Assembly (NCBI GenBank): GCA_030272155.1
Contig: CP126202.1
Coordinates: 620,001 to 684,000 of the forward strand
Length of the DNA stretch: 64,000 bases
Source of the DNA: Tetradesmus obliquus
Lineage: Eukaryota > Chlorophyta > Chlorophyceae > Sphaeropleales > Scenedesmaceae
Direction: 5' to 3'
This document shows, in pieces, positions 1 through 64,000 of this stretch (its first letter is position 1; every line of letters begins with the position of its first letter). The position numbers were made by a program, and so were the translations under genes. The notes under the pieces are model-generated. The model ran no database searches, was not told the DNA's origin, and saw only the letters and a program-made list of their open reading frames with translations.

Positions 1-485
1 AAAGAACTGTGCAATTGTTTGGACATCAAACTCTACCCACGCTTGAACATACTGATAATGGCCGACATCAGACGCCCAGAAGACAACTTGGAGGTCCACT
101 CATGTTGTCAGAACTGTTGTGGCACTCACAGCTTGCAGGTCTGCTCATATGCCTCACAACCACAAGACCCTGTGCATCACCACACCTGTCACACTCCTGA
201 AGTGAGTACAACTTGTAATCGCAACCAGACAGATCACCAACATGCACCTGAATGCAGGACAAGAGCACCAGCACTCGCCTGACAGTCACCTTTGCGCAGA
301 GGCAAACCAAGGACATAACATGTCCAGTAATAACGCACGCATTCTGTCCAGTGCAGCACCTGCTGTGTCGCTTTCTTGGCACTGAACTGTTGCTGCGCAT
401 GAAAGCTCAGCACGCTACTGTAACAGCCGCTGCGGCTGGTAGCTGCTGTAACTTTGCCCGCAGATTGTCACAGGCGCAAGCCCTA
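1..485. other. 3' flank of the subtilase gene
   Basis: This lies downstream of the stop codon of the minus-strand protease. I see no convincing coding exon here. Open frames are short and lack family motifs, so it is most likely 3' UTR and intergenic DNA. Confidence 0.5.
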
Positions 486-2105
486 CTAGCCGCTCCTAGT
501 ACTGCAGCCACTAATGTTCCTGTTGCTCGGGCAGCTCGAACTGCTGCCTCTGCACACTGCATCTGCCACACACGGCCCAGTAGATGCCCTGCACACATAT
601 CCCACAGGCATAAAGTCGTAGCAGCAGCTCACCCTGTTGCCGCTGCTGTTGCGCACAGCCAGAGTATACTTGCCATTTGGGCAGCTCCTACTGCCAGCAG
701 CTGGTAGGGTCCCTGTTAGGGCTGAAACACAGAGTGGCAGGCCGGTGCTTGGGCAGGTTACACCAGCAGCAGCAGGATGAGGGCTGGGGCTGGGATTAGG
801 GCTTGGGCTTGGGCTGGGGCTGGGTTTAGGGCTTGGGCTTGGGCTTGGGGTGGGGTTTGGCTGCATTGCAGGAGTGGGTGAAGCGCCGGGCGGTCCAAAG
901 GGAGCAGGAGGGCCAGCAGGCCCTGCAAGTGCCGCTACTGCTGCCTTCACGCAGTCTAGCGCAGCAGCTGCGTTCAGGATGCCACCTGATATGCGCTTCA
1001 TGCCTGATGTGTCGCCGACTGCCGGCTTGACTGGCTGCGCCAGGCTGGTGGCTTTTATGCAGCGGATGACCTGTGCTGCTGTGGCGCTGGGCACAACATT
1101 GCGGAGGAGCAGGGCCACTGCTGCAACATACGGCGTGGCCTGGGGACAGGAGAGGCAGCAAAGCAGACAGGGCGACACACAGTCAGCGTGATAAAGTATG
1201 CACCCAAAGTGGCATGATGATCCAGAAGTGCGTAGAAAGTCTTAGCACCGCTAAAATTACAATACGGCTGTAGTGTGTACGTGCTACAGCTGTGTCTGCT
1301 GCCACCCAATTATCAGCATTGGTGCACAACTCATTTGCTGACACTGTAGTTGGCTATATATGAGGCTGCAGCCATCATCCCAAAAGATTGCCCTCATGTG
1401 ACAAGCAGGTGCCCCATCTGCATGTAGCACACCGCAGCAGCCAAGACCCATGCAGCTGTATTGCTTCTCTAGGATCTGTACATTCAATTTTTGAATCTGT
1501 AGAAGGCCCCTCACCATAGAAGTGCCTGACCAAGTGGCAGAGGCCCAGTAGTTTGAAATGGTGCTGTCAGCATAGTGGCTGGGAATGTCTGAAAAAATGC
1601 CCACACCTGCACACACATACACACAACCACAACAGCAGAAGAGGAGTGTTCAGCAGTAATTAAAGCCTTGCCTTGTGATTGGTAAGCTACTGCTGCTACC
1701 CAGACTAAGCAGCTCATACCAGCCAAAGCTATTCCGTGCCTGACTGTTTGGGCGTGAGCGACGTACTGTGTGTACAGCAGCAGTGCGGCAGCCACGCACT
1801 CTGATCCACCGCGAGTTACAAGTTGCATGTGCTATTGCATCAGACGCAGTCAAGCCTGCTTTTCAGCCTATGCTCTTCCGACGCACTGCTCACCTGGTGC
1901 CGCCACACCCACTGCCGATCCCCAGTTTGAAAACGTGGCCAGGCGGTCCGAGTTATCCACAGCCGCCACTGTAAGCACGCAGTCGGGGTACAGCGCTGCA
2001 AACTTGGCAGGGTACTGGCCGTCATATTGGTAGCCTGATGCGTCAGTGCCGGCGGCTGAGATGTTGAGACCCTCGTTGCCGGCAGCCACAACAACCATGC
2101 CTGAT

Positions 2106-2180
<75 letters not shown>

Positions 2181-4241
2181 GCAAAGGTGAGCTTGCCGAG
2201 ACACACAGTTCAAGAAAAGTTCGTGGAGGACTTGATTGTGTGGCAGAGCAAGTGCTGTCGAGAACATGCACCAGTAATTTGTCGCCAGCCAGCACCTAGC
2301 AACACTGGCCACGCATGTTGCATTCATCTCGCTCAGACTACGCCATGCAGTGCCTGCCTGCCTGCCTGCTCAACATGCGCTCACCTCCATCGTCGCAGAT
2401 TGCCTGCTTAATAGTGTCCCGCTCCGCCGCCATCTCAGCCAGCTGCTGGCAGGCCCCAACACCCAAACCATATTCCTAACCATATTCCTAACAACCATAA
2501 GCAGAGCAAAACACGCTCACCTCCATTGACACAGATGGTTTGCTTGATGGTGTCCCGCTCCGCAGCCATCTCCGCCATTGTGCCGGCAGGCCCCAGGATC
2601 CAAACATCTTCTCAACAACCATTGAACGTAGCAAAACACGCTCACCTCCATTGTCACAGATGGTTTGCTTGATTGTGTCCCGCTCTGCCGCCATCTCTGC
2701 CATCGTCCCGGGCCCGCCCAGGGACATGTTGATCACCCAGTGCGCGTCCACGGAGCGTGTGTGGTTGTAGCAGGCCAGCAGGTCTTGCGTGGAGGCAGCA
2801 ACCTGCAAGTTGCAGCACGGTGGGCGATGCGCAGCCGAATGAGACTCATGTGCAGTCCGCCAATCAGTCAACATTACGCCTGCTGCATCCGGCACGCAGG
2901 ACGGTGTTGAGTGCTGGTTTTGCTCTAACACTAACGCAACAATCACACCACCCACCTGCACCATGCTGCTAGAGAAATAGGACCTGGGCGAGAAGGTGTT
3001 GCCCATGACCAAGCCAGAGGAGGTGGGCCCCAGCGCTCAGCAGAGCATCAAGAGCAGCCAAATGCAGTACAACAAACAGCACCCACCTGCACCATGCTGC
3101 TAGAGAAGTAGGACCCGGGGGAGAAGGCGTTGCACATGACCAGGCCAGAGGAGGTGGGGCCCAGCACCCCAGCAATGCCGCGGCTGTCGCCATTGCCCCA
3201 GCCGCCAGCCATGATGCCTGGCAGCAGCAGCAGCAGCAGCAGCAGCTTGGTGAGCAATGTAGGAGGGACCGCACATGACAAACACAGCACTACCGTGCGT
3301 ACCGCTTGCTGGCAGCATTACTGCATGCACGTACGACGGCGTCATTGAGTCTGCACATGTAACACCTGGCTGCCTGTTATTTTGGCAATGTAACATGTTA
3401 TTCTCACCTGCCACGTGCGTGCCGTGGCCCGTGACGCTGGCGCTAACGAGGTTCAGGTTTGATGCGCCCTGCGCCGGGCTGTTGCCCGCCCTGTTGAAAG
3501 TGGCTGACCTCGATTTGTCGATCTGCAGCTGGCTGTTCATTCCAAGCATATCCAGGTGGTTGTAATCCACTCCCGTATCAATGATTGTGCCGCGCTTGGT
3601 GAAGCCGCCGGAAAAGGGGATTAGGCCAGGCTGCTGCCAGATGCTCTGCATTGCGATGCGGTTCATGCCCCAGAGGTAGGGGCAGCTGCCACTCGGGCAC
3701 TCTACAGGGACGCTGGTAACGCCAGTGAATGCAGTTGGCAGGCTTGCTCCCCGGCTGCGGTTAGTGGTCGGGGTGTGTGTTGGTGCGATGAGGGGGGTGC
3801 GGGCAATGCGGGGGCGGTCGAGCTGCGCGTCTTGGAAGCTGCCGGATGACAATAGGCCAGCAAAGGCATCGCCGCCTGCATATGCGTGACAGTGCAGCAG
3901 CACGGATTTCCAGTAAGGGACTAGATGTAAGAACAGGAGACAGCAAACTGAGATGATGAGCTACTCCCACAGCCACGGTGGCGTATAAACAGATATGAAC
4001 AAGTGCAGGGCGGACTGTGTCTCACCTGAAGCTACTGAAGCAACTCCTACTGCGCCTGAGCCGCCAACTTGCTGCTGCTTCTCCAGGGCATACCAGCAGC
4101 GTGTGGGTAGTGGCTGAGGAGAAATTAGCCCCTGTGCTGCTGCCTGCTGCATTGCTGCTGCGAGTGCGTCATCTGCTACTGCGCCGGTGCTCTCATCGCA
4201 GATGCTGCTGCTGAGCTTCACTAGCACTGTTGAACTCAACC
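486..4241 (-). CDS. Subtilisin-like serine protease (peptidase S8), 5' end unresolved
   Basis: Secreted-type endopeptidase of the subtilase family. Exons on the minus strand: 4026-4241, 3408-3872, 3087-3217, 2646-2802, 1894-2100, 1515-1606, 486-1139. All junctions are GT-AG and all phases agree. The catalytic triad is complete: Asp in DTGVDYNH (about 3570), His in GHGTHVAG (end of exon 3408-3872), and Ser in GTSMATP, split across the 1515/1139 junction. The oxyanion-hole Asn is in VVAAGNEG (about 2075). After the protease domain come a Pro/Ser-rich linker (about 785-870) and a Cys-rich C-terminal module ending at 486. About 640 residues are modelled. The exon at 4026-4241 may be prodomain. 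A start codon and signal peptide must lie upstream, in 4270-5100, and I could not place them. Algal sporangin/hatching enzymes are subtilases, but that role here would be guesswork. The introns carry duplicated splice donors (see findings). Confidence 0.88.
2102..2178. repeat. (CAG)n tract abutting a 3' splice site
   Basis: On the sense (minus) strand this is a long CTG run ending almost directly at the acceptor of subtilase exon 1894-2100. It sits where a polypyrimidine tract would normally be. In plus-strand frames it looks like polyalanine or polyglutamine, but it is intronic. Confidence 0.8.
2385..2646 (-). repeat. Tandem copies of a subtilase exon end with its 5' splice site
   Basis: The 3' end of exon 2646-2802 (coding AEMAAERDTIKQTICDNGG) and its donor GGAG|GTGAGCG recur downstream in the intron, with donor equivalents at 2521 and 2385. 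The spacings are 125 and 136 bp. The copies read AEMAAERDTIKQTICVNGG and AEMAAERDTIKQAICDDGG, so they remain open and each could join in frame to the exon at 2100. Confidence 0.85.
2956..3087 (-). repeat. Partial copy of a subtilase exon end with donor
   Basis: The end of exon 3087-3217 (SPGSYFSSSMVQ then GTGGG) is repeated 131 bp downstream, with its donor equivalent at 2956 (SPRSYFSSSMVQ). It belongs to the same junction-duplication class as the other arrays in this window. Confidence 0.8.
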
Positions 4242-4269
4242 CTGCAGCAGCAGCAGCAGCAGCACGCAT

Positions 4270-5385
4270 GAGATTTCAAGGCTTGTGAGCTTCATTGGTG
4301 TGAGCTTCAATGGTCTGAGAATCATGATCTGAGCTTTGCATCATAGCTGTCGGGGGCATGCTGCGTAAGGCCGGGGCTGTGCATGTGCAACAAGCGCAAG
4401 CCACCACTGCTTGGCACAGCTGAGCAGCATGCCGAAAACGTGCAAGCATTGCACTCAGGCTCAGCCAACATCACTCACCAGCTGCTAAGGTTGACGTATA
4501 TATCAAGCAGCAGAGACATGCTACTGCGAGTAGTCGATGCTTCATTATTGCTGGGGACAGCTGCCAGTGGCAGGCCAGCTGCCCGACTGCTGGCCAGGTG
4601 GAAGCCCCGATGATGGTGTTGGCGCAGGTCCGGGCTCTTACTTAGTGTGAGCTGCACGGATAAAGTCTATTTCGTTGCTTGCTGGGGGCTGCGACAGGGG
4701 AACGGAGCTGCTGCAGCTTGAAGCCCTACTCGGCCAGTTTCGCGCCCTTTTGAGGTTACCAATAGCAGGAAATAATGGCAACCGAACCTAAGAACACGAA
4801 CTATTAATAAGGACGCAAAGCTTGAGCATCGGCACAGAAGACTCTCTGAAATTGCCGCTGTCTTGTTGGCCTTACTCAAGTGCACTTGCATGCACCTGTT
4901 CACCGCCTTCAACGCATCAAGCAGGATTTTACTTGCCCATAAACATACGGTGCGGCACTGGGGCTGCACACCCTAAACCCATTCCGCTATGGGTGAGCAG
5001 CTTCGCCGGACCGGAGACCGGGAACCGGCCCAGATTTGCTGTCAGGAAACTTTTCGGCACAAGGTTACAATTAGCCAACAAAACAAAAAACAATAGAAAA
5101 TACATTTTTCAAAATCACAATAGCAAGATAAGGAACTCGGGCCCACGGAGCCTGCATGCATGCCACCATGATGGCTCGTCTACGCATGCCTGGGATTCCT
5201 CTGAACACTTCATGCAACGAGGATGAAAATAGCAAACTCCGAACTTGCTGACAAGCCACTTCCAAACTCATACCTGATGGCTCCCACCACCCATCACTCA
5301 CAGCCTCAGCACATCTGTGGAACCCATGAATTCAGCAGCACTGGCCAATTGGCATTGCAATGCTGCTGGCAGTCCTGCAAACAAC
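4270..5385. other. Spacer holding the unresolved subtilase 5' end and promoter
   Basis: This lies between the first recognised subtilase exon and the stop of the next minus-strand gene. A possible donor is present near 4487 on the minus strand. An AT-rich patch at about 5080-5135 stands out from the surroundings and is a reasonable place for the protease promoter. No first exon with a signal peptide could be identified. Confidence 0.4.
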
Positions 5386-8300
5386 TTAGTCCGCAGCTGG
5401 CCACGGCTCTGCTAGCTCCGCCACGCTCTGTCCTGCAAGCAGGCCAGGCAACTTCCGCTGCAGCAGCTGCCGCAGCGCTGACAGGTCAACTTCCAGGCCA
5501 GCCTGCGCATGCACCAGCAGGCACTCCCGCCCGCTGCACTCCTGCGTAGTCCATCCCGCATAACGCGCATGCGCTGCCTCCTTGTACCTGCGGCCAGCAT
5601 GAATTGCAGTGCGACATATGAGCATGAGCTGGAGCCACAGTGTCTGCCAGGCGATGATCCATGCACGCACAACACACCTTCCATGTGGGAAGCCTTACCT
5701 GAAGATTCCAAAGGATGCTTGAACAGACATCAACATCAACAGCAACAGCATGCTCGTGCACATGTCACACAGCCTGTCACTGTTCCAACCCTGCCCTGGC
5801 CCGCACCAAAGCCCACCTGCACAAGCGTGCATCCAGCGGCTGCCACTCCCAGTGATGCAGCTGCCCCTTGCTTGCCGTCATGTTGCACCAACACCTTGAT
5901 ACAGCTGCTCAAACCCCCATAGCTATCACATGCCGACCCACCTGCACCACCTGTCGTCCAGTGGCCGCCACGCCCAGTGGTGCAGCTGCCCCGTGCTTGC
6001 CGTCATATTCCGATACAGGCTGCTCACGTCCCGCCACTGCCACTTGTAGGGCAGCAGCTCGAGCACAGCTGCCTTCATTAGCCCCCCATCCGCTGCACGC
6101 CAACAGCCACATACACACAGGCACACTTCCTGCAAGCATCAAAACCTTCCCGCAAGCATCAACACCTTCCTGCAAGCATCCGCATTCCCAGCAAGCACCA
6201 AGCCCACCTGCACCACTTGGCGTCCAGCGGCCGCCACGCCCAGTGGTGCAGCTGCCCCGTGCTTGCCGTCATATTCCGATACAGGCTGCTCACGTCCCGC
6301 CACTGCCACTTGTAGGGCAGCAGCTCCAGCACAGCCGCCCCAGGCGGCAGCAGCACAGCGGAGGCCAGCAGGGGCCCGTGGCGCGCAATGAGCAGGCCTG
6401 TGCTCGACATTGTCGCCATATGTGACAGGAAGGGGGCGCCCATGGTCAGCGACACCGTGCGCACCTGCAGCAAAGGAGGGTTGGGGAGGGCAGTTCAGCA
6501 GAAGAAGGGTTTAGTGTTCAGTTTCCTGCACATGCATGTATGCTCGTGATGTGACACCAGCAGCACAGCCGCCCCAGGCGGCAGCAGCACAGCGGAGGCC
6601 AGCAGGGGCCCGTGGCGTGCAATGAGCAGGCCTGTGCTCGACGTTGTCGCCATATGTGACAGGAAAGGGGCCCCCATGGTGAGCGACACCGTGCGCACCT
6701 GCAGCAGAGAGGGGGTGTGGGGAGGGCAATTCAGCAAAAGAAGGGTTTAGTCTTCAGTTTCCTGCACGTGCATGTATGGTCGTGATGTGACACCAGCAGC
6801 AGCAGCAGCTCAAGCACAGCAGCATTGTTTGGCAGCAGCGCAGCAGCGGCCAGCAGGCCTGTGCCTGCCACGGTGGCCATGTGTGACAGGAAGGGGGCGC
6901 CCATGGTCAGCGACACCGTGCGCTCCTGCAGCAGAGAGGGGTTGGGGAGGGCAGTTCAGCAAAAGAAGGGTTTAGTGTTCAGTTTCCTGCACGTGCATGT
7001 ATGGTCGTGATGTGACACCAGCAGCACAGCCGCCCCAGGCGGCAGCAGCACAGCGGAGGCCAGCAGGGGCCCGTGGCGTGCAATGAGCAGGCCTGTGCTC
7101 GACATTGTCGCCATATGTGACAGGAAAGGGGCCCCCATGGTGAGGGACACCGTGCGCACCTGCAGCAAAGGAGGGTTGGGGAGGGCAGTTCAGCAAAAGA
7201 AGGGTTTAGTGTTCAGTTTCCTGCACGTGCATGTATGGTCGTGATGTGACACCAGCAGCACAGCCGCCTCAGGCGGCAGCAGCACAGCGGAGGCCAGCAG
7301 GGGCCCGTGGCGTGCAATGAGCAGGCCTGTGCTCGACATTGTCGCCATATGTGACAGGAAAGGGGCTCCCAAGGTCAGCGACACCGTGCGCACCTGCAGC
7401 AGAGAAGGGGTGTGGGGAGGGCAATTCAGCAAAAGAAGGGTTCAGTCTTCAGTTTCCTGCACGTGCATGTGTGGTCGTGATGTGACACCAGCAGCAGCAG
7501 CAGCTCAAGCACAGCAGCATTGTTTGGCAGCAGCGCAGCAGCGGCCAGCAGGCCTGTGCCTGCCACGGTGGCCATGTGTGACAGGAAGGGGGCGCCCATG
7601 GTGAGCGACACCGTGCACACCTGCAGCAGAGAGGGGTTGGGGAGGGCAGTTCAGCAAAAGAAGGGTTTAGTGTTCAGTTTCCTGCACGTGCATGTATGGT
7701 CGTGGTGTGACACCAGCAGCACAGCCGCCCCAGGCGGCAGCAGCACAGCGGAGGCCAGCAGGGGCCCGTGGCGTGCGATGAGCAGGCCTGTGCTCGACAT
7801 TGTCGCCATATGTGACAGGAAGGGGGCGCCCATGGTCAGCGACACCGTGCGCACCTGCAGCAAAGGGGTCGAATGGTGGCGATTTGAGGCAGAACATGGC
7901 TTTAGGGCTTGCTTTTCTACCCATGCATGCACAGTCGTGATGAGATATCATGGCAGCAGCACAGCGGAGGCCAGCAGGGGCCCGTGGCGTGCGATGAGCA
8001 GGCCTGTGCCTGCCATGGTGGCCATGTGTGACAGGAAGGGAGCGCCCATGGTCAGCGACACCGTGCGCACCTGCAGTGCGCACCTGCAGCAAAGGGTTCA
8101 ATGGTGACATTTGGGCAGAACATGGCTTTAGGGCTTGCTTTTCTACCCATGCATGAACAGTCGTGATGTGATACTATGATGGCAGCAAACAGCGGAGGCC
8201 AGCAGGGGCCCGTGGCGTACAATGAGCAGGGCGGTGCCTGCCATGGTGGCCATGTGTGACAGGAATGGGGCCCCCATGGTCAGCGACACGGTGCGCACCT

Positions 8301-9079
8301 GCACCAAGGAGGAGTGGCATTGGAGAGACGTATTAGTTGATGGCAGTCAGGGCAGGCGACAGGTGCAGGGCTCTACGTCCTGCAGTCATACAGATGAACT
8401 CGACACCTTTGGCAAGTAGCTGCAATCAGTTGCTGTCATGTCCAGCCCCGTTCACGGGCTCAAACCCCAACATTCTCAACATGATGAAGTGCGTGCGAAA
8501 CCGCCGAACCCCACCTTGAACCCATAAGGTTCCGCCAGGTCCCTCAGCATGTCTACCAGCTCATAGTGGTTCACCACTGGTGGATAGTCTTCAGGGTACA
8601 GCAGCACAGTCACCATGCGAGGCAGCGTGCTGCTGCTGCTGCTGCCGGCGCCCTCAGCACCTTGCTGCTGCTGCTGCTGCTGGAAGGGTGGCCCCCACAG
8701 GTGCCTGGCATGTGCAGCGGCTCGGAACTGTGCTGCTAGCTCAGGCCGGTTGAAGCCCACACGGTGCTCAGTGTTCCACAACCCTGCATCCTGCTGCTGC
8801 TGCTGCTGCTGCTGCTGTCTCGGCTCCTCTTCCGCACCACCCCCTGATCTGCTGCTGCTGCTACTGCTGCTGGCAACATCACCAGCTTGGCTGCTAACCA
8901 ATGCTGCTGCTGGGGGTTGCGGCAGCTGCCTATCAGGCATGGCAAGGAGTGGGTATCTATCTTGCGCTACAACCACATTCTCAAACAGCATCCAGCCATG
9001 TGCACACCACCCACTGACATCATCAGCACCTAGCAGTTGCGGCAGCGGCCTATCCCAGGGCACAGCACCCGCCGGCAGC

Positions 9080-9114
<35 letters not shown>

Positions 9115-9507
9115 TTTGTGCTTGGCTGGTGCTGGTGCTGGTGCTGCTGCTGGTGCCGGCCAGGGTGGCAGGGCAGGGGCTAGTGCCAGTGCTAGCATCT
9201 CCTTGGGCCAGTTGTACAGCAGCTGGGGGCGAACGTTGCCCAGCAGCAGCCTGCACATCTCCACAATAAAAACAGCGGCATGCAGCGGCAGCAGCAGCAG
9301 CATCAGTGCATCTCATTGGGCCAGTTGTACAGCAGCTGGGGGCGAACGTTGCCCAGCAGCAGCCTGCGTGTTCAAGATGAAGCGCGCAGCAGCAGCAGCA
9401 GGATGCTGAGCAACAAAGCATTTCGTGGGGCCAGATGTACAGCAGCTGGGGGCGAACGTTGCCCAGCAGCAGCCTGCGTGCAGCACCACCAGGGGCAACA
9501 TGCAACA

Positions 9508-9549
<42 letters not shown>

Positions 9550-10561
9550 CAAGCATTGCTAAAAACACTGACGCGCCTGTCTATGTGCTTGTGGCCGCCT
9601 TGCAGGTGCTGAGCCCAGCTGCTGCTGCTGAGTGCGCTGTGCAGCGGCAGCAGCAGCTCAGCCCAGTGCCCCAGGTTGTCAGGGAAGGCGGGGAAAGGGA
9701 AGTCGACGTATAGCGTTACACCGGGCACGTAGCACACCTGCCAGAACAAGATACACACCATTGGTTTCAGAGCACAGCGGAAGCAGCTGAGGTGGAGAGC
9801 AGTGGGCCTGCTGCGTGCGGTCCAAGGTTGCTCATGCACCCACCACGGCTGCTGGCGCATCAGCATGCCATACCACAACCTGCAGTTGTGCCGCCATCGC
9901 AGCTTTTGCTGCTGCCGGTGCTTCGTTGTGTTTGCTGCCCTGAGTGTTTGCTGGCTCTGCTGCTGTGCCCTTGCACTGCTGCCATCTTAGCTGCTGAGGC
10001 AGACACACACATGCCGTCACACAGCCTGCAGCCATGGTAACTCAGCTGCTGAGGCAAACACGCACATGCTGTTTGCTGATGCTATGCTTGCTGCAGCAGC
10101 CTGGAGTAGACCTGCTGCTGCTGCTGCTGCCGCCGCTGCTGCTGCTGCTGCTGCTGCTGCTGCATATCCAGCCACACCTTGAGGTTCTCCTGAAAGGCTT
10201 TGCTGTCTGTTGTAGGCAGCTTGACCAGCATGGTGTTTGAAGCCACTCCCTCATCAATGCTGCTTGCGTTGCTGCTGCCATCCACCACTGCATACCACTT
10301 CTTGTTGTGATGGTAGAGGTTTCTGTACACTTTAAGCATGTTTCCGCCCCAAGACATGCTTGTCGGTGTTGCAGCACCTGCATATGATGCTGCACGGCCT
10401 GTCCTGCAACAGCTGGGAGGCAGGACGCTTGCAGCTGCTGCGGTTGAGTTGGTTGCTGCTGCTGCTTGTGAGCTGCCTGCTGCTGCGCTGCTGGTTGTTG
10501 TACAGCACAATACCAGCAGCAGTTGCAGCAGCTGCCCTGGCAGCTGTCGTTGAAGCGACAT
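5386..10561 (-). CDS. GT61/DUF563-like glycosyltransferase
   Basis: Probable type II membrane or secretory-pathway glycosyltransferase. Exons: 10112-10561, 9577-9737, 8515-9250, 6208-6464, 5386-5587. They sum to 1806 nt (601 aa) with consistent phase. The start at 10561 is followed by a hydrophobic segment (about residues 10-20) suiting a signal anchor. Family-like blocks in order are YRNLYHHNKKWYAVVD (exon 1), FPAFPDNLGHWAELLLPLHS (exon 2), an R/N block LPRMVTVLLYPEDYPPVVNH (exon 3), and ARHGPLLASAVLLPPGAAV (about residues 476-494, exon 4). The last resembles the HGAxLxNxxFxPPGA motif of DUF563. ECSGRECLLVHAQAGLEVDL follows in exon 5. Poly-Gln, Ala/Pro and Ser inserts interrupt exon 3. The intron after exon 2 appears to use a GC donor (ACAG|GCGCGT), the only choice I found that keeps the frame. 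Acceptor and substrate are unknown. Confidence 0.75.
5817..6208 (-). repeat. Copies of a GT61 exon end with its donor
   Basis: The end of exon 6208-6464 (GQLHHWAWRPLDAKWCR then GTGGG) is copied downstream with donor equivalents at 5942 (266 bp away, longer copy including LPYKWQWRDVSSLYRNMTAS) and 5817 (125 bp further, shorter and diverged). Confidence 0.85.
6464..8298 (-). repeat. Nine tandem copies of one exon start with its 3' splice site
   Basis: The acceptor and first roughly 130 nt of GT61 exon 6208-6464 (VRTVSLTMGAPFLSHMATMS...) occur nine times. Exon-start equivalents are at 6464, 6698, 6925, 7159, 7393, 7620, 7854, 8070 and 8298, spaced 216-234 bp. Only the 6464 copy continues into the full exon. 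Two variants exist. Type A reads LLIARHGPLLASAVLLPPGA. Type B (6925 and 7620) reads [18 protein letters not shown]. The order A-B-A/A-B-A gives a higher-order period of about 695 bp. Confidence 0.9.
9250..9473 (-). repeat. Three copies of an exon start (LLLGNVRPQLLY)
   Basis: The acceptor and first roughly 50 nt of GT61 exon 8515-9250 occur three times, with exon-start equivalents at 9473, 9363 and 9250 (110 and 113 bp apart). Only the 9250 copy leads into the long open exon. Confidence 0.85.
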
Positions 10562-10947
10562 GCTATGTCTTTACTGTGCCATTCCTTGGTGAGGGCAGTA
10601 CTGCTGTGTAAAGCCCAGAGTAAGCGTGCTGCACGCAGTGATGCCGCGTTTCCACGGATCAAACCATATGCAAAGCTTTAGGGAGAATCGGATGCGCTGC
10701 ACGAATCAGAAGGACATGCAGAGCACGCGACGATGTTCAAACTTTGTGAAAAGTTCGTGACTGGCAAGACCCTAGCAACCCCTGACAGCTTTCGATCGGC
10801 GTGCTTTATGCTTGCTAAGCGGCCATAACATAAGGTTTCAAACTTTTCACGCATCAAGTGACACTTTCATGTCAGCGGCACACTGCAAGCACCACAGCAG
10901 TAGCATCTGTACAGCAGCAGAGCCAAGTGCCAAGGCACACGACAAGC
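10562..10947. promoter_or_regulatory. Divergent intergenic region
   Basis: This short spacer separates the minus-strand GT61 gene (start 10561) and the plus-strand Gln/Ala-rich gene (start 10948), so it must hold both promoters. It contains a widely spaced inverted repeat of GTGAAAAGTT (about 10750) and AACTTTTCAC (about 10841). No TATA box is obvious. Confidence 0.5.
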
Positions 10948-11464
10948 ATGTGGCTGGAGATAGATAAGAAGGCCGAGGCTTTTATGCAAGCAGCAGAAAG
11001 TAGAATAAGAAGCTCTGAGACAGCAAAGGCCGAGCAGGAGCCTCCCTGGGATGGTGAGGCACTGCTGCTGTGCATGTGTGTGCTTCAGGACTTCTGTATG
11101 CTACAGCCCCCTGCTGCTGCAGCTGCTGCAGGAATTGTTGCACAAGGTGACTTGTATTGCATGTCAGGCTGCTGCCCTGTTGCTGCTGAGTACAACGTGG
11201 CAGCTGATACAGCACACGCCCTCTCATCACAGTGCATGCTGCGAAAGTACTTGAGCACTTGTCCTGCAAGCGCTTGTGTAGAGCTCAGGGTTTGAGTGCC
11301 TGGGCTGGATGTATGCAATATAATTGGTTTTAGTGCTGCTGAATTTGTGAAGTATGCTGCAACCTGGCTGCACCACCTCACCTTTTCCTGCAGGGTTTTG
11401 TGGGCTGGTGCGTGTGTGTGATGACCCAGAACTCAAAGAGAGGGGCGTCATCAGGCCAGTTGTG

Positions 11465-11503
<39 letters not shown>

Positions 11504-11663
11504 ATGGCGGCAGAGGCGGCAGCAGCAGCTGAGGCAGCAGCGCTAGAGGCTGAAGCAGCGGCAGCAGCTGCTGTCGCAGCTGTTGCAGCATTGTCGCGTA
11601 TTGCAACACTGGCTGGCGAGCCCACTACGCATAGCAGCAGTGCTGAAGAGTGCAGCAGTGCCA

Positions 11664-11700
<37 letters not shown>

Positions 11701-12653
11701 ACTGTGGCCTGCTGCAGTGGCTCCAGAGCCAGCAGCAGCGCCTGCACCTGACCTGTCACCCGCTGCTGCTGAGACTGCTGCTGATACTGGGTCGTGGCAG
11801 CACACCTCTGAGCACAACCAGCAGCAGCAGCAGCAGCAGCAGGGTGATGATGAGCCTGTCAGTCTCTCCAGTTGCCTGATGATGCTTGCTGGCAGCAGCG
11901 GCACAGATGACATGCTGCTCGCTGACACACAAGGCAATGCTGCTGCAGCAGCTGCAGCTGCAGCAGCAGCAACCGCTGGTCCTGCTAGCAGCAGCTGTGC
12001 CCCGAGCTGGATGGTTGACTATCTGGTCGGACAAGATGGCAGCAGCAGCAGCAGTAGTGATGCTGGTGGCACAGAAGAAGCTCGGGCTGAACACAGCAGC
12101 AGCAGTCCAGCAGCAGCACAACCAGGAGCAGCAGCAGCAGCAGCAGCAATGGAGCAAGTACAGCAGGCGGATGAAGACAGCAGCAAGGCGGAGCAGCAGG
12201 CAGTAGCAGATGATGGTGTGGACAGGCTGCTGAGGGCTGTGCTAGCTCAAGCAGACGGCGAATATCAGCAGGAGCAGCAGCGGCAGCAGCAGCAGCAGCA
12301 ACAGCAGCCTGGCACGGAAGCAGAGATTGCACAAGATCCTGCTGAAGTCGTTGATGCTGAGAGTCCTGCTGAAGTGCTGCTGCCAGCAGCAGCAAGAGCT
12401 GCGGCGGCAGCTGAGGCAGCAGCAGCAGCAGCAGCAGCAGGGCCTGAGCAGCACTCCGCAGCCCTGGATGCTGCTGCAGAAGCAGTTGATAGCTGGCTGC
12501 CTGCTGACAGTAGTATCCTTATTGTTGATCAGTATGCTGCAGCTGCTACAGCAGCAGGTGGTGATGTGGCCGGCTCAAACCTTGAAGATGAGTCGGCGCT
12601 TCTGCTGGAAGCTGCTGCTGATGCAGCAGCACTGGAAGCCAAGCATGCAGCGC

Positions 12654-12684
<31 letters not shown>

Positions 12685-13362
12685 AACAGACGTAAGTGCT
12701 TCAGACATCATGGGCCTTGGTCTACCTCAGGTGGATGACTCAGCACCCGCACCAGTAGCTGCTGCTGCTGCTGCAGCAGCAGCACAGCCAGCAGCAGATG
12801 AAGTCAGTGAGCTGCTCGCGGCTGCAGCAGATGCAGCAGCATTGAAGGCAAAGCATGCGGCCCCTGCTGCTGCTGCCAGCAGCAGCGGTGTAGACGTTGA
12901 GCGGTTGAGGGCACTGGGGGTTGCGGTTGACGGACCAGCAGCAGCAGCAGCAGCAGCAGACGATGTGCTGGCAGCAGCAGACGCAGCTGGTGCTGCTGCT
13001 GGCAGCGCTGCACCTAGGGAAGATGAGGCTGCAGCGTTGGTTGAAGCAGCAGCTGCTGCAGTGGCTCTGGAGGCGAAGCATGCACAAGCAGCAGCAGGTG
13101 ACGCTGTAACTAGCGCTGGTGACACCAGTGACACTAGTGACTCGGGTGACACCAGTCACTTGGGTGACGAGGCGGACGAGGTGCAGCGGCTGCTGGCAGC
13201 AGTAGCAGATGAGGCGGCACTTGAGGCGAAGCACGACAGCACAGCTGCTGCTGCTGCTGCTGCTTCTAGTGCCAGGGGTGCAGCAGGGCAGCAGCAGCAG
13301 CAGCAACAGCAGGGTGTTGATGAAGCAGGTGAAGGCCAGGATCCAGTTGATGACTCAGATAG

Positions 13363-13393
<31 letters not shown>

Positions 13394-13467
13394 TATGACT
13401 GCAGTGATGGGCGGGATGAGGAATGGGTGGATGAGCTGCCTGAAGCTCCTAGCCATACAGCAGTTGT

Positions 13468-13516
<49 letters not shown>

Positions 13517-13609
13517 GCTGCTGGCAGCAGCAGGGGCGGGCGTCACAAGGGCAGCAGCAGCAGGGGGCGTAGCTCCCAGAAGACACGGCGCAGGGGAGGT
13601 GCTGCTTGA
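10948..13609 (+). CDS. Gln/Ala/Ser-rich protein with internal AALEAKHA repeats, unknown function
   Basis: I do not recognise this family. The model has exon 1 at 10948-11053 (starting MWLEIDKKAEAFMQAAESRI) and exon 2 at 11394-13609. The donor at 11054 and acceptor CCTGCAG at 11393 join in phase for 773 aa. The only non-repetitive stretch is FCGLVRVCDDPELKERGVIR. The rest is poly-Gln, poly-Ala and poly-Ser with scattered acidic residues. A degenerate unit LLxAAADxAALEAKHA recurs at least four times (about 12598, 12805, 13036 and 13189), predicted helical. The C-terminus is basic (SSQKTRRRGG) and could be a nuclear localisation signal. TGTAA, the usual algal poly(A) signal, occurs at 13903. The start could lie further upstream, since the frame is open back to 10858, but 10948 is the first in-frame ATG in that open frame. 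Confidence 0.7.
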
Positions 13610-15172
13610 GCTCTTGAATAAAGAATTGCAGGAAAGACAATACATTCTGCAACAGCCGCATGCAACATTTTGCTCGCTCACATATCTAGAAGGACCCCCC
13701 AAAGGCACCATGGCTGCTTCAGCTTCAGGAGTTCCTTGTATTATGCTGCTGACTGCGTTCTACTGCCAGTTGTTATTGGCAGCTGTATTGCTAGTTGTGT
13801 CATCCGTTGTACCATGTTGACAGAGTTTGCACCCCAGAAAGCAGACGTATTCATCCTGTCACAGTTGTCCCAGTGACATTACTGGTAGCGGTGTGTCAGT
13901 GTTGTAACATCAGAATGATCAAGATGTGCCATGGCGCCAGGCTTTATTAAGAACTGCAGGGAAGACAGTACATTCTGCAAGCTTTTTGAGTTAGTCACTG
14001 CATAGTGGTACTATGTAATATTACATACCATGCGGTAGCACACTGCCCACTCAGCCTACTCAATGGCTTTCTCGGCGCCAGCTGTAACAGAGCTATGTTG
14101 GAAGCTCCATCAAAAGATGCGTGCATGAATACCAGCCACGTCATCGAAAAGCTCTACAGCCACACGTTGTTATGTAACAACATAACAATACCTTGTTATA
14201 TTGTTACAGCGCACAGCTCCAGGTGAGCTGCCACAATCATGCATTCGCGACATGCACAAACGGCCACACACAAGTGCACAGCTGGCAAATGCTGTTGCAA
14301 ATAGCCAATTGGCATGCCAACCCCGTGCAGCTGCATCTCTGCAACTGTCCCGCTCCACACCTGCTGTGCATTGCACGCTGGTTGGTTGAGGCAATTGCAG
14401 CTCACAATGTGAGCGTGAGCTTCTTGATAATATAATGTTATTTAGCTTGCTACAATGCACACACATACATACACAGTCACACACACGCTAGGTAGGGTTA
14501 CCGATCGCACCATGCCAAGTGACCTTCTGCTGAGCAAAGTTGCATGCAGCTCGCAGATGCCTTGAATGCATTCGCACACACTGCTGCTGCATACGTTGCG
14601 CACCAGCAACCATCAGCACAGCAAGCTGAGAGTGACTATACAACATGTCCAGCCAACGCGTTGTCAGCATGCCGCGCAAGTTGTGTTGTATATATCACAA
14701 TCCAATAATCCAGCACGCTGCATGCAGCCTTGAACAGGCTGCGCAATTCAAATGTTGTTACTACGACATAAACTCCTCGATGCAATCACCAAGCTGCTGC
14801 AGGCAAGCACAGGCACTGCCAGTAATGCAGCTGCAGCAGCTATGCTGCCGCTGCACACCACGGGTTGTAAATCGAAGAAGCCACAGGCATGCGCGCCCCG
14901 TTTTGGGGTGTGGCGTCTGTACACACTCGTTGTATTATGTCATCCTGCACCCACATGCAGCCTGCCAACTTGGCATGCAATGCCACCTGCTGAACCACAA
15001 CTCGATGCCGTAGGTCACAGAACAACCAAATCCTTGTATGAATTGCTTCATTCATCATTCCTCAGTGCTCACAGCAGCAGCAGCAGCAGCAGTGTCACGG
15101 CTTCGTGCAACTATTAGAGTGCAGCGCTGCTGACCTGTGGCTTTGGGGTTTTGCCTGATTGGGGCTGGGGGC
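13610..15172. other. Convergent intergenic region
   Basis: Two genes end facing each other here, so this holds both 3' UTRs. It contains TGTAA at 13903, and TTACA (TGTAA on minus) near 14026 and 14203. A short hairpin lies at 14167-14188 (TTGTTATG/CATAACAA). A direct repeat of about 35 bp, ending in TACATTCTGCAA, occurs at 13618 and 13947. No gene seen. Confidence 0.5.
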
Positions 15173-18151
15173 TTAGCCCAGTGCGGGGATCAGCACGGCG
15201 TTGATGCCCTGGAACACACCCTGCAGCAGCAGCAGCAGCAGCAGTTTGGCAGTCAGCAAATTGTTCTCAAGAAAACAATCAGCAGTGGTTTGCATCACAA
15301 CAGACTTACAGCCAAGAACACATAGAACCTGCCATGCAATTGAACACACACACCCCGGGGAAGTAGATGCTGGATGTCACCACGGTGGCGTTGCTGCCAG
15401 CAGCCACTACAGTGCTTGGCACCAGATCCACATCACACAAGCAGCAAAGGACACATCGAAATCCTGCACCACACCCACCTCGGGGTAGTAGATGTTGCCT
15501 GTCACACGGTTGCGTTGCTGCCAGCAGCCACAACAGTGCTTTGCACCAGATCTACATCACATAAGTGCAAACAACACATCAAAATCCCGCATCACACGCA
15601 CCCCGGGGTAGTAGATGTTGGATGTCACCACGGTTGCGTTGTTGTCATCAGCCACAACGCCTGCTGGTGCAGTCAGGCCCAGCGTCTGGCCAGCCAGCAG
15701 GGTGGGCAGGGCAGCAGTGGCCTTGAAGGGGGTGGCAACCACGGTGGGAGACACGTGGTAGGTCAGCACCTGCAGCACCTGCAGCAGCAGCAGCAGCAGC
15801 AGGGTTTGGTGAGCAGTTGAAGGGCAGCAGTGGCCTTGAAGGGGGTGGCAACCACGGTGGGAGACACGTGGTAAGTCAGCACGGCCAGCACCTGCAGCAG
15901 CAGCAGCAGCTTTTGGTGAGGAATGAAAGGGCAGGGGTGGCCTTGAAAGGAGTGGCAACCACGGATGGAGACACGTGGTGGGTCAGCACGTCAAGCACCT
16001 GCAGCAGCAGCAGCAGCACCTGCAGCAGCAGCAGCGGCAGCAGCAGGGTTTGGTGAGGAGTTGAAGGGCAGCCGTGGCCATGAAGGGTGTCGCAACCACG
16101 GAGGGGACACGTGGTAAGTCAGCACAGCCAGCACCTGCAGCAACAGCAGCAGCAGCAGCAGCAGGATTTGGTGAGCAGTTGAAGTGCAGCAGTGGCCTTG
16201 AACGGGGTGGCAACCACGGTGGGGGACACGTGGTAGGTCAGCACGGCCAGCACCTGCAGCAGCAGCAGCAGCAGCAGCAGGTTTTGGTGAGCAGTTGATG
16301 GGCAGCAGTGGCCTTGAAGGGGGCCACAACGGTGGGAGACACGTGGTAGGTCAGCACAGCCAGCACCTGCAGCAGCAGCAGCAGCAGCAGGGCAGACCTT
16401 GAGATGCAGGCGCTGGATATGTTGCAGGTGTCACTGTCAAGGCGGCAATGTTGCCTCGCGGATGGCATGCTGCAAATGACACACAAGTCCTCAAATAACA
16501 CCCAAAATGACAGTCATTTTCAGCCCACCTGCTCAGGGGTCAGCTGTGCCACCACGCCGGCCACTGCAGCGAAGGCGGCATTGTTGCTGCGCTGATGGCA
16601 TGCTACAAATGACGCACAAGGGATCAAATAACACCCAAAGTGACAGTCATTTTCAGCGCACCTGCTCAGGGGTCAGGGTTGCCACCACGCCAGCCACTGC
16701 AGCGAAGGCAGCATTGTTTCTGCGCGGATGGCATGCTACAACTGACGCACATTTCCTCGAATAACACCCAAAATGACAGTCATTTCCAGCCCACCTGCTC
16801 AGGGGTCAGCTTTGCCACCACATCGGCCACTGCAGCAAAGGCAGCGTTGCTCCTGCGCGGAGGGCATGCTACAAATGACACACAAGTCCTTAAATAACAC
16901 CCAAAATGACAGTCATTTCCAGCCCACCTGCTCAGGGGTCAGGGTTGCCACCACGCCGGCCACTGCAGCCAAGGCGGCATAGTTGCTGCGCGGGTGGCAT
17001 GCTGCAATAACACACAAGTCCTCAAATAACACCCATAATGACAGTCATTTCCAGCCCACCTGCTCAGGGGTCAGGGTTGCCACCACGCCGGCCACTGCAG
17101 CCAAGGCGGCATAGTTGCTGCGCGGGTGGCATGCTGCAAATTACACACAAGTCCTCAAATAACACCCAAAATGACAGTTATTTCCAGCCCACCTGCTCGG
17201 GGGTCAGCTTTGCCACCACATCGGCCACTGCAGCGAAAGCAGCATTGCTGGGGCCAAACACAGTCTTCTGGGGAGACACAGCGTTGGCAGCATCCGTCAG
17301 GTTGAAAGACGCCACGGCGCCTGCAAGCAGCAAAATGCAGCAGCAGCAGCAGCAGCAACTATGTGTGTTGGTGACTGAAAATGCATGTTGAACCATACAT
17401 AGGTGCAAGTATTCCACAGGCTAGCGTGCTCCACCAACAACCCCATCATGCCAGCACTTCCAACCCTGCCACTGCAAAGCAGCAACCGCCGGCAACGGGC
17501 AGTGCAATTTGAACATGCAGCGGCAGCACATCACTCAAGCAGTGATGCAGACCCTGCTGCCTTTTCAGGTGGCCAACAATCACTTTGTCAAGTATTGAGT
17601 CCAACAGCGCTCACCGAGGAATGAGGTGTAGTTGTAGAAGGTGGCAACGGCCTGGATGCTGGCGAATGCATTGTTGGGCAGGATCACACCGTCAATGACA
17701 ATGACAGACGCCTTCTTTGCCTTGAGGGTCTGTGTGGCGGCAACAGTGTTGCCCTGGCCGCCCCTCCAGGCAGATGCCTTGTGGCCGCTGCGCAACGCAA
17801 AGCAGCAGCAGCAGCAGCAGCAGCAGATGATGATAACAGCGCGGGTGATGAGTTGGCGACACGGGTGTTGCTGTTGCCAGCATTGAGGGGCGACATGATC
17901 AGCAACAAATCTATGCAAAGCGGCAGTGGCAGCACCAGCAGCAGCAGATGATGAAAGCGACGATGCTCACCCGGTAGTGCTGGCGACGCGGGTGATGCGG
18001 TTTCCGGGGTTGAGGGATGCCACGGAGCGGCCCACGCGCATGAAGGGGGACACCTTGGAACGCGTCACGTGCTGCAGCAGGATGTTGGTGACCAGGGGGC
18101 CGGCCAGGGGGGTGCCTGCAGGCAGGGCAGCCACCAGCGCTGCCAGGGCCT

Positions 18152-18184
<33 letters not shown>

Positions 18185-19531
18185 GCATGGTGAGGACGTC
18201 AGCAGGAGTGCATTTCTTGCGGCAGTTTGACGTATCCAGCTTACAGACATGCTACATGTGCTGGGCGCTGGGGGTCGTGCAGAGCAGCCACCAAGTGTTC
18301 AACTCCACAGCAGCAACAGCATCAGCACAACACAGCACACCATGCTGATTCCCCGCAGCACTCACCGCGTTGGTGGGGCCAAAAACGGTCACAGGGCGCT
18401 TGGGGTCATCCAGAGCAGCAACGAGGCCGTTTGCCTCCACAACTGCCTTCAGGGTTGACAGGTTGGAGTCGGCGGAGATGATGTCCCAGGCAGTGGTCGC
18501 CTTCTTGCCACCGTATGTTGCCACGTCAGCATCCTCGGCAAAAGCACCTGCAGGGGCAGCAGCAGCAGGGGTGAGCGTGTGGCGTTGACTAGGCGTTGAA
18601 CAGTGAGGCGTTGACTCAGGCTGGTTGGGTGTCTCGCAGGCAGTGGTTGCCTTTCTTGCCACCATAAGTTGCCGCGTCAGCATCCTCGGCAAAAGCACCT
18701 GCAGGGGCAGCAGCAGCAGGGGTGAGCGTGTGGCGTTGACTAGGCGTTGAACAGTGAGGCGTTGACTCAGGCTGGTTGGGTGTGTCCCAGGCAGTGGTTG
18801 CCTTTCTTGCCACCATAAGTTGCCACGTCAGCATCCTCGGCAAAAGCACCTGCAGGGGCAGCAGCAGCAGGGGTAAGCGTGTGGCGTTGACTAGGCGTTG
18901 AACAGTGAGGCGTTGACTCAGGCTGGTTGGGTGTGTCCCAGGCAGTGGTTGCCTTTCTTGCCGCCATATGTTGCCACGTCAGCATCCTCGGCAAAAGCAC
19001 CTGCAGGGCAAGGAGGAGTGAGGCGGTGAGGCGTTGATGACAGTGAGTTTGCAGTTGTTTTTCAATGCACACAGCAACATGCAAGCAGCAGGTAAGCGTG
19101 GAATGGAGCTGATTTGCAGCTGCTGTTTGCTTGCAGGAAGATGCTGCATCAGCAGGGGTGAGACTGATGACAGTGAGTTTGCAGTGTGTTCATGTAAGCA
19201 GCAACATGTAAGCAACATGTAAGCGTTCAATGGGGCTGGTTGGGCGTGATTCTGCTTGCAGGACAGCTTGTTTTGGCTTGCAGGAGAGGCGCTGCTGCTA
19301 GGTTCGGTGTGCAAGTCACCGTGCATGCCCTGTCCGCGTTGACCGGTGGCGCAGCAACGCAGCAGAAGGCATCCGTTGGACAAAGTATAGTATAATATTG
19401 CTATTGTATGAAAGCATTTGCTGTCACTTTGGCTGCGACACGTGTGGCAGTGCCTTGCAGTCTGACCACCACAAGCTCAACTCACCAATGCTTGCCGCCA
19501 GCACCAGGCACAGGACTGCAGCGAACTTCAT
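15173..19531 (-). CDS. Secreted fasciclin (FAS1) domain protein
   Basis: Likely extracellular adhesion or cell-wall protein. Exons: 19486-19531, 18366-18547, 17971-18149, 17615-17787, 17193-17320, 15602-15769, 15173-15220. They total 924 nt (307 aa) with consistent phase. Exon 1 encodes a signal peptide, MKFAAVLCLVLAASIG. A first FAS1 repeat follows: TTAWDIISADSNLSTLKAVV, VTVFGPTNA, LLQHVTRSKV, and VIVIDGVILPNNAF. A second, shorter repeat has FNLTDAANAV, TVFGPSNAAFAAVADVV, VLTYHVSPTVV, NATVVTSNIYYPG, and a final INAVLIPAL. The H/YH and TVFxPTNxAF motifs are those conserved in FAS1. No GPI signal is visible, as the protein stops right after the second domain. Introns are packed with splice-junction copies, and a CTG run directly precedes exons 3 and 7. 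Confidence 0.9.
15354..15602 (-). repeat. Copies of a FAS1 exon end with donor
   Basis: The end of exon 15602-15769 (NATVVTSNIYYPG and donor) recurs downstream at donor equivalents about 15479 and 15354. That makes three copies at about 124-bp spacing. Confidence 0.8.
15769..16366 (-). repeat. Six tandem acceptors: copies of a FAS1 exon start
   Basis: CTGCTGCAG plus the exon start coding VLTYHVSPTVVATPFKATAA occurs six times, with exon-start equivalents at 15769, 15891, 15998, 16134, 16253 and 16366. Only the 15769 copy continues into the complete exon. Spacings are 107-136 bp and each copy carries its own short CAG/CTG tract. Confidence 0.9.
16529..17193 (-). repeat. Six tandem donors: copies of a FAS1 exon end
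   Basis: The end of exon 17193-17320 (AAFAAVADVVAKLTPEQ and donor GTGGG) occurs six times, with donor equivalents at 17193, 17060, 16928, 16795, 16662 and 16529. The period is an almost constant 132-133 bp. Together with the acceptor array next to it, this makes up nearly the whole 1.4-kb intron. Confidence 0.92.
18547..19000 (-). repeat. Four tandem acceptors: copies of FAS1 exon 2 start, 151-bp period
   Basis: The acceptor CCTGCAG and exon start coding GAFAEDADVATYGGKK occur at 18547 (true exon), 18698, 18849 and 19000, exactly 151 bp apart. In the copies an extra base after GGCAAGAA shifts the reading frame, so they are not simple alternative exons. Confidence 0.92.
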
Positions 19532-22500
19532 TGTGTCTGAAAGCATGCAGCAGAAAAACGGGCACGACAGTTTCATTGCTTTTGCACGTGCGCTGCTGAC
19601 GGACGTGGAACGCAGGCGAGTGTCACTTGACGCTGCAATGGCCTGGATTGCACGCATGCAGCACGCCAACACGTGTCTGACAGTTCACAAGTATGAAAGA
19701 GGCTGCGACCAGGCTGCGTGAGCCAGTAGTAGATCTTGGCACTGCTGCTGCTGCTGCACCCTGGCTGTAGCCTGAGTGCCGAGGAGCTCTGACTGACACC
19801 TGATATTGCCGAACAATAAAAACAGATAATTTAATTATTTAGTGTCGGCTGCTCGTCGCTTACCTGGCGATAATCAGACGTTGTGGTGCACTGCAGGAAA
19901 GTTAAATCCGCACTGCTGCAAACGTTGATCGAATCGGTGGCAGACTTAGGATGACAGCGGACGTGTGAGCAGAAGGGAAGTGGGCATCTTTTGGAGCTTC
20001 GGGGTCACGCACAACCCGCGACCACAGAACACCACAAGCACGTTATTACTCAATCACTTGGCAACCATCTTTCCACTTTGCTGATTGTTGAAACAAACTT
20101 ATTTTAAAAGCATATTTACTACACGGATGAAGCACGGAGGGCGTGTGGTGTCACCCACTGCCAGTCACCCGACACAAGTCAGCATTGGCGTTGGTGGCAT
20201 GGCGTTGGACCCGATCCAGCACAGTGCAAAAATCGACTTGAAGTTTTTTACAAGTTCTTTTATTGAAAGTTATCGTCATCATGTTGAACTTTCTGGCTCG
20301 GCTCGTTCCGAAACACGCAGCTTTGTTCGTTGACACACTGTGTAGCCTGCCTGCTCACACCGCTTGCCCTGCTGCAGCTGCCCAAACATGCTCCGAAGAG
20401 GAATTGTTATCGGTTGCTTTGGGTTTCAGCGTCAATAGTGTCAGCTTTAGGATCAGGCTTGGGACGGTAGCAACCCGCTACCTTTCAGCTGCGCTCACTG
20501 TCAGGCCTCGTACCCTGCAGATCAGCAGGGTGCTCTAGAGCAAAGCATGCTCAGCACCCCAAGCCACCTGCAGTGCATGGCAAGACCCAGCCTTCAGCAA
20601 ATGTGAAATACCTGTAGTTTGAAATGCGTTCAAATGTTGAATACATTGAAAATAACAGAGATTACAGAGATTCTCACTCAGAGGGAGCCTCGCCCAATTG
20701 GGGAGCCAACGACAGGCTCACCGGGCGCTGACAATGCACACAGTTGAAGCAAGGTAGCCTGCAATGCCAGGACACAATCCAAGAATGCAATCCAGTGCTG
20801 GTGAAAGGAGACCTAAGCAATGAACAATGCCGGCTGCAGACAGGAACCAGCATGCAATGCGATGCAAAGAACAGAGCGGCAGCACATGCACACGCAACAC
20901 CAGCGGTACAGAGATGCAGCACAGTGTGGGGGTGCCACCCGCACAGCCACAATTGACTGCAGGGGCCGAGGGAATATGCAGCAGTAGCAGCCAGTTCACT
21001 ATATAGCACAGGTTGATGCAAAGCCGACTACACAATGCAGTATAGCGTTTGAGCCTGGAAAACAGCAGGAATGTGGCAAGCAGCAAACACAGCAAAACTC
21101 ATGAGCTGCCAGCCAAGGCGAACTGCGGGACGCAGTCAGCACTTGCTGCAGCGAGGCCGACACACAGTGCAGTATCAGTCATTGCAGGCGCAGAACCACT
21201 GTCAACACACGCACACATCGTCATTGTTTGGTGATATGATGACGCAGCATCCATGCTGTGACGCACTGGCAGCGGCCGTCACCAAGCAGTGACCAGACAC
21301 AGCTCACCTAGAGCTGCTAGTTGGCTGCAGTGCATCCTTGCAAAGACAGCACCAGGAAACCCCTTATGCTGAGACACCGACTAGTGTGGCGCACTGCACA
21401 CCTTCTTCCTCTTTCTTCCTTCGGTATGCTGCACAACACCTGCTGCAGGCCCTGCTATGACCCAAAAAAGAGTGCGCAGTGCGTGGCAGTGTGAGAAGAC
21501 TGAACATGGCATCTGTATGGCGACTAGATGCTCAACATGTGACAAGAATAACATCCAAAGCAGAGGGAGCAGCAGCTCCTACTGCTGCAGGGGTCTTGCA
21601 GGCAGCACAGTCGACCGCCTGCGCTATTGAATGAAGCATGCAGCGCTGTTCTAAGATGCATGTGCGTTCCGCGCCCGAAACTCGCTGCCACACCACAAAT
21701 AATGATCACGACAGCCCACTGATGCAAGCAGCTGTGGCAGAACTCGTACATCGAGGCGACACCCCTGTGTGCCTGCCTGATATGTTCACACAGTACATCC
21801 CTTTCTGACGCCCCGGCTGCGCACGATGCGTAACTAACAGTTATCACAGTTACAACACCAACACCAAAAAGCTCTTGACACACACACACACACACACGCG
21901 TGCAGGTTTGCTCGCCTGCTGTTGAACCCTCGCGTCCAGCATTCCTTAGGGGCAGCAAACTATCCAGCTGCATTCATATGAAAGCAGCAGCCACCGCTGG
22001 CCCTGCCTTTGGGGCGGCCAGTTCATGGCAGCTGCTGTCAGCAGCACCCAAAATGGGGCAATGCAATTTACACAGACAAGCCCAAGACACAAATGCATGC
22101 CTCCTAACGCAGCGCAAGCCCGCCGCCCGCCCACCACAAGCGTATAAGAGTATATAAGAGTAAACAGCCCACCCTACCCCTCCGCACAAAGCGGAAGCGC
22201 CGACAAGCGCAAGCAGGCACACTGCTGCCATGCTGTTATAACATGTAACATAGCACACTGCCTGCTGCTCCGCTTGACGGACAAGCAGCTGCTGCCTGCA
22301 TGATACACGGCGCTGCATGCAACAATGCCGACAGGTGCGGCACTGTACGCAAACTGCAGCAGCAGCACAACCCAGTATTCCCTTCAGCAGACAAATCAAC
22401 GCGGCACGGCCTTCTTATCCTCTGCAAATCCTCTGCAAGAGCACTAGCCCCGCGTCACTGTACAGCCCACACATGCACGCAGCCCATGTGTACCCCTGGC

Positions 22501-25484
22501 GTGCAACCAGTTGGCACGTCAGTGGTCAGCCGCACCGCAACCTTCTGGATGTCCATTCCGCGATGAATGACTATCCAGAAGGGGTGCGCTGGTTATGCTG
22601 GCAGCAGCGTGTGTAATGCTGCACACTGCGATGCTTATGCCCTCGGGTGCCGATGGTCTCCAACGGGTCATAATCCCAGCTGACCTGTGGAGTCGAGACT
22701 GCTGGACTGCAGCGCACGATGCACACACAGTGCACAGTATTCCCCGTGCAAGCACCATACAACACGCCACGCACTCAAACATGCGTGCATACCATGGCAG
22801 TCCCAATCAATCCCCTGCATATCAACCAGCCCTGTATATAAAGCGTATATAAAGAGAGGCGCTAGTCGCAGGGAGATCAGCTGCGTCACCAGCTACACCT
22901 CTGAACACACACATATCACAGCTGCGCCTGTGCCAAATGCACAGGCGGCCTGCAGCAGCAGCAGGCATGCTGCATAACCTCACTTTCACAGTACTCCGGG
23001 AGGAGCCTCAGCAGAGCACGCAAGCAACATGCAGCGGGTCGATTGCAGGGAGGCGACCATATGCAAGCGTGCTGAGCGGCAGACTGCCAGGCACGTGCGC
23101 AGCACACCCAAAAGGGCGACGCAGCTTCCGGAAACTTGTGCCAAGGAGGCGGTTTATGTGGATAGTAACACCCAACATACCAAGAGTACATATGCATGCA
23201 GAGCGAATGATCACCGCCACAATCCCATGAGCTAACAGATCCAGCGTCGCCCAGCTGCATGTGAGGCTTGCACAGCAGCAGTGCAGACACGTGGCAAGCG
23301 AGCAAAGGCCCTGACAAAGCGGCCATGACCGTGTAAGCTGCGCGTATCTTCGTGCAAGTGTGTAGGCCCAACCAACTGACCCCTGCATGTGGATGTGTGG
23401 CGTGGTGCGGTGCAACCACTGAAGAAACCAAACAGCCGCTGCAGCCGCTGCTGCTGTTGACAAATCCATATGGCGAGTGCAGCCACACCACTGCCGACAC
23501 TTCATGCGCGGCACTCCTCGCTGCTTTCACAATGCAGTCAGTGCTGAGGCACTCGCCCCCATCCTAGTCCCTACTGCGTACAATCGCTGGCAAGCAAGTG
23601 TAGTTGATGGGGCACAACAGCTGAAACAGCTGCAACAGCACCCCAGACCTGTCCACAGCTGAAGAGCTGCGGCGCCGGATCAGGCACGTGCACATTTGAA
23701 AACGCTGCTCAGGCGCAGCAGCGAGCATCTCACAGCTCGTTGTTGCTGCTGCTGGCAGCAGCAAGCGCACGCTTTGACAATGTTTGAACCCACGTTGCCA
23801 TTGTGGGGCGTAACAAGCGCCTGCGTTTTGGGGTGCTGCGAGCAGCCCTTAGACAGTCAGCCAGAGTCAGCAACACTGCTTGAACAGGAAGTGCACACGC
23901 TGCTGCTGCTGCTGCTAGCCAGCAAGCACGGCGTAGCAAGCGCCAAGCAGTAGAGCTTTCTGTACATACAGCACAAGTAAAAGCACCACGTTGTGGACTC
24001 CGCTGCCTGCAGCACAGCTGCTGTCCTGCTGAAACAGCCAAGGACGCAAACCAGCAATCTGGGCAGCAAACCCCTGTGCATGCAACTCAACATATGTGCA
24101 CAGCAGCCCCGGCCAATTCCAGCGCCGGTTCACACCCCGCAAGTCAAAATGCATTTGCAGGACCGGCGTGCCAGGCAATCATACACACAAGCGAGTGAGC
24201 ACCTCTGCAGCAGCACTGCAGCTCATGATTGGCTGCACACCCTGCACACTGCAATGCATTGCCAGGACCTGGCATGATAGCCATCACAAAAACAACCAAT
24301 GAGCGGCTCCGCAGCAGTACTGCAGCTCATAATTGGCTGCAGCTCACAACTGCTGCGCGGCTGCATCCTCTCCTGCCCTCTGAGGGTGCACACTGTCTGG
24401 GTGCCCCTGGGTACGCGTGATGTGTGCACAGCATCGAGAACAGAAGCAAGCAGGCAGACGTATCGAACCCTCAACAGCAGCCTCAAGCACTGACAGGCTG
24501 AGCCTGGGGGCTGCTGAAACAAGCACACACAGCTCTGCAGCTCAGCAGCAGATGGAGCACCAATCCGGCATGCTAGGGCTGCCGGGTGCTCAACAGCAGC
24601 GTGACCAGCCACATCTGCTTGGAGCAGCAGAGGGAGCGACGACGCCTGCTGCTCATAGCGCGGCTGCTGCATATGTATACCATGTGCGCATAACACCAAA
24701 AGCATCCACTAATGACCAGCTTCTGCTGCTGCTGTTCTGTAGTATCGGCACGTTTGTAAGAGAACACTTGCTCTCTCAGGAGCCGTATCAGCCAACGTTC
24801 CTCTGCAAACCTTCCGTGCGCAGATGTGAACAGGAGATAGCACAGCAATGCAGCGTAGCTGTGTACATGTAAACAGCATCATCCATAGCTGCAGCAGCTC
24901 CCACATGCCACCCACATGCCACACAACCGCAAATGGACAGTGTCACCCAACGCACAGCAAGCCACAGGCACGAGTCAAGTGCATTGTGTGCATAACAGCG
25001 CAGCGCATTGTGTTGCATAGTAGCACAACCCACGCAGCACGCAGCTGCTGCTTGATATCATATGAGCAGCAGACCGTGCAACCTCATTCCCGGATCAATG
25101 AATCAAGCAAGAAAGCTCACAGAGGACGCTGCAAGCATACACACCCAATAACACCAAGCCAGCCAGAGTCCGCACGCCAGCCAACAGAAAAAGGGCACCC
25201 ACAGCGCACAGATGACACTTGCAATGCATCAGATCTGCACAAGCACAGGCAACAGGAAGGATCCAGAAAGGCACATGCCAGCGCGCAGGCACCGCACAAC
25301 AGACCGCACTCAAGAGAGCCGACAAGCACAAAAGCAAAGCAGGAATCTGTGTAGTAGCAAGCATGTTCCACATCCGTCAACGCAACGAACCTCGCCAAAA
25401 AGAATGTTCAGCATACGCCCCCCACCATACGGCCGATGCACCGTACGGTGTTGCCAAAACACACTTTGAACTGCCGGCCACTCC

Positions 25485-25808
25485 TTAAAATGCTAGATAG
25501 ATGCAACACGAGTCAACGCTGCTGTTCACAACATCATCAAAAAGCTGCGCAACATGCTCAACGACATATTGCCAGCCGGATTGGCTGCTGCTCGCGGGTG
25601 GAATCCCACAGCGAAACGCCACATCCCATGCTGTAATCGCATGTGCCATTCGCAACACGTCACGCCACAAGACGTCACGCCACAACATCAAAGCGGCATC
25701 AAATTCAAACGGATGCCGGAGGTTTGAAAGCCTCAGCCAATCATGAAATGTGTTGCTCCAAACGGCATGGCGGCTGCAGCAGCAGTCGCGTGCCGCAGCA
25801 GCCACCAC
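25485..25808 (-). other. Possible coding segment, unknown
   Basis: This open frame, with the segment WSNTFHDWLRLSNLRHPFEF, has a more protein-like composition than its surroundings and ends in TAA at 25485. It contains a short in-frame duplication (LWRDVLWRDVL). A plausible acceptor (CTGCTGCAG) lies just inside its start. No family is recognised and it may be chance. Confidence 0.2.
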
Positions 25809-26302
25809 GCAGCATCATACATCCCGTGCAGTGGTGCACTGAAAGACTTTGACTGCACTGAAAACACACTATCAGCGCACATAGGAAACCTGCAATAAAC
25901 TTTGTGCGCAAAGTATTCATCCAGCCTCGCACAGTATTTATCCAGCTTCCCAACGTCCAGAGGAGGTGCACCACATGTTATGCGAAAGCCGAATCTAGGT
26001 GCCGTAGCAACAAAGCTGTGGCCACAACACCATGGAGAGGCTGTGCATACAGAACTTCAAAATACAATGCCATGGACACCACGCTTTGAATAAGCAGCCG
26101 TAGACACCAAGCCCCAGAAACAAGGCCGGCCGTCATGCGCGTGCTGCTGACCAAGAGACTGGCAGGCGTCTAAGCACAGCACCTGCCACAAAACAGCCAG
26201 CAGCAGCACTTCAGGGTTCCACCCACCATGCATGCAAAAGCAGCAAGCCACAAACAAAGCTATTATCCCCCATGCACACAGCTGACAGAATTTGGGCTCT
26301 GT

Positions 26303-27298
26303 GCAAATGCACGGCTCCGATTGCACGGCTCCAAATGCGCAGCATGCCCATCCCTCAGCATCACACGGAGTGATGGCATCAGGTGCTGGCACACTGCAGC
26401 AGCCAGGCAAATCATAAGCACCGCACGGCTGCAGCTCGAAAGCCACGCAGGGCGTAAGCAGCTTGGCTGCAGCGCCTTATGTAACTGCAATGGTTTGGCC
26501 AGCACATGGGAGTGTGCTGGCAGCACACCCCCATATGCAGCCGCACCCCGCTTCGCAATGCATTGCAAACACACACGAGCCGAATGCTCCCGATGCATGC
26601 AGCAGCACACTGCCAGCAAAAGAAAAGAATAGCGTGAGTAACACACCCCTTGCGTCGGCTGCGAAAGTACAAAGTAGCAGCAACCTGCAGCGTCCGCTGC
26701 ACAGGGTGACGCGGCGTACGCCTCTTTCTACAAAACCACAAAAACACACCCCGAGCATCATTTGTGAGCGCCGTCCCGTTCAAACAACTCCGTAAGCACA
26801 GAGCAAATGCACGGCTCCGATTGCACGGCTCCAAATGCGCAGCATGCCCATCCCTCAGCATCACACGGAGTGATGGCATCAGGTGCTGGCACACTGCAGC
26901 AGCCAGGCAAATCATAAGCACCGCACGGCTGCAGCTCGAAAGCCACGCAGGGCGTAAGCAGCTTGGCTGCAGCGCCTTATGTAACTGCAATGGTTTGGCC
27001 AGCACATGGGAGTGTGCTGGCAGCACACCCCCATATGCAGCCGCACCCCGCTTCGCAATGCATTGCAAACACACACGAGCCGAATGCTCCCGATGCATGC
27101 AGCAGCACACTGCCAGCAAAAGAAAAGAATAGCATGAGTAACACACCCCTTGCGTCGGCTGCGAAAGTACAAAGTAGCAGCAACCTGCAGCGTCCGCTGC
27201 ACAGGGTGACGCGGCGTACGCCTCTTTCTACAAAACCACAAAAACACACCCCGAGCATCATTTGTGAGCGCCGTCCCGTTCAAACAACTCCGTAAGCA
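26303..27298. repeat. 500-bp direct tandem duplication
   Basis: Sequence from about 26303 repeats from 26803 at exactly 500 bp and is almost identical. One difference I noticed is gcGtgag at about 26633 versus gcAtgag at 27133. The copies diverge after CGTAAGCA at 26791 and 27291. No coding function is seen. Confidence 0.95.
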
Positions 27299-27564
27299 AC
27301 GATGTTCTGATACATGGCACATTCCCTATGGACATGTCTCGTTGAGCAAAATGAATGCCGCAGCAGCTGGGCACACTCTGCCTACATCAACCAACTGCCA
27401 CGCATGCTAAAACACACGGTGCATTGTCAGGTTGCAGGCTGTGCACAAGTCAGTCAGGTTGAGCCTCACTACGGCAGATGCACAACAAAGCACAGCAGCA
27501 GCTGGGCAGCCGCAAACTCGCCGGCTACCAGCCGCCCGATGAGCACACACAGCAGCGTCGTGCC

Positions 27565-27790
27565 ACACACTCCGGATGCACCCGTGTGTCAAATCATCCT
27601 CAAAGCAACTCCGGATGCGCCATGTGCCGCAGCATCCTCAAAGCAACCCAAGCACAAGCAAGCTGGCTGCACAGCTGCCTCAAAGCAACTCTGGATGCAC
27701 CCGTCTGTTGAAGCATCCTCAAAGCAACTCCCGGATGCACCCATGTTCGAAGCATCCTCACAGCACCCCAAGCACAAGCAAGCTGACTCA
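27565..27790. repeat. Degenerate minisatellite
   Basis: A unit of roughly 40 bp built on CTCAAAGCAACTCCGGATGC is repeated about five times with variation. A longer sub-repeat containing AAGCACAAGCAAGCTG occurs twice. Confidence 0.75.
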
Positions 27791-28060
27791 CGCAAGTCAC
27801 TTGCATGCAGAGAAGCTGCACAAGCCCAGAGCAGCCTCCGCAGAATGTCAGCTGCCTAACCTGTGCTTCAGCCAGCATCCTGCTACTGCTGCTGGCAGCA
27901 ACAGTCACTGACGCAGGCTGAAACAATAGCATTACTGCAGTGCATTCACGCATCAGGGGCTGCAGCTTTCGCCATTCCGCACGGCTCCGCACAGCAGCGG
28001 CGGCTGGACTGGAACACATGCACCATTGCTGCCGCGCCGGCGCGCCGTGCACACGATGAC

Positions 28061-31000
28061 TCACAGCATCGCCGCGCAATGGCTGACATGCGTCTCGCGG
28101 TCCATGCTGAGGAGTGTGGTCAGAGGCGCCCCGCCGCGACCCGGCTGCGCGCCGCCGCTGCCGCTGCTGCTGCTGCCACCTGCCTCAGTCCAGCCAAGCG
28201 GCACACTCATGCGCGCCTTTAACCCCCGCAGCCGCTTTAGCCCTTCCATCTGCTCCTGCGCAATGCTCACTTTGCTGCTGTCCCTGCTGCCATTTGCAGT
28301 GTCACTCTGCAGCGGCTGACCCCACAAGCCGGTTGTAACAGTGCTGCCGCCACTGCCGGCGCTGCCGCTGCTGCCGTTGCTGCCGCCGGGCGCCCGCTGC
28401 AGCGGCTGCAGCGGCAAGCCTCCACTGCCCGCCTCTGCAGGCTGCTGCTGCTGCTGCTGCTCGAGCCAGCTCGGGACTTGCCGCTGCTGCTGCTGCGGCA
28501 GCGGCGGCGGCTGCTCTGCGGCCAACATATTGTATGCTGCGCCTGTGCGTGAGTTCATGGAGCCCACATCGATGCTGTGGCGAGCATTGGGGGCCCTTGC
28601 AGGCCGCTGGAACGTCATCAGCTCCGGTAAGGGGCCAGACCCTACAGCTTCACCTGCAGTGCCTTTCTGCACTGGCGGCTCCACTGCTGCTGCTGCTGCT
28701 GGAGGTGCAGCACTTGCCGCATCGCTGCCAGCCGCTGCTGCTGACAGCTGTGGCGGCAGCCCCGCCGCAGCTGCAGCGGCCCTGCTGCTTGCGGCTGCAG
28801 CAGCCTCGCTGCCATCGCCTGCTGGCGCTGCTGCTGCTGCTGCCCTGGGGCTGCTGGCGGGCTGGCTGCTTGTTGAGGCCTTGCCCAGGTTGCTGCTGCT
28901 GCTGCTGCTGCTTGCTGCGCCGCGCTTGTACTGCTCCCCTAAGCTGGTTAGCAGCACCTCTGGGTGAGCCTCGGGCACGTTGCGGGCCCACTCGAGGTAG
29001 GACTGCAGGCAGCAGGCAGGGCAGCAGAAGGCAGTGGGTCACATCAGCTCAGGAAATTAACGTGTTACTACTGCCAGAAGCATGTTTGCAGATCTGTAGT
29101 CACGCAAGGCAGGCATCTGTGTGCCAAGGGTACCACCAGACGCATGCGCTGCAGCATAAGTGTGAGTGCGGGCACAGTGTCTTGCGCTACACCAGAAGAG
29201 GCACCAGCTGTGATGCCTACATATCCAAACCCAAGTTCAGCAGCACGGACACGTACATAAGGAAACCACAGGTTCTCAATCACAAAAGCATCGTTGCAAG
29301 TTGCAGAAAAACAGGCCAATACAGCGATTGATGTGGAAGCTCACCTGCAGGTGCTGCCGCACGTAGGGCATCTCCAAAATCTCGCTCACAAGCGGCCGCG
29401 CATTGGGGTCCGTCTGCAGCAGGCAGCAGCAGCAAGGGGTGATCAGCACAGTTGAGCTGTGCAGCTGCTGCCTCCCGTGGCTGCTGGTGGGCAGGCAAAG
29501 ATCATTATGACAGCACAGTCTTCACTTTTTGGATACGAGTCAGCCAATGCACCACCCGCGCTTTGTCTCACACACTCCCATCCCGGGAAGTTACTCTTTA
29601 GAGGGCACCCCGTCTTTCCACGCAGGCCTCGCCCGCAGCATGCTGCCCACCCGCGCCTTCATCTTGGCATCTGCAAGCTCCCAACACCCCACCCACTCTT
29701 TCTTTGCGATCACTCTCACTTTCATGCCAGCATGCTCGCCTGCAGCATGCTGCCCACCAGCGCCTACGTCTCAGCACCCCCAGACTCCGCGGCTCCCTGA
29801 CACATCACTCACTGTTTCTCACGCGCACCACTCCCACTCTTTCACACAGGGCTCATCACTTTTCCTCACTCTTGCTCACCTGCAGCATGCTGCCCACCAG
29901 CGCCTTCACCTCGGCGCTGTAGCACTCCGGCAGCGGCGTGTACTTGCCCCTGATGATCTTCACATGCGACACCTCACTCTTTCTCACTCATCCAGCCATG
30001 CCCGGTCACTCTTGCTCACCTGCAGCATGCTGCCCACCAGCGCCTTCATCTCGGCGCTGTAGCACTCCGGCAGCGGCGTGTATGTGCCGCTGATGATCTT
30101 CAGGATGATGCCGGAGATGCCGCCATTGCCCAGGTCAAAGGCCTTGGTCAGTGTGCACAGCTCGTACAGGATGCAGCCCAGCGCCCACACGTCACTCTTC
30201 TTGCCGTAGGGCTTGTTGTCACACATCTCGGGGGACAGGTACTGCGGCGTGCCCACGATCGTGCTCGCCATGCTGCTCTCTGCACACAGAAAGCAGCAAA
30301 ACACAAAACGTTTCAGGTGCTTTCACTATAATTTCAGAGAGTTGGGGAGGCGGCCGCCGCGCTTCAACCATACGCAGGCAGCCGACCACACCTGGCGCAA
30401 CCTGCACCCAGCTGTGCCTAGCTCAAATCAACCACAGCTTTGCACCCCAACAACCAACTCCTCAACCCCGCAAACCTCTGCACCTGAGGCAGCTGAACTT
30501 AGCCACACCAAAGCCGCCCAGCTTAAGATACAGCAAACATGCCGCTGAAACCGCACCTATCGAACCTCGGACACCAAACCCATGCGCCCTAGCAAGCCCA
30601 CCTGGCCCGGAGATCTTGGCCACTCCAAAGTCTCCCAGCTTGAGCAGCGGCATGCCGCTGAAGCCAGGCGCACTGGTGATGAGCACGTTGGAGCACTTGA
30701 GGTCGCGGTGCAGCACGCCCGCAGAGTGCACGTACACCAGCGCCAGGCAGATCTGCGATGATACGTGGCAGCAGCAGCAGCAGCAGCAGGTCAGCATGCC
30801 CGCAGAGTGCGCATACACAAGAGCCAGGGGATCTGCAGGCTGGTAACAGATCGACAGCAGCAGCTCAAAGTCCAGCAGCGTCCCGCAGGATTGACATGCA
30901 GGAACCAGGAGTCTTCCTGTGCACAAGCCACAATGCTAGCCAAACAGATAACAAAGAGCAGCGTTGTTTGGGAAAACCACGCCATTGAGTAAGCAGATAC

Positions 31001-31174
31001 AGAGCAGTCTCCACCCACCTGCACAAAGAGCGACATGATCTCCGGCTCCGGCAGGCGCTGCCCTGCCCGCTGCTTGAGCAGGCCCGTCAGGTCCCCGGCG
31101 TTGCAGTACTCCATGACGATGTTGATGTACACGTCATCCATGAAGCAGTCGTGGTACCTGTTGCGTTATAACAA

Positions 31175-31209
<35 letters not shown>

Positions 31210-31648
31210 GAGTTTTTTATGTACATGTCGTCCACATGTGGTCGTGACCGGAGCAATCAGCAGAGAGCAACAGAGGCCACATCTGAAACCTTTGGATTTG
31301 TAAGGCACGGGGGCGCTGCCGCTTGCAGGTGAAGAGGAAGCTGTCTGCAGCAGCTGCTACAATACTGCTGGCTGCATGTTAGGGTCGTTGAACATGGCCA
31401 GCACAGCTGCTCATGCGCACACAACGAATGCACTCACCAACTGCTCACCACAAAAGGCTTACAGACATTACAGCAAGAGCACAATACCATTCGTTGACCA
31501 CTCACTTGACGATGTTGGGGTGGTTGAACTTGGCCAGCACCTCCACCTCGTCCATGGTGGCCGCCTTCTGCTTGGCGCTGAGGCTGGTGGTCTTGATCTC
31601 CTTCACCACCACCACCTTGCCGTCAGTCAGCCGCCGCGCCCTGTTCAT

Positions 31649-31688
<40 letters not shown>

Positions 31689-32877
31689 GCAAAACGCGAG
31701 TTTTGAGCGCCATACGGTGTTTATGATGCTGTTGCAGCTGCCAACGTGCTCCCAATCAGCAGCCGTTGCTCGTCCGCTGCTCGTCCCCTGTGTGATTCAC
31801 TGCACTGTGCATGATGCTGTTTGCTGAGCTGGCGCTGGGGAGCTGCGCCTTGCACAAATAAAAGCACCTTGCTGTGCCCTGAAGTTTTGTGACGTATCCT
31901 TGCGCAAGTGCCGCCATAGCCAACATGCCAACTTCGCAGCTGCGTCGCTTGCTAGCCAGCAACGCTAGTGCTTCAGGTATCAACATAACCATCTACACAA
32001 CCCACAGCTTTTGAGGAATGCGCATGCAAGCCATGCACTGCTGCTGGCGCGCACGCCTGCAGCTGTCCACTGTGTGCCCAGCGCATGCTCAGCCACACTT
32101 CCTGAAAGCGTTTATGCAAGCATTCCTGCAGCCTTTACTGCAAGCCTGCGCATCCAAGCTGCAAGCATCGCACCTGCACACGCGCCCGAAGCCTCCAGAG
32201 CCAATCTCATCCTGGATTTTGTACTCCTTGTACAGCCACTGATGCGGCCGCGGCTGCACCAGCGCCTGTGCAACATGGCCACCACCAGAATCTTCTGACA
32301 TGTCGCTGCCCCCACTAGAGCTACGCTGCGGCCTGCTCTTGGCTGCCTGCTGGTCATGCTGCTGCTTGGTGCTGCTGCTGGCCGCGTCGTCCTTCGTCTG
32401 CTCGACACTCTGAGCCAGCAGCTGCCAGCCTGTACAGTAGCAGAGCACCACGAGGGGTCTCGGCAGCGCGCCAGGCAGTTCTAGCACGGCGCACAAGAGC
32501 TGCACGCTATTCCATGGTCGCAGCTCCCGTGTGGTGAGATGCACACGCTACCAAAGGCAAATTATGCATACAAGCGTAACTAACAGCACTTCAAGCAAAC
32601 ACAGACGCGCTGTTGGGCCCTGCAGACGCTGCGATAGGGGGCCTCACATGAGCACTGCTTGAAACTGCAAGATCGTACAAGCTGCGCCGCTCTAACTATG
32701 AAAGTGTTGACAGAAATACTGATGCGGGCATATAAATGCGCAGACACACCGCTGCTCGGCGACCACGGAGAATGGTAAGCCTGCTCATCACTTGCCCCGC
32801 CTGCGGCTGAGCTCACCTGTGAGAGTGCCAATGCTTTGACGCCGAAAGGTGGCACGATCTACCTCCATGGGATCCAT
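28061..32877 (-). CDS. NEK-type serine/threonine protein kinase
   Basis: Protein kinase of the NIMA-related family, usually acting in cilia and cell-cycle control. Exons: 32817-32877, 32174-32429, 31506-31640, 31019-31157, 30602-30752, 30020-30279, 29345-29413, 28061-29002. They total 2013 nt (670 aa) and every junction is in phase. Start ATG 32877 (MDPMEVDRATFRRQ). The kinase domain spans about residues 90-360: glycine loop GSGGFGRV (about 97-104), Lys in VVVKEIK (119), HRDLKCSN (Asp 214), DFG (Asp 238), GTPQYLSPEMC, KSDVWALGCILYEL, and DPNARPLVSEIL. The GTPxYLSPE and KSDxWALGC motifs are diagnostic of NEKs. All catalytic residues are present. The C-terminal half is low-complexity Ala, Ser and Gln. 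Partial duplicates of exon ends lie in introns. Confidence 0.9.
29633..30020 (-). repeat. Copies of a NEK exon end with donor, 140-bp period
   Basis: The end of exon 30020-30279 (AEMKALVGSMLQ and donor) recurs with donor equivalents at 29880, 29740 and about 29633. The 29740 copy has GCGAGC instead of GTGAGC, so that donor is weakened. Confidence 0.8.
30474..30835 (-). repeat. Partial copies of both ends of a NEK exon
   Basis: Upstream of exon 30602-30752 there is a diverged copy of its acceptor side (about 30790-30835, reading ALVYAHSAGML). Downstream is a diverged copy of its donor side (about 30474-30545, reading LLYLKLGGFGVAKFS). Both flank the true exon in the order expected from junction duplication. 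Confidence 0.75.
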
Positions 32878-33365
32878 CTTTGCTAGCCCAGCAAGAGCTC
32901 ACTCTCAACACATGTGCCTTGTCGTTTCAAAGCAAGAGCAAGCACGACACAAAAGTAAAGACTGAGTCCATTGATAGGTCGAGGAGGTTCTGCCCCTGAC
33001 TTGCTGTGTGCTTGCTCTGAACTGGATGACATAACTGGAGGCCTGGGGGTTAGCTGCGCAGAGGTTGAGCGAATCAGATGATTCTTTAGTAATACTGTAA
33101 CCTGCTTCGAATCTCAAACTTTTGTACTCGTGCGAGGCACAACGAACACTCGCCTTACCGATGAAGTTCCCTGCAGTGCGCCCCGACACCGCCTGAGGGC
33201 AGTGGAATCGCCCGTGGTATCTTTGAATCTGACCTGTATATACTGATACTAATTATGTCGTGGTTTACACCGCTGACGGCAGCCACAGGCTGAAGCCACA
33301 CCCCAGTCAACCCAGTCGGACTGCCACCTTGCCCCTGCCCGGCAGTGCAGGGGCTCTGAGCAGCC
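32878..33365. promoter_or_regulatory. Divergent spacer between two kinase genes
   Basis: The spacer lies between the start of the minus-strand NEK kinase (32877) and the start of the plus-strand TKL kinase (33366), so it holds both promoters within under 0.5 kb. No clear TATA box or named motif was identified. Confidence 0.5.
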
Positions 33366-36300
33366 ATGGCACTGCAGCAGCAGGTAGACACGCTCAAGCA
33401 GCAGCTGGATACTGTTTGGGCTAGGTGAGCCTTTACAGACACCAACAGGACTGTGGATCGCGCAGCACGCACATGCAGCAGGCAGCGCTGCCTTCGTGCA
33501 GGTGTTCTTTGACATGCCTCTCCATCACCTTCAACCATATGCAAGACAATCAATCATGTCAGACTGAAGCTGCAGTTGTACACTGCAGCAGGGATCATCT
33601 GGTTGCGCAGCATTCTACGGTCTGCAAAGTCGCTGGGCAACTGCGTTCAGCGTCAGTCAGCGGCAGTCAGCCAATGCCATTCTCGACAAAACACAGTGTT
33701 TTGTGCATGTGTTCTTCAACGAAGCATGTATCTTCACAGATGATGCATGTGGGCAGGCATGCACTGGTCCAGTTCAACGCCCCAGGCGGTCCTGCCCTGC
33801 AGTGATGCCACAGCTTGTGCTGATACTGCTGATGATGCTGCTGCTACTGCAGCACTGGCATGAACATCCCTTATGCTGATCTCGATGTTCAAGACCAAAT
33901 CGGTGGTGTGTGTCTGTGCTGGACAACCAGAACGCAGCAGCCTGGCGCTGAGTGGCCGCGCTGACTCAGCATCGGATGCTTTGTAGCCACAAGCACTGCT
34001 GCCAGCGTGCTTCCAGCCGCAGTACATGGAGCCGCACAGTGGCTGAAGCAGAGGCAGCAAATGGGTGTCACAGCCGTGTTACTCCACCTGCTATTGCAGC
34101 AGCACCGGAACACACCAGCAGCTGCACCGCACTCAAGTTGTCCTGCCAGCCAGGGCTCCTGCAAGCAGCTGGGGTGTTCCTGCAAGCTGCTGATGTACGC
34201 CTTGTCATATTGCTGCCTTGTATGTGCAGGCGGAGGCTACTCCCTGGTGTGCCGAGGGCTGTGGCATGGCACGCCAGTGGCAGTGAAGCGCTGGTTCAAC
34301 CCGCAGCTGCAGGAGGAGGTGCAGGAGGAGTTCAGGTGCTGTTCCATGGAAAGAGGAAGGGAAGGGGAGGTAGTGGCATCCATGGGGCGAATGTGTAGCA
34401 TTGCATCTGCTTTGGTGGAGCTGTTCTAGCACATGCAGCTGCAGGAGGAGGTGCAGGACTCCTCGGAGGAGTTCAGGTGCAGGTGCAGGGGATGAGGAGG
34501 GGAAGGGGAGGTCGTAGCACCCATGGGGCAAAAGTGCAGCATTGCAGCGGCTTAAGTAGAGCTGTTCTAGCAGCACATGCAGCTGCAGGAGGAGGTGCAG
34601 GAGGAGTTCAGGTGCTGACTCAGCAGCTGTTCATCATGGCATGGCGACCGTGCTGCAGGGATAGGCTCGCCAATCTGCTACAGGCAGCAGCAATTGAACT
34701 GCTGGTCATCTGCCACAGCTTCTTTCTGCAGCAGCTGCGCTTGCAGGAGAACTCGCGACTGCTGCTGTTCAAACAGCCACCAATCATGTTCCGCGTGTGC
34801 TGCTTGCTGCAGGCAGGAGGTGATAGTGCTGCAGCAGCTGCGCCACCCGCATGTGACTCCTGCTGCTGCTGCTGCAGCTGCTGCTGGCTATCGTGTGTGC
34901 TATACGAAACTGCAATCTCACGGTTATCAACATAGGAACCGCATGTGTGCGTGCGCCTGCAGGCAGGAGGTGATGACGCTGCAGCAGCTGCGCCACCCGC
35001 ACGTGGTGCAGTTCCTGGGTGCTTGCATGAAGCCGCCCAACTTGTGCCTGGTCACGGAGTACATGCCGCACAGCCTGCACAGCGTGCTGTACGAGCAGCA
35101 GGGCGTGGCGCTGGACAGGAAGCGGTGAGCGGCAGCGCTGGTTTATGCGGATGTGTGATCATGCATTTAGTATGATGCAGCAAGGTTGGCAGGGATTGTG
35201 CAGCAGCAGGGCGTGGCGCTGAGCAGGAGGCGGTGAGCGACAGAGTACGCGTCCGTCGCGTTGCAAGGTATACATGTGCAACAGTTGCTGGGGTATGTTC
35301 AGCCCAATGCAGCGACAGATTGCTGTACAGGGTGTGGCGCTGGACAGGTAGCTGAGACAACACAACTGCTGGCGCCAAATGCTGCCGCATGCTGTTGCCG
35401 TGCAGGGTGCTGTCGCTGGCAGCGGACGCCGCGCGCGCGCTGCTGTACCTGAACAAGTAGCCCTCACGGCGTGCCGGTAAATCAAGTTGCTGCTGTTGCA
35501 TGCTGCGCAGGGTGCTGTCGCTGGCGGCTGATGCCTCATGGGCGCTGCTGCACCTGCACCATGTTACAGCATGCTGAGACATCTGCTGCTGCTGGCGCCA
35601 ATTGCTACCGCATGCTGTTGCCACGTAGGGTGCTGTTGCTGGCGGTGGATGCCGCGCGCGCTACCCTTCCTGCACGCACCGCACTACAGCCCTCACAGCA
35701 TGCTGACAATCCTGCATGGAACCTCCCACATGGCACTGCTGTGTCTGCTGCAGGGTGCTGTCGTTAGCGGCTGACGCTGCGCGGGCACTGCTGTACTTGC
35801 ACCACGTGGCCAAGCCGGCTGTAGTGCACCGTGATGTCAAGCCCGCCAACTTTTTGCTGGACCGGGCCTGGCGCATGAAGCTGGCAGACTTTGGGCTGGC
35901 AGCCAACAGCAGCAAGCAGGTGCGGACGGTTCAAGGGAGTTGTGGCAAGATGCTTCAACCGCAGTTTAGAAACAGTGTTGAGGGTGTTGCAGCTGTCTTT
36001 TTACTTTGCAGACTGTGGGCTGGCGGCCAACAGCAGCACGAGGGTGCTGCGTTTCTAGAGCCGACCTGCAACCGCTAGGCCGAGAGGTTATGGGCAGCAG
36101 TCCATTTTATTGGCCAGCAGGACAGAGCATGTTTTGCAAAGCAAGATGCACACACCACACAGCCCAGGTGTATGCTGCTCCCCCTGTGCATACAGGCAAC
36201 CGCAGGCACACCTACCTACCTAGCTACATGGCACTCGTGAGCTGCTGCAGCCAAGCGTCCTCACAGCGCCAAGGTGGATGTGTGTGCTTGACATGCTGCT

Positions 36301-37193
36301 GTCCTGCCGGTGTTTTTGCCCCAATGCATACAGGCCAACGCAGGCACACCTAGCTACATGGCCTCACAGCTGCTGCAGCCAGGCAATCCCTATAGCGCCA
36401 AGGGACATTTGTTCTTTGACATGGTGCTGTCCCGCCCTTTTCCCACCCCTTGTGCAGGCCAATGCAGGCACGACTAGCTACATGGCGCCGGAGCTGCAGC
36501 CAGGCGGACCTCACTGAGCCGAGGTGGACGTGCGTGCTCAACATGCTGCCGTCCCGCTTTGCTCCCTTTCCAACATTGTGCAGGCCAACGCAGGCACACC
36601 TAGCTACATGGCGCCCGAGCTGCTGCAGCCAGGCAGGCCCTATAGCGCCAAGGTGGATGTGTACGCATTCGGGGTCATGCTGAACGAGATGCTGGGCCGC
36701 AGCCCGCCCTGGGCTGGCATGGCTGCTGGGGACATACGGCGCCAGGTGAGAGAGCCTGGCTGTGGCTACATGGGTGCGACATGTGGCAGCAACTTTCACA
36801 GTGCCCTGCCGCCCTGGAGAGGTGGCTGTTGGCAGCTTGTGCACCACTGCAACTGGCTTGTGTGGCCCAGGAAGTACACTCTGCTCTCTGGCGTCCTGTG
36901 CGCGGTGCAGCGGCCGCCAGTAGCCCTGCCTGTGCCCAAGCACCTGCAGCTGCTCATCATTTCCTCCTGCTCCCTTTCTGCTGGCTGGTGGCAGTGCTGC
37001 AGCGCCTCTCACCAACTGCTGCACACTGGCTCCCTGTGTGCAGGTGCTGGCAGGGCAGCGGCCACCTGTGGACTTGTCGGTGCCCAAGCAGCTGCAGCAG
37101 GTCATCGGTGCATGCTGGGAGCAGCAGCCGGAGCAGCGGCCGGACTTTGTCAGCATTCTAGAGCAGCTGAACGCAATGATCAAGCAGGTGTAG
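33366..37193 (+). CDS. Minimal TKL (Raf-like) protein kinase
   Basis: Compact kinase made almost only of the catalytic domain. Exons: 33366-33424, 33853-33905, 34230-34335, 34963-35124, 35754-35919, 36584-36745, 37044-37193. They total 858 nt (285 aa), all in phase. The N-terminus [19 protein letters not shown] is a short coiled coil. The domain begins [20 protein letters not shown] (glycine loop about residues 37-44), VAVKRW (Lys 57), [37 protein letters not shown] (Asp 154), DFGLA (Asp 172), [25 protein letters not shown] and [13 protein letters not shown]. These are TKL-class motifs typical of plant and algal Raf-like kinases, and all catalytic residues are present. Stop TAG at 37191. A candidate TGTAA signal lies at 37547. 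Six of the seven exons are involved in junction duplications or border introns that hold them. Confidence 0.9.
34335..34612 (+). repeat. Copies of TKL kinase exon 3 end with donor
   Basis: The exon end coding LQEEVQEEF and donor CAG|GTGC occurs at donor equivalents 34335 (true), about 34480 and about 34612. The middle copy has a small insertion (DSS). Confidence 0.85.
35406..35754 (+). repeat. Four tandem acceptors: copies of TKL kinase exon 5 start
   Basis: The sequence coding [15 protein letters not shown] occurs with exon-start equivalents at 35406, 35511, 35629 and 35754 (105-125 bp apart). Only the last runs on into HRDVKPAN. A short copy of the exon-4 end ([10 protein letters not shown] and donor) lies just before, at about 35190-35234. 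Confidence 0.9.
36196..36584 (+). repeat. Four tandem acceptors: copies of TKL kinase exon 6 start
   Basis: The sequence coding [17 protein letters not shown] occurs with exon-start equivalents at 36196, 36334, 36458 and 36584 (124-138 bp apart). The third copy has an early in-frame stop. A diverged copy of the exon-5 end (LAANSS) lies at about 36010-36040. A copy of the exon-7 start lies at about 36905-36960. Confidence 0.9.
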
Positions 37194-37662
37194 GCTAGCC
37201 AGCACCCTTGGAGTTGCTGTTTTCACTACCAAGGGTGAAAAGCTAACCAGGCCTAGTAGGCCTGGTAGGCGTGCCTGCTTTATGTGCACCAGCGGGCATG
37301 TCTGCTTGCTAGGGTGACATTTTAAGACAGGACACCTGCGGTCCAGGAAGCCGCTGAAAAGTGGCATGCGCTGTGGTAGCGCTGGAACTGGAATGCGGTG
37401 TCGTCACTGCGTCACTGCAAGATTGCTGACGATGTGACTTTGGCTTGTGACAGCTGTCTGGAGTGTATCTTGCTGCTGGTTACCAGCTGCAGCAGAGTGA
37501 TACGTTCGTCGTCGGAAACCGACGAACCTCAAGAACAGGGCGTGACTGTAACACCTTCAGTCGAAGCACCTGCTCAAGCTGGTCTTGAGTCCTGCTGTCC
37601 AGCCTGTTCTGCTGTCGGTGACTGATTTCCCGCAGCTCTCGCGCTCAGGCGCACTCGGAATC
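37194..37662. other. Spacer between TKL kinase and hydroxylase genes
   Basis: This 470-bp spacer between genes on the same strand holds the kinase 3' UTR and hydroxylase promoter. It has a 19-bp palindrome at 37247-37265 (CCAGGCCTAGTAGGCCTGG), a hairpin near 37504-37528 (GTTCGTCG/CGACGAAC) and TGTAA at 37547. Confidence 0.5.
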
Positions 37663-40343
37663 ATGGCTGATGGTGAGGCGCTAGAAGGCAGCCTAGATGC
37701 AGCAGCGCTTGCTGCACCCCAGCCCGTGTCGGCGGGTGCTGCGTGTACACACGTAAACTGGCTGGCCCAAGTCTTTCATGTCACAACAGCGCGATGACAC
37801 AGCATCATTCAGACAGGAGTAAATGATAATGTGTTTTTTTGTTCGTAGCTGCTGAGACAAACAGGACCTGAGAAGGTGCAGTACCACTCACTCCAGCTGT
37901 GCCTGCTGCTGTGCCCTACCCTGCTCTCCATGCACGCAGCAGTGGCAGCTGCGGACGCAGTCGACGTCCAGCCAGCATCAAAGAAGCAGAAAACCGCAGC
38001 AGCAGCCGCGGACAGCGGCGCGGCAGCAGCTGTGATCAGGCAATCGCTGCTGTCAGGAGACTCCCGCAGCCAGCTGCGGCAGCAGCATGACTCCTCTGGC
38101 CCTTACACGCACCTGGTGCTAAAAGAACTAGCGGACGAGCAGCTGCTGCGTGCTGTGCGTGAGGAGGTCATCCACAACATCTCAGCAACATACAAGGAGA
38201 CAGACCTGTTCAAGGTGTTCCAGACAGGTGGGGGCACCAGGGGGCGGCACCGCCTGCAGCAGCGCCGCAGACGTAACAGTACCACAGCAGCAATGGCAAC
38301 AATTTGAAAGTGGCAGCTGACGAGTAACAACATATCAGCAGCTGCCTTCATGCAGCAGCATGCCAGCATGCCTGCCAGCTGCTGGGTGCCGGCCCATCTA
38401 GCGCCAGCAGCTGTTCTGTGGGCAGCGGCTGCTCGCCACAGCTGCATCACAACAGAGCAGCAGCGGCAAGCAGGTGGTAGCAAAGCTGGGGTTGAGGAGC
38501 TAGCATGCATTACTGTGCCTGCAGGCGACCTGGCCAACATGGATGCGCTGGACCCAGAATCGGCAGCCAAGCTGCCAGCACTGATGGCACTGCGAGGGGC
38601 CATCTACTCACCAGAATTCAGGCAGTGAGTCTGCAGTAGTATACGGGTTGCGTTCAGTACGGCAGCTGAAGGTTAGCAGCAGTGGCAGTGCAATGGTGGC
38701 AGTGATGGCAGCAGCCTAGGGGTGGCAGTGCATGCAGCAGGTTGGCAATGTGAAAGCAAGGCATATGTGTGTTGAAGCCGCAGCTGGCAGCTCACTGCAA
38801 GTGCAGCAGTTGGTATTACGGACTCCTGGTGTACAGTGGGCTCAGTGGATTTATGTACAGCAGCAATAGGTGGCAGACAAGCGCAGCTTTGGCTTGCTGA
38901 CCGTTGGGCAGTGTCAGCAAGGCAACTTACATGTGCTGCTGCTGCTGCTGCTGCTGCTACTGCTGCCGCTGCTGCAGGTTTGTGGAGGACATCACGGGCG
39001 TGGGTGACCTGTCAGACAAGACAGACCTGTCCTGCAACGTATACGCACAGGTAGGGTTCGACTTGTTGTTACAAACTGTTGTATCTGTGGCTGCTGCGAC
39101 CAGCTGGGGCAGTCTGCCAAATGCAATGCAGCAATTGCTGCCGGTTTGAAATGCTTGGTATGTGGTCATGCCAGCTGCATCATGGATGTGCTGGCACCTG
39201 CGCACAGCCGCCTGCGGCCTACAGTGGTGAAACACAAGCCTGCTCGTCACATGCATGCTGCTTCTTTTTCCAACTTCTCGTCACTGCAGGGTGGCCGCCT
39301 GCTGAACCACAATGACGTGATCGGCACGCGTGCAGTGTCATTCGTCATCCACTGATTCAAACTTCATCTCACACTCTTTCTAACACCTTCCAAACTGCAG
39401 GGCGGCCACCTGCTGAACCATGATGACGTGATCGGCACGCGTGCCATGTGTTTTACCATCTACCTCACTGACTCAAATGCATCTTGCTGTCGTTTGAACA
39501 CCTTTCAAACTGCAGGGCGGCCACCTGCTAAACCACGATGATGTGATTGGCACGCGTGCTGTGTCATTCATCATCTACCTCACCGACCCAGATGAGCCAT
39601 GGACCGCAGAGGATGGCGGCGCACTGGAGCTGTACCCACTTGTTGAGGGTGAGCACATCTTGTTACAATTGTTATGCTATGATGTCACTTTGTGCGATGG
39701 TGATGTTCGACCCTGATGAGCCGTGGACTGCAGAGGATGGCGGCGCTCTGGAGCTGTACCCACTGGTGGAGGGTGAGCACAATTCGTGTTATTTATCATG
39801 TCATCCTGTTATGATGTCACTTTGGTGCATTGATTGATGACCCTGATGAGCCGTGGACTGCAGCAGATGGCGGCGCACTGGAGCTGTACTCACTGGTGGA
39901 GAGTGAGCACATGTTGTTACATATGGTGTTGCTATGACATTACGCCGTTACCATGGTGTGGTACCGTTAGTCAGCACCCTGCAGCTGGAGGTCGTGATGG
40001 GCGGTTGCAGGGTGCTGGTGCGATGCTTGCAGCTGGCACCCATCTTGTGCGTCGTGGGTACTGCGCTATGACACAAGAGCACAGCTGCTGCTGCTGCTGC
40101 TGCTGCTGCCAGGCAAGCCGCACACCCCGGACGTGATCCCCACCACCAGCCACCTGCCCACCTGGAACAGCATGGCCATGTTTGTGGTGCAGCCAGGCAG
40201 GAGCTTCCATAGCGTGCAGGTGAGACCCAGCAGCAGCAGCAGCAGCAGCGGCAGCAACAGTGGCAGCAGCAGCAGTGGTGGCAGCAGCATGGCCATGTTT
40301 GTGGTGCAGCCGGGACGCAGCTTCACAGCGTGCAAGTGAGGGA

Positions 40344-40380
<37 letters not shown>

Positions 40381-40443
40381 CAGCATGGCCATGTTTGTGG
40401 TGCAGCCAGGCAGGAGCTTCCACAGCGTGCATTTGAGGGAAAG

Positions 40444-40525
<82 letters not shown>

Positions 40526-40709
40526 CAGCATGGCCATATTTGTGGTGCAGCCGGGCAGGAGCTCCACAGCGTGCAGTTGAGGTTCAGCAGCAGCAATTAC
40601 ATTGCCTTTTACCAGTTTTGCTGTAGTGTGCCTATCTTTGCAGGACTGCTGCTTGCGGATCAGCATGTATCTGATTGCAGGCACTAAGGAGCAAGTCATG
40701 CTCATGCGT

Positions 40710-40761
<52 letters not shown>

Positions 40762-41665
40762 GCTTGCAGGAGGTGCTGTCAGCCGACAAGCCGCGCCTAT
40801 CTATCAGCGGCTGGTACCACAAGGCGGCACCGCAGCAGGGCAGCGAGCACGCGTCGCTGCAGCAGCTGCAGATGAAGGCAGGAGAAGATCAGATACAGCA
40901 GCACGCAGAGTTTGGAGGTGAGCAGCAGGCAGTGCATGTGCATGACATGAAAATGAATCAGTCAAGCGCTAGCATACAGCAGCTGCAGATGAAGGCAGGG
41001 TGGGACCAGATACAGCAGTAGGCAGAGTTAAACGGCGAGCAGCACTTGCAGATGCATGTGCACGTGTTATCGTCAGAACCCATGGCAGGTCGTGCAGGAG
41101 GCAACACCTACGACATGAGGCTGGTTTGCAGCTGCTGCGTGCTTTGGTGAACCCCGCCTACCCAAAGCAGGAGGAGTGGTCTACATGCCACTGAGCTGTC
41201 ATGTATGTCACTGTCTCCTGTCATCTTGCAGGCAATGACACATCTGGGCCTCTCACCGACGAGGATCTGCAGCTGCTGCGGTCCTGGGTGAACCCTGCCT
41301 ACCTCAAGCAGGAGTCCTGGGCAAAGATCCAGGGCAAGATGGAGGCAGATGGCAGCGTGCAGCTGCAGAAGTTCCTGCTGCCAGAGGTGAGAAGTTCATA
41401 TGTAGTTGCTGAGGTTTCTGCTGCTAGCAGTAAGTAGTGTAGGTGCAGAAGTTCTTGCTGCCAGAGGTGGAAGTCAGGGCAAGATGGAGGCAGATGGCAG
41501 TGTGCTTCATTGTGCCAGCTAGCACCTGCTATCACAGCTGCTTTGTGTGCACTACCAAATCCATTTCATATGCTGTGGTGCTGCTGCTGTGCTGCTGCTG
41601 CTGCTGCTGCAGGCAGGAAATGCTTTGCTGCCGCAGCCCCTGCTGATAAATCGCTCCGTATGTGC

Positions 41666-41721
<56 letters not shown>

Positions 41722-44700
41722 AGGTTGCTGAGCAGATCCTGCAGGCAGCAGTGGCTCAGGACGCAGCAGAGGGAGTGGGCAGCGGCAAGATACCCAGCTT
41801 CACAACAGGGTACAGTGAAGGTGAGTGGTGAGGAGTAACGCTGCAGATGTGTCACATTGTTGCGGCATCTGATCACAGCTGCAGCTGGGAAATGTGGTTT
41901 GTACCATTGTTTGGCTTTGCTCAACAAAGTGGCTATAGCACTAGGTCAAGTTATGCCGCCTGCTTGCCTTGACTTGGTGTTGGTCTCAAGTGCCTCACAC
42001 TGCCTGCAGCTTGGCACACGTGCTAACTGTTTGCTGCTGTGTCTATTGTGTCTATTGTGCTTCACCCATGCAGACTGGCAGGCAGTGGGCCCTCCACACA
42101 AGCAGCGCTACCTCTCATACAGGGGCCAGCCGCAGCAGCCAGGCACTACTGCTGCTGCTGCTGGGGGCCTGCTGGCAGCAGCGAAGGCGGCGCTGTTTGA
42201 GTCTGGCGCCTTTGCGCGGCTGCTGAAGGCGATGATTGATGTAGAGATACTCAAGCATGCAGGCGAAGTGCGGCGCTTCCGAGCAGGTGGCGAGTTTGTG
42301 AAGCCAGCGTTTGCTGCTGGCCCAGCGCATTACGCCTGACAGCACAGTCGGGTGGTTTGACCCTTGCGTGCAGGAGTCGACTGCGTATCATGTTGCATCA
42401 GCTGACTTATCGCTGTGTATCCCTGTTGCAGGCCTGGACTACACTGTTGCGCACTATGGCATCGTCACCTCATAGCCATGCCTGCACTGCGTGCTTACAT
42501 GTGTCAAACACCACCTGCTGACGTATTGCGGTTTGTACTGACTCATTCCTGCAGGTAACAGTGCAGCGCATTATGGCATCATCACTTCGGAACTGCGCCT
42601 GGACTGCGTGCTCACCTTTGTCCACGCTGTTGGCTGAACCACTGCTGACACTGTATGTTTCATGCTAGCTGCAGGGCTTGTCTACACTTGGGCGCACTAT
42701 GGCATCATCACCTCAGTGCCACGCCTAGACTGTGTGTTACTACGCCGTGTTGTCAAGCTTCCTGACCTGTCGCGGCTTCTCTCCATCCAATTCCGTTGCA
42801 GGCTTGGACCACACTGTGGCACATTATGGCATCATCACCTCTGAGCCACGCCTGGACTGCGTGCTCACTTTTTGAACGACACAACCTGCTGACATCTTGC
42901 GGTTGTGCTCACTCAACCCTGCAGGCCTGGACTACACTGTGGCGAGCCATGCCTGGACTGCGTGCTCACCTTTGTGATTGACACCACCGATTGCTTAGCG
43001 GTTCAAACTGCTGCTCTTGGTTCCTCCTGCAGGACTCGACTACACTGTGGCGCACTATGGCATCATCACCTCCGAGCCACGCCTGGACTGCGTGCTCACC
43101 TTTGTCAATGACACGACACCTGAGGCAGCCGACGGCTGGGCAGTTGGGGAGGTTGGCGGCTTTGAGGCATATCTGCTGGCGGATGAAGAGGAGGAGGCAG
43201 CTGGCGCTGCTGCCGTGTACCGCCAGGTGGGTGTGAATGTACGTTGTTCATGTCTCAAAAGTGACAGGGTTTGCAGCTTTGAGGTGTAACTGCTGGCTGA
43301 TGAAGAAGAAGAGACGGCTGGCGCTGCTGCGGTGTACCGCCAGGTGGGTGATGATTGTACGTTCTTCATGTTTTGACAAGTGACAGAGGTTTGCAGCTTT
43401 GAGGCGTATCTGCTGGCTGATGAAGAAGAGGAGACGGCTGGCGCAGCTGCTGTATACCGCCAGGTGAGCATTGGCTGCATGTTTCCTTGCTGCAATACTT
43501 CTAGTCTGCGAGGTAGGTGGCGTTGAGGCGTACCTGCTGGCGGATGATGCGCAGGAGAGGGCTGTCGCTGCTGCCGTGTACCGGCAGGTGGGTGATTGTG
43601 CTTTTTGTTATACACAGTGACCGAAGCTTGGCTGAAGTGAAGCGCACCTGCTGGCAGATGAAGAGGAGGAGACGGCTGGCGCTGCTGCCGTGTACCGCCA
43701 GGTGGGTGATGACTGCTGCTTGTTCTGTCGAGTGCATTGTGTTACACAAAAGTGACAACTAGGGGTTGGGGAGATGGAGGATTAGGAGCGTATCTGCCGG
43801 AGGATGAGGAGGAGGAGGAGACAGCAGGCGCTGCCGCAGTGTACTGCCAAGTAAGGCGTGGGACGGCACCTTGTGCAGCCAGTGAAAGCCTGGCTGGCCT
43901 GCTGCACTTCATCTGCTGTGTTTGCTCTTGCAGGACGGCAATGACAGCGGCGCCATAAACCAGCAACAATCTCAACCTCCTTCGCTGCTGCTGCTGCTGT
44001 GCTGCTGCTGCTGTGCTGCTGCTGCCGCCGCCGCTGCTGCTGCTGTGTTTGCTCTTGTAGGACGGCAACGACAGCGGCGTCATCAACGTGCCAGCAGCCA
44101 GCAACACGCTCAACCTGCTGATGCGGGATGCCGGCCTGATGCGCTTCGTGAAGTATGTCAGCGCAGCAGCACCAGGCAGCAGGTGAGTTCCGTGTCAGAT
44201 ATTGAACTTCGTATGCATTGTACGCTTGCGCACGGCACTCACAATGTATAACAACAGCAGATGGCGTTGAACCATCAGAGTTTGTCAGCGGGTTTCCTGC
44301 AAAGAGAATGCAAGTATGATTTAAAATGTGGTGCGTGATGGTTGAATGTGTAGGCTCAGCAGGTTTTCTGCAAGCTGTTTGCGCTTGTGTGTTTGTTCGT
44401 TGGGCTTTGTGTTTGATGCGCTTTGTCAAGTACGTCAGCGCAGCAGCACCAGGCAGCAGGCGAGGCTCGTGCTTGTGTTTGTGTTTGTTTTGTTGGTGGT
44501 TGGGAAGGAGCGGTTGCAGCGCGACAGCAGGCAGCACATCTGCACATCAGCTTTCTTGCAGACTGTTCGCGAATACGTCTTTGCTGATTGGCTGTGCGAC
44601 AGGCATTTACAGAGTATCCGCCCACCAAATCCAATGTTAACACTGTTGGTCACAGCTACTATGCTGGTTGGAACTGCCGTTCGGCAGCCTCTCCTGTGTG

Positions 44701-44931
44701 CACCCTGCTGAAGGTGTTGGCCGAGGCTGCTGCAATCACATACCTTGATTCTTTGGCTGCTGCTTGGCCTACCTTCTGCGTAGGTGGGACCTTGCCATGG
44801 AATATGTGCCGGAGGATGATGGCGTGGACCCACCAATGCCTGAGTCACCAGAGCAGCCAGCAGAAGCAGAGGCGGCAGCAGCGAATGGCAACGGCGCTGC
44901 ACCAGCTGGCGAGGCCAACGGCACGGCCTGA
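37663..44931 (+). CDS. TPA1: Tpa1/Ofd1/OGFOD1-type prolyl hydroxylase
   Basis: 2-oxoglutarate/Fe(II) dioxygenase of the family that hydroxylates ribosomal protein uS12 and affects translation termination. Exons: 37663-37672, 37940-38227, 38525-38624, 38978-39050, 39516-39648, 40113-40219, 40770-40917, 41232-41386, 41724-41820, 42074-42286, 43033-43226, 44061-44182, 44784-44931. They total 1788 nt (595 aa), near the size of yeast Tpa1, with every phase consistent. PASKKQK near the N-terminus may be a nuclear signal. The catalytic HxD is in [10 protein letters not shown] (His 164, Asp 166), the distal His is in RSFHSVQEV (about 234), and the 2-OG-binding Arg is in [11 protein letters not shown] (about 246). 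The C-terminal half ([20 protein letters not shown], then [20 protein letters not shown]) is the second, non-catalytic jelly-roll. The first exon (only MAD plus one base) is less certain. Confidence 0.9.
39290..39902 (+). repeat. Acceptor and donor copies around hydroxylase exon 5
   Basis: The exon carrying the catalytic HxD has two extra copies of its start upstream (39290 and 39401, true 39516). It also has two extra copies of its end downstream (donor equivalents 39772 and 39902, true 39648). The exon start codes [18 protein letters not shown] and the end codes [16 protein letters not shown]. Confidence 0.9.
40219..40580 (+). repeat. Donor copies of hydroxylase exon 6 with CAG tracts
   Basis: The exon end [17 protein letters not shown] and donor is followed by three more copies (about 40288-40340, 40382-40436 and 40526-40577). 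They are separated by long CAG runs. The whole intron start is an alternation of exon-end copy and CAG tract. Confidence 0.88.
41120..41470 (+). repeat. Partial copies flanking hydroxylase exon 8
   Basis: A diverged copy of the exon-8 start ([18 protein letters not shown]) lies at about 41120-41180, before the true exon at 41232. A copy of its end (VQKFLLPE) lies at about 41443-41470, after the true donor at 41386. Confidence 0.8.
41661..41723 (+). repeat. (CTG)n tract abutting a 3' splice site
   Basis: About twenty CTG repeats end in CAG exactly at the acceptor of hydroxylase exon 9 (41724). Similar runs precede exons 4 (to 38977), 6 (to 40112), 7 (to 40769) and 12 (to about 44047). Confidence 0.85.
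42432..43033 (+). repeat. Six tandem acceptors: copies of hydroxylase exon 11 start
   Basis: The sequence coding [20 protein letters not shown] occurs with exon-start equivalents at 42432, 42555, 42675, 42802, 42925 and 43033 (108-127 bp apart). Only the last continues into the full exon. The first copy has an in-frame stop after GIVTS. The 42925 copy has an internal deletion. Confidence 0.93.
43226..43850 (+). repeat. Six tandem donors: copies of hydroxylase exon 11 end
   Basis: The sequence coding [20 protein letters not shown] and donor occurs with donor equivalents at 43226 (true), 43343, 43463, 43587, 43701 and 43850. The copies lie 114-149 bp apart and differ by substitutions. Confidence 0.93.
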
Positions 44932-45933
44932 TGTGACACCTGTGCGGCAGCTGTGCGGCACCAGATTTGCCCTCAAGGTGCAGGAGGAGGTCAGGTAGCA
45001 GTGTGTAGGCATCAGGGACCGGCAACATGCATTGCTGCAGCTGGGCATGCCTGCTGCTGCAGAGCCCTCAGCGTTGATTGCATGCAATGCATTTTGCCCC
45101 TTGCATGCCGCGACAGAGGTGACAAGTATGCGGCTTATGTCATTGCGGCACACGCACTGCTGCTGGGTTGCAGACAACAGCACCGACTGTGAGCCCTGCG
45201 CCAACGGCCGCACAGCAGCAAATTTAAGGTGTACAGCAGCGTCGTTGCAGCCACACACAACAGTGGCACATATAGCATGCCCCGGGCTGGGCAGTGCTGC
45301 TGCTGTGCAGCTGCAGCAGGCGCTGGGTGCTGTTGTGCTGACACAATCAGCGCAAGCAGCGTTGGTTCATGCAGGTTACATTTTTTTGAGCGATGTGTGC
45401 TGTTGTTCGGGTGGAAGCGTCTGGTTGCTCCTGCTGCTTTAGTGAAGTGTGGAAGCGATGGCAATAGCTGACATGCCGTGTCCAGTGGTGACATATTGAG
45501 GAAGGTACAGCTTCATGGTAGCTGTTCACAGGCAGCGGGTGACAGCGCAACACAGAGTTTGTTGACTTCCTGTGCAACTGGGTAACAAACCATGCCCCAG
45601 CCCCATGGGCATTGAGGCTTTAGACTAGCCAGGGGAGTGACTGGAATGTGTGCAAGATACCCTGTGAGCCAGTCAGCTCAACACCCGTTTGTAACTATTA
45701 AAGCCAGAACATTACATCTCAGGTGATGGTTGTTGGCCTGCTCTGACGTAAGGATGGAGTCTGTTCAGGTCTGCCACACTAGCACTCTGCTGCAGTTGAT
45801 CACGTCATGACTTAATTTGGGCAAACCTTGGACTCTGCCGACAACCCCCTATTTCATCGCCACACAGCGGATTCGGTGCCATTACTGCTTGTGACCTTTT
45901 GAACAGCCTTTCCAACCAGCAGCTTGCCAAAAC
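44932..45933. other. Spacer between hydroxylase and LRR genes
   Basis: This is the hydroxylase 3' region and LRR-gene promoter. A candidate poly(A) signal TGTAA lies at 45690, followed by CTATTAAAG. No coding exon recognised. Confidence 0.5.
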
Positions 45934-47689
45934 ATGCAGGAACACGAGGTGGGTTGCGCGGCTTGAGCAGCCCAGCTAGCTCGAAGCTTTGCTACCCGCC
46001 TACACGCACAGCCGCGCCTTCAACAAGCGCCCAATAACCAATATTGCTGTGATCTATGGGATGTTTGTCTCATGGTCGCGATCAGGGCACCGGCATGCAA
46101 GTATGAACCACCTGTGTGCCTGCTGCTGCTCTGCTTGCTTGATGCAGGATTTCCCAGACAGCAGCTTGCTGGCACTGCCCATTGCTGTTGCACATCCCGC
46201 AATCAGCTCCTCGCCCAAGATCCTGTGCGCAGCTGCCTCTGTGTGCAAGGACTGGAGGCAGGCAGTGCAGCAGTGTGCAGCCTGCAACACAGATGTGCAC
46301 ATCTGGCTGGGCAGCTGCAGCAAGCGCGACACCACTGTGGCCGCTGCTGCCACGCAGCTGCAGTCAAAGGTAGCCAGCTGTGCCAGCTGGCTGGCCAAGC
46401 ATGGGCCACTGGTCAGGAGCTTGGAGCTTGAGTCTTGGGGAAGCTCAGGACACCGTAGCAGTGCAGACGCAGCAGCGATTGCTGCTGCCAGCGAAGCAGC
46501 AGTAAAGCTGCTGCGCACGGGCCTGCTATTGGCAGCCGCTACCCGCTCTGCACACCCATCGGCAGTAGCAGAGCCGTTGGACGCTATCCCTGCAGCAGCA
46601 GCTAGACGACCTGGGCAGCAGCAGCAGCAACAGCAGCATCAGCATTACAGCTTGCATCTTGCGAGCTTCAGTAGCGATGGCTGTTGGGCTGTGAGCATGC
46701 TTCCTGTGCTGCCAACACACAGCCTGACGCGCCTGGAGGTCAGTTTGGTGAGCAGCAGGCCAGCAAGAGAGCTGAATGCCGCTGCAGCAGCAGCAGCTGC
46801 TGATGATGATGTTAGTGATGCAGCTGCATTGGCGCTGGTGCTGCCACGCTTCAGCAGCCTGCAGCAGCTGGTGCTCCGCGGCAATCCAACCTGGGGCAGC
46901 GAAGGCGAGCCACGTGTTGGCAACAGTTGCCTGGCAGTTGTAGGCCAGCTGAGTAGGCTCACTCGGTTGGAGTTTATCACGTTCCCGCAGAGCAGAGAAG
47001 AGGTAGCCACAGCAACCATCGCCCTGCAGCAGCTGCTGGCACAGCCGCCGCCACGGCTGCGTGAGCTGGAGTTGCACATATTCTATTGGGAGCAGCAGCT
47101 GCTGCTGCCGCTGCTGGACATGAGCGGGCTGCAGCAGCTGCAGAAGCTGGTCTGCCAGGACATGCAGCCAGAACTGTTTGTGCTGCCTGCGCAGTTGCGG
47201 CACCTGAAGCTGGGGTGCTGCAGGTCTGCCCAGCAGCTGGCAGCAGTCCTGCCGCTGCAGCAGCTGACAGCGCTCAGCCTCAGGGTATGTTTCTCAGAGA
47301 AGGAGCCGCTGCTGCGCTTGGTGCAGCTGCCAGCACTTCAAGAGCTGCGGCTGATGATGTGGCGTGATGACTGGGCAGCTGCAGTGGCCACTGCACCGGT
47401 GTGGGGACAGCTGCCGCAGCTGCGAAAGTTGGAGGTGCAGTGCCCTGACAACCACCACACCACTGGGCAGCAGCTGGCAGCTGTCATTGCAGGCTGTGCT
47501 GCCGCCACGGCTCTCACCAAGCTCAAAGTGACATTGCCTTCCCCTGCGTACATGTTTGGCGCACACGCAGAGCAGGCAGCGGCAGGTGTGGAGGGAGGGC
47601 AGCATGCCGCACAGCAAAGGCCAGTTGACATACGTGCCAGTGTAGCAGGGCTGACAGGACTCGAGCACCTGCAGTTACCGGGGGTTTGA
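45934..47689 (+). pseudogene. Leucine-rich-repeat (F-box-like) gene, 5' part, interrupted by a transposon
   Basis: First part of a leucine-rich-repeat protein. Exon 1 is probably 45934-45948 (MQEHE) and exon 2 runs from 46148. The N-terminus (DFPDSSLLALPIAVAHPAIS, then ILCAAASVCKDWRQAV) resembles an F-box. LRR-type segments follow: HSLTRLEVSLVSS, FSSLQQLVLRGNPTW, LSRLTRLEFITF, PRLRELELHIF, LQQLQKLVCQDM, LPALQELRLMMW, LPQLRKLEVQCP and LTGLEHLQLP. The gene-derived frame ends at 47680. Four element bases and a TGA at 47687-47689 close it prematurely, so a transcript would give a truncated 518-aa product. The rest of the gene lies beyond the insertion, at 60001-60871. Target of the putative F-box is unknown. 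Confidence 0.85.
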
Positions 47690-49805
47690 GTACTAGCGCG
47701 AGTACCGCACTGGCAGTGCAGCGAGTGCTCAGCCAGTACGCAGCCTGAGCATCAGGCCTGGCCAGCTCGGCCAGCCAGACTGTGCCACAGGCGGCTATTC
47801 CAGCCAGTTTCATACAGGCACTGAGTCCTGATTCATGTGTTACATGTTGGGCAGCCCTGCTGTTGGGTGTCTAACATCGCAAATTTGCGCGCCGCTCAAG
47901 CCGCAACAGCATGTAGTGGTGGCAGGCCTAGCAACAGCATGCCACCAGCGTAGTAGGTGAAACCCATTTCAGCAGGTAGACAATGCGTGCGCTTCTGCTG
48001 ATACCCTGCAAAATGCAAGTGCAAGGCGGGTCGGGGGGTTCACCTCAAAGGCGCGCAACAAGGCGAACCCAGCCTCCGGGCAACATCAACACATACATAA
48101 TGCTGTAAAGCTGTGCCAATATGTTGTTATGCAAACATAATCTTTTGTCAGGACAAGGTGGATGCAGGTTCATTGGAGGCACCTCACGACACTTCTGCAT
48201 GCACATGTGGTGGAGAAGCGGTCCGCTGCAACGTACAGTACTACGTGCACTTCAACATCCACTGATTGCATGTGCATGCCAGCAGCTGCCAAATGGTTTG
48301 TAAGCAACAACGTCGTGATGCAACCAGGGCCCTGGGTGTCTTCAGGGGCGCTCTGGCAACTCGACATGCCCACAACCATGAAGCTGCTGCATCTGACATT
48401 CAGCACGCGAGCGTCGTTACTGCTCAGAACAAAACGCCTACAGCCTTCATGTGCACGACACTACAAGTAAAGGGCAACTTCAGAATTGCTCTAGTTCAGA
48501 GGGACAGAATACAGTTGTGTCAGACACTGTCAGGTGGAAAAATCACAGCCGCGGTCGGATCACATCACACATGCAGAGCTTTGCACACAGCAAGATATGC
48601 ATGCGCTGCCATTGCAGAATACAGTGATCAAGGCTGTCACGACTGTGTCACAGAACACATCAAGACCACAGCAACCGCACAATGCCCAGGCATCAAAATA
48701 CAGTGATTTGGGCTGTCACAACTGTGTAACAGAACACACCAAGACCACAGCCACCGCACAACGCCCAGGCATCAACCACTTGCAGACAACTGGCCACTCA
48801 GCAACAACAAGCACTGTAAACACCAACAACTGGAACCAACGCAGTGGCATCAACCACTTGCTGACAGCAATCGTGTGTGCAACCTGCCATCCACATACGT
48901 GTGCTACAACACAAGGCTGGTGACACTGGTCTAAGCAGCACATGAGATTGCATCACGCTGTGCAATTGTTCGAACTGTCAGCAGGTGGCTGACTAGGACA
49001 GCCCAGCACTAGTGACTAGTACTAGCAACACCGTCTATGTATGTCAGACCATGTATGTATGTTGTACGAACGACCTTGTGCTTGCTGCAGCCATGTCACC
49101 ACATCTCAGCACTTTCCTGCGAAATGTACACCGGGGATGCCACCCCAAGTATACATCACGCCCAAGGTACAAACCCGACCAACGGGCAGCGGCCAAGGAG
49201 TTGCCAAGCTGCCGCCACAAGCCGCTCAGCCGCTCTTGCTGCCCTTCTCCTTGTTCTTCTCCTTTGCCAGCGCCGCCAGGTGCCGTTTGTACCCCGGCAC
49301 GGCCAGCTTGAGCTCCTCACGCTCCCCCTCCGCCGCTTCCAGCGCTGCCCTAATGCTGCCAGAGGTCACCTGCAGCTCCTTGATGCGGTCAAGGATCAGC
49401 CGCACCTCGCGCCAGCGCGCCTTGCCATGTGGCTGCTTGCTGCGCCATGTGGTGTCGGGCGGCTGCTTCTCCTCGCACTGCTGCACTGACATGCCCCCAC
49501 TCACAGGCGCCGTGTACCAGTCCCAGAGGCTCTTCTCGCTGGGCTGGTTGCGCAGCACAGGCACAGCCTTGGCGACGCTGCTGACGCCAGCTGCTGTCGT
49601 GCTGTAGGGCGCATGCTCAGCTGATGTTGCTGCTGCTCTCACTCCAGCTGCCAGCGCTGCGGACACAGCCTGAGAGGCAGCAGCAGCTGCTGCAGCGCTT
49701 ACTTCTGCCTGCTGTGCCGTGCCCCCTCCAGCTGTGACAGCTGCAGCAGCTGCAGCTGTAACAGCAGCAGTCTCTGAAGTACCTCTTGCTACCCCTGCAG
49801 GCTCC

Positions 49806-49850
<45 letters not shown>

Positions 49851-50255
49851 CCACCAGTGCTGGTCTGCGCCCGCACGCCGCCGGAGCTGCTAGGGCGCAG
49901 CAAGCTGGAGAACGCTGCAGACAGCGAGGGCTGAGCTGCTGGGGCTCGCTGCAGCGTTGGTGCCGCGAACATGCGGCAGCTGCTGCCACTGCCAGCGCAG
50001 GCAGCTTGACCTGCCCGTGCTGTCACCAGCTCTGCCTGTGCAGCCTCCAGCTCCAGCTGCAGTCTGCGCACCCTAGCTGCAGCAGCTGATGGGAGGGCAC
50101 CACCCGCTGCCGCACTCCGCCCTGCACGTTTGCGCTGTAGCCTGCGCTGCTGCGTGGTGTGCTGCTCCTCGTACTCCTCATCTGCATCTTCACAGTAATC
50201 GTCATCCTCATCCTCCCCGTAATCACCCTCCCCCTCCTCCTCCTCCTCCTCCTCC

Positions 50256-50305
<50 letters not shown>

Positions 50306-53041
50306 TAATGCTGCTGCTGCTGCTGCCATGCGTGCACTCCTGCTGCGGGTGCGGTGCGGTGTCAGCTGCTGCAGCAGGGACAGCAGCTCCTCCTCGCCGA
50401 CATCTGCTTCTTCATCACTGTCACCTGGGCCAGCCGACGCTCCTGCTGCTGCTGCTGCTGCTGCCCCCGCTGACGCACTGGCTGCAGCAGCATCTGCAGC
50501 GGGTGATGTGTTTGGTGCACCGCGGCCTGCTGCTGCAGGCGCTTCTAAGGGCCCAGCTGCCTCTGCTGCATGCAGCAGGGTCTCAAACACCTGCTGCTGC
50601 TCCTCAGCAGCATCGCTGAGGTCACGCGGCACCCTGCGGCTGTCCATCTCATGCAGCACTGCCCTGCGGCCCAGCAGCATGTCGCGAATCTCCTGCACAC
50701 CGTGTGCCAGGTCCATCACGCGCTCTCGGGTGCTGCGGGGGCGCAGGTGCTCATAACCACCTGCTGCCAGCTTGTCCTTGAAGATGGCCAGCAGCCGCCT
50801 GCAGCAGCCGGGAGGAGGTGTGCCAGCAGCAACAAAACAGACAACAGGGGCAGCCGTTGTCAACACATGAACGCAAGCAGCGTGACAGTGCATCATACTG
50901 CTGCAGCCATGCCACCCCGTCGTGGAGTACTTGATGACAGGCGGCATCTCAAGCATGACTGCAGCGGCTGCATGCAAACGCAGCTACACCGCACACAACA
51001 CACAAACATCACCACTGCGTTCTGCTGCACCCATTTGGGCCCTCACCTGAAGCGCGGCTTCTCCAGCATGAACTTGATGCTGGGGTTGCCAGCTGCAGCC
51101 TCGCGCACCTCCTCGTTCTCGCAGCACAGCAGGCCGCAGCTGTCCTGAGCTCCCACCCTGCCCAGGTAGTCCATCACTATTGCCAGCGCACCCGCTGAGG
51201 GGTTCTCAGCCAGCTGCTTGCGCGTCATCTTGTCCACCTGCAGGCGGCATGTAAAAGAGGACCTTGAGTACAGCGCTGTAAACAATGCACCTTGCTGCCA
51301 CAGCATGCAGAATGCGAACCAGCTACGCAATGGCTGCAACAGAACAGGTGCACAAGGAGCATGCAGCGAGTAAACCCTGCACACGAAGGTAGCCACGACC
51401 GCTGCCAGCAGGTGGCAGGTGCTCACACCACTGCGATGCGAGCAAGCATACCCACCATCGCCTGCGCCTCCTTCACAGGCAGCAGCTCGGCCGCCAGCTC
51501 TGCCATCTCCTCATCATTGTCGAAGGCCAGGCAGAAGCGCACAGCGAAGAAGGCGTCCATCTGGTCCTGGGGCCAGCCAGCAGCAGCCAGCAGCCCCTGG
51601 GGCTTGAAGAAGCGCAGGTAGCACAGGTTGAGGGCGGTGCGCAGCCAGCGGCCCATCCTAGCGATCAGCTGCAAGCGGTACAGAGCAGCCCAGCAACATT
51701 GTGAGATGACGGCAGAAGGGATGGTGGCAGCCGCCGGGACATCTAACTCTGCTTTGCTGCTGCTAGCATGCACAGCAGCAGCTGCTAAGCAGCGCGTGCG
51801 CTACCTGCGTGCTGCCGCCCACCAAAGCGGGTTTCTCTCAGCAACTGCCCAGGCTCAGCGAGGCCACTCACCCCGTCATCCACACCTTGCTCGTCCAGGT
51901 CGCGCGCCTTGTACATCCTGAAGGCGTGCGTCACCTTGGTGATGATGATGCCGGCCGCCTCCAGGAAGGCCTTGAGGCTGTCTGCGTGCTGCGTGTAGCT
52001 GATGCTCTCGTGGGGGTTGTTGCCAGTCCACAGCGGGGTGTGGTGCCACTCATCAGGGTCCAGCACGTTCGGCACTGGGGCCTTCTCCAGCATGAAGCGG
52101 GTGATCAGGTGCCGCGCCAGCGCACCATGGGCGCACAGCAGCGGGTCCTTGTGGCGGATGGAGCCGGCATAGGCCACCTTGCCACCAAACTGGCGCTTGC
52201 CACCCCGCAGCACTGCTGACAGCAGGATGGCAGGGCTGGGGCCTGCTCATCGAAACAAAGACGTAGGCGGCAGCAAGGCAGCGGCATGTTTGATGAAGGG
52301 TACACTACGTCCAGATTTGTGCAGAGCCAACAGTGTGCACAACGTGCTCCCAACACCGGGGCTGTCACTCTTATCGACATTATCTACAACAGCACCCAGC
52401 ATTGCTGCCGCATGCTACACCACTTCAGTTTTTGAATTGTCGAGGGTGATGTCAGCAATGCATTGCTGTTGTCTGGCACAGTTCCTATGTGCGCTGCTCC
52501 CATTTTTTCATAGTACACAATTGCATCGGACTGGATGCGGGAAATCATTGGCTGTGCTATACTTCACACCTACCTATCACGCGCAGCACCTCTGGCGGCA
52601 GCAAGTCGGGCAGGAACACCAGCCGCGCATCGTCACCCCTGCCGATGGTCATGGTGAGCCACAGCGCCATGGACAGGTCGCGCGCAGCTGTGGGCTTGTC
52701 GCTGCCCAGCATGGTCAGGCACAGCTGGAATAGCTGGTCGGGCGAAAGAGTGTCATCCACTGTGCCGATCTGCAACATAAGAAAGTGTGGTTGGGTTACA
52801 GTTGTTCCCGCAGAGCCAGCATGCAAATAGTCCCCACTCACACAGCCCTATCGGTTGCTTCAACTGCCACCAATGTCACCACCACGCAGAGACACATGCA
52901 GCAGTGCCAGGGCACTGCAATTGGCAAGCGCTGTGTGTAAGAGTGCTGTAAAACCACTGCTGATAGAGAACAGATCTGCTTTCAGTATGATCACAGCACC
53001 AGCACATCACGAAGTGCCCTGACTGGAAAGCAGACAGTGTC
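47674..53041 (+). repeat. Left arm of the large inverted repeat
   Basis: Nearly identical to the reverse complement of 54561-59989. It carries the 3' flank and all but the first exons of the recombinase gene, and includes a short tandem repeat at about 48625-48780 (unit about 78 bp, ending CAGGCATCAA). Confidence 0.93.
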
Positions 53042-54059
53042 ACACTGTACAGCACAAACACCCAGCACTTGTCATAGCCACACAGCCTGTTCACCTGCGG
53101 GTCGCGGTCTGGCCTGGCACCCTTGTCTGGCAGCGACTTGGCCTCTGCCCCCGATGCAGCTGACGTGTAGGCTCCACCCATGTCGCCTGCTGAAAGGCCA
53201 GCTTTGAGGTGATGCAGCGCCCAGTACAGCTTCACCATGCCACGGGCCTGCTTGACCGTGCCCAAACCCTGTGTGCAGGCAGTGCAGCATACAACCCCAC
53301 GTTGGCTGTCATGCCTGGCATTGCTCACTATGGCAGCCGCTAGGCTGCAGCTGGGCTGCAGCTGGGTGAGGGAAGGCATAAGCTGCTTGGTCATTGCTAC
53401 CGCACATCTGGCACATGCCTGCTACTGCACTGCCATCTGTCCTTGTTGTCACCGCTGCAGTGCTGTTCAAACGAGCCCAACACACTGCAGTGGGTATGTG
53501 TACATGTCCTTGTTTTACAGGAACATGTATGTGTATGCAATGGTAATGAAGGTGAGACCAGCAGCAGCCAGTGGTGTGGCTCAGCAGCTGAATCTCATGC
53601 ACAAACAGCGCCGTTCTGCCAACACTCACGATCTGTTTCGCCTTGTTTGGGGCCTCCCAGCCCGGGTAGTTCTCGCCTACCCACATCATGAAGCTGGTGA
53701 TCTTGGCCTGTCCATCTGGAAGCGACATGTCCGGGTTGTAGGGCAGGTCGCGTGCGCTCCCATCCTCCAAGTGCTCACAGTGCCACTACAGCAGCAGCAA
53801 CAGCAGCAGCAAACTAGGCACGTGTAAGATATGCAGGGCCCTCCCCAGCCAAGAACAGCCGAGAAAGCAACAGCTGATGGGTGCATCTATGCGCAGGCTT
53901 TTTTCTTTTGCCTAGTGGAGTCATGCTGCTGCGCAAGCCCCTACTCCCTTCAAGCTCACCAGGTAGCGCGCATACTGCGAGTCGTACTTGCGCTCAGTCT
54001 CAGGCCGCTTGGATCCCTCCATGTCATGCGCCAGGTTCTCCAGCTGCTCTGAGGTGATC
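49226..54059 (-). CDS. Crypton/Ndc10-like tyrosine recombinase, left copy
   Basis: Probable transposase of the element. Exons (minus): 53960-54059, 53630-53785, 53095-53268, 52574-52769, 51872-52242, 51456-51668, 51047-51237, 49226-50798. They are all in phase for about 990 residues, with the start codon further upstream not found. The N-terminal part (ETERKYDSQYARYL) suits a core-binding domain. The catalytic domain has Arg in TIGRGDDARLVFLPDLL, Lys in RHKDPLLCAHGALARHL, the HxxR box in VTHAFRMYKARDLDEQGV, Trp in RMGRW and the nucleophilic Tyr in LNLCYL. This is the order of Crypton and NDC10_II recombinases. The last exon has a run of 16 Asp and 8 Glu, a coiled coil, poly-Gln, and a GCR1_C-like end (SLWDWYTAP ... 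TTWRSK ... RLILDRIKEL). Its introns lack the junction copies seen in the host genes. Confidence 0.85.
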
Positions 54060-54214
54060 CTGCAAATGTGTACATGTAGTGCCAGTGCCTTCTTCAGGCA
54101 ACACCGACGCGCTTACTGCTAACCACTGCATATCTGGCCTCTGCTGCTGACCTGACTGTCTTTCAGCACGCAAGCTGCTGCTGCTGCTGATTGCCAACTG
54201 TAGTGCATGAACGG

Positions 54215-54247
<33 letters not shown>

Positions 54248-54292
54248 TGTTCAACAAGTAAATTGCTCCCCAGTCGAAGCAGATGCACTGCT

Positions 54293-54359
<67 letters not shown>

Positions 54360-54560
54360 TGCTGCTACTGCTGCGCCCATCCTGCTGCTCTTCATGTGTG
54401 CAGTATGTGTAGTTAACTCAGCCACAACGCATTTGCATGTCTGTCTGTGCACAGCTTTTTGCTGGGAGATAAGGCAAGTGTAACCCTACAGCAGCAGCAT
54501 GCAAGCAGCAGCAGCATGCAAGCACGAGTGCTGCTCACTCTGCACGCGCATAGCCTCCCC
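53042..54560. other. Unique centre of the inverted repeat
   Basis: This is the loop between the arms. It holds the first three recognised recombinase exons of the left copy, which are missing from the right copy, and the likely but unlocated promoter and start. A long CTG run lies at 54212-54243 and a longer one at 54295-54372. Confidence 0.7.
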
Positions 54561-54832
54561 GACACTGTCTGCTTTCCAGTCAGGGCACTTCGTGATGTGC
54601 TGGTGCTGTGATCATACTGAAAGCAGATCTGTTCTCTATCAGCAGTGGTTTTACAGCACTCTTACACACAGCGCTTGCCAATTGCAGTGCCCTGGCACTG
54701 CTGCATGTGTCTCTGCGTGGTGGTGACATTGGTGGCAGTTGAAGCAACCGATAGGGCTGTGTGAGTGGGGACTATTTGCATGCTGGCTCTGCGGGAACAA
54801 CTGTAACCCAACCACACTTTCTTATGTTGCAG

Positions 54833-57296
54833 ATCGGCACAGTGGATGACACTCTTTCGCCCGACCAGCTATTCCAGCTGTGCCTGACCATGCTGGGCAG
54901 CGACAAGCCCACAGCTGCGCGCGACCTGTCCATGGCGCTGTGGCTCACCATGACCATCGGCAGGGGTGACGATGCGCGGCTGGTGTTCCTGCCCGACTTG
55001 CTGCCGCCAGAGGTGCTGCGCGTGATAGGTAGGTGTGAAGTATAGCACAGCCAATGATTTCCCGCATCCAGTCCGATGCAATTGTGTACTATGAAAAAAT
55101 GGGAGCAGCGCACATAGGAACTGTGCCAGACAACAGCAATGCATTGCTGACATCACCCTCGACAATTCAAAAACTGAAGTGGTGTAGCATGCGGCAGCAA
55201 TGCTGGGTGCTGCTGTAGATAATGTCGATAAGAGTGACAGCCCCGGTGTTGGGAGCACGTTGTGCACACTGTTGGCCATGCACAAATCTGGACGTAGTGT
55301 ACGCTTCATCAAACATGCCGCTGCCTTGCTGCCGCCTACGTCTTTGTTTCGATGAGCAGGCCCCAGCCCTGCCATCCTGCTGTCAGCAGTGCTGCGGGGT
55401 GGCAAGCGCCAGTTTGGTGGCAAGGTGGCCTATGCCGGCTCCATCCGCCACAAGGACCCGCTGCTGTGCGCCCATGGTGCGCTGGCGCGGCACCTGATCA
55501 CCCGCTTCATGCTGGAGAAGGCCCCAGTGCCGAACGTGCTGGACCCTGATGAGTGGCACCACACCCCGCTGTGGACTGGCAACAACCCCCACGAGAGCAT
55601 CAGCTACACGCAGCACGCAGACAGCCTCAAGGCCTTCCTGGAGGCGGCCGGCATCATCATCACCAAGGTGACGCACGCCTTCAGGATGTACAAGGCGCGC
55701 GACCTGGACGAGCAAGGTGTGGATGACGGGGTGAGTGGCCTCGCTGAGCCTGGGCAGTTGCTGAGAGAAACCCGCTTTGGTGGGCGGCAGCACGCAGGTA
55801 GCGCACGCGCTGCTTAGCAGCTGCTGCTGTGCATGCTAGCAGCAGCAAAGCAGAGTTAGATGTCCCGGCGGCTGCCACCATCCCTTCTGCCGTCATCTCA
55901 CAATGTTGCTGGGCTGCTCTGCACCGCTTGCAGCTGATCGCTAGGATGGGCCGCTGGCTGCGCACCGCCCTCAACCTGTGCTACCTGCGCTTCTTCAAGC
56001 CCCAGGGGCTGCTGGCTGCTGCTGGCTGGCCCCAGGACCAGATGGACGCCTTCTTCGCTGAGCGCTTCTGCCTGGCCTTCGACAATGATGAGGAGATGGC
56101 AGAGCTGGCGGCCGAGCTGCTGCCTGTGAAGGAGGCGCAGGCGATGGTGGGTATGCTTGCTCGCATCGCAGTGGTGTGAGCACCTGCCACCTGCTGGCAG
56201 CGGTCGTGGCTACCTTCGTGTGCAGGGTTTACTCGCTGCATGCTCCTTGTGCACCTGTTCTGTTGCAGCCATTGCGTAGCTGGTTCGCATTCTGCATGCT
56301 GTGGCAGCAAGGTGCATTGTTTACAGCGCTGTACTCAAGGTCCTCTTTTACATGCCGTCTGCAGGTGGACAAGATGACGCGCAAGCAGCTGGCTGAGAAC
56401 CCCTCAGCGGGTGCGCTGGCAATAGTGATGGACTACCTGGGCAGGGTGGGAGCTCAGGACAGCTGCGGCCTGCTGTGCTGCGAGAACGAGGAGGTGCGCG
56501 AGGCTGCAGCTGGCAACCCCAGCATCAAGTTCATGCTGGAGAAGCCGCGCTTCAGGTGAGGGCCCAAATGGGTGCAGCAGAACGCAGTGGTGATGTTTGT
56601 GTGTTGTGTGCGGTGTAGCTGCGTTTGCATGCAGCCGCTGCAGTCATGCTTGAGATGCCGCCTGTCATCAAGTACTCCACGACGGGGTGGCATGGCTGCA
56701 GCAGTATGATGCACTGTCACGCTGCTTGCGTTCATGTGTTGACAACGGCTGCCCCTGTTGTCTGTTTTGTTGCTGCTGGCACACCTCCTCCCGGCTGCTG
56801 CAGGCGGCTGCTGGCCATCTTCAAGGACAAGCTGGCAGCAGGTGGTTGTGAGCACCTGCGCCCCCGCAGCACCCGAGAGCGCGTGATGGACCTGGCACAC
56901 GGTGTGCAGGAGATTCGCGACATGCTGCTGGGCCGCAGGGCAGTGCTGCATGAGATGGACAGCCGCAGGGTGCCGCGTGACCTCAGCGATGCTGCTGAGG
57001 AGCAGCAGCAGGTGTTTGAGACCCTGCTGCATGCAGCAGAGGCAGCTGGGCCCTTAGAAGCGCCTGCAGCAGCAGGCCGCGGTGCACCAGTCACATCACC
57101 CGCTGCAGATGCTGCTGCAGCCAGTGCGTCAGCGGCGGCAGCAGCAGCAGCAGCAGCAGGAGCGTCGGCTGGCCCAGGTGACAGTGATGAAGAAGCAGAT
57201 GTCGGCGAGGAGGAGCTGCTGTCCCTGCTGCAGCAGCTGACACCGCACCGCACCCGCAGCAGGAGTGCACGCATGGCAGCAGCAGCAGCAGCATTA

Positions 57297-57394
<98 letters not shown>

Positions 57395-57790
57395 GGAGGA
57401 GGAGGAGGGGGAGGGTGATTACGGGGAGGATGAGGATGACGATTACTGTGAAGATGCAGATGAGGAGTACGAGGAGCAGCACACCACGCAGCAGCGCAGG
57501 CTACAACGCAAACGTGCAGGGCGGAGTGCGGCAGCGGGTGGTGCCCGCCCATCAGCTGCTGCAGCTAGGGTGAGCAGACTGCAGCTGGAGCTGGAGGCTG
57601 CACAGGCAGAGCTGGTGACAGCACGGGCAGGTCAAGCTGCCTGCGCTGGCAGTGGCAGCAGCTGCCGCATGTTCGCGGCACCAACGCTGCAGCGAGCCCC
57701 AGCAGCTCAGCCCTCGCTGTCTGCAGCGTTCTCCAGCTTGCTGCGCCCTAGCAGCTCCGGCGGCGTGCGGGCGCAGACCAGCACTGGTGG

Positions 57791-57835
<45 letters not shown>

Positions 57836-58436
57836 GGAGCCTGCAGGGGTAGCAAGAGGTACTTCAGAGACTGCTGCTGTTACAGCTGCAGCTGCTGCAG
57901 CTGCAGCAGCAGCTGCTGCAGCTGTCACAGCTGGAGGGGGCACGGCAGAGCAGGCAGAAGTAAGCGCTGCAGCAGCTGCTGCTGCCTCTCAGGCTGTGTC
58001 CGCAGCGCTGGCAGCTGGAGTGAGAGCAGCAGCAACATCAGCTGAGCATGCGCCCTACAGCACGACAGCAGCTGGCGTCAGCAGCGTCGCCAAGGCTGTG
58101 CCTGTGCTGCACAACCAGCCCAGCGTGAAGAGCCTCTGGGACTGGTACACGGCGCCTGTGAGTGGGGGCATGTCAGTGCAGCAGTGCGAGGAGAAGCAGC
58201 CGCCCGACACCACATGGCGCAGCAAGCAGCCACATGGCAAGGCGCGCTGGCGCGAGGTGCGGCTGATCCTTGACCGCATCAAGGAGCTGCAGGTGACCTC
58301 TGGCAGCATTAGGGCAGCGCTGGAAGCGGCGGAGGGGGAGCGTGAGGAGCTCAAGCTGGCCGTGCCGGGGTACTCACGGCACCTGGCGGCGCTGGCAAAG
58401 GAGAAGAACAAGGAGAAGGGCAGCAAGAGCGGCTGA
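54833..58436 (+). pseudogene. Crypton/Ndc10-like tyrosine recombinase, right copy, 5'-truncated
   Basis: Exons matching the left copy: 54833-55028, 55360-55730, 55934-56146, 56365-56555, 56804-58436. All catalytic motifs (GRGDDAR, RHKDP, THAFR, GRW, CYL) and the GCR1_C-like end are intact and open. The three upstream exons and any start are missing because the arm begins at 54561. The final exon is 20 codons longer than in the left copy: 32 Asp and 5 Glu against 16 and 8, and 7 more Ala. A few substitutions differ, e.g. FFAERF for FFAVRF. Without a promoter and N-terminus it is probably not functional alone. Confidence 0.85.
57298..57411 (+). repeat. (GAT)n/(GAG)n tract, length-variable between arms
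   Basis: The acidic run in the right recombinase copy has 32 GAT codons then GAG codons. The left counterpart (about 50232-50305, read on minus) has 16 GAT and 8 GAG. It is the largest difference between the arms. Confidence 0.9.
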
Positions 58437-59992
58437 GCGGCTTGTGGCGGCAGCTTGGCAACTCCTTGGCCGCTGCCCGTTGGTCGGGTTTGTACCTTGG
58501 GCGTGATGTATACTTGGGGTGGCATCCCCGGTGTACATTTCGCAGGAAAGTGCTGAGATGTGGTGACATGGCTGCAGCAAGCACAAGGTCGTTCGTACAA
58601 CATACATACATGGTCTGACATACATAGACGGTGTTGCTAGTACTAGTCACTAGTGCTGGGCTGTCCTAGTCAGCCACCTGCTGACAGTTCAAACAATTGC
58701 ACAGCGTGATGCAATCTCATGTGCTGCTTAGACCAGTGTCACCAGCCTTGTGTTGTAGCACACGTATGTGGATGGCAGGTTGCACACACGATTGCTGTCA
58801 GCAAGTGGTTGATGCCACTGCGTTGGTTCCAGTTGTTGGTGTTTACAGTGCTTGTTGTTGCTGAGTGGCCAGTTGTCTGCAAGTGGTTGATGCCTGGGCG
58901 TTGTGCGGTGGCTGTGGTCTTGGTGTGTTCTGTTACACAGTTGTGACAGCCCAAATCACTGTATTTTGATGCCTGGGCATTGTGCGGTTGCTGTGGTCTT
59001 GATGTGTTCTGTGACACAGTCGTGACAGCCTTGATCACTGTATTCTGCAATGGCAGCGCATGCATATCTTGCTGTGTGCAAAGCTCTGCATGTGTGATGT
59101 GATCCGACCACGGCTGTGACTTTTCCACCTGACAGTGTCTGACACAACTGTATTCTGTCCCTCTGAACTAGAGCAATTCTGAAGTTGCCCTTTACTTGTG
59201 ATGTCGTGCACATGAAGGCTGTAGGCGTTTTGTTCTGAGCAGTAACGACGCTCGCGTGCTGAATGTCAGATGCAGCAGCTTCATGGTTGTGGGCATGTCG
59301 AGTTGCCAGAGCGCCCCTGAAGACACCCAGGGCCCTGGTTGCATCACGACGTTGTTGCTTACAAACCATTTGGCAGCTGCTGGCATGCACATGCAATCAG
59401 TGGATGTTGAAGTGCACGTAGTACTGTACGTTGCAGCGGACCGCTTCTCCACCACATGTGCATGCAGAAGTGTCGTGAGGTGCCTCCAATGAACCTGCAT
59501 CCACCTTGTCCTGACAAAAGATTATGTTTGCATAACAACATATTGGCACAGCTTTACAGCATTATGTATGTGTTGATGTTGCCCAGAGTCTGGGTTCGCC
59601 TTGTTGCGCGCCTTTGAGGTGAACCCCCCGACCCGCCTTGCACTTGCATTTTGCAGGGTATCAGCAGAAGCGCACGCATTGTCTACCTGCTGAAATGGGT
59701 TTCACCTACTACGCTGGTGGCATGCTGTTGCTAGGCCTGCCACCACTACATGCTGTTGCGGCTTGAGCGGCGCGCAAATTTGCGATGCTAGACACCCAAC
59801 AGCAGGGCTGCCCAACATGTAACACATGAATCAGGACTCAGTGCCTGTATGAAACTGGCTGGAATAGCCGCCTGTGGCACAGTCTGGCTGGCCGAGCTGG
59901 CCAGGCCTGATGCTCAGGCTGCGTACTGGCTGAGTACTCGCTGCACTGCCAGTGCGGTACTCGCGCTAGTACTCAAACCCCCGGTAACCTTG

Positions 59993-60871
59993 AGTTACCG
60001 TACTTGGGTCATGTTGGGACTAAGCCTGAGATTGGCGCAACTGTAGTGCCTGGTGATGTGCTGCGCCTGACAGCACTTACTGGCCTAACGTTCCTGGGGC
60101 TGCGGGACGGTGGTGCTTGTGTGAGCGACCTTGCAGCGACGGCGCTGGCATGCAGCCTCAAGCAGTTGGACTCTTTGAACCTGTCTTCCTGCGAGCTAGG
60201 GGGGATGGTGTGTTTTGGAGCCATTGCATACCTGCCACGGCTGCATGCGTTGTGGTTGGACGGCAACCCAGGCCTCACTCGGCAGGGGCTGATGATGCTG
60301 ACGCGGCTGTCGCGCCTGGAGTGCCTGCAGCTGGACAGGAATGATGAAGTGACACACGCTGTTGATGACGAGTGAGAGTGTGGCGTTCTGTTTGCACGCA
60401 TTTGTTTTTAGCTGTGTTTGGTGTGAGTGCTGCAGCCACGGCACTGCTGCGGTGTTTGTCTGTTTGGTAGCACATTGACTACTTGAGGCTTATGGTTGCA
60501 GCTGGCTGCAAGAGCAGGCTGCGAGGCTTGATGTCAACAGAAGTATTGCAGACGGCCGTTCCAGAGAGGCAGCCTGGCACGTTGCTGGGTGCGCAGCAGA
60601 TAGTTGCAATGGCTGCAGCTCAAAAACAGCGTTAACAATGGCGTGCACTGACGCTGGCAGCGCTGCGGCAGTGCTGCATGATGTGTTGGGTTGCCACTGT
60701 AGACCACTGTGCAGAAATGTGTTATGTACTACATTCAAGTGTGTGTTCTATGCTCTTGCGCTTGTGGTGTGCATGAGTACAGAGCATGCGCTCCGCTGTG
60801 ACCTGCAAGCAGAAGGTGACTGTGGCGCTGGGGTTGAGATGCAGTTGGGTGGACTGCTGGCGGGTACATGA
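59993..60871 (+). pseudogene. Leucine-rich-repeat gene, 3' part, separated by the insertion
   Basis: This continues the LRR gene that stops at 47680. From 60001 the frame reads YLGHVGTKPEIGATVV, then LRR segments LTALTGLTFLGLRDGG, LKQLDSLNLSSCEL, LPRLHALWLDGNPGLT and LSRLECLQLDRND. A donor (GA|GTGAG) follows 60371, and an acceptor precedes 60502. The last exon 60502-60871 begins WLQEQAARLDVNRSIADG and ends TGA. Joined to the 5' part without the element, the four pieces (15+1533+371+370 nt) make 762 codons plus stop with no frame break. It now lacks a start and promoter. The last exon has little LRR character and is less certain. Confidence 0.8.
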
Positions 60872-61906
60872 TCATGTTCATGAACTGCTGGTGTGTTGAG
60901 ACGCCAAGTGCTTTCTACTGTCTGCTTGCCGCGCTGCTGCCCATGGTGTAGCAGAACGCTTCGTCAGCTCTTGCACGAGCATGCTGCAGCTCAACTCCAG
61001 CTTGGTGCTTGTGACGGCCGGGGCAACAATGCGCAAACGATTGCATGCAGCACTACGCAGTGCTGGCAGCTATCATGCAGTGCGCGTGATGATGACAAAT
61101 GTCAACATAACGTTAGCCAGCGCAGCCAATGGCATGGAGACGTACCAGGGTTTTCTAGGTTGGTATGTGGTTATTGTGGAGTAACGGCACTCTTGACAAT
61201 AAAGATAGGCAAAGCGCCATGACAGTGAAGCACTTTCTGCTGGGGTGTGTGTCACCCTCTCCTTGTTTCCCAGTCTTCCTCCTTGTTTCCCTTGTTTCCC
61301 AATCAGGCACTTTCTCCTTGTTTCCCAGTCAGGTGGGCCCTGTCTCAGTGTGGCACCCAACTTGGCAGGCGCCATGTATAGGCTGTACTGACTGTATAAC
61401 AATGCAACATATGATTGCGGGGTGTTATGTGCTTTCCAAAGGCGCAACCATTACAAACCCGTCAATAGCCTTGTGTGTATCTTGAAGAGTATCACCATGG
61501 AGTTCGATTATCACTGATGATTCATCAGTGCAGCAGATCGATGAAAGCTCACGGGATGTGAGCAGCAGGGCGCAGAAGTATTTTCAAACAAGCAATTAAC
61601 AACAACAGCTCGTGAGCAAGTGCTCGGCTGCAACAACAGCAAACCTCCCATGACAGTTATGGCGATTTCGTGAAATAACTGGTCTGAGAGGAGCCCGAAA
61701 AACCAAAAATAAAGTAAATAAAGTAAAGGAAAGTAAAGGAGAGTAAACGAAAGTAAACCGGGGCTGCAATGCCAAAACCCGACTGTCACACCATGCAGTA
61801 GGCCCAACCGAGGCTGATCGGGCGTAAGTTCAACGTTTTCAGACATTATTTGTTGCTTTCAGCGACCTTGACGCAATCGCAGCACGTTTGTTGAACGTTC
61901 GCTGAT

Positions 61907-62158
61907 TCAGCTGGTCAACACCACGTTCAAACCACGCTTTAGCTTCCTGCTGGCTATGCCGACCAGGGAACGCGTCTGAAACTTCTCGAAAGGGGTGTCT
62001 ACTCCAGCCATGGGTGATGAACTGAGCAAGCGCGGACAACGCGGTAGATCATGGATGAACCTGCTCCTGTAGGCATAGCCAAGGGCAGCTGCACCTCCAT
62101 GCACCACTACTGATGCAGCCACATGTTGTACTGCAGGGGAAGAAAGCATTCCAAGCAT
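61907..62158 (-). other. Weak candidate ORF, unknown
   Basis: Open frame of 83 codons starting MLGMLSSPAVQHVAASVVVH with balanced composition. No homology is recognised. It contains a possible acceptor (CCCCTGCAG) near its start and may be part of a spliced gene, or chance. Confidence 0.2.
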
Positions 62159-62246
62159 GCTCCAGGATATTATGCTCTAATGGCAGGGGGGCGAGGCTCT
62201 AGTCCCCTGACGCTTGAAACGCAGAAATGCACTATGGTCACCGAGA

Positions 62247-62399
62247 TGTCCAGCTGCATGTCCAGGCATGTCCAGTTGCATGGTGTGCAACTGGACATGC
62301 CATGTGGCATGTCCAGTGTGAGACTGGACATGGCCATGTCCAGCATGCTGCTGGACATCGAGTAGGTGACTGGACACGATACTGGACACGGCAATTGGA
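62247..62399. repeat. Cluster of overlapping CTGGACAT palindromes
   Basis: The motif ATGTCCAG and its complement alternate about ten times in 150 bp. Perfect stems: 62266-62300 (15-bp arms, 5-nt loop), 62291-62316 (12-bp arms, 2-nt loop), 62308-62332 (10-bp arms), 62325-62344 (20-bp perfect palindrome), and 62336-62358 (10-bp arms, 3-nt loop). The stems overlap, so several mutually exclusive hairpins are possible. Confidence 0.9.
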
Positions 62400-64000
62400 C
62401 TTTCATCAACTGCCTATTACCGTTATATCAAACGTATTTGATGCAGTAAACAAGTGTTCGCGGCAGGACAGCAATGTCGAGGTGCTTGGGTTGGCGCCCT
62501 CGACCCCCTGGTACCAAGTCACTGCAGCTGCAACTGCCAAGTGGGCAAGTGACCCATGGGCTGTAACACAATCAGCATGTAGCTGCTGCAATACAAACAG
62601 AATCTGGCAGCTGCTGCAATCACAACAACAGCACGCAGCTGCTGCATGACAGCAAAGGCACCCAGCTGCTGCAATCACAACATAAGCAGTGAGGACACCA
62701 CGCGGAACAGCTGCCAAGAACTGCATTGACAAGATTGCGTCTCTACACTTGTACAGATGATGCCTATGCCAACTGCATTCACTGTGCATCCTGTTGCAGG
62801 CAGCGCCAGCACAGCAACGCACCAGCTGCCACTACCGCTGCATGCCACCATCTGCCAACGAAAACATACAAGTTCCAGCAGCTGCTGATCGCGCACTGGT
62901 GTCTGCGTAGCCGGCATCAACTGCAAGTTGGCAGGCTGCCACTGCCTGCATTGTACATGTGTAGCGGTTGTTTCAAAGAACACCCCTGCAGCAGTGCAGC
63001 AGAAACAGAGCAGCGGCACTTACATTTGCATGCTGCAGCTTAGGATGTGGCACTTGTTGAGGTTGGCGTTATCTCAATCAAGGTCTGGGCCAACCGGCGT
63101 TTGCGCGTTGATTGGCGCCCGCCACGCACCACTACATGCAACACTACAGAGCAGCAGCATTTGCGCCAACATAATCGCTGCCACTGAATCGCACATATGA
63201 GGCAGACTGCTAGCAATGCCACACCGCTCAAGCTCACCAGGAAGTGCATCAGCCATGCCACGCTGCCGGAAAGTCGGCCCCTGTGTCTCTATAGGGAAGG
63301 TCTGCGCACCAACAGAGGTCTCATGTCAATGTATCACAATGGTGGTCTCCAAGCAGGCTGTCTGCTGCTGCATTAGATACAGTGGCGCCATGCTGACTGC
63401 AATCAAGTAGGACCCATGCACGCAGGAAGTAGAAGCTGGATGGGTGGCGCGCACACCACATGGAGGGCATTGCGAGCAAGTATGGTGTGTGTGAAGTGCG
63501 TCGCAAGCACGTTCCACATTATGCAACTGCTGGCCTGCTGGGCATGCTGTCTGCTGCGTGCGTATGTTCATGCACGCGTTGCCAAGAATTATCACGACAA
63601 GCCCTGCAGCAAGTGGCATGCTCTTGATTGGGAGAGCTGTCACTTCACAGCAGCAGCAGCAGTAGCAGCAGCTGTAACCTGCTACCTGTTATGTTCTAAC
63701 GTTTTCGTTATTCTGACCTACCTGTGATGCTGGGAGACGGGCAGCTGACAGGAGCCTGCACACAGCAGCAGCAGCCACGCAGGTGACACACAACTGCACC
63801 TGTGGACAACCTGCATGCACCCAGCCTCTACAGCTGACATAGCACGGCTGATGCTGCTGTACCTGAAACTGATCTTGATCTGGTGATGGTGTGATCATTC
63901 CTGCGACAGTACTGCTGCACTGCTGCAACTGTAGCTGCTGCTGCTGCTGCTGCTGTGAGCTGGGCGCCCTAGCAGCTGCAGGGCTGGGTGCTGTCGTTTC

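Follow-up and report, generated by a model that had tools for sequence, protein, structure and literature searches.

Exon-end copies bound to splice junctions in introns of the green alga Tetradesmus obliquus

Genes and arrays of the window

The window analysed here is a stretch of 64,000 nucleotides from contig CP126202.1 of Tetradesmus obliquus (assembly GCA_030272155.1, forward-strand positions 620,001 to 684,000). Pfam matches were found for a subtilase, FAS1, two protein kinases, and Tpa1, in agreement with the names given in a first-pass annotation made from the letters alone, for the two kinases at the level of protein kinase; its remaining name, GT61, had no Pfam support in the 6 DNA pieces scanned. 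In these genes, that annotation had described introns filled with tandem copies of neighboring exon ends. Self-alignment of the window, read against a gene map built in this study, showed that the arrays at these genes are real (Table 1). Over 595 aa, the Tpa1 protein joined by hand and an NCBI protein (P0001) share 100% identity, and introns anchored on Pkinase matches show the same pattern of copies.

Table 1. Exon-end copies and arrays in the window (positions of the window)
Gene	Feature	Position	Strand	Junction and copies	Remarks
Subtilase	Donor-side array	2378..2711	-	true donor 2645/2646; copies near 2520, 2384	
Subtilase	Donor-side copy	2937..3165	-	true donor 3086/3087; copy 2955	homology 17 nt into intron
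First-pass GT61 (label unsupported)	Donor-side copies	5803..6339	-	copies near 5941, 5816	exon part ~128 nt
First-pass GT61 (label unsupported)	Acceptor-side array	6327..8315	-	true exon start and eight copies, 216-234 bp steps	exon part ~138 nt; copies called exons by the gene finder
FAS1	Donor-side array	15345..15658	-	true donor 15601/15602; copies 15478, 15353	
FAS1	Acceptor-side array	15708..16392	-	true acceptor 15778; copies 15891, 15998, 16134, 16253, 16366	
FAS1	Donor-side array	16438..17250	-	true donor 17192/17193; five copies, 132-133 bp steps	
FAS1	Acceptor-side array	18482..19037	-	true acceptor 18547; copies 18698, 18849, 19000	skipped in intron-free sequence P0121
Kinase (first-pass NEK)	Donor-side array	29628..30102	-	true donor 30019/30020; copies 29879, 29739, 29632	
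Kinase (first-pass TKL)	Donor-side copies	35094..35243	+	junction 35124	
Kinase (first-pass TKL)	Acceptor-side array	36181..36662	+	true acceptor 36583; copies 36457, 36333, 36203	
Tpa1	Acceptor-side array	39283..39594	+	true acceptor 39515; copies 39400, 39289	junction used in the protein matched by P0001
Tpa1	Donor-side array	39584..39937	+	true donor 39648; copies 39772, 39902	junction used in the protein matched by P0001
Tpa1	Donor-side array	40166..40595	+	true donor 40219; copies 40335, 40432, 40576	
Tpa1	Donor-side copy	40860..41062	+	junction 40917; copy 41034	
Tpa1	Acceptor-side array	42425..43122	+	junction 43032; three or four copies and true exon start	55-nt flanks unrelated
Tpa1	Donor-side array	43143..43852	+	junction 43226; five copies and true exon end, 114-149 bp steps	
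Tpa1	Donor-side copy	44137..44464	+	junction 44182; copy 44459	

Sample and gene map

The sample consisted of the window and 60 further T. obliquus stretches (L002-L061) around kinase matches, picked irrespective of repeats. The window and L002-L021 make up the first set (264 kb), and L022-L061 the second (93 kb). The gene map was produced with a home-made gene finder with frozen splice matrices, which placed 13 of 14 kinase introns exactly, those exons and introns being part of its training set. Except in Tpa1, FAS1, and the kinase domains, the junctions are calls of this gene finder, which also took some copies for exons; junctions that are themselves copies were removed from the junction counts. 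For the split of exon and intron homology, 15 of 80 arrays with overlapping search windows (offset 0) were set aside, leaving 65, and 4 of the 30 two-copy arrays were set aside for the same overlap, leaving 26 measured alignments. Step and exon part were correlated in 22 two-copy arrays with spacing of at most 160 and an exon part of at most 70.

Position and frequency of the copies

A nearby copy was found at 112 of 907 splice junctions in the whole sample, at 56 donors and 56 acceptors. Inside the window 39 of 134 junctions have one and outside it 73 of 773, and the pattern reaches well beyond the six genes in which it was first noticed. When 51-base probes made of an exon end and its splice core were used, 132 of 831 had a direct copy at most 300 bases away, and none of the 831 had an inverted copy within 300 nt. 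Control 51-base probes at junctions without such a copy gave 11/593 in the deeper exon and 11/542 in the adjoining intron, and the rate across exon-interior and intron probes was 1-4%. Of the 81 arrays in the first set, 55 straddle exactly one exon-intron border, and the other 26 comprise 6 intron-intron arrays, 1 exon-exon array, 13 outside predicted genes, and 6 at gene or sequence ends; in the second set, 25 of 26 straddle one border. The first-pass statement that the repeats are anchored on splice junctions, on both donor and acceptor sides, is supported.

Random placement on an array-collapsed map would give 53-56% straddling, and 55 of the 61 straddling and intron-only arrays were observed to straddle. 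Part of this excess is a detection effect: when arrays have to be detectable from their intron side alone, 24 straddling ones remain (2 of which stop short of the junction), against 7 intron-only arrays and 13 outside genes; the 36- and 42-bit rows of this detection-bias test are unreliable, as query and target windows overlap by 20 nt. Arrays with a period of 85-160 bp number 57 per 158 kb of predicted genes and 4 per 88 kb of predicted intergenic DNA, a difference that is likewise partly one of detection. The copies are clustered by gene (chi2/df 3.0), with none in 40 of 72 predicted gene runs. The analysis confirms the observation of exon-end copies at splice junctions, at donors and acceptors alike.

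Anatomy of copies and spacers

The copied part consists of about 45 nt of exon end (usual range 30-60) and a few intron nucleotides with the splice core, in direct orientation. The copy lies in the adjoining intron, about 120 nt deeper with each step. The unit had been put at about 105-235 bp; the typical step is narrower, with the middle half of 150 spacings at 113-138 bp, but multiples occur and one array has steps of 216-234 bp. The middle half of the exon parts spans 40-66 nt, compared with 26-84 nt in simulation (KS p 0.02-0.05, and 0.008 for full-unit arrays).

It had also been proposed that the copies are tandem units spanning the border, and the two-copy cases speak against it: the intron flank is clearly repeated in only 4 of 30 and not clearly in 26, with 8 of 30 above the 95% point of the null. 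Among the 26 measured two-copy alignments, 15 stop 3-10 bases beyond the junction and 10 extend 17-42 nt into the intron. Where the identity of exon copies is at least 0.92 (13 of the 26), the flank is homologous in 2 of 13, and in short-class arrays the flank score lies inside the null's 95% in 25 of 31. Identity is 0.83-0.91 over the last 30 exon nucleotides and exceeds the null to about +9 at donors; beyond +6 it is 0.21-0.40, with the null at 0.25-0.28. In the 31 short-class copies a single exon end is present, with a splice core at that end and none at the other, and their acceptor copies are mostly without a polypyrimidine tract.

Arrays of three or more mostly have the form exon-end(spacer, exon-end)n followed by unrelated intron, the far flank being unrelated in 29 of 43 and homologous in 14. 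In 38 homologous spacer pairs, identity is equal for spacers (0.893) and exon copies (0.900). The 8 pairs with spacer identity below 0.82 have exon copies at 0.88 and spacers at 0.77, and a measure that counts gaps gives 0.835 for spacers and 0.879 for exon copies (p 0.011, 35 pairs), the exon copies being more alike. Step length does not rise with the length of the exon part (rho -0.19, n = 22), and in 67% of 70 pairs the exon-side end points within an array differ by at most 6 nt, compared with 20% at random. A search with 31 spacers revealed no repeat family in the sampled 357 kb beyond low-complexity matches. Genome searches with three array regions showed, among the matches listed, no dispersed family covering the arrays; besides the array regions, these matches were CTG/CAG-rich or otherwise low-complexity, with a few weak others. 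No usable paralogous introns free of copies were found for comparison.

Decay of copies and use of splice sites

Copies differ from one another mostly by 3-20%. The indels in 146 copies comprise 19 frameshifts and 4 in-frame changes, in line with the earlier picture of one intact exon accompanied by decayed copies. Singletons at codon positions 1, 2, and 3 number 7/5/36 in true exons and 66/54/98 in copies; the lean of the latter to position 3 (p 0.0006) is read as a sign of copies taken at different times. The copies look largely neutral and seem to drift without clear coding constraint. The idea that selection holds the exon copies was set aside, given that 19 of 23 indels shift the frame and that spacers and exon copies are equal in identity.

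Of 83 donor copies, 66 keep the splice dinucleotide and 8 others have GC; of 67 acceptor copies, 56 keep it. This retention is about the neutral-divergence expectation and indicates no clear selection on the splice sites of copies. The first-pass annotation expected many competing splice sites per exon, and the small body of evidence at hand does not support this: the unique junctions are followed both by the Tpa1 protein at NCBI and by a FAS1 sequence free of introns, the copies carry frameshifts, and their splice sites are not clearly selected. The FAS1 intronic copy at 16718-16659 matches the exon end of T. obliquus accession P0122 in 20 of 20 residues, and the local exon matches in 17 of 20. 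This is explained by copies retaining an older exon state, and since FAS1 copies keep exon states of another accession, copies may be datable against strains.

Possible origin of the copies

The account we tentatively favor, as possible rather than probable, is a largely neutral local duplication bound to splice junctions, in which a seed copy is set about 120 bases deeper and tandem amplification follows. DNA synthesis at an intronic break or a stalled fork would re-prime at a nearby splice core, with GTGxG or TGCAG of the core serving as the priming microhomology, copy a short run into the exon, and then rejoin. The direct repeats of exon ends could then feed unequal exchange, giving exon-end(spacer, exon-end)n. 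A copy in the intron would be retained, since the reading frame is preserved by the first donor or the last acceptor; one that landed in an exon would be lost. The seed mechanism is what we infer, and it leaves unexplained the preference for splice cores over any other microhomology; there may be a link to splicing or transcription. Copying of the exon end without the intron flank in most two-copy cases, together with unrelated far flanks, fits a seed copy with later tandem amplification, and the match of 3-10 nt at the splice core, present in 15 of the 26 alignments, is compatible with microhomology priming. Counted against the seed are two features to be expected of a tandem duplication of fixed length, the independence of step length from exon part and the shared exon-side end points; further points against it are the weak residual flank similarity of two-copy cases (8/30 above the null's 95%; 10/26 running 17-42 nt), the greater likeness of exon copies than of the most diverged spacers, the codon-position-3 lean of copy singletons, and the absence of inverted copies.

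An alternative, somewhat unlikely in our view, is that junction-spanning tandem duplications of about 120 bp arise everywhere and those at borders are kept by selection since the copy is spliced out; the intron halves would later lose similarity, and the exon halves might be renewed through gene conversion, with the true exon or its cDNA as the source. It would account for a step that is fixed whatever the exon part, for end points common within arrays, for far flanks homologous in 14/43 larger and 4/30 two-copy arrays with weak similarity in more, for the closer likeness of exon copies compared with the most diverged spacers, and for background arrays outside predicted genes (13/81) and within introns (6/81). 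However, neutral copies at about 6% divergence should leave intron halves about 12% diverged, and most two-copy cases show none; taken over all 38 homologous pairs, the divergence of spacers does not exceed that of exon copies. The excess of straddling over uniform placement and the concentration in predicted genes, each partly an effect of detection, also speak against it.

It is unlikely that, through a process coupled to splicing or transcription, exon ends next to active splice sites are repeatedly recopied into the intron in constant steps of about 120 nt; if true, introns would lengthen from their own splice junctions, and the copies in them would form a dated archive of earlier exon ends. 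Distinctly unlikely is RNA- or splicing-coupled copying in which a pre-mRNA fragment at the splice site, or a break near splice cores caused by R-loops or co-transcriptional splicing, provides the template or start. The abrupt loss of homology at the splice core, the parity of donors and acceptors (56/56), the exclusively direct orientation, and the strong clustering by gene favor it, but a free RNA template does not predict the fixed step and confinement to the adjoining intron, and a spliceosome-protected fragment would carry the polypyrimidine tract that short-class acceptor copies mostly lack. A function for the copies, whether as alternative splice sites or as a store of exon-end variants that trade sequence with the true exon, is in our view very unlikely; the kept splice dinucleotides and the FAS1 copy matching P0122 could be taken for this, but retention is about neutral, frameshifts dominate, and the FAS1 match is an older exon state kept. 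An artefact of the assembly or of the home-made gene map is scarcely credible. Apart from those of Tpa1, FAS1, and the kinase domains, the junctions do depend on a gene finder that calls some copies exons; however, differences of mostly 3-20% make assembly duplication, an error the first-pass annotation had allowed for, look unlikely, the hand-joined Tpa1 protein agrees fully with its NCBI counterpart, and Pkinase-anchored introns show the copies too.

Relation to known systems

Intron growth is usually ascribed to transposons and random duplication. A junction-tied process marking about one-tenth of junctions outside the window would be a specific, testable source of it, as well as a source of cryptic splice sites and gene-prediction errors. 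No description of such junction-bound intron growth, with exon ends recopied into neighboring introns, turned up in the literature searched.

Polymerase-theta end joining with templated insertions and paired-nick tandem duplications in plants give short local copies, possibly primed by microhomology, with later tandem growth, and the T. obliquus copies are likewise short and local, with possible priming of this kind and tandem growth afterwards. We know of no preference of such events for splice junctions. Polymerase-theta insertions are expected to be inverted as well as direct, whereas none of the T. obliquus probes had an inverted copy within 300 nt. In the models of Rogers and Hellsten, a local direct duplication reportedly supplies splice sites through its copy, the intron being one unit long. 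The arrays resemble such AG|GT intron gain in being local direct duplications whose copy supplies splice sites; however, there the array runs from exon to exon and the new intron equals one unit, whereas in T. obliquus it runs from an exon into an existing intron (1/81 arrays exon-exon, 55/81 across one border). Of the features of junction-spanning tandem duplication, a fixed unit and agreement of exon-side end points within arrays are present, but repetition of both sides is not general (flank homologous in 4/30 two-copy arrays, 8/30 at a looser cut, and 14/43 larger arrays), and break points are not uniform (55/61 straddling against 53-56%).

In potato RdRp, one event of tandem duplication across an intron-exon boundary made a new intron (PMC4974935). 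The likeness lies in a local duplication that takes in a splice junction and goes through splicing; T. obliquus differs in having copies at more than 100 sampled junctions, no new intron, and an intron half mostly missing in two-copy cases. Introners are families of similar introns, some with target duplications of 3-9 bp, reported chiefly from lineages that evolve fast, green algae among them (PMC9860276). They share with the present arrays the mass remodeling of introns, but they differ from the three T. obliquus array regions, for which no dispersed family appeared among the matches listed and no inserted element was found. Mean intron length is given in one published table as 462 bp in T. 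obliquus and 230-302 bp in four other green algae (PMC5966456). Within our sample, introns with and without copies measured 275 and 264 (p 0.73), a comparison that is uninformative because predicted pseudo-exons split the array introns.

Tandem duplication of whole exons also leaves exonic sequence repeated in introns, as seen in T. obliquus. Such duplicates are bounded by an acceptor and a donor, whereas the 31 short-class copies have a splice core at one end, and the separation from whole-exon duplication and from introners made in the first-pass annotation stands. The array at 6327-8315 may be a whole-exon exception, as may the donor copies of FAS1, which are preceded by CGCAG.

Occurrence of junction copies

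The genome analysed comprises 104.7 Mb in 17 contigs, with the window at C12:620001-684000; beyond the window, 60 stretches (293 kb) around Pkinase matches were chosen without regard to repeats. The results cover a single species and a single assembly, with a window selected for its repeats and remaining loci that are kinase genes. A clean splice consensus, MAG/GTG[AC]G at donors and TGCAG/G at acceptors, was obtained from 28 well-supported kinase introns, whose splice sites seeded a small gene-finding HMM. Junctions are predicted, except in Tpa1, FAS1 and the kinase domains, and the gene finder labels some copies as exons. A Tpa1 protein assembled manually from exons of the window shows 100% identity over 595 aa to NCBI OEZ86_004448 of Tetradesmus obliquus, and three stretches of it align with yeast TPA1 structures.

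A copy consists of an exon end (about 45 nt) with its splice core, recurring about 120 nt deeper in the adjoining intron; runs of copies form arrays. This junction-copy pattern is real and general. The first-pass annotation had described repeat arrays at exon-intron borders, and this was borne out: a single border is straddled by 55 of 81 arrays in the first 264 kb (window and L002-L021), where six have intron flanks on both sides, and by 25 of 26 in the second 93 kb (L022-L061). In a simulated null, straddling arrays make up 53-56% of straddling and intron-only arrays together. In two kinase loci, for example, L006 and L011, three copies of TGCAG plus exon start lie ahead of the true acceptor of an intron between kinase-domain exons. 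Map-wide, a copy accompanies 112 of 907 junctions (39/134 in the window, 73/773 elsewhere), divided between 56 donors and 56 acceptors; this rate is a slight underestimate because only 876 of the 958 mapped junctions were testable. No copies were found in 40 of 72 predicted gene runs of at least six junctions, while some runs carry many (chi2/df 3.0), and both ends of one exon, or of one intron, tend to carry copies together. Expression or chromatin may play a part in the clustering by gene.

Exon copies are more easily detected because one partner is constrained, and the straddling excess is weaker once the intron part alone must score: 24 straddling arrays (2 ending short of the junction) versus 7 intron-only, with 13 outside predicted genes. 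A 51-mer probe is a cleaner test than array placement. The junction probe (-45..+6) found a copy for 132/831 junctions; the exon probes gave 40/689 (-97..-46) and 13/444 (centre), and the intron probes 31/616 (+7..+57), 62/656 (near +75) and 53/658 (centre). Many of these non-junction matches fall in arrays already matched by junction probes. At junctions without a junction copy, the counts were 11/593 and 5/392 for the same exon probes and 11/542, 18/579 and 25/579 for the intron ones. Probe-to-copy distances were 80-160 nt in 94/164 cases, about double (200-280) in 58 and 40-80 in none; no inverted copies were found within 300 nt.

Extent and origin of the copies

Homology ends less than 20 nt inside the intron in 31 of 65 usable arrays; among these 31, intron-flank similarity lies within the null's 95% point in 25 and is clear in 3. 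In two-copy arrays (the true exon end and one copy), exon-copy identity is 78-97%, half being at least 91%. Of 26 measured alignment ends, 15 lie 3-10 nt beyond the junction, 10 lie at 17-42 nt and one falls short of it. In these two-copy arrays, identity per position is 0.83-0.91 across the 30 exon nt nearest the junction, against 0.21-0.40 past +6, where the null is 0.25-0.28. Donor positions +4, +6, +7 and +9 are above null, therefore a few intron bases belong to the copy. The 55-nt intron flanks are clearly alignable in 4/30 two-copy arrays (8/30 at a looser cut).

Two readings of how the copies arose were weighed. We lean, tentatively, towards seed copying, which would account both for the homology drop at the splice core and for the missing intron half. 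The somewhat less probable reading is tandem duplication by a fixed step across the junction, with later loss of the intron halves; the exon-side end points shared among copies fit it, as does the constant step (118 +/- 18, unrelated to the exon part; rho -0.19, n = 22). The choice of splice cores by the process is the interesting point, and neither reading explains it.

Arrays with at least three exon-end copies mostly consist of an exon end followed by repeated spacer and exon-end units, then unrelated intron; in 14 of 43 such arrays, the flank next to the outermost copy is homologous. Clear homology holds for 38 of the 57 consecutive spacer pairs and is lacking in 12. Divergence of the 38 resembles that of exon copies (0.893 vs 0.900, p 0.86), with the eight most diverged at 0.77 against 0.88 for their exon copies; a gap-counting measure gives 0.835 for spacers and 0.879 for exon copies (p 0.011). 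On these flank and spacer comparisons, neutral tandem multiplication of a unit made of spacer and exon end appears to be the main source of the larger arrays, with two-copy arrays apparently representing their seed.

Decay of copies and the FAS1 gene

Frameshifts in the copies had been noted in the first-pass annotation, and among 146 copies 19 indels shift the frame versus 4 in-frame. Singletons by codon position number 7/5/36 in true exons, the pattern of a coding exon, and 66/54/98 in copies, a significant skew (p 0.0006). We attribute the latter to the exon having been copied on separate occasions while it changed at third positions; weak constraint on the copies could instead lie behind it. 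Sampling at different times is illustrated by FAS1, where one copy carries residues NNAAFAAVAGVVATLTPEQV, present in another T. obliquus accession, and the exon of the analysed genome and one other copy read SNAAFAAVADVVAKLTPEQV.

The FAS1 protein sequence P0121, being a frame of 310 aa on a contig of 2,070 bp, is intron-free; it follows the true junctions, skips the copies and differs from the analysed genome in a few residues at one exon end. In P0122, from another T. obliquus accession, the first ~190 residues are close to the window gene and the remainder about 70-86%, this remainder coinciding with the dense arrays. Exchange between FAS1 exon ends and copies is conceivable here. The FAS1 donor copies at 16529-17060, each preceded by CGCAG, could in principle be small exons; most other donor copies listed for the short-homology arrays have no preceding AG.

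Other features of the window

The two arms of a large inverted duplication share their open frames, which are closely similar and lie on opposite strands. A tandem pair outside predicted genes is a recent ordinary duplication.

Coordinates of features in the window
Feature	Position	Strand	Remark
Subtilase gene intron, ~65-bp stretch	1811-1884		not low-complexity
Copies labelled as exons	6465-8300
FAS1 gene	15173-19531
FAS1 donor copies preceded by CGCAG	16529-17060
500-bp tandem pair	26303-27298		99.8% identical
Inverted duplication, one arm	~48.2-52.8 kb		79-bp tandem pair
Inverted duplication, other arm	~54.8-59.4 kb		79-bp tandem pair
Example frame	49226-50983	minus	counterpart below
Counterpart frame	56619-58436	plus

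The stretch in the subtilase gene intron has more than 12 relatives of ~80-85% across the genome and is a dispersed sequence.
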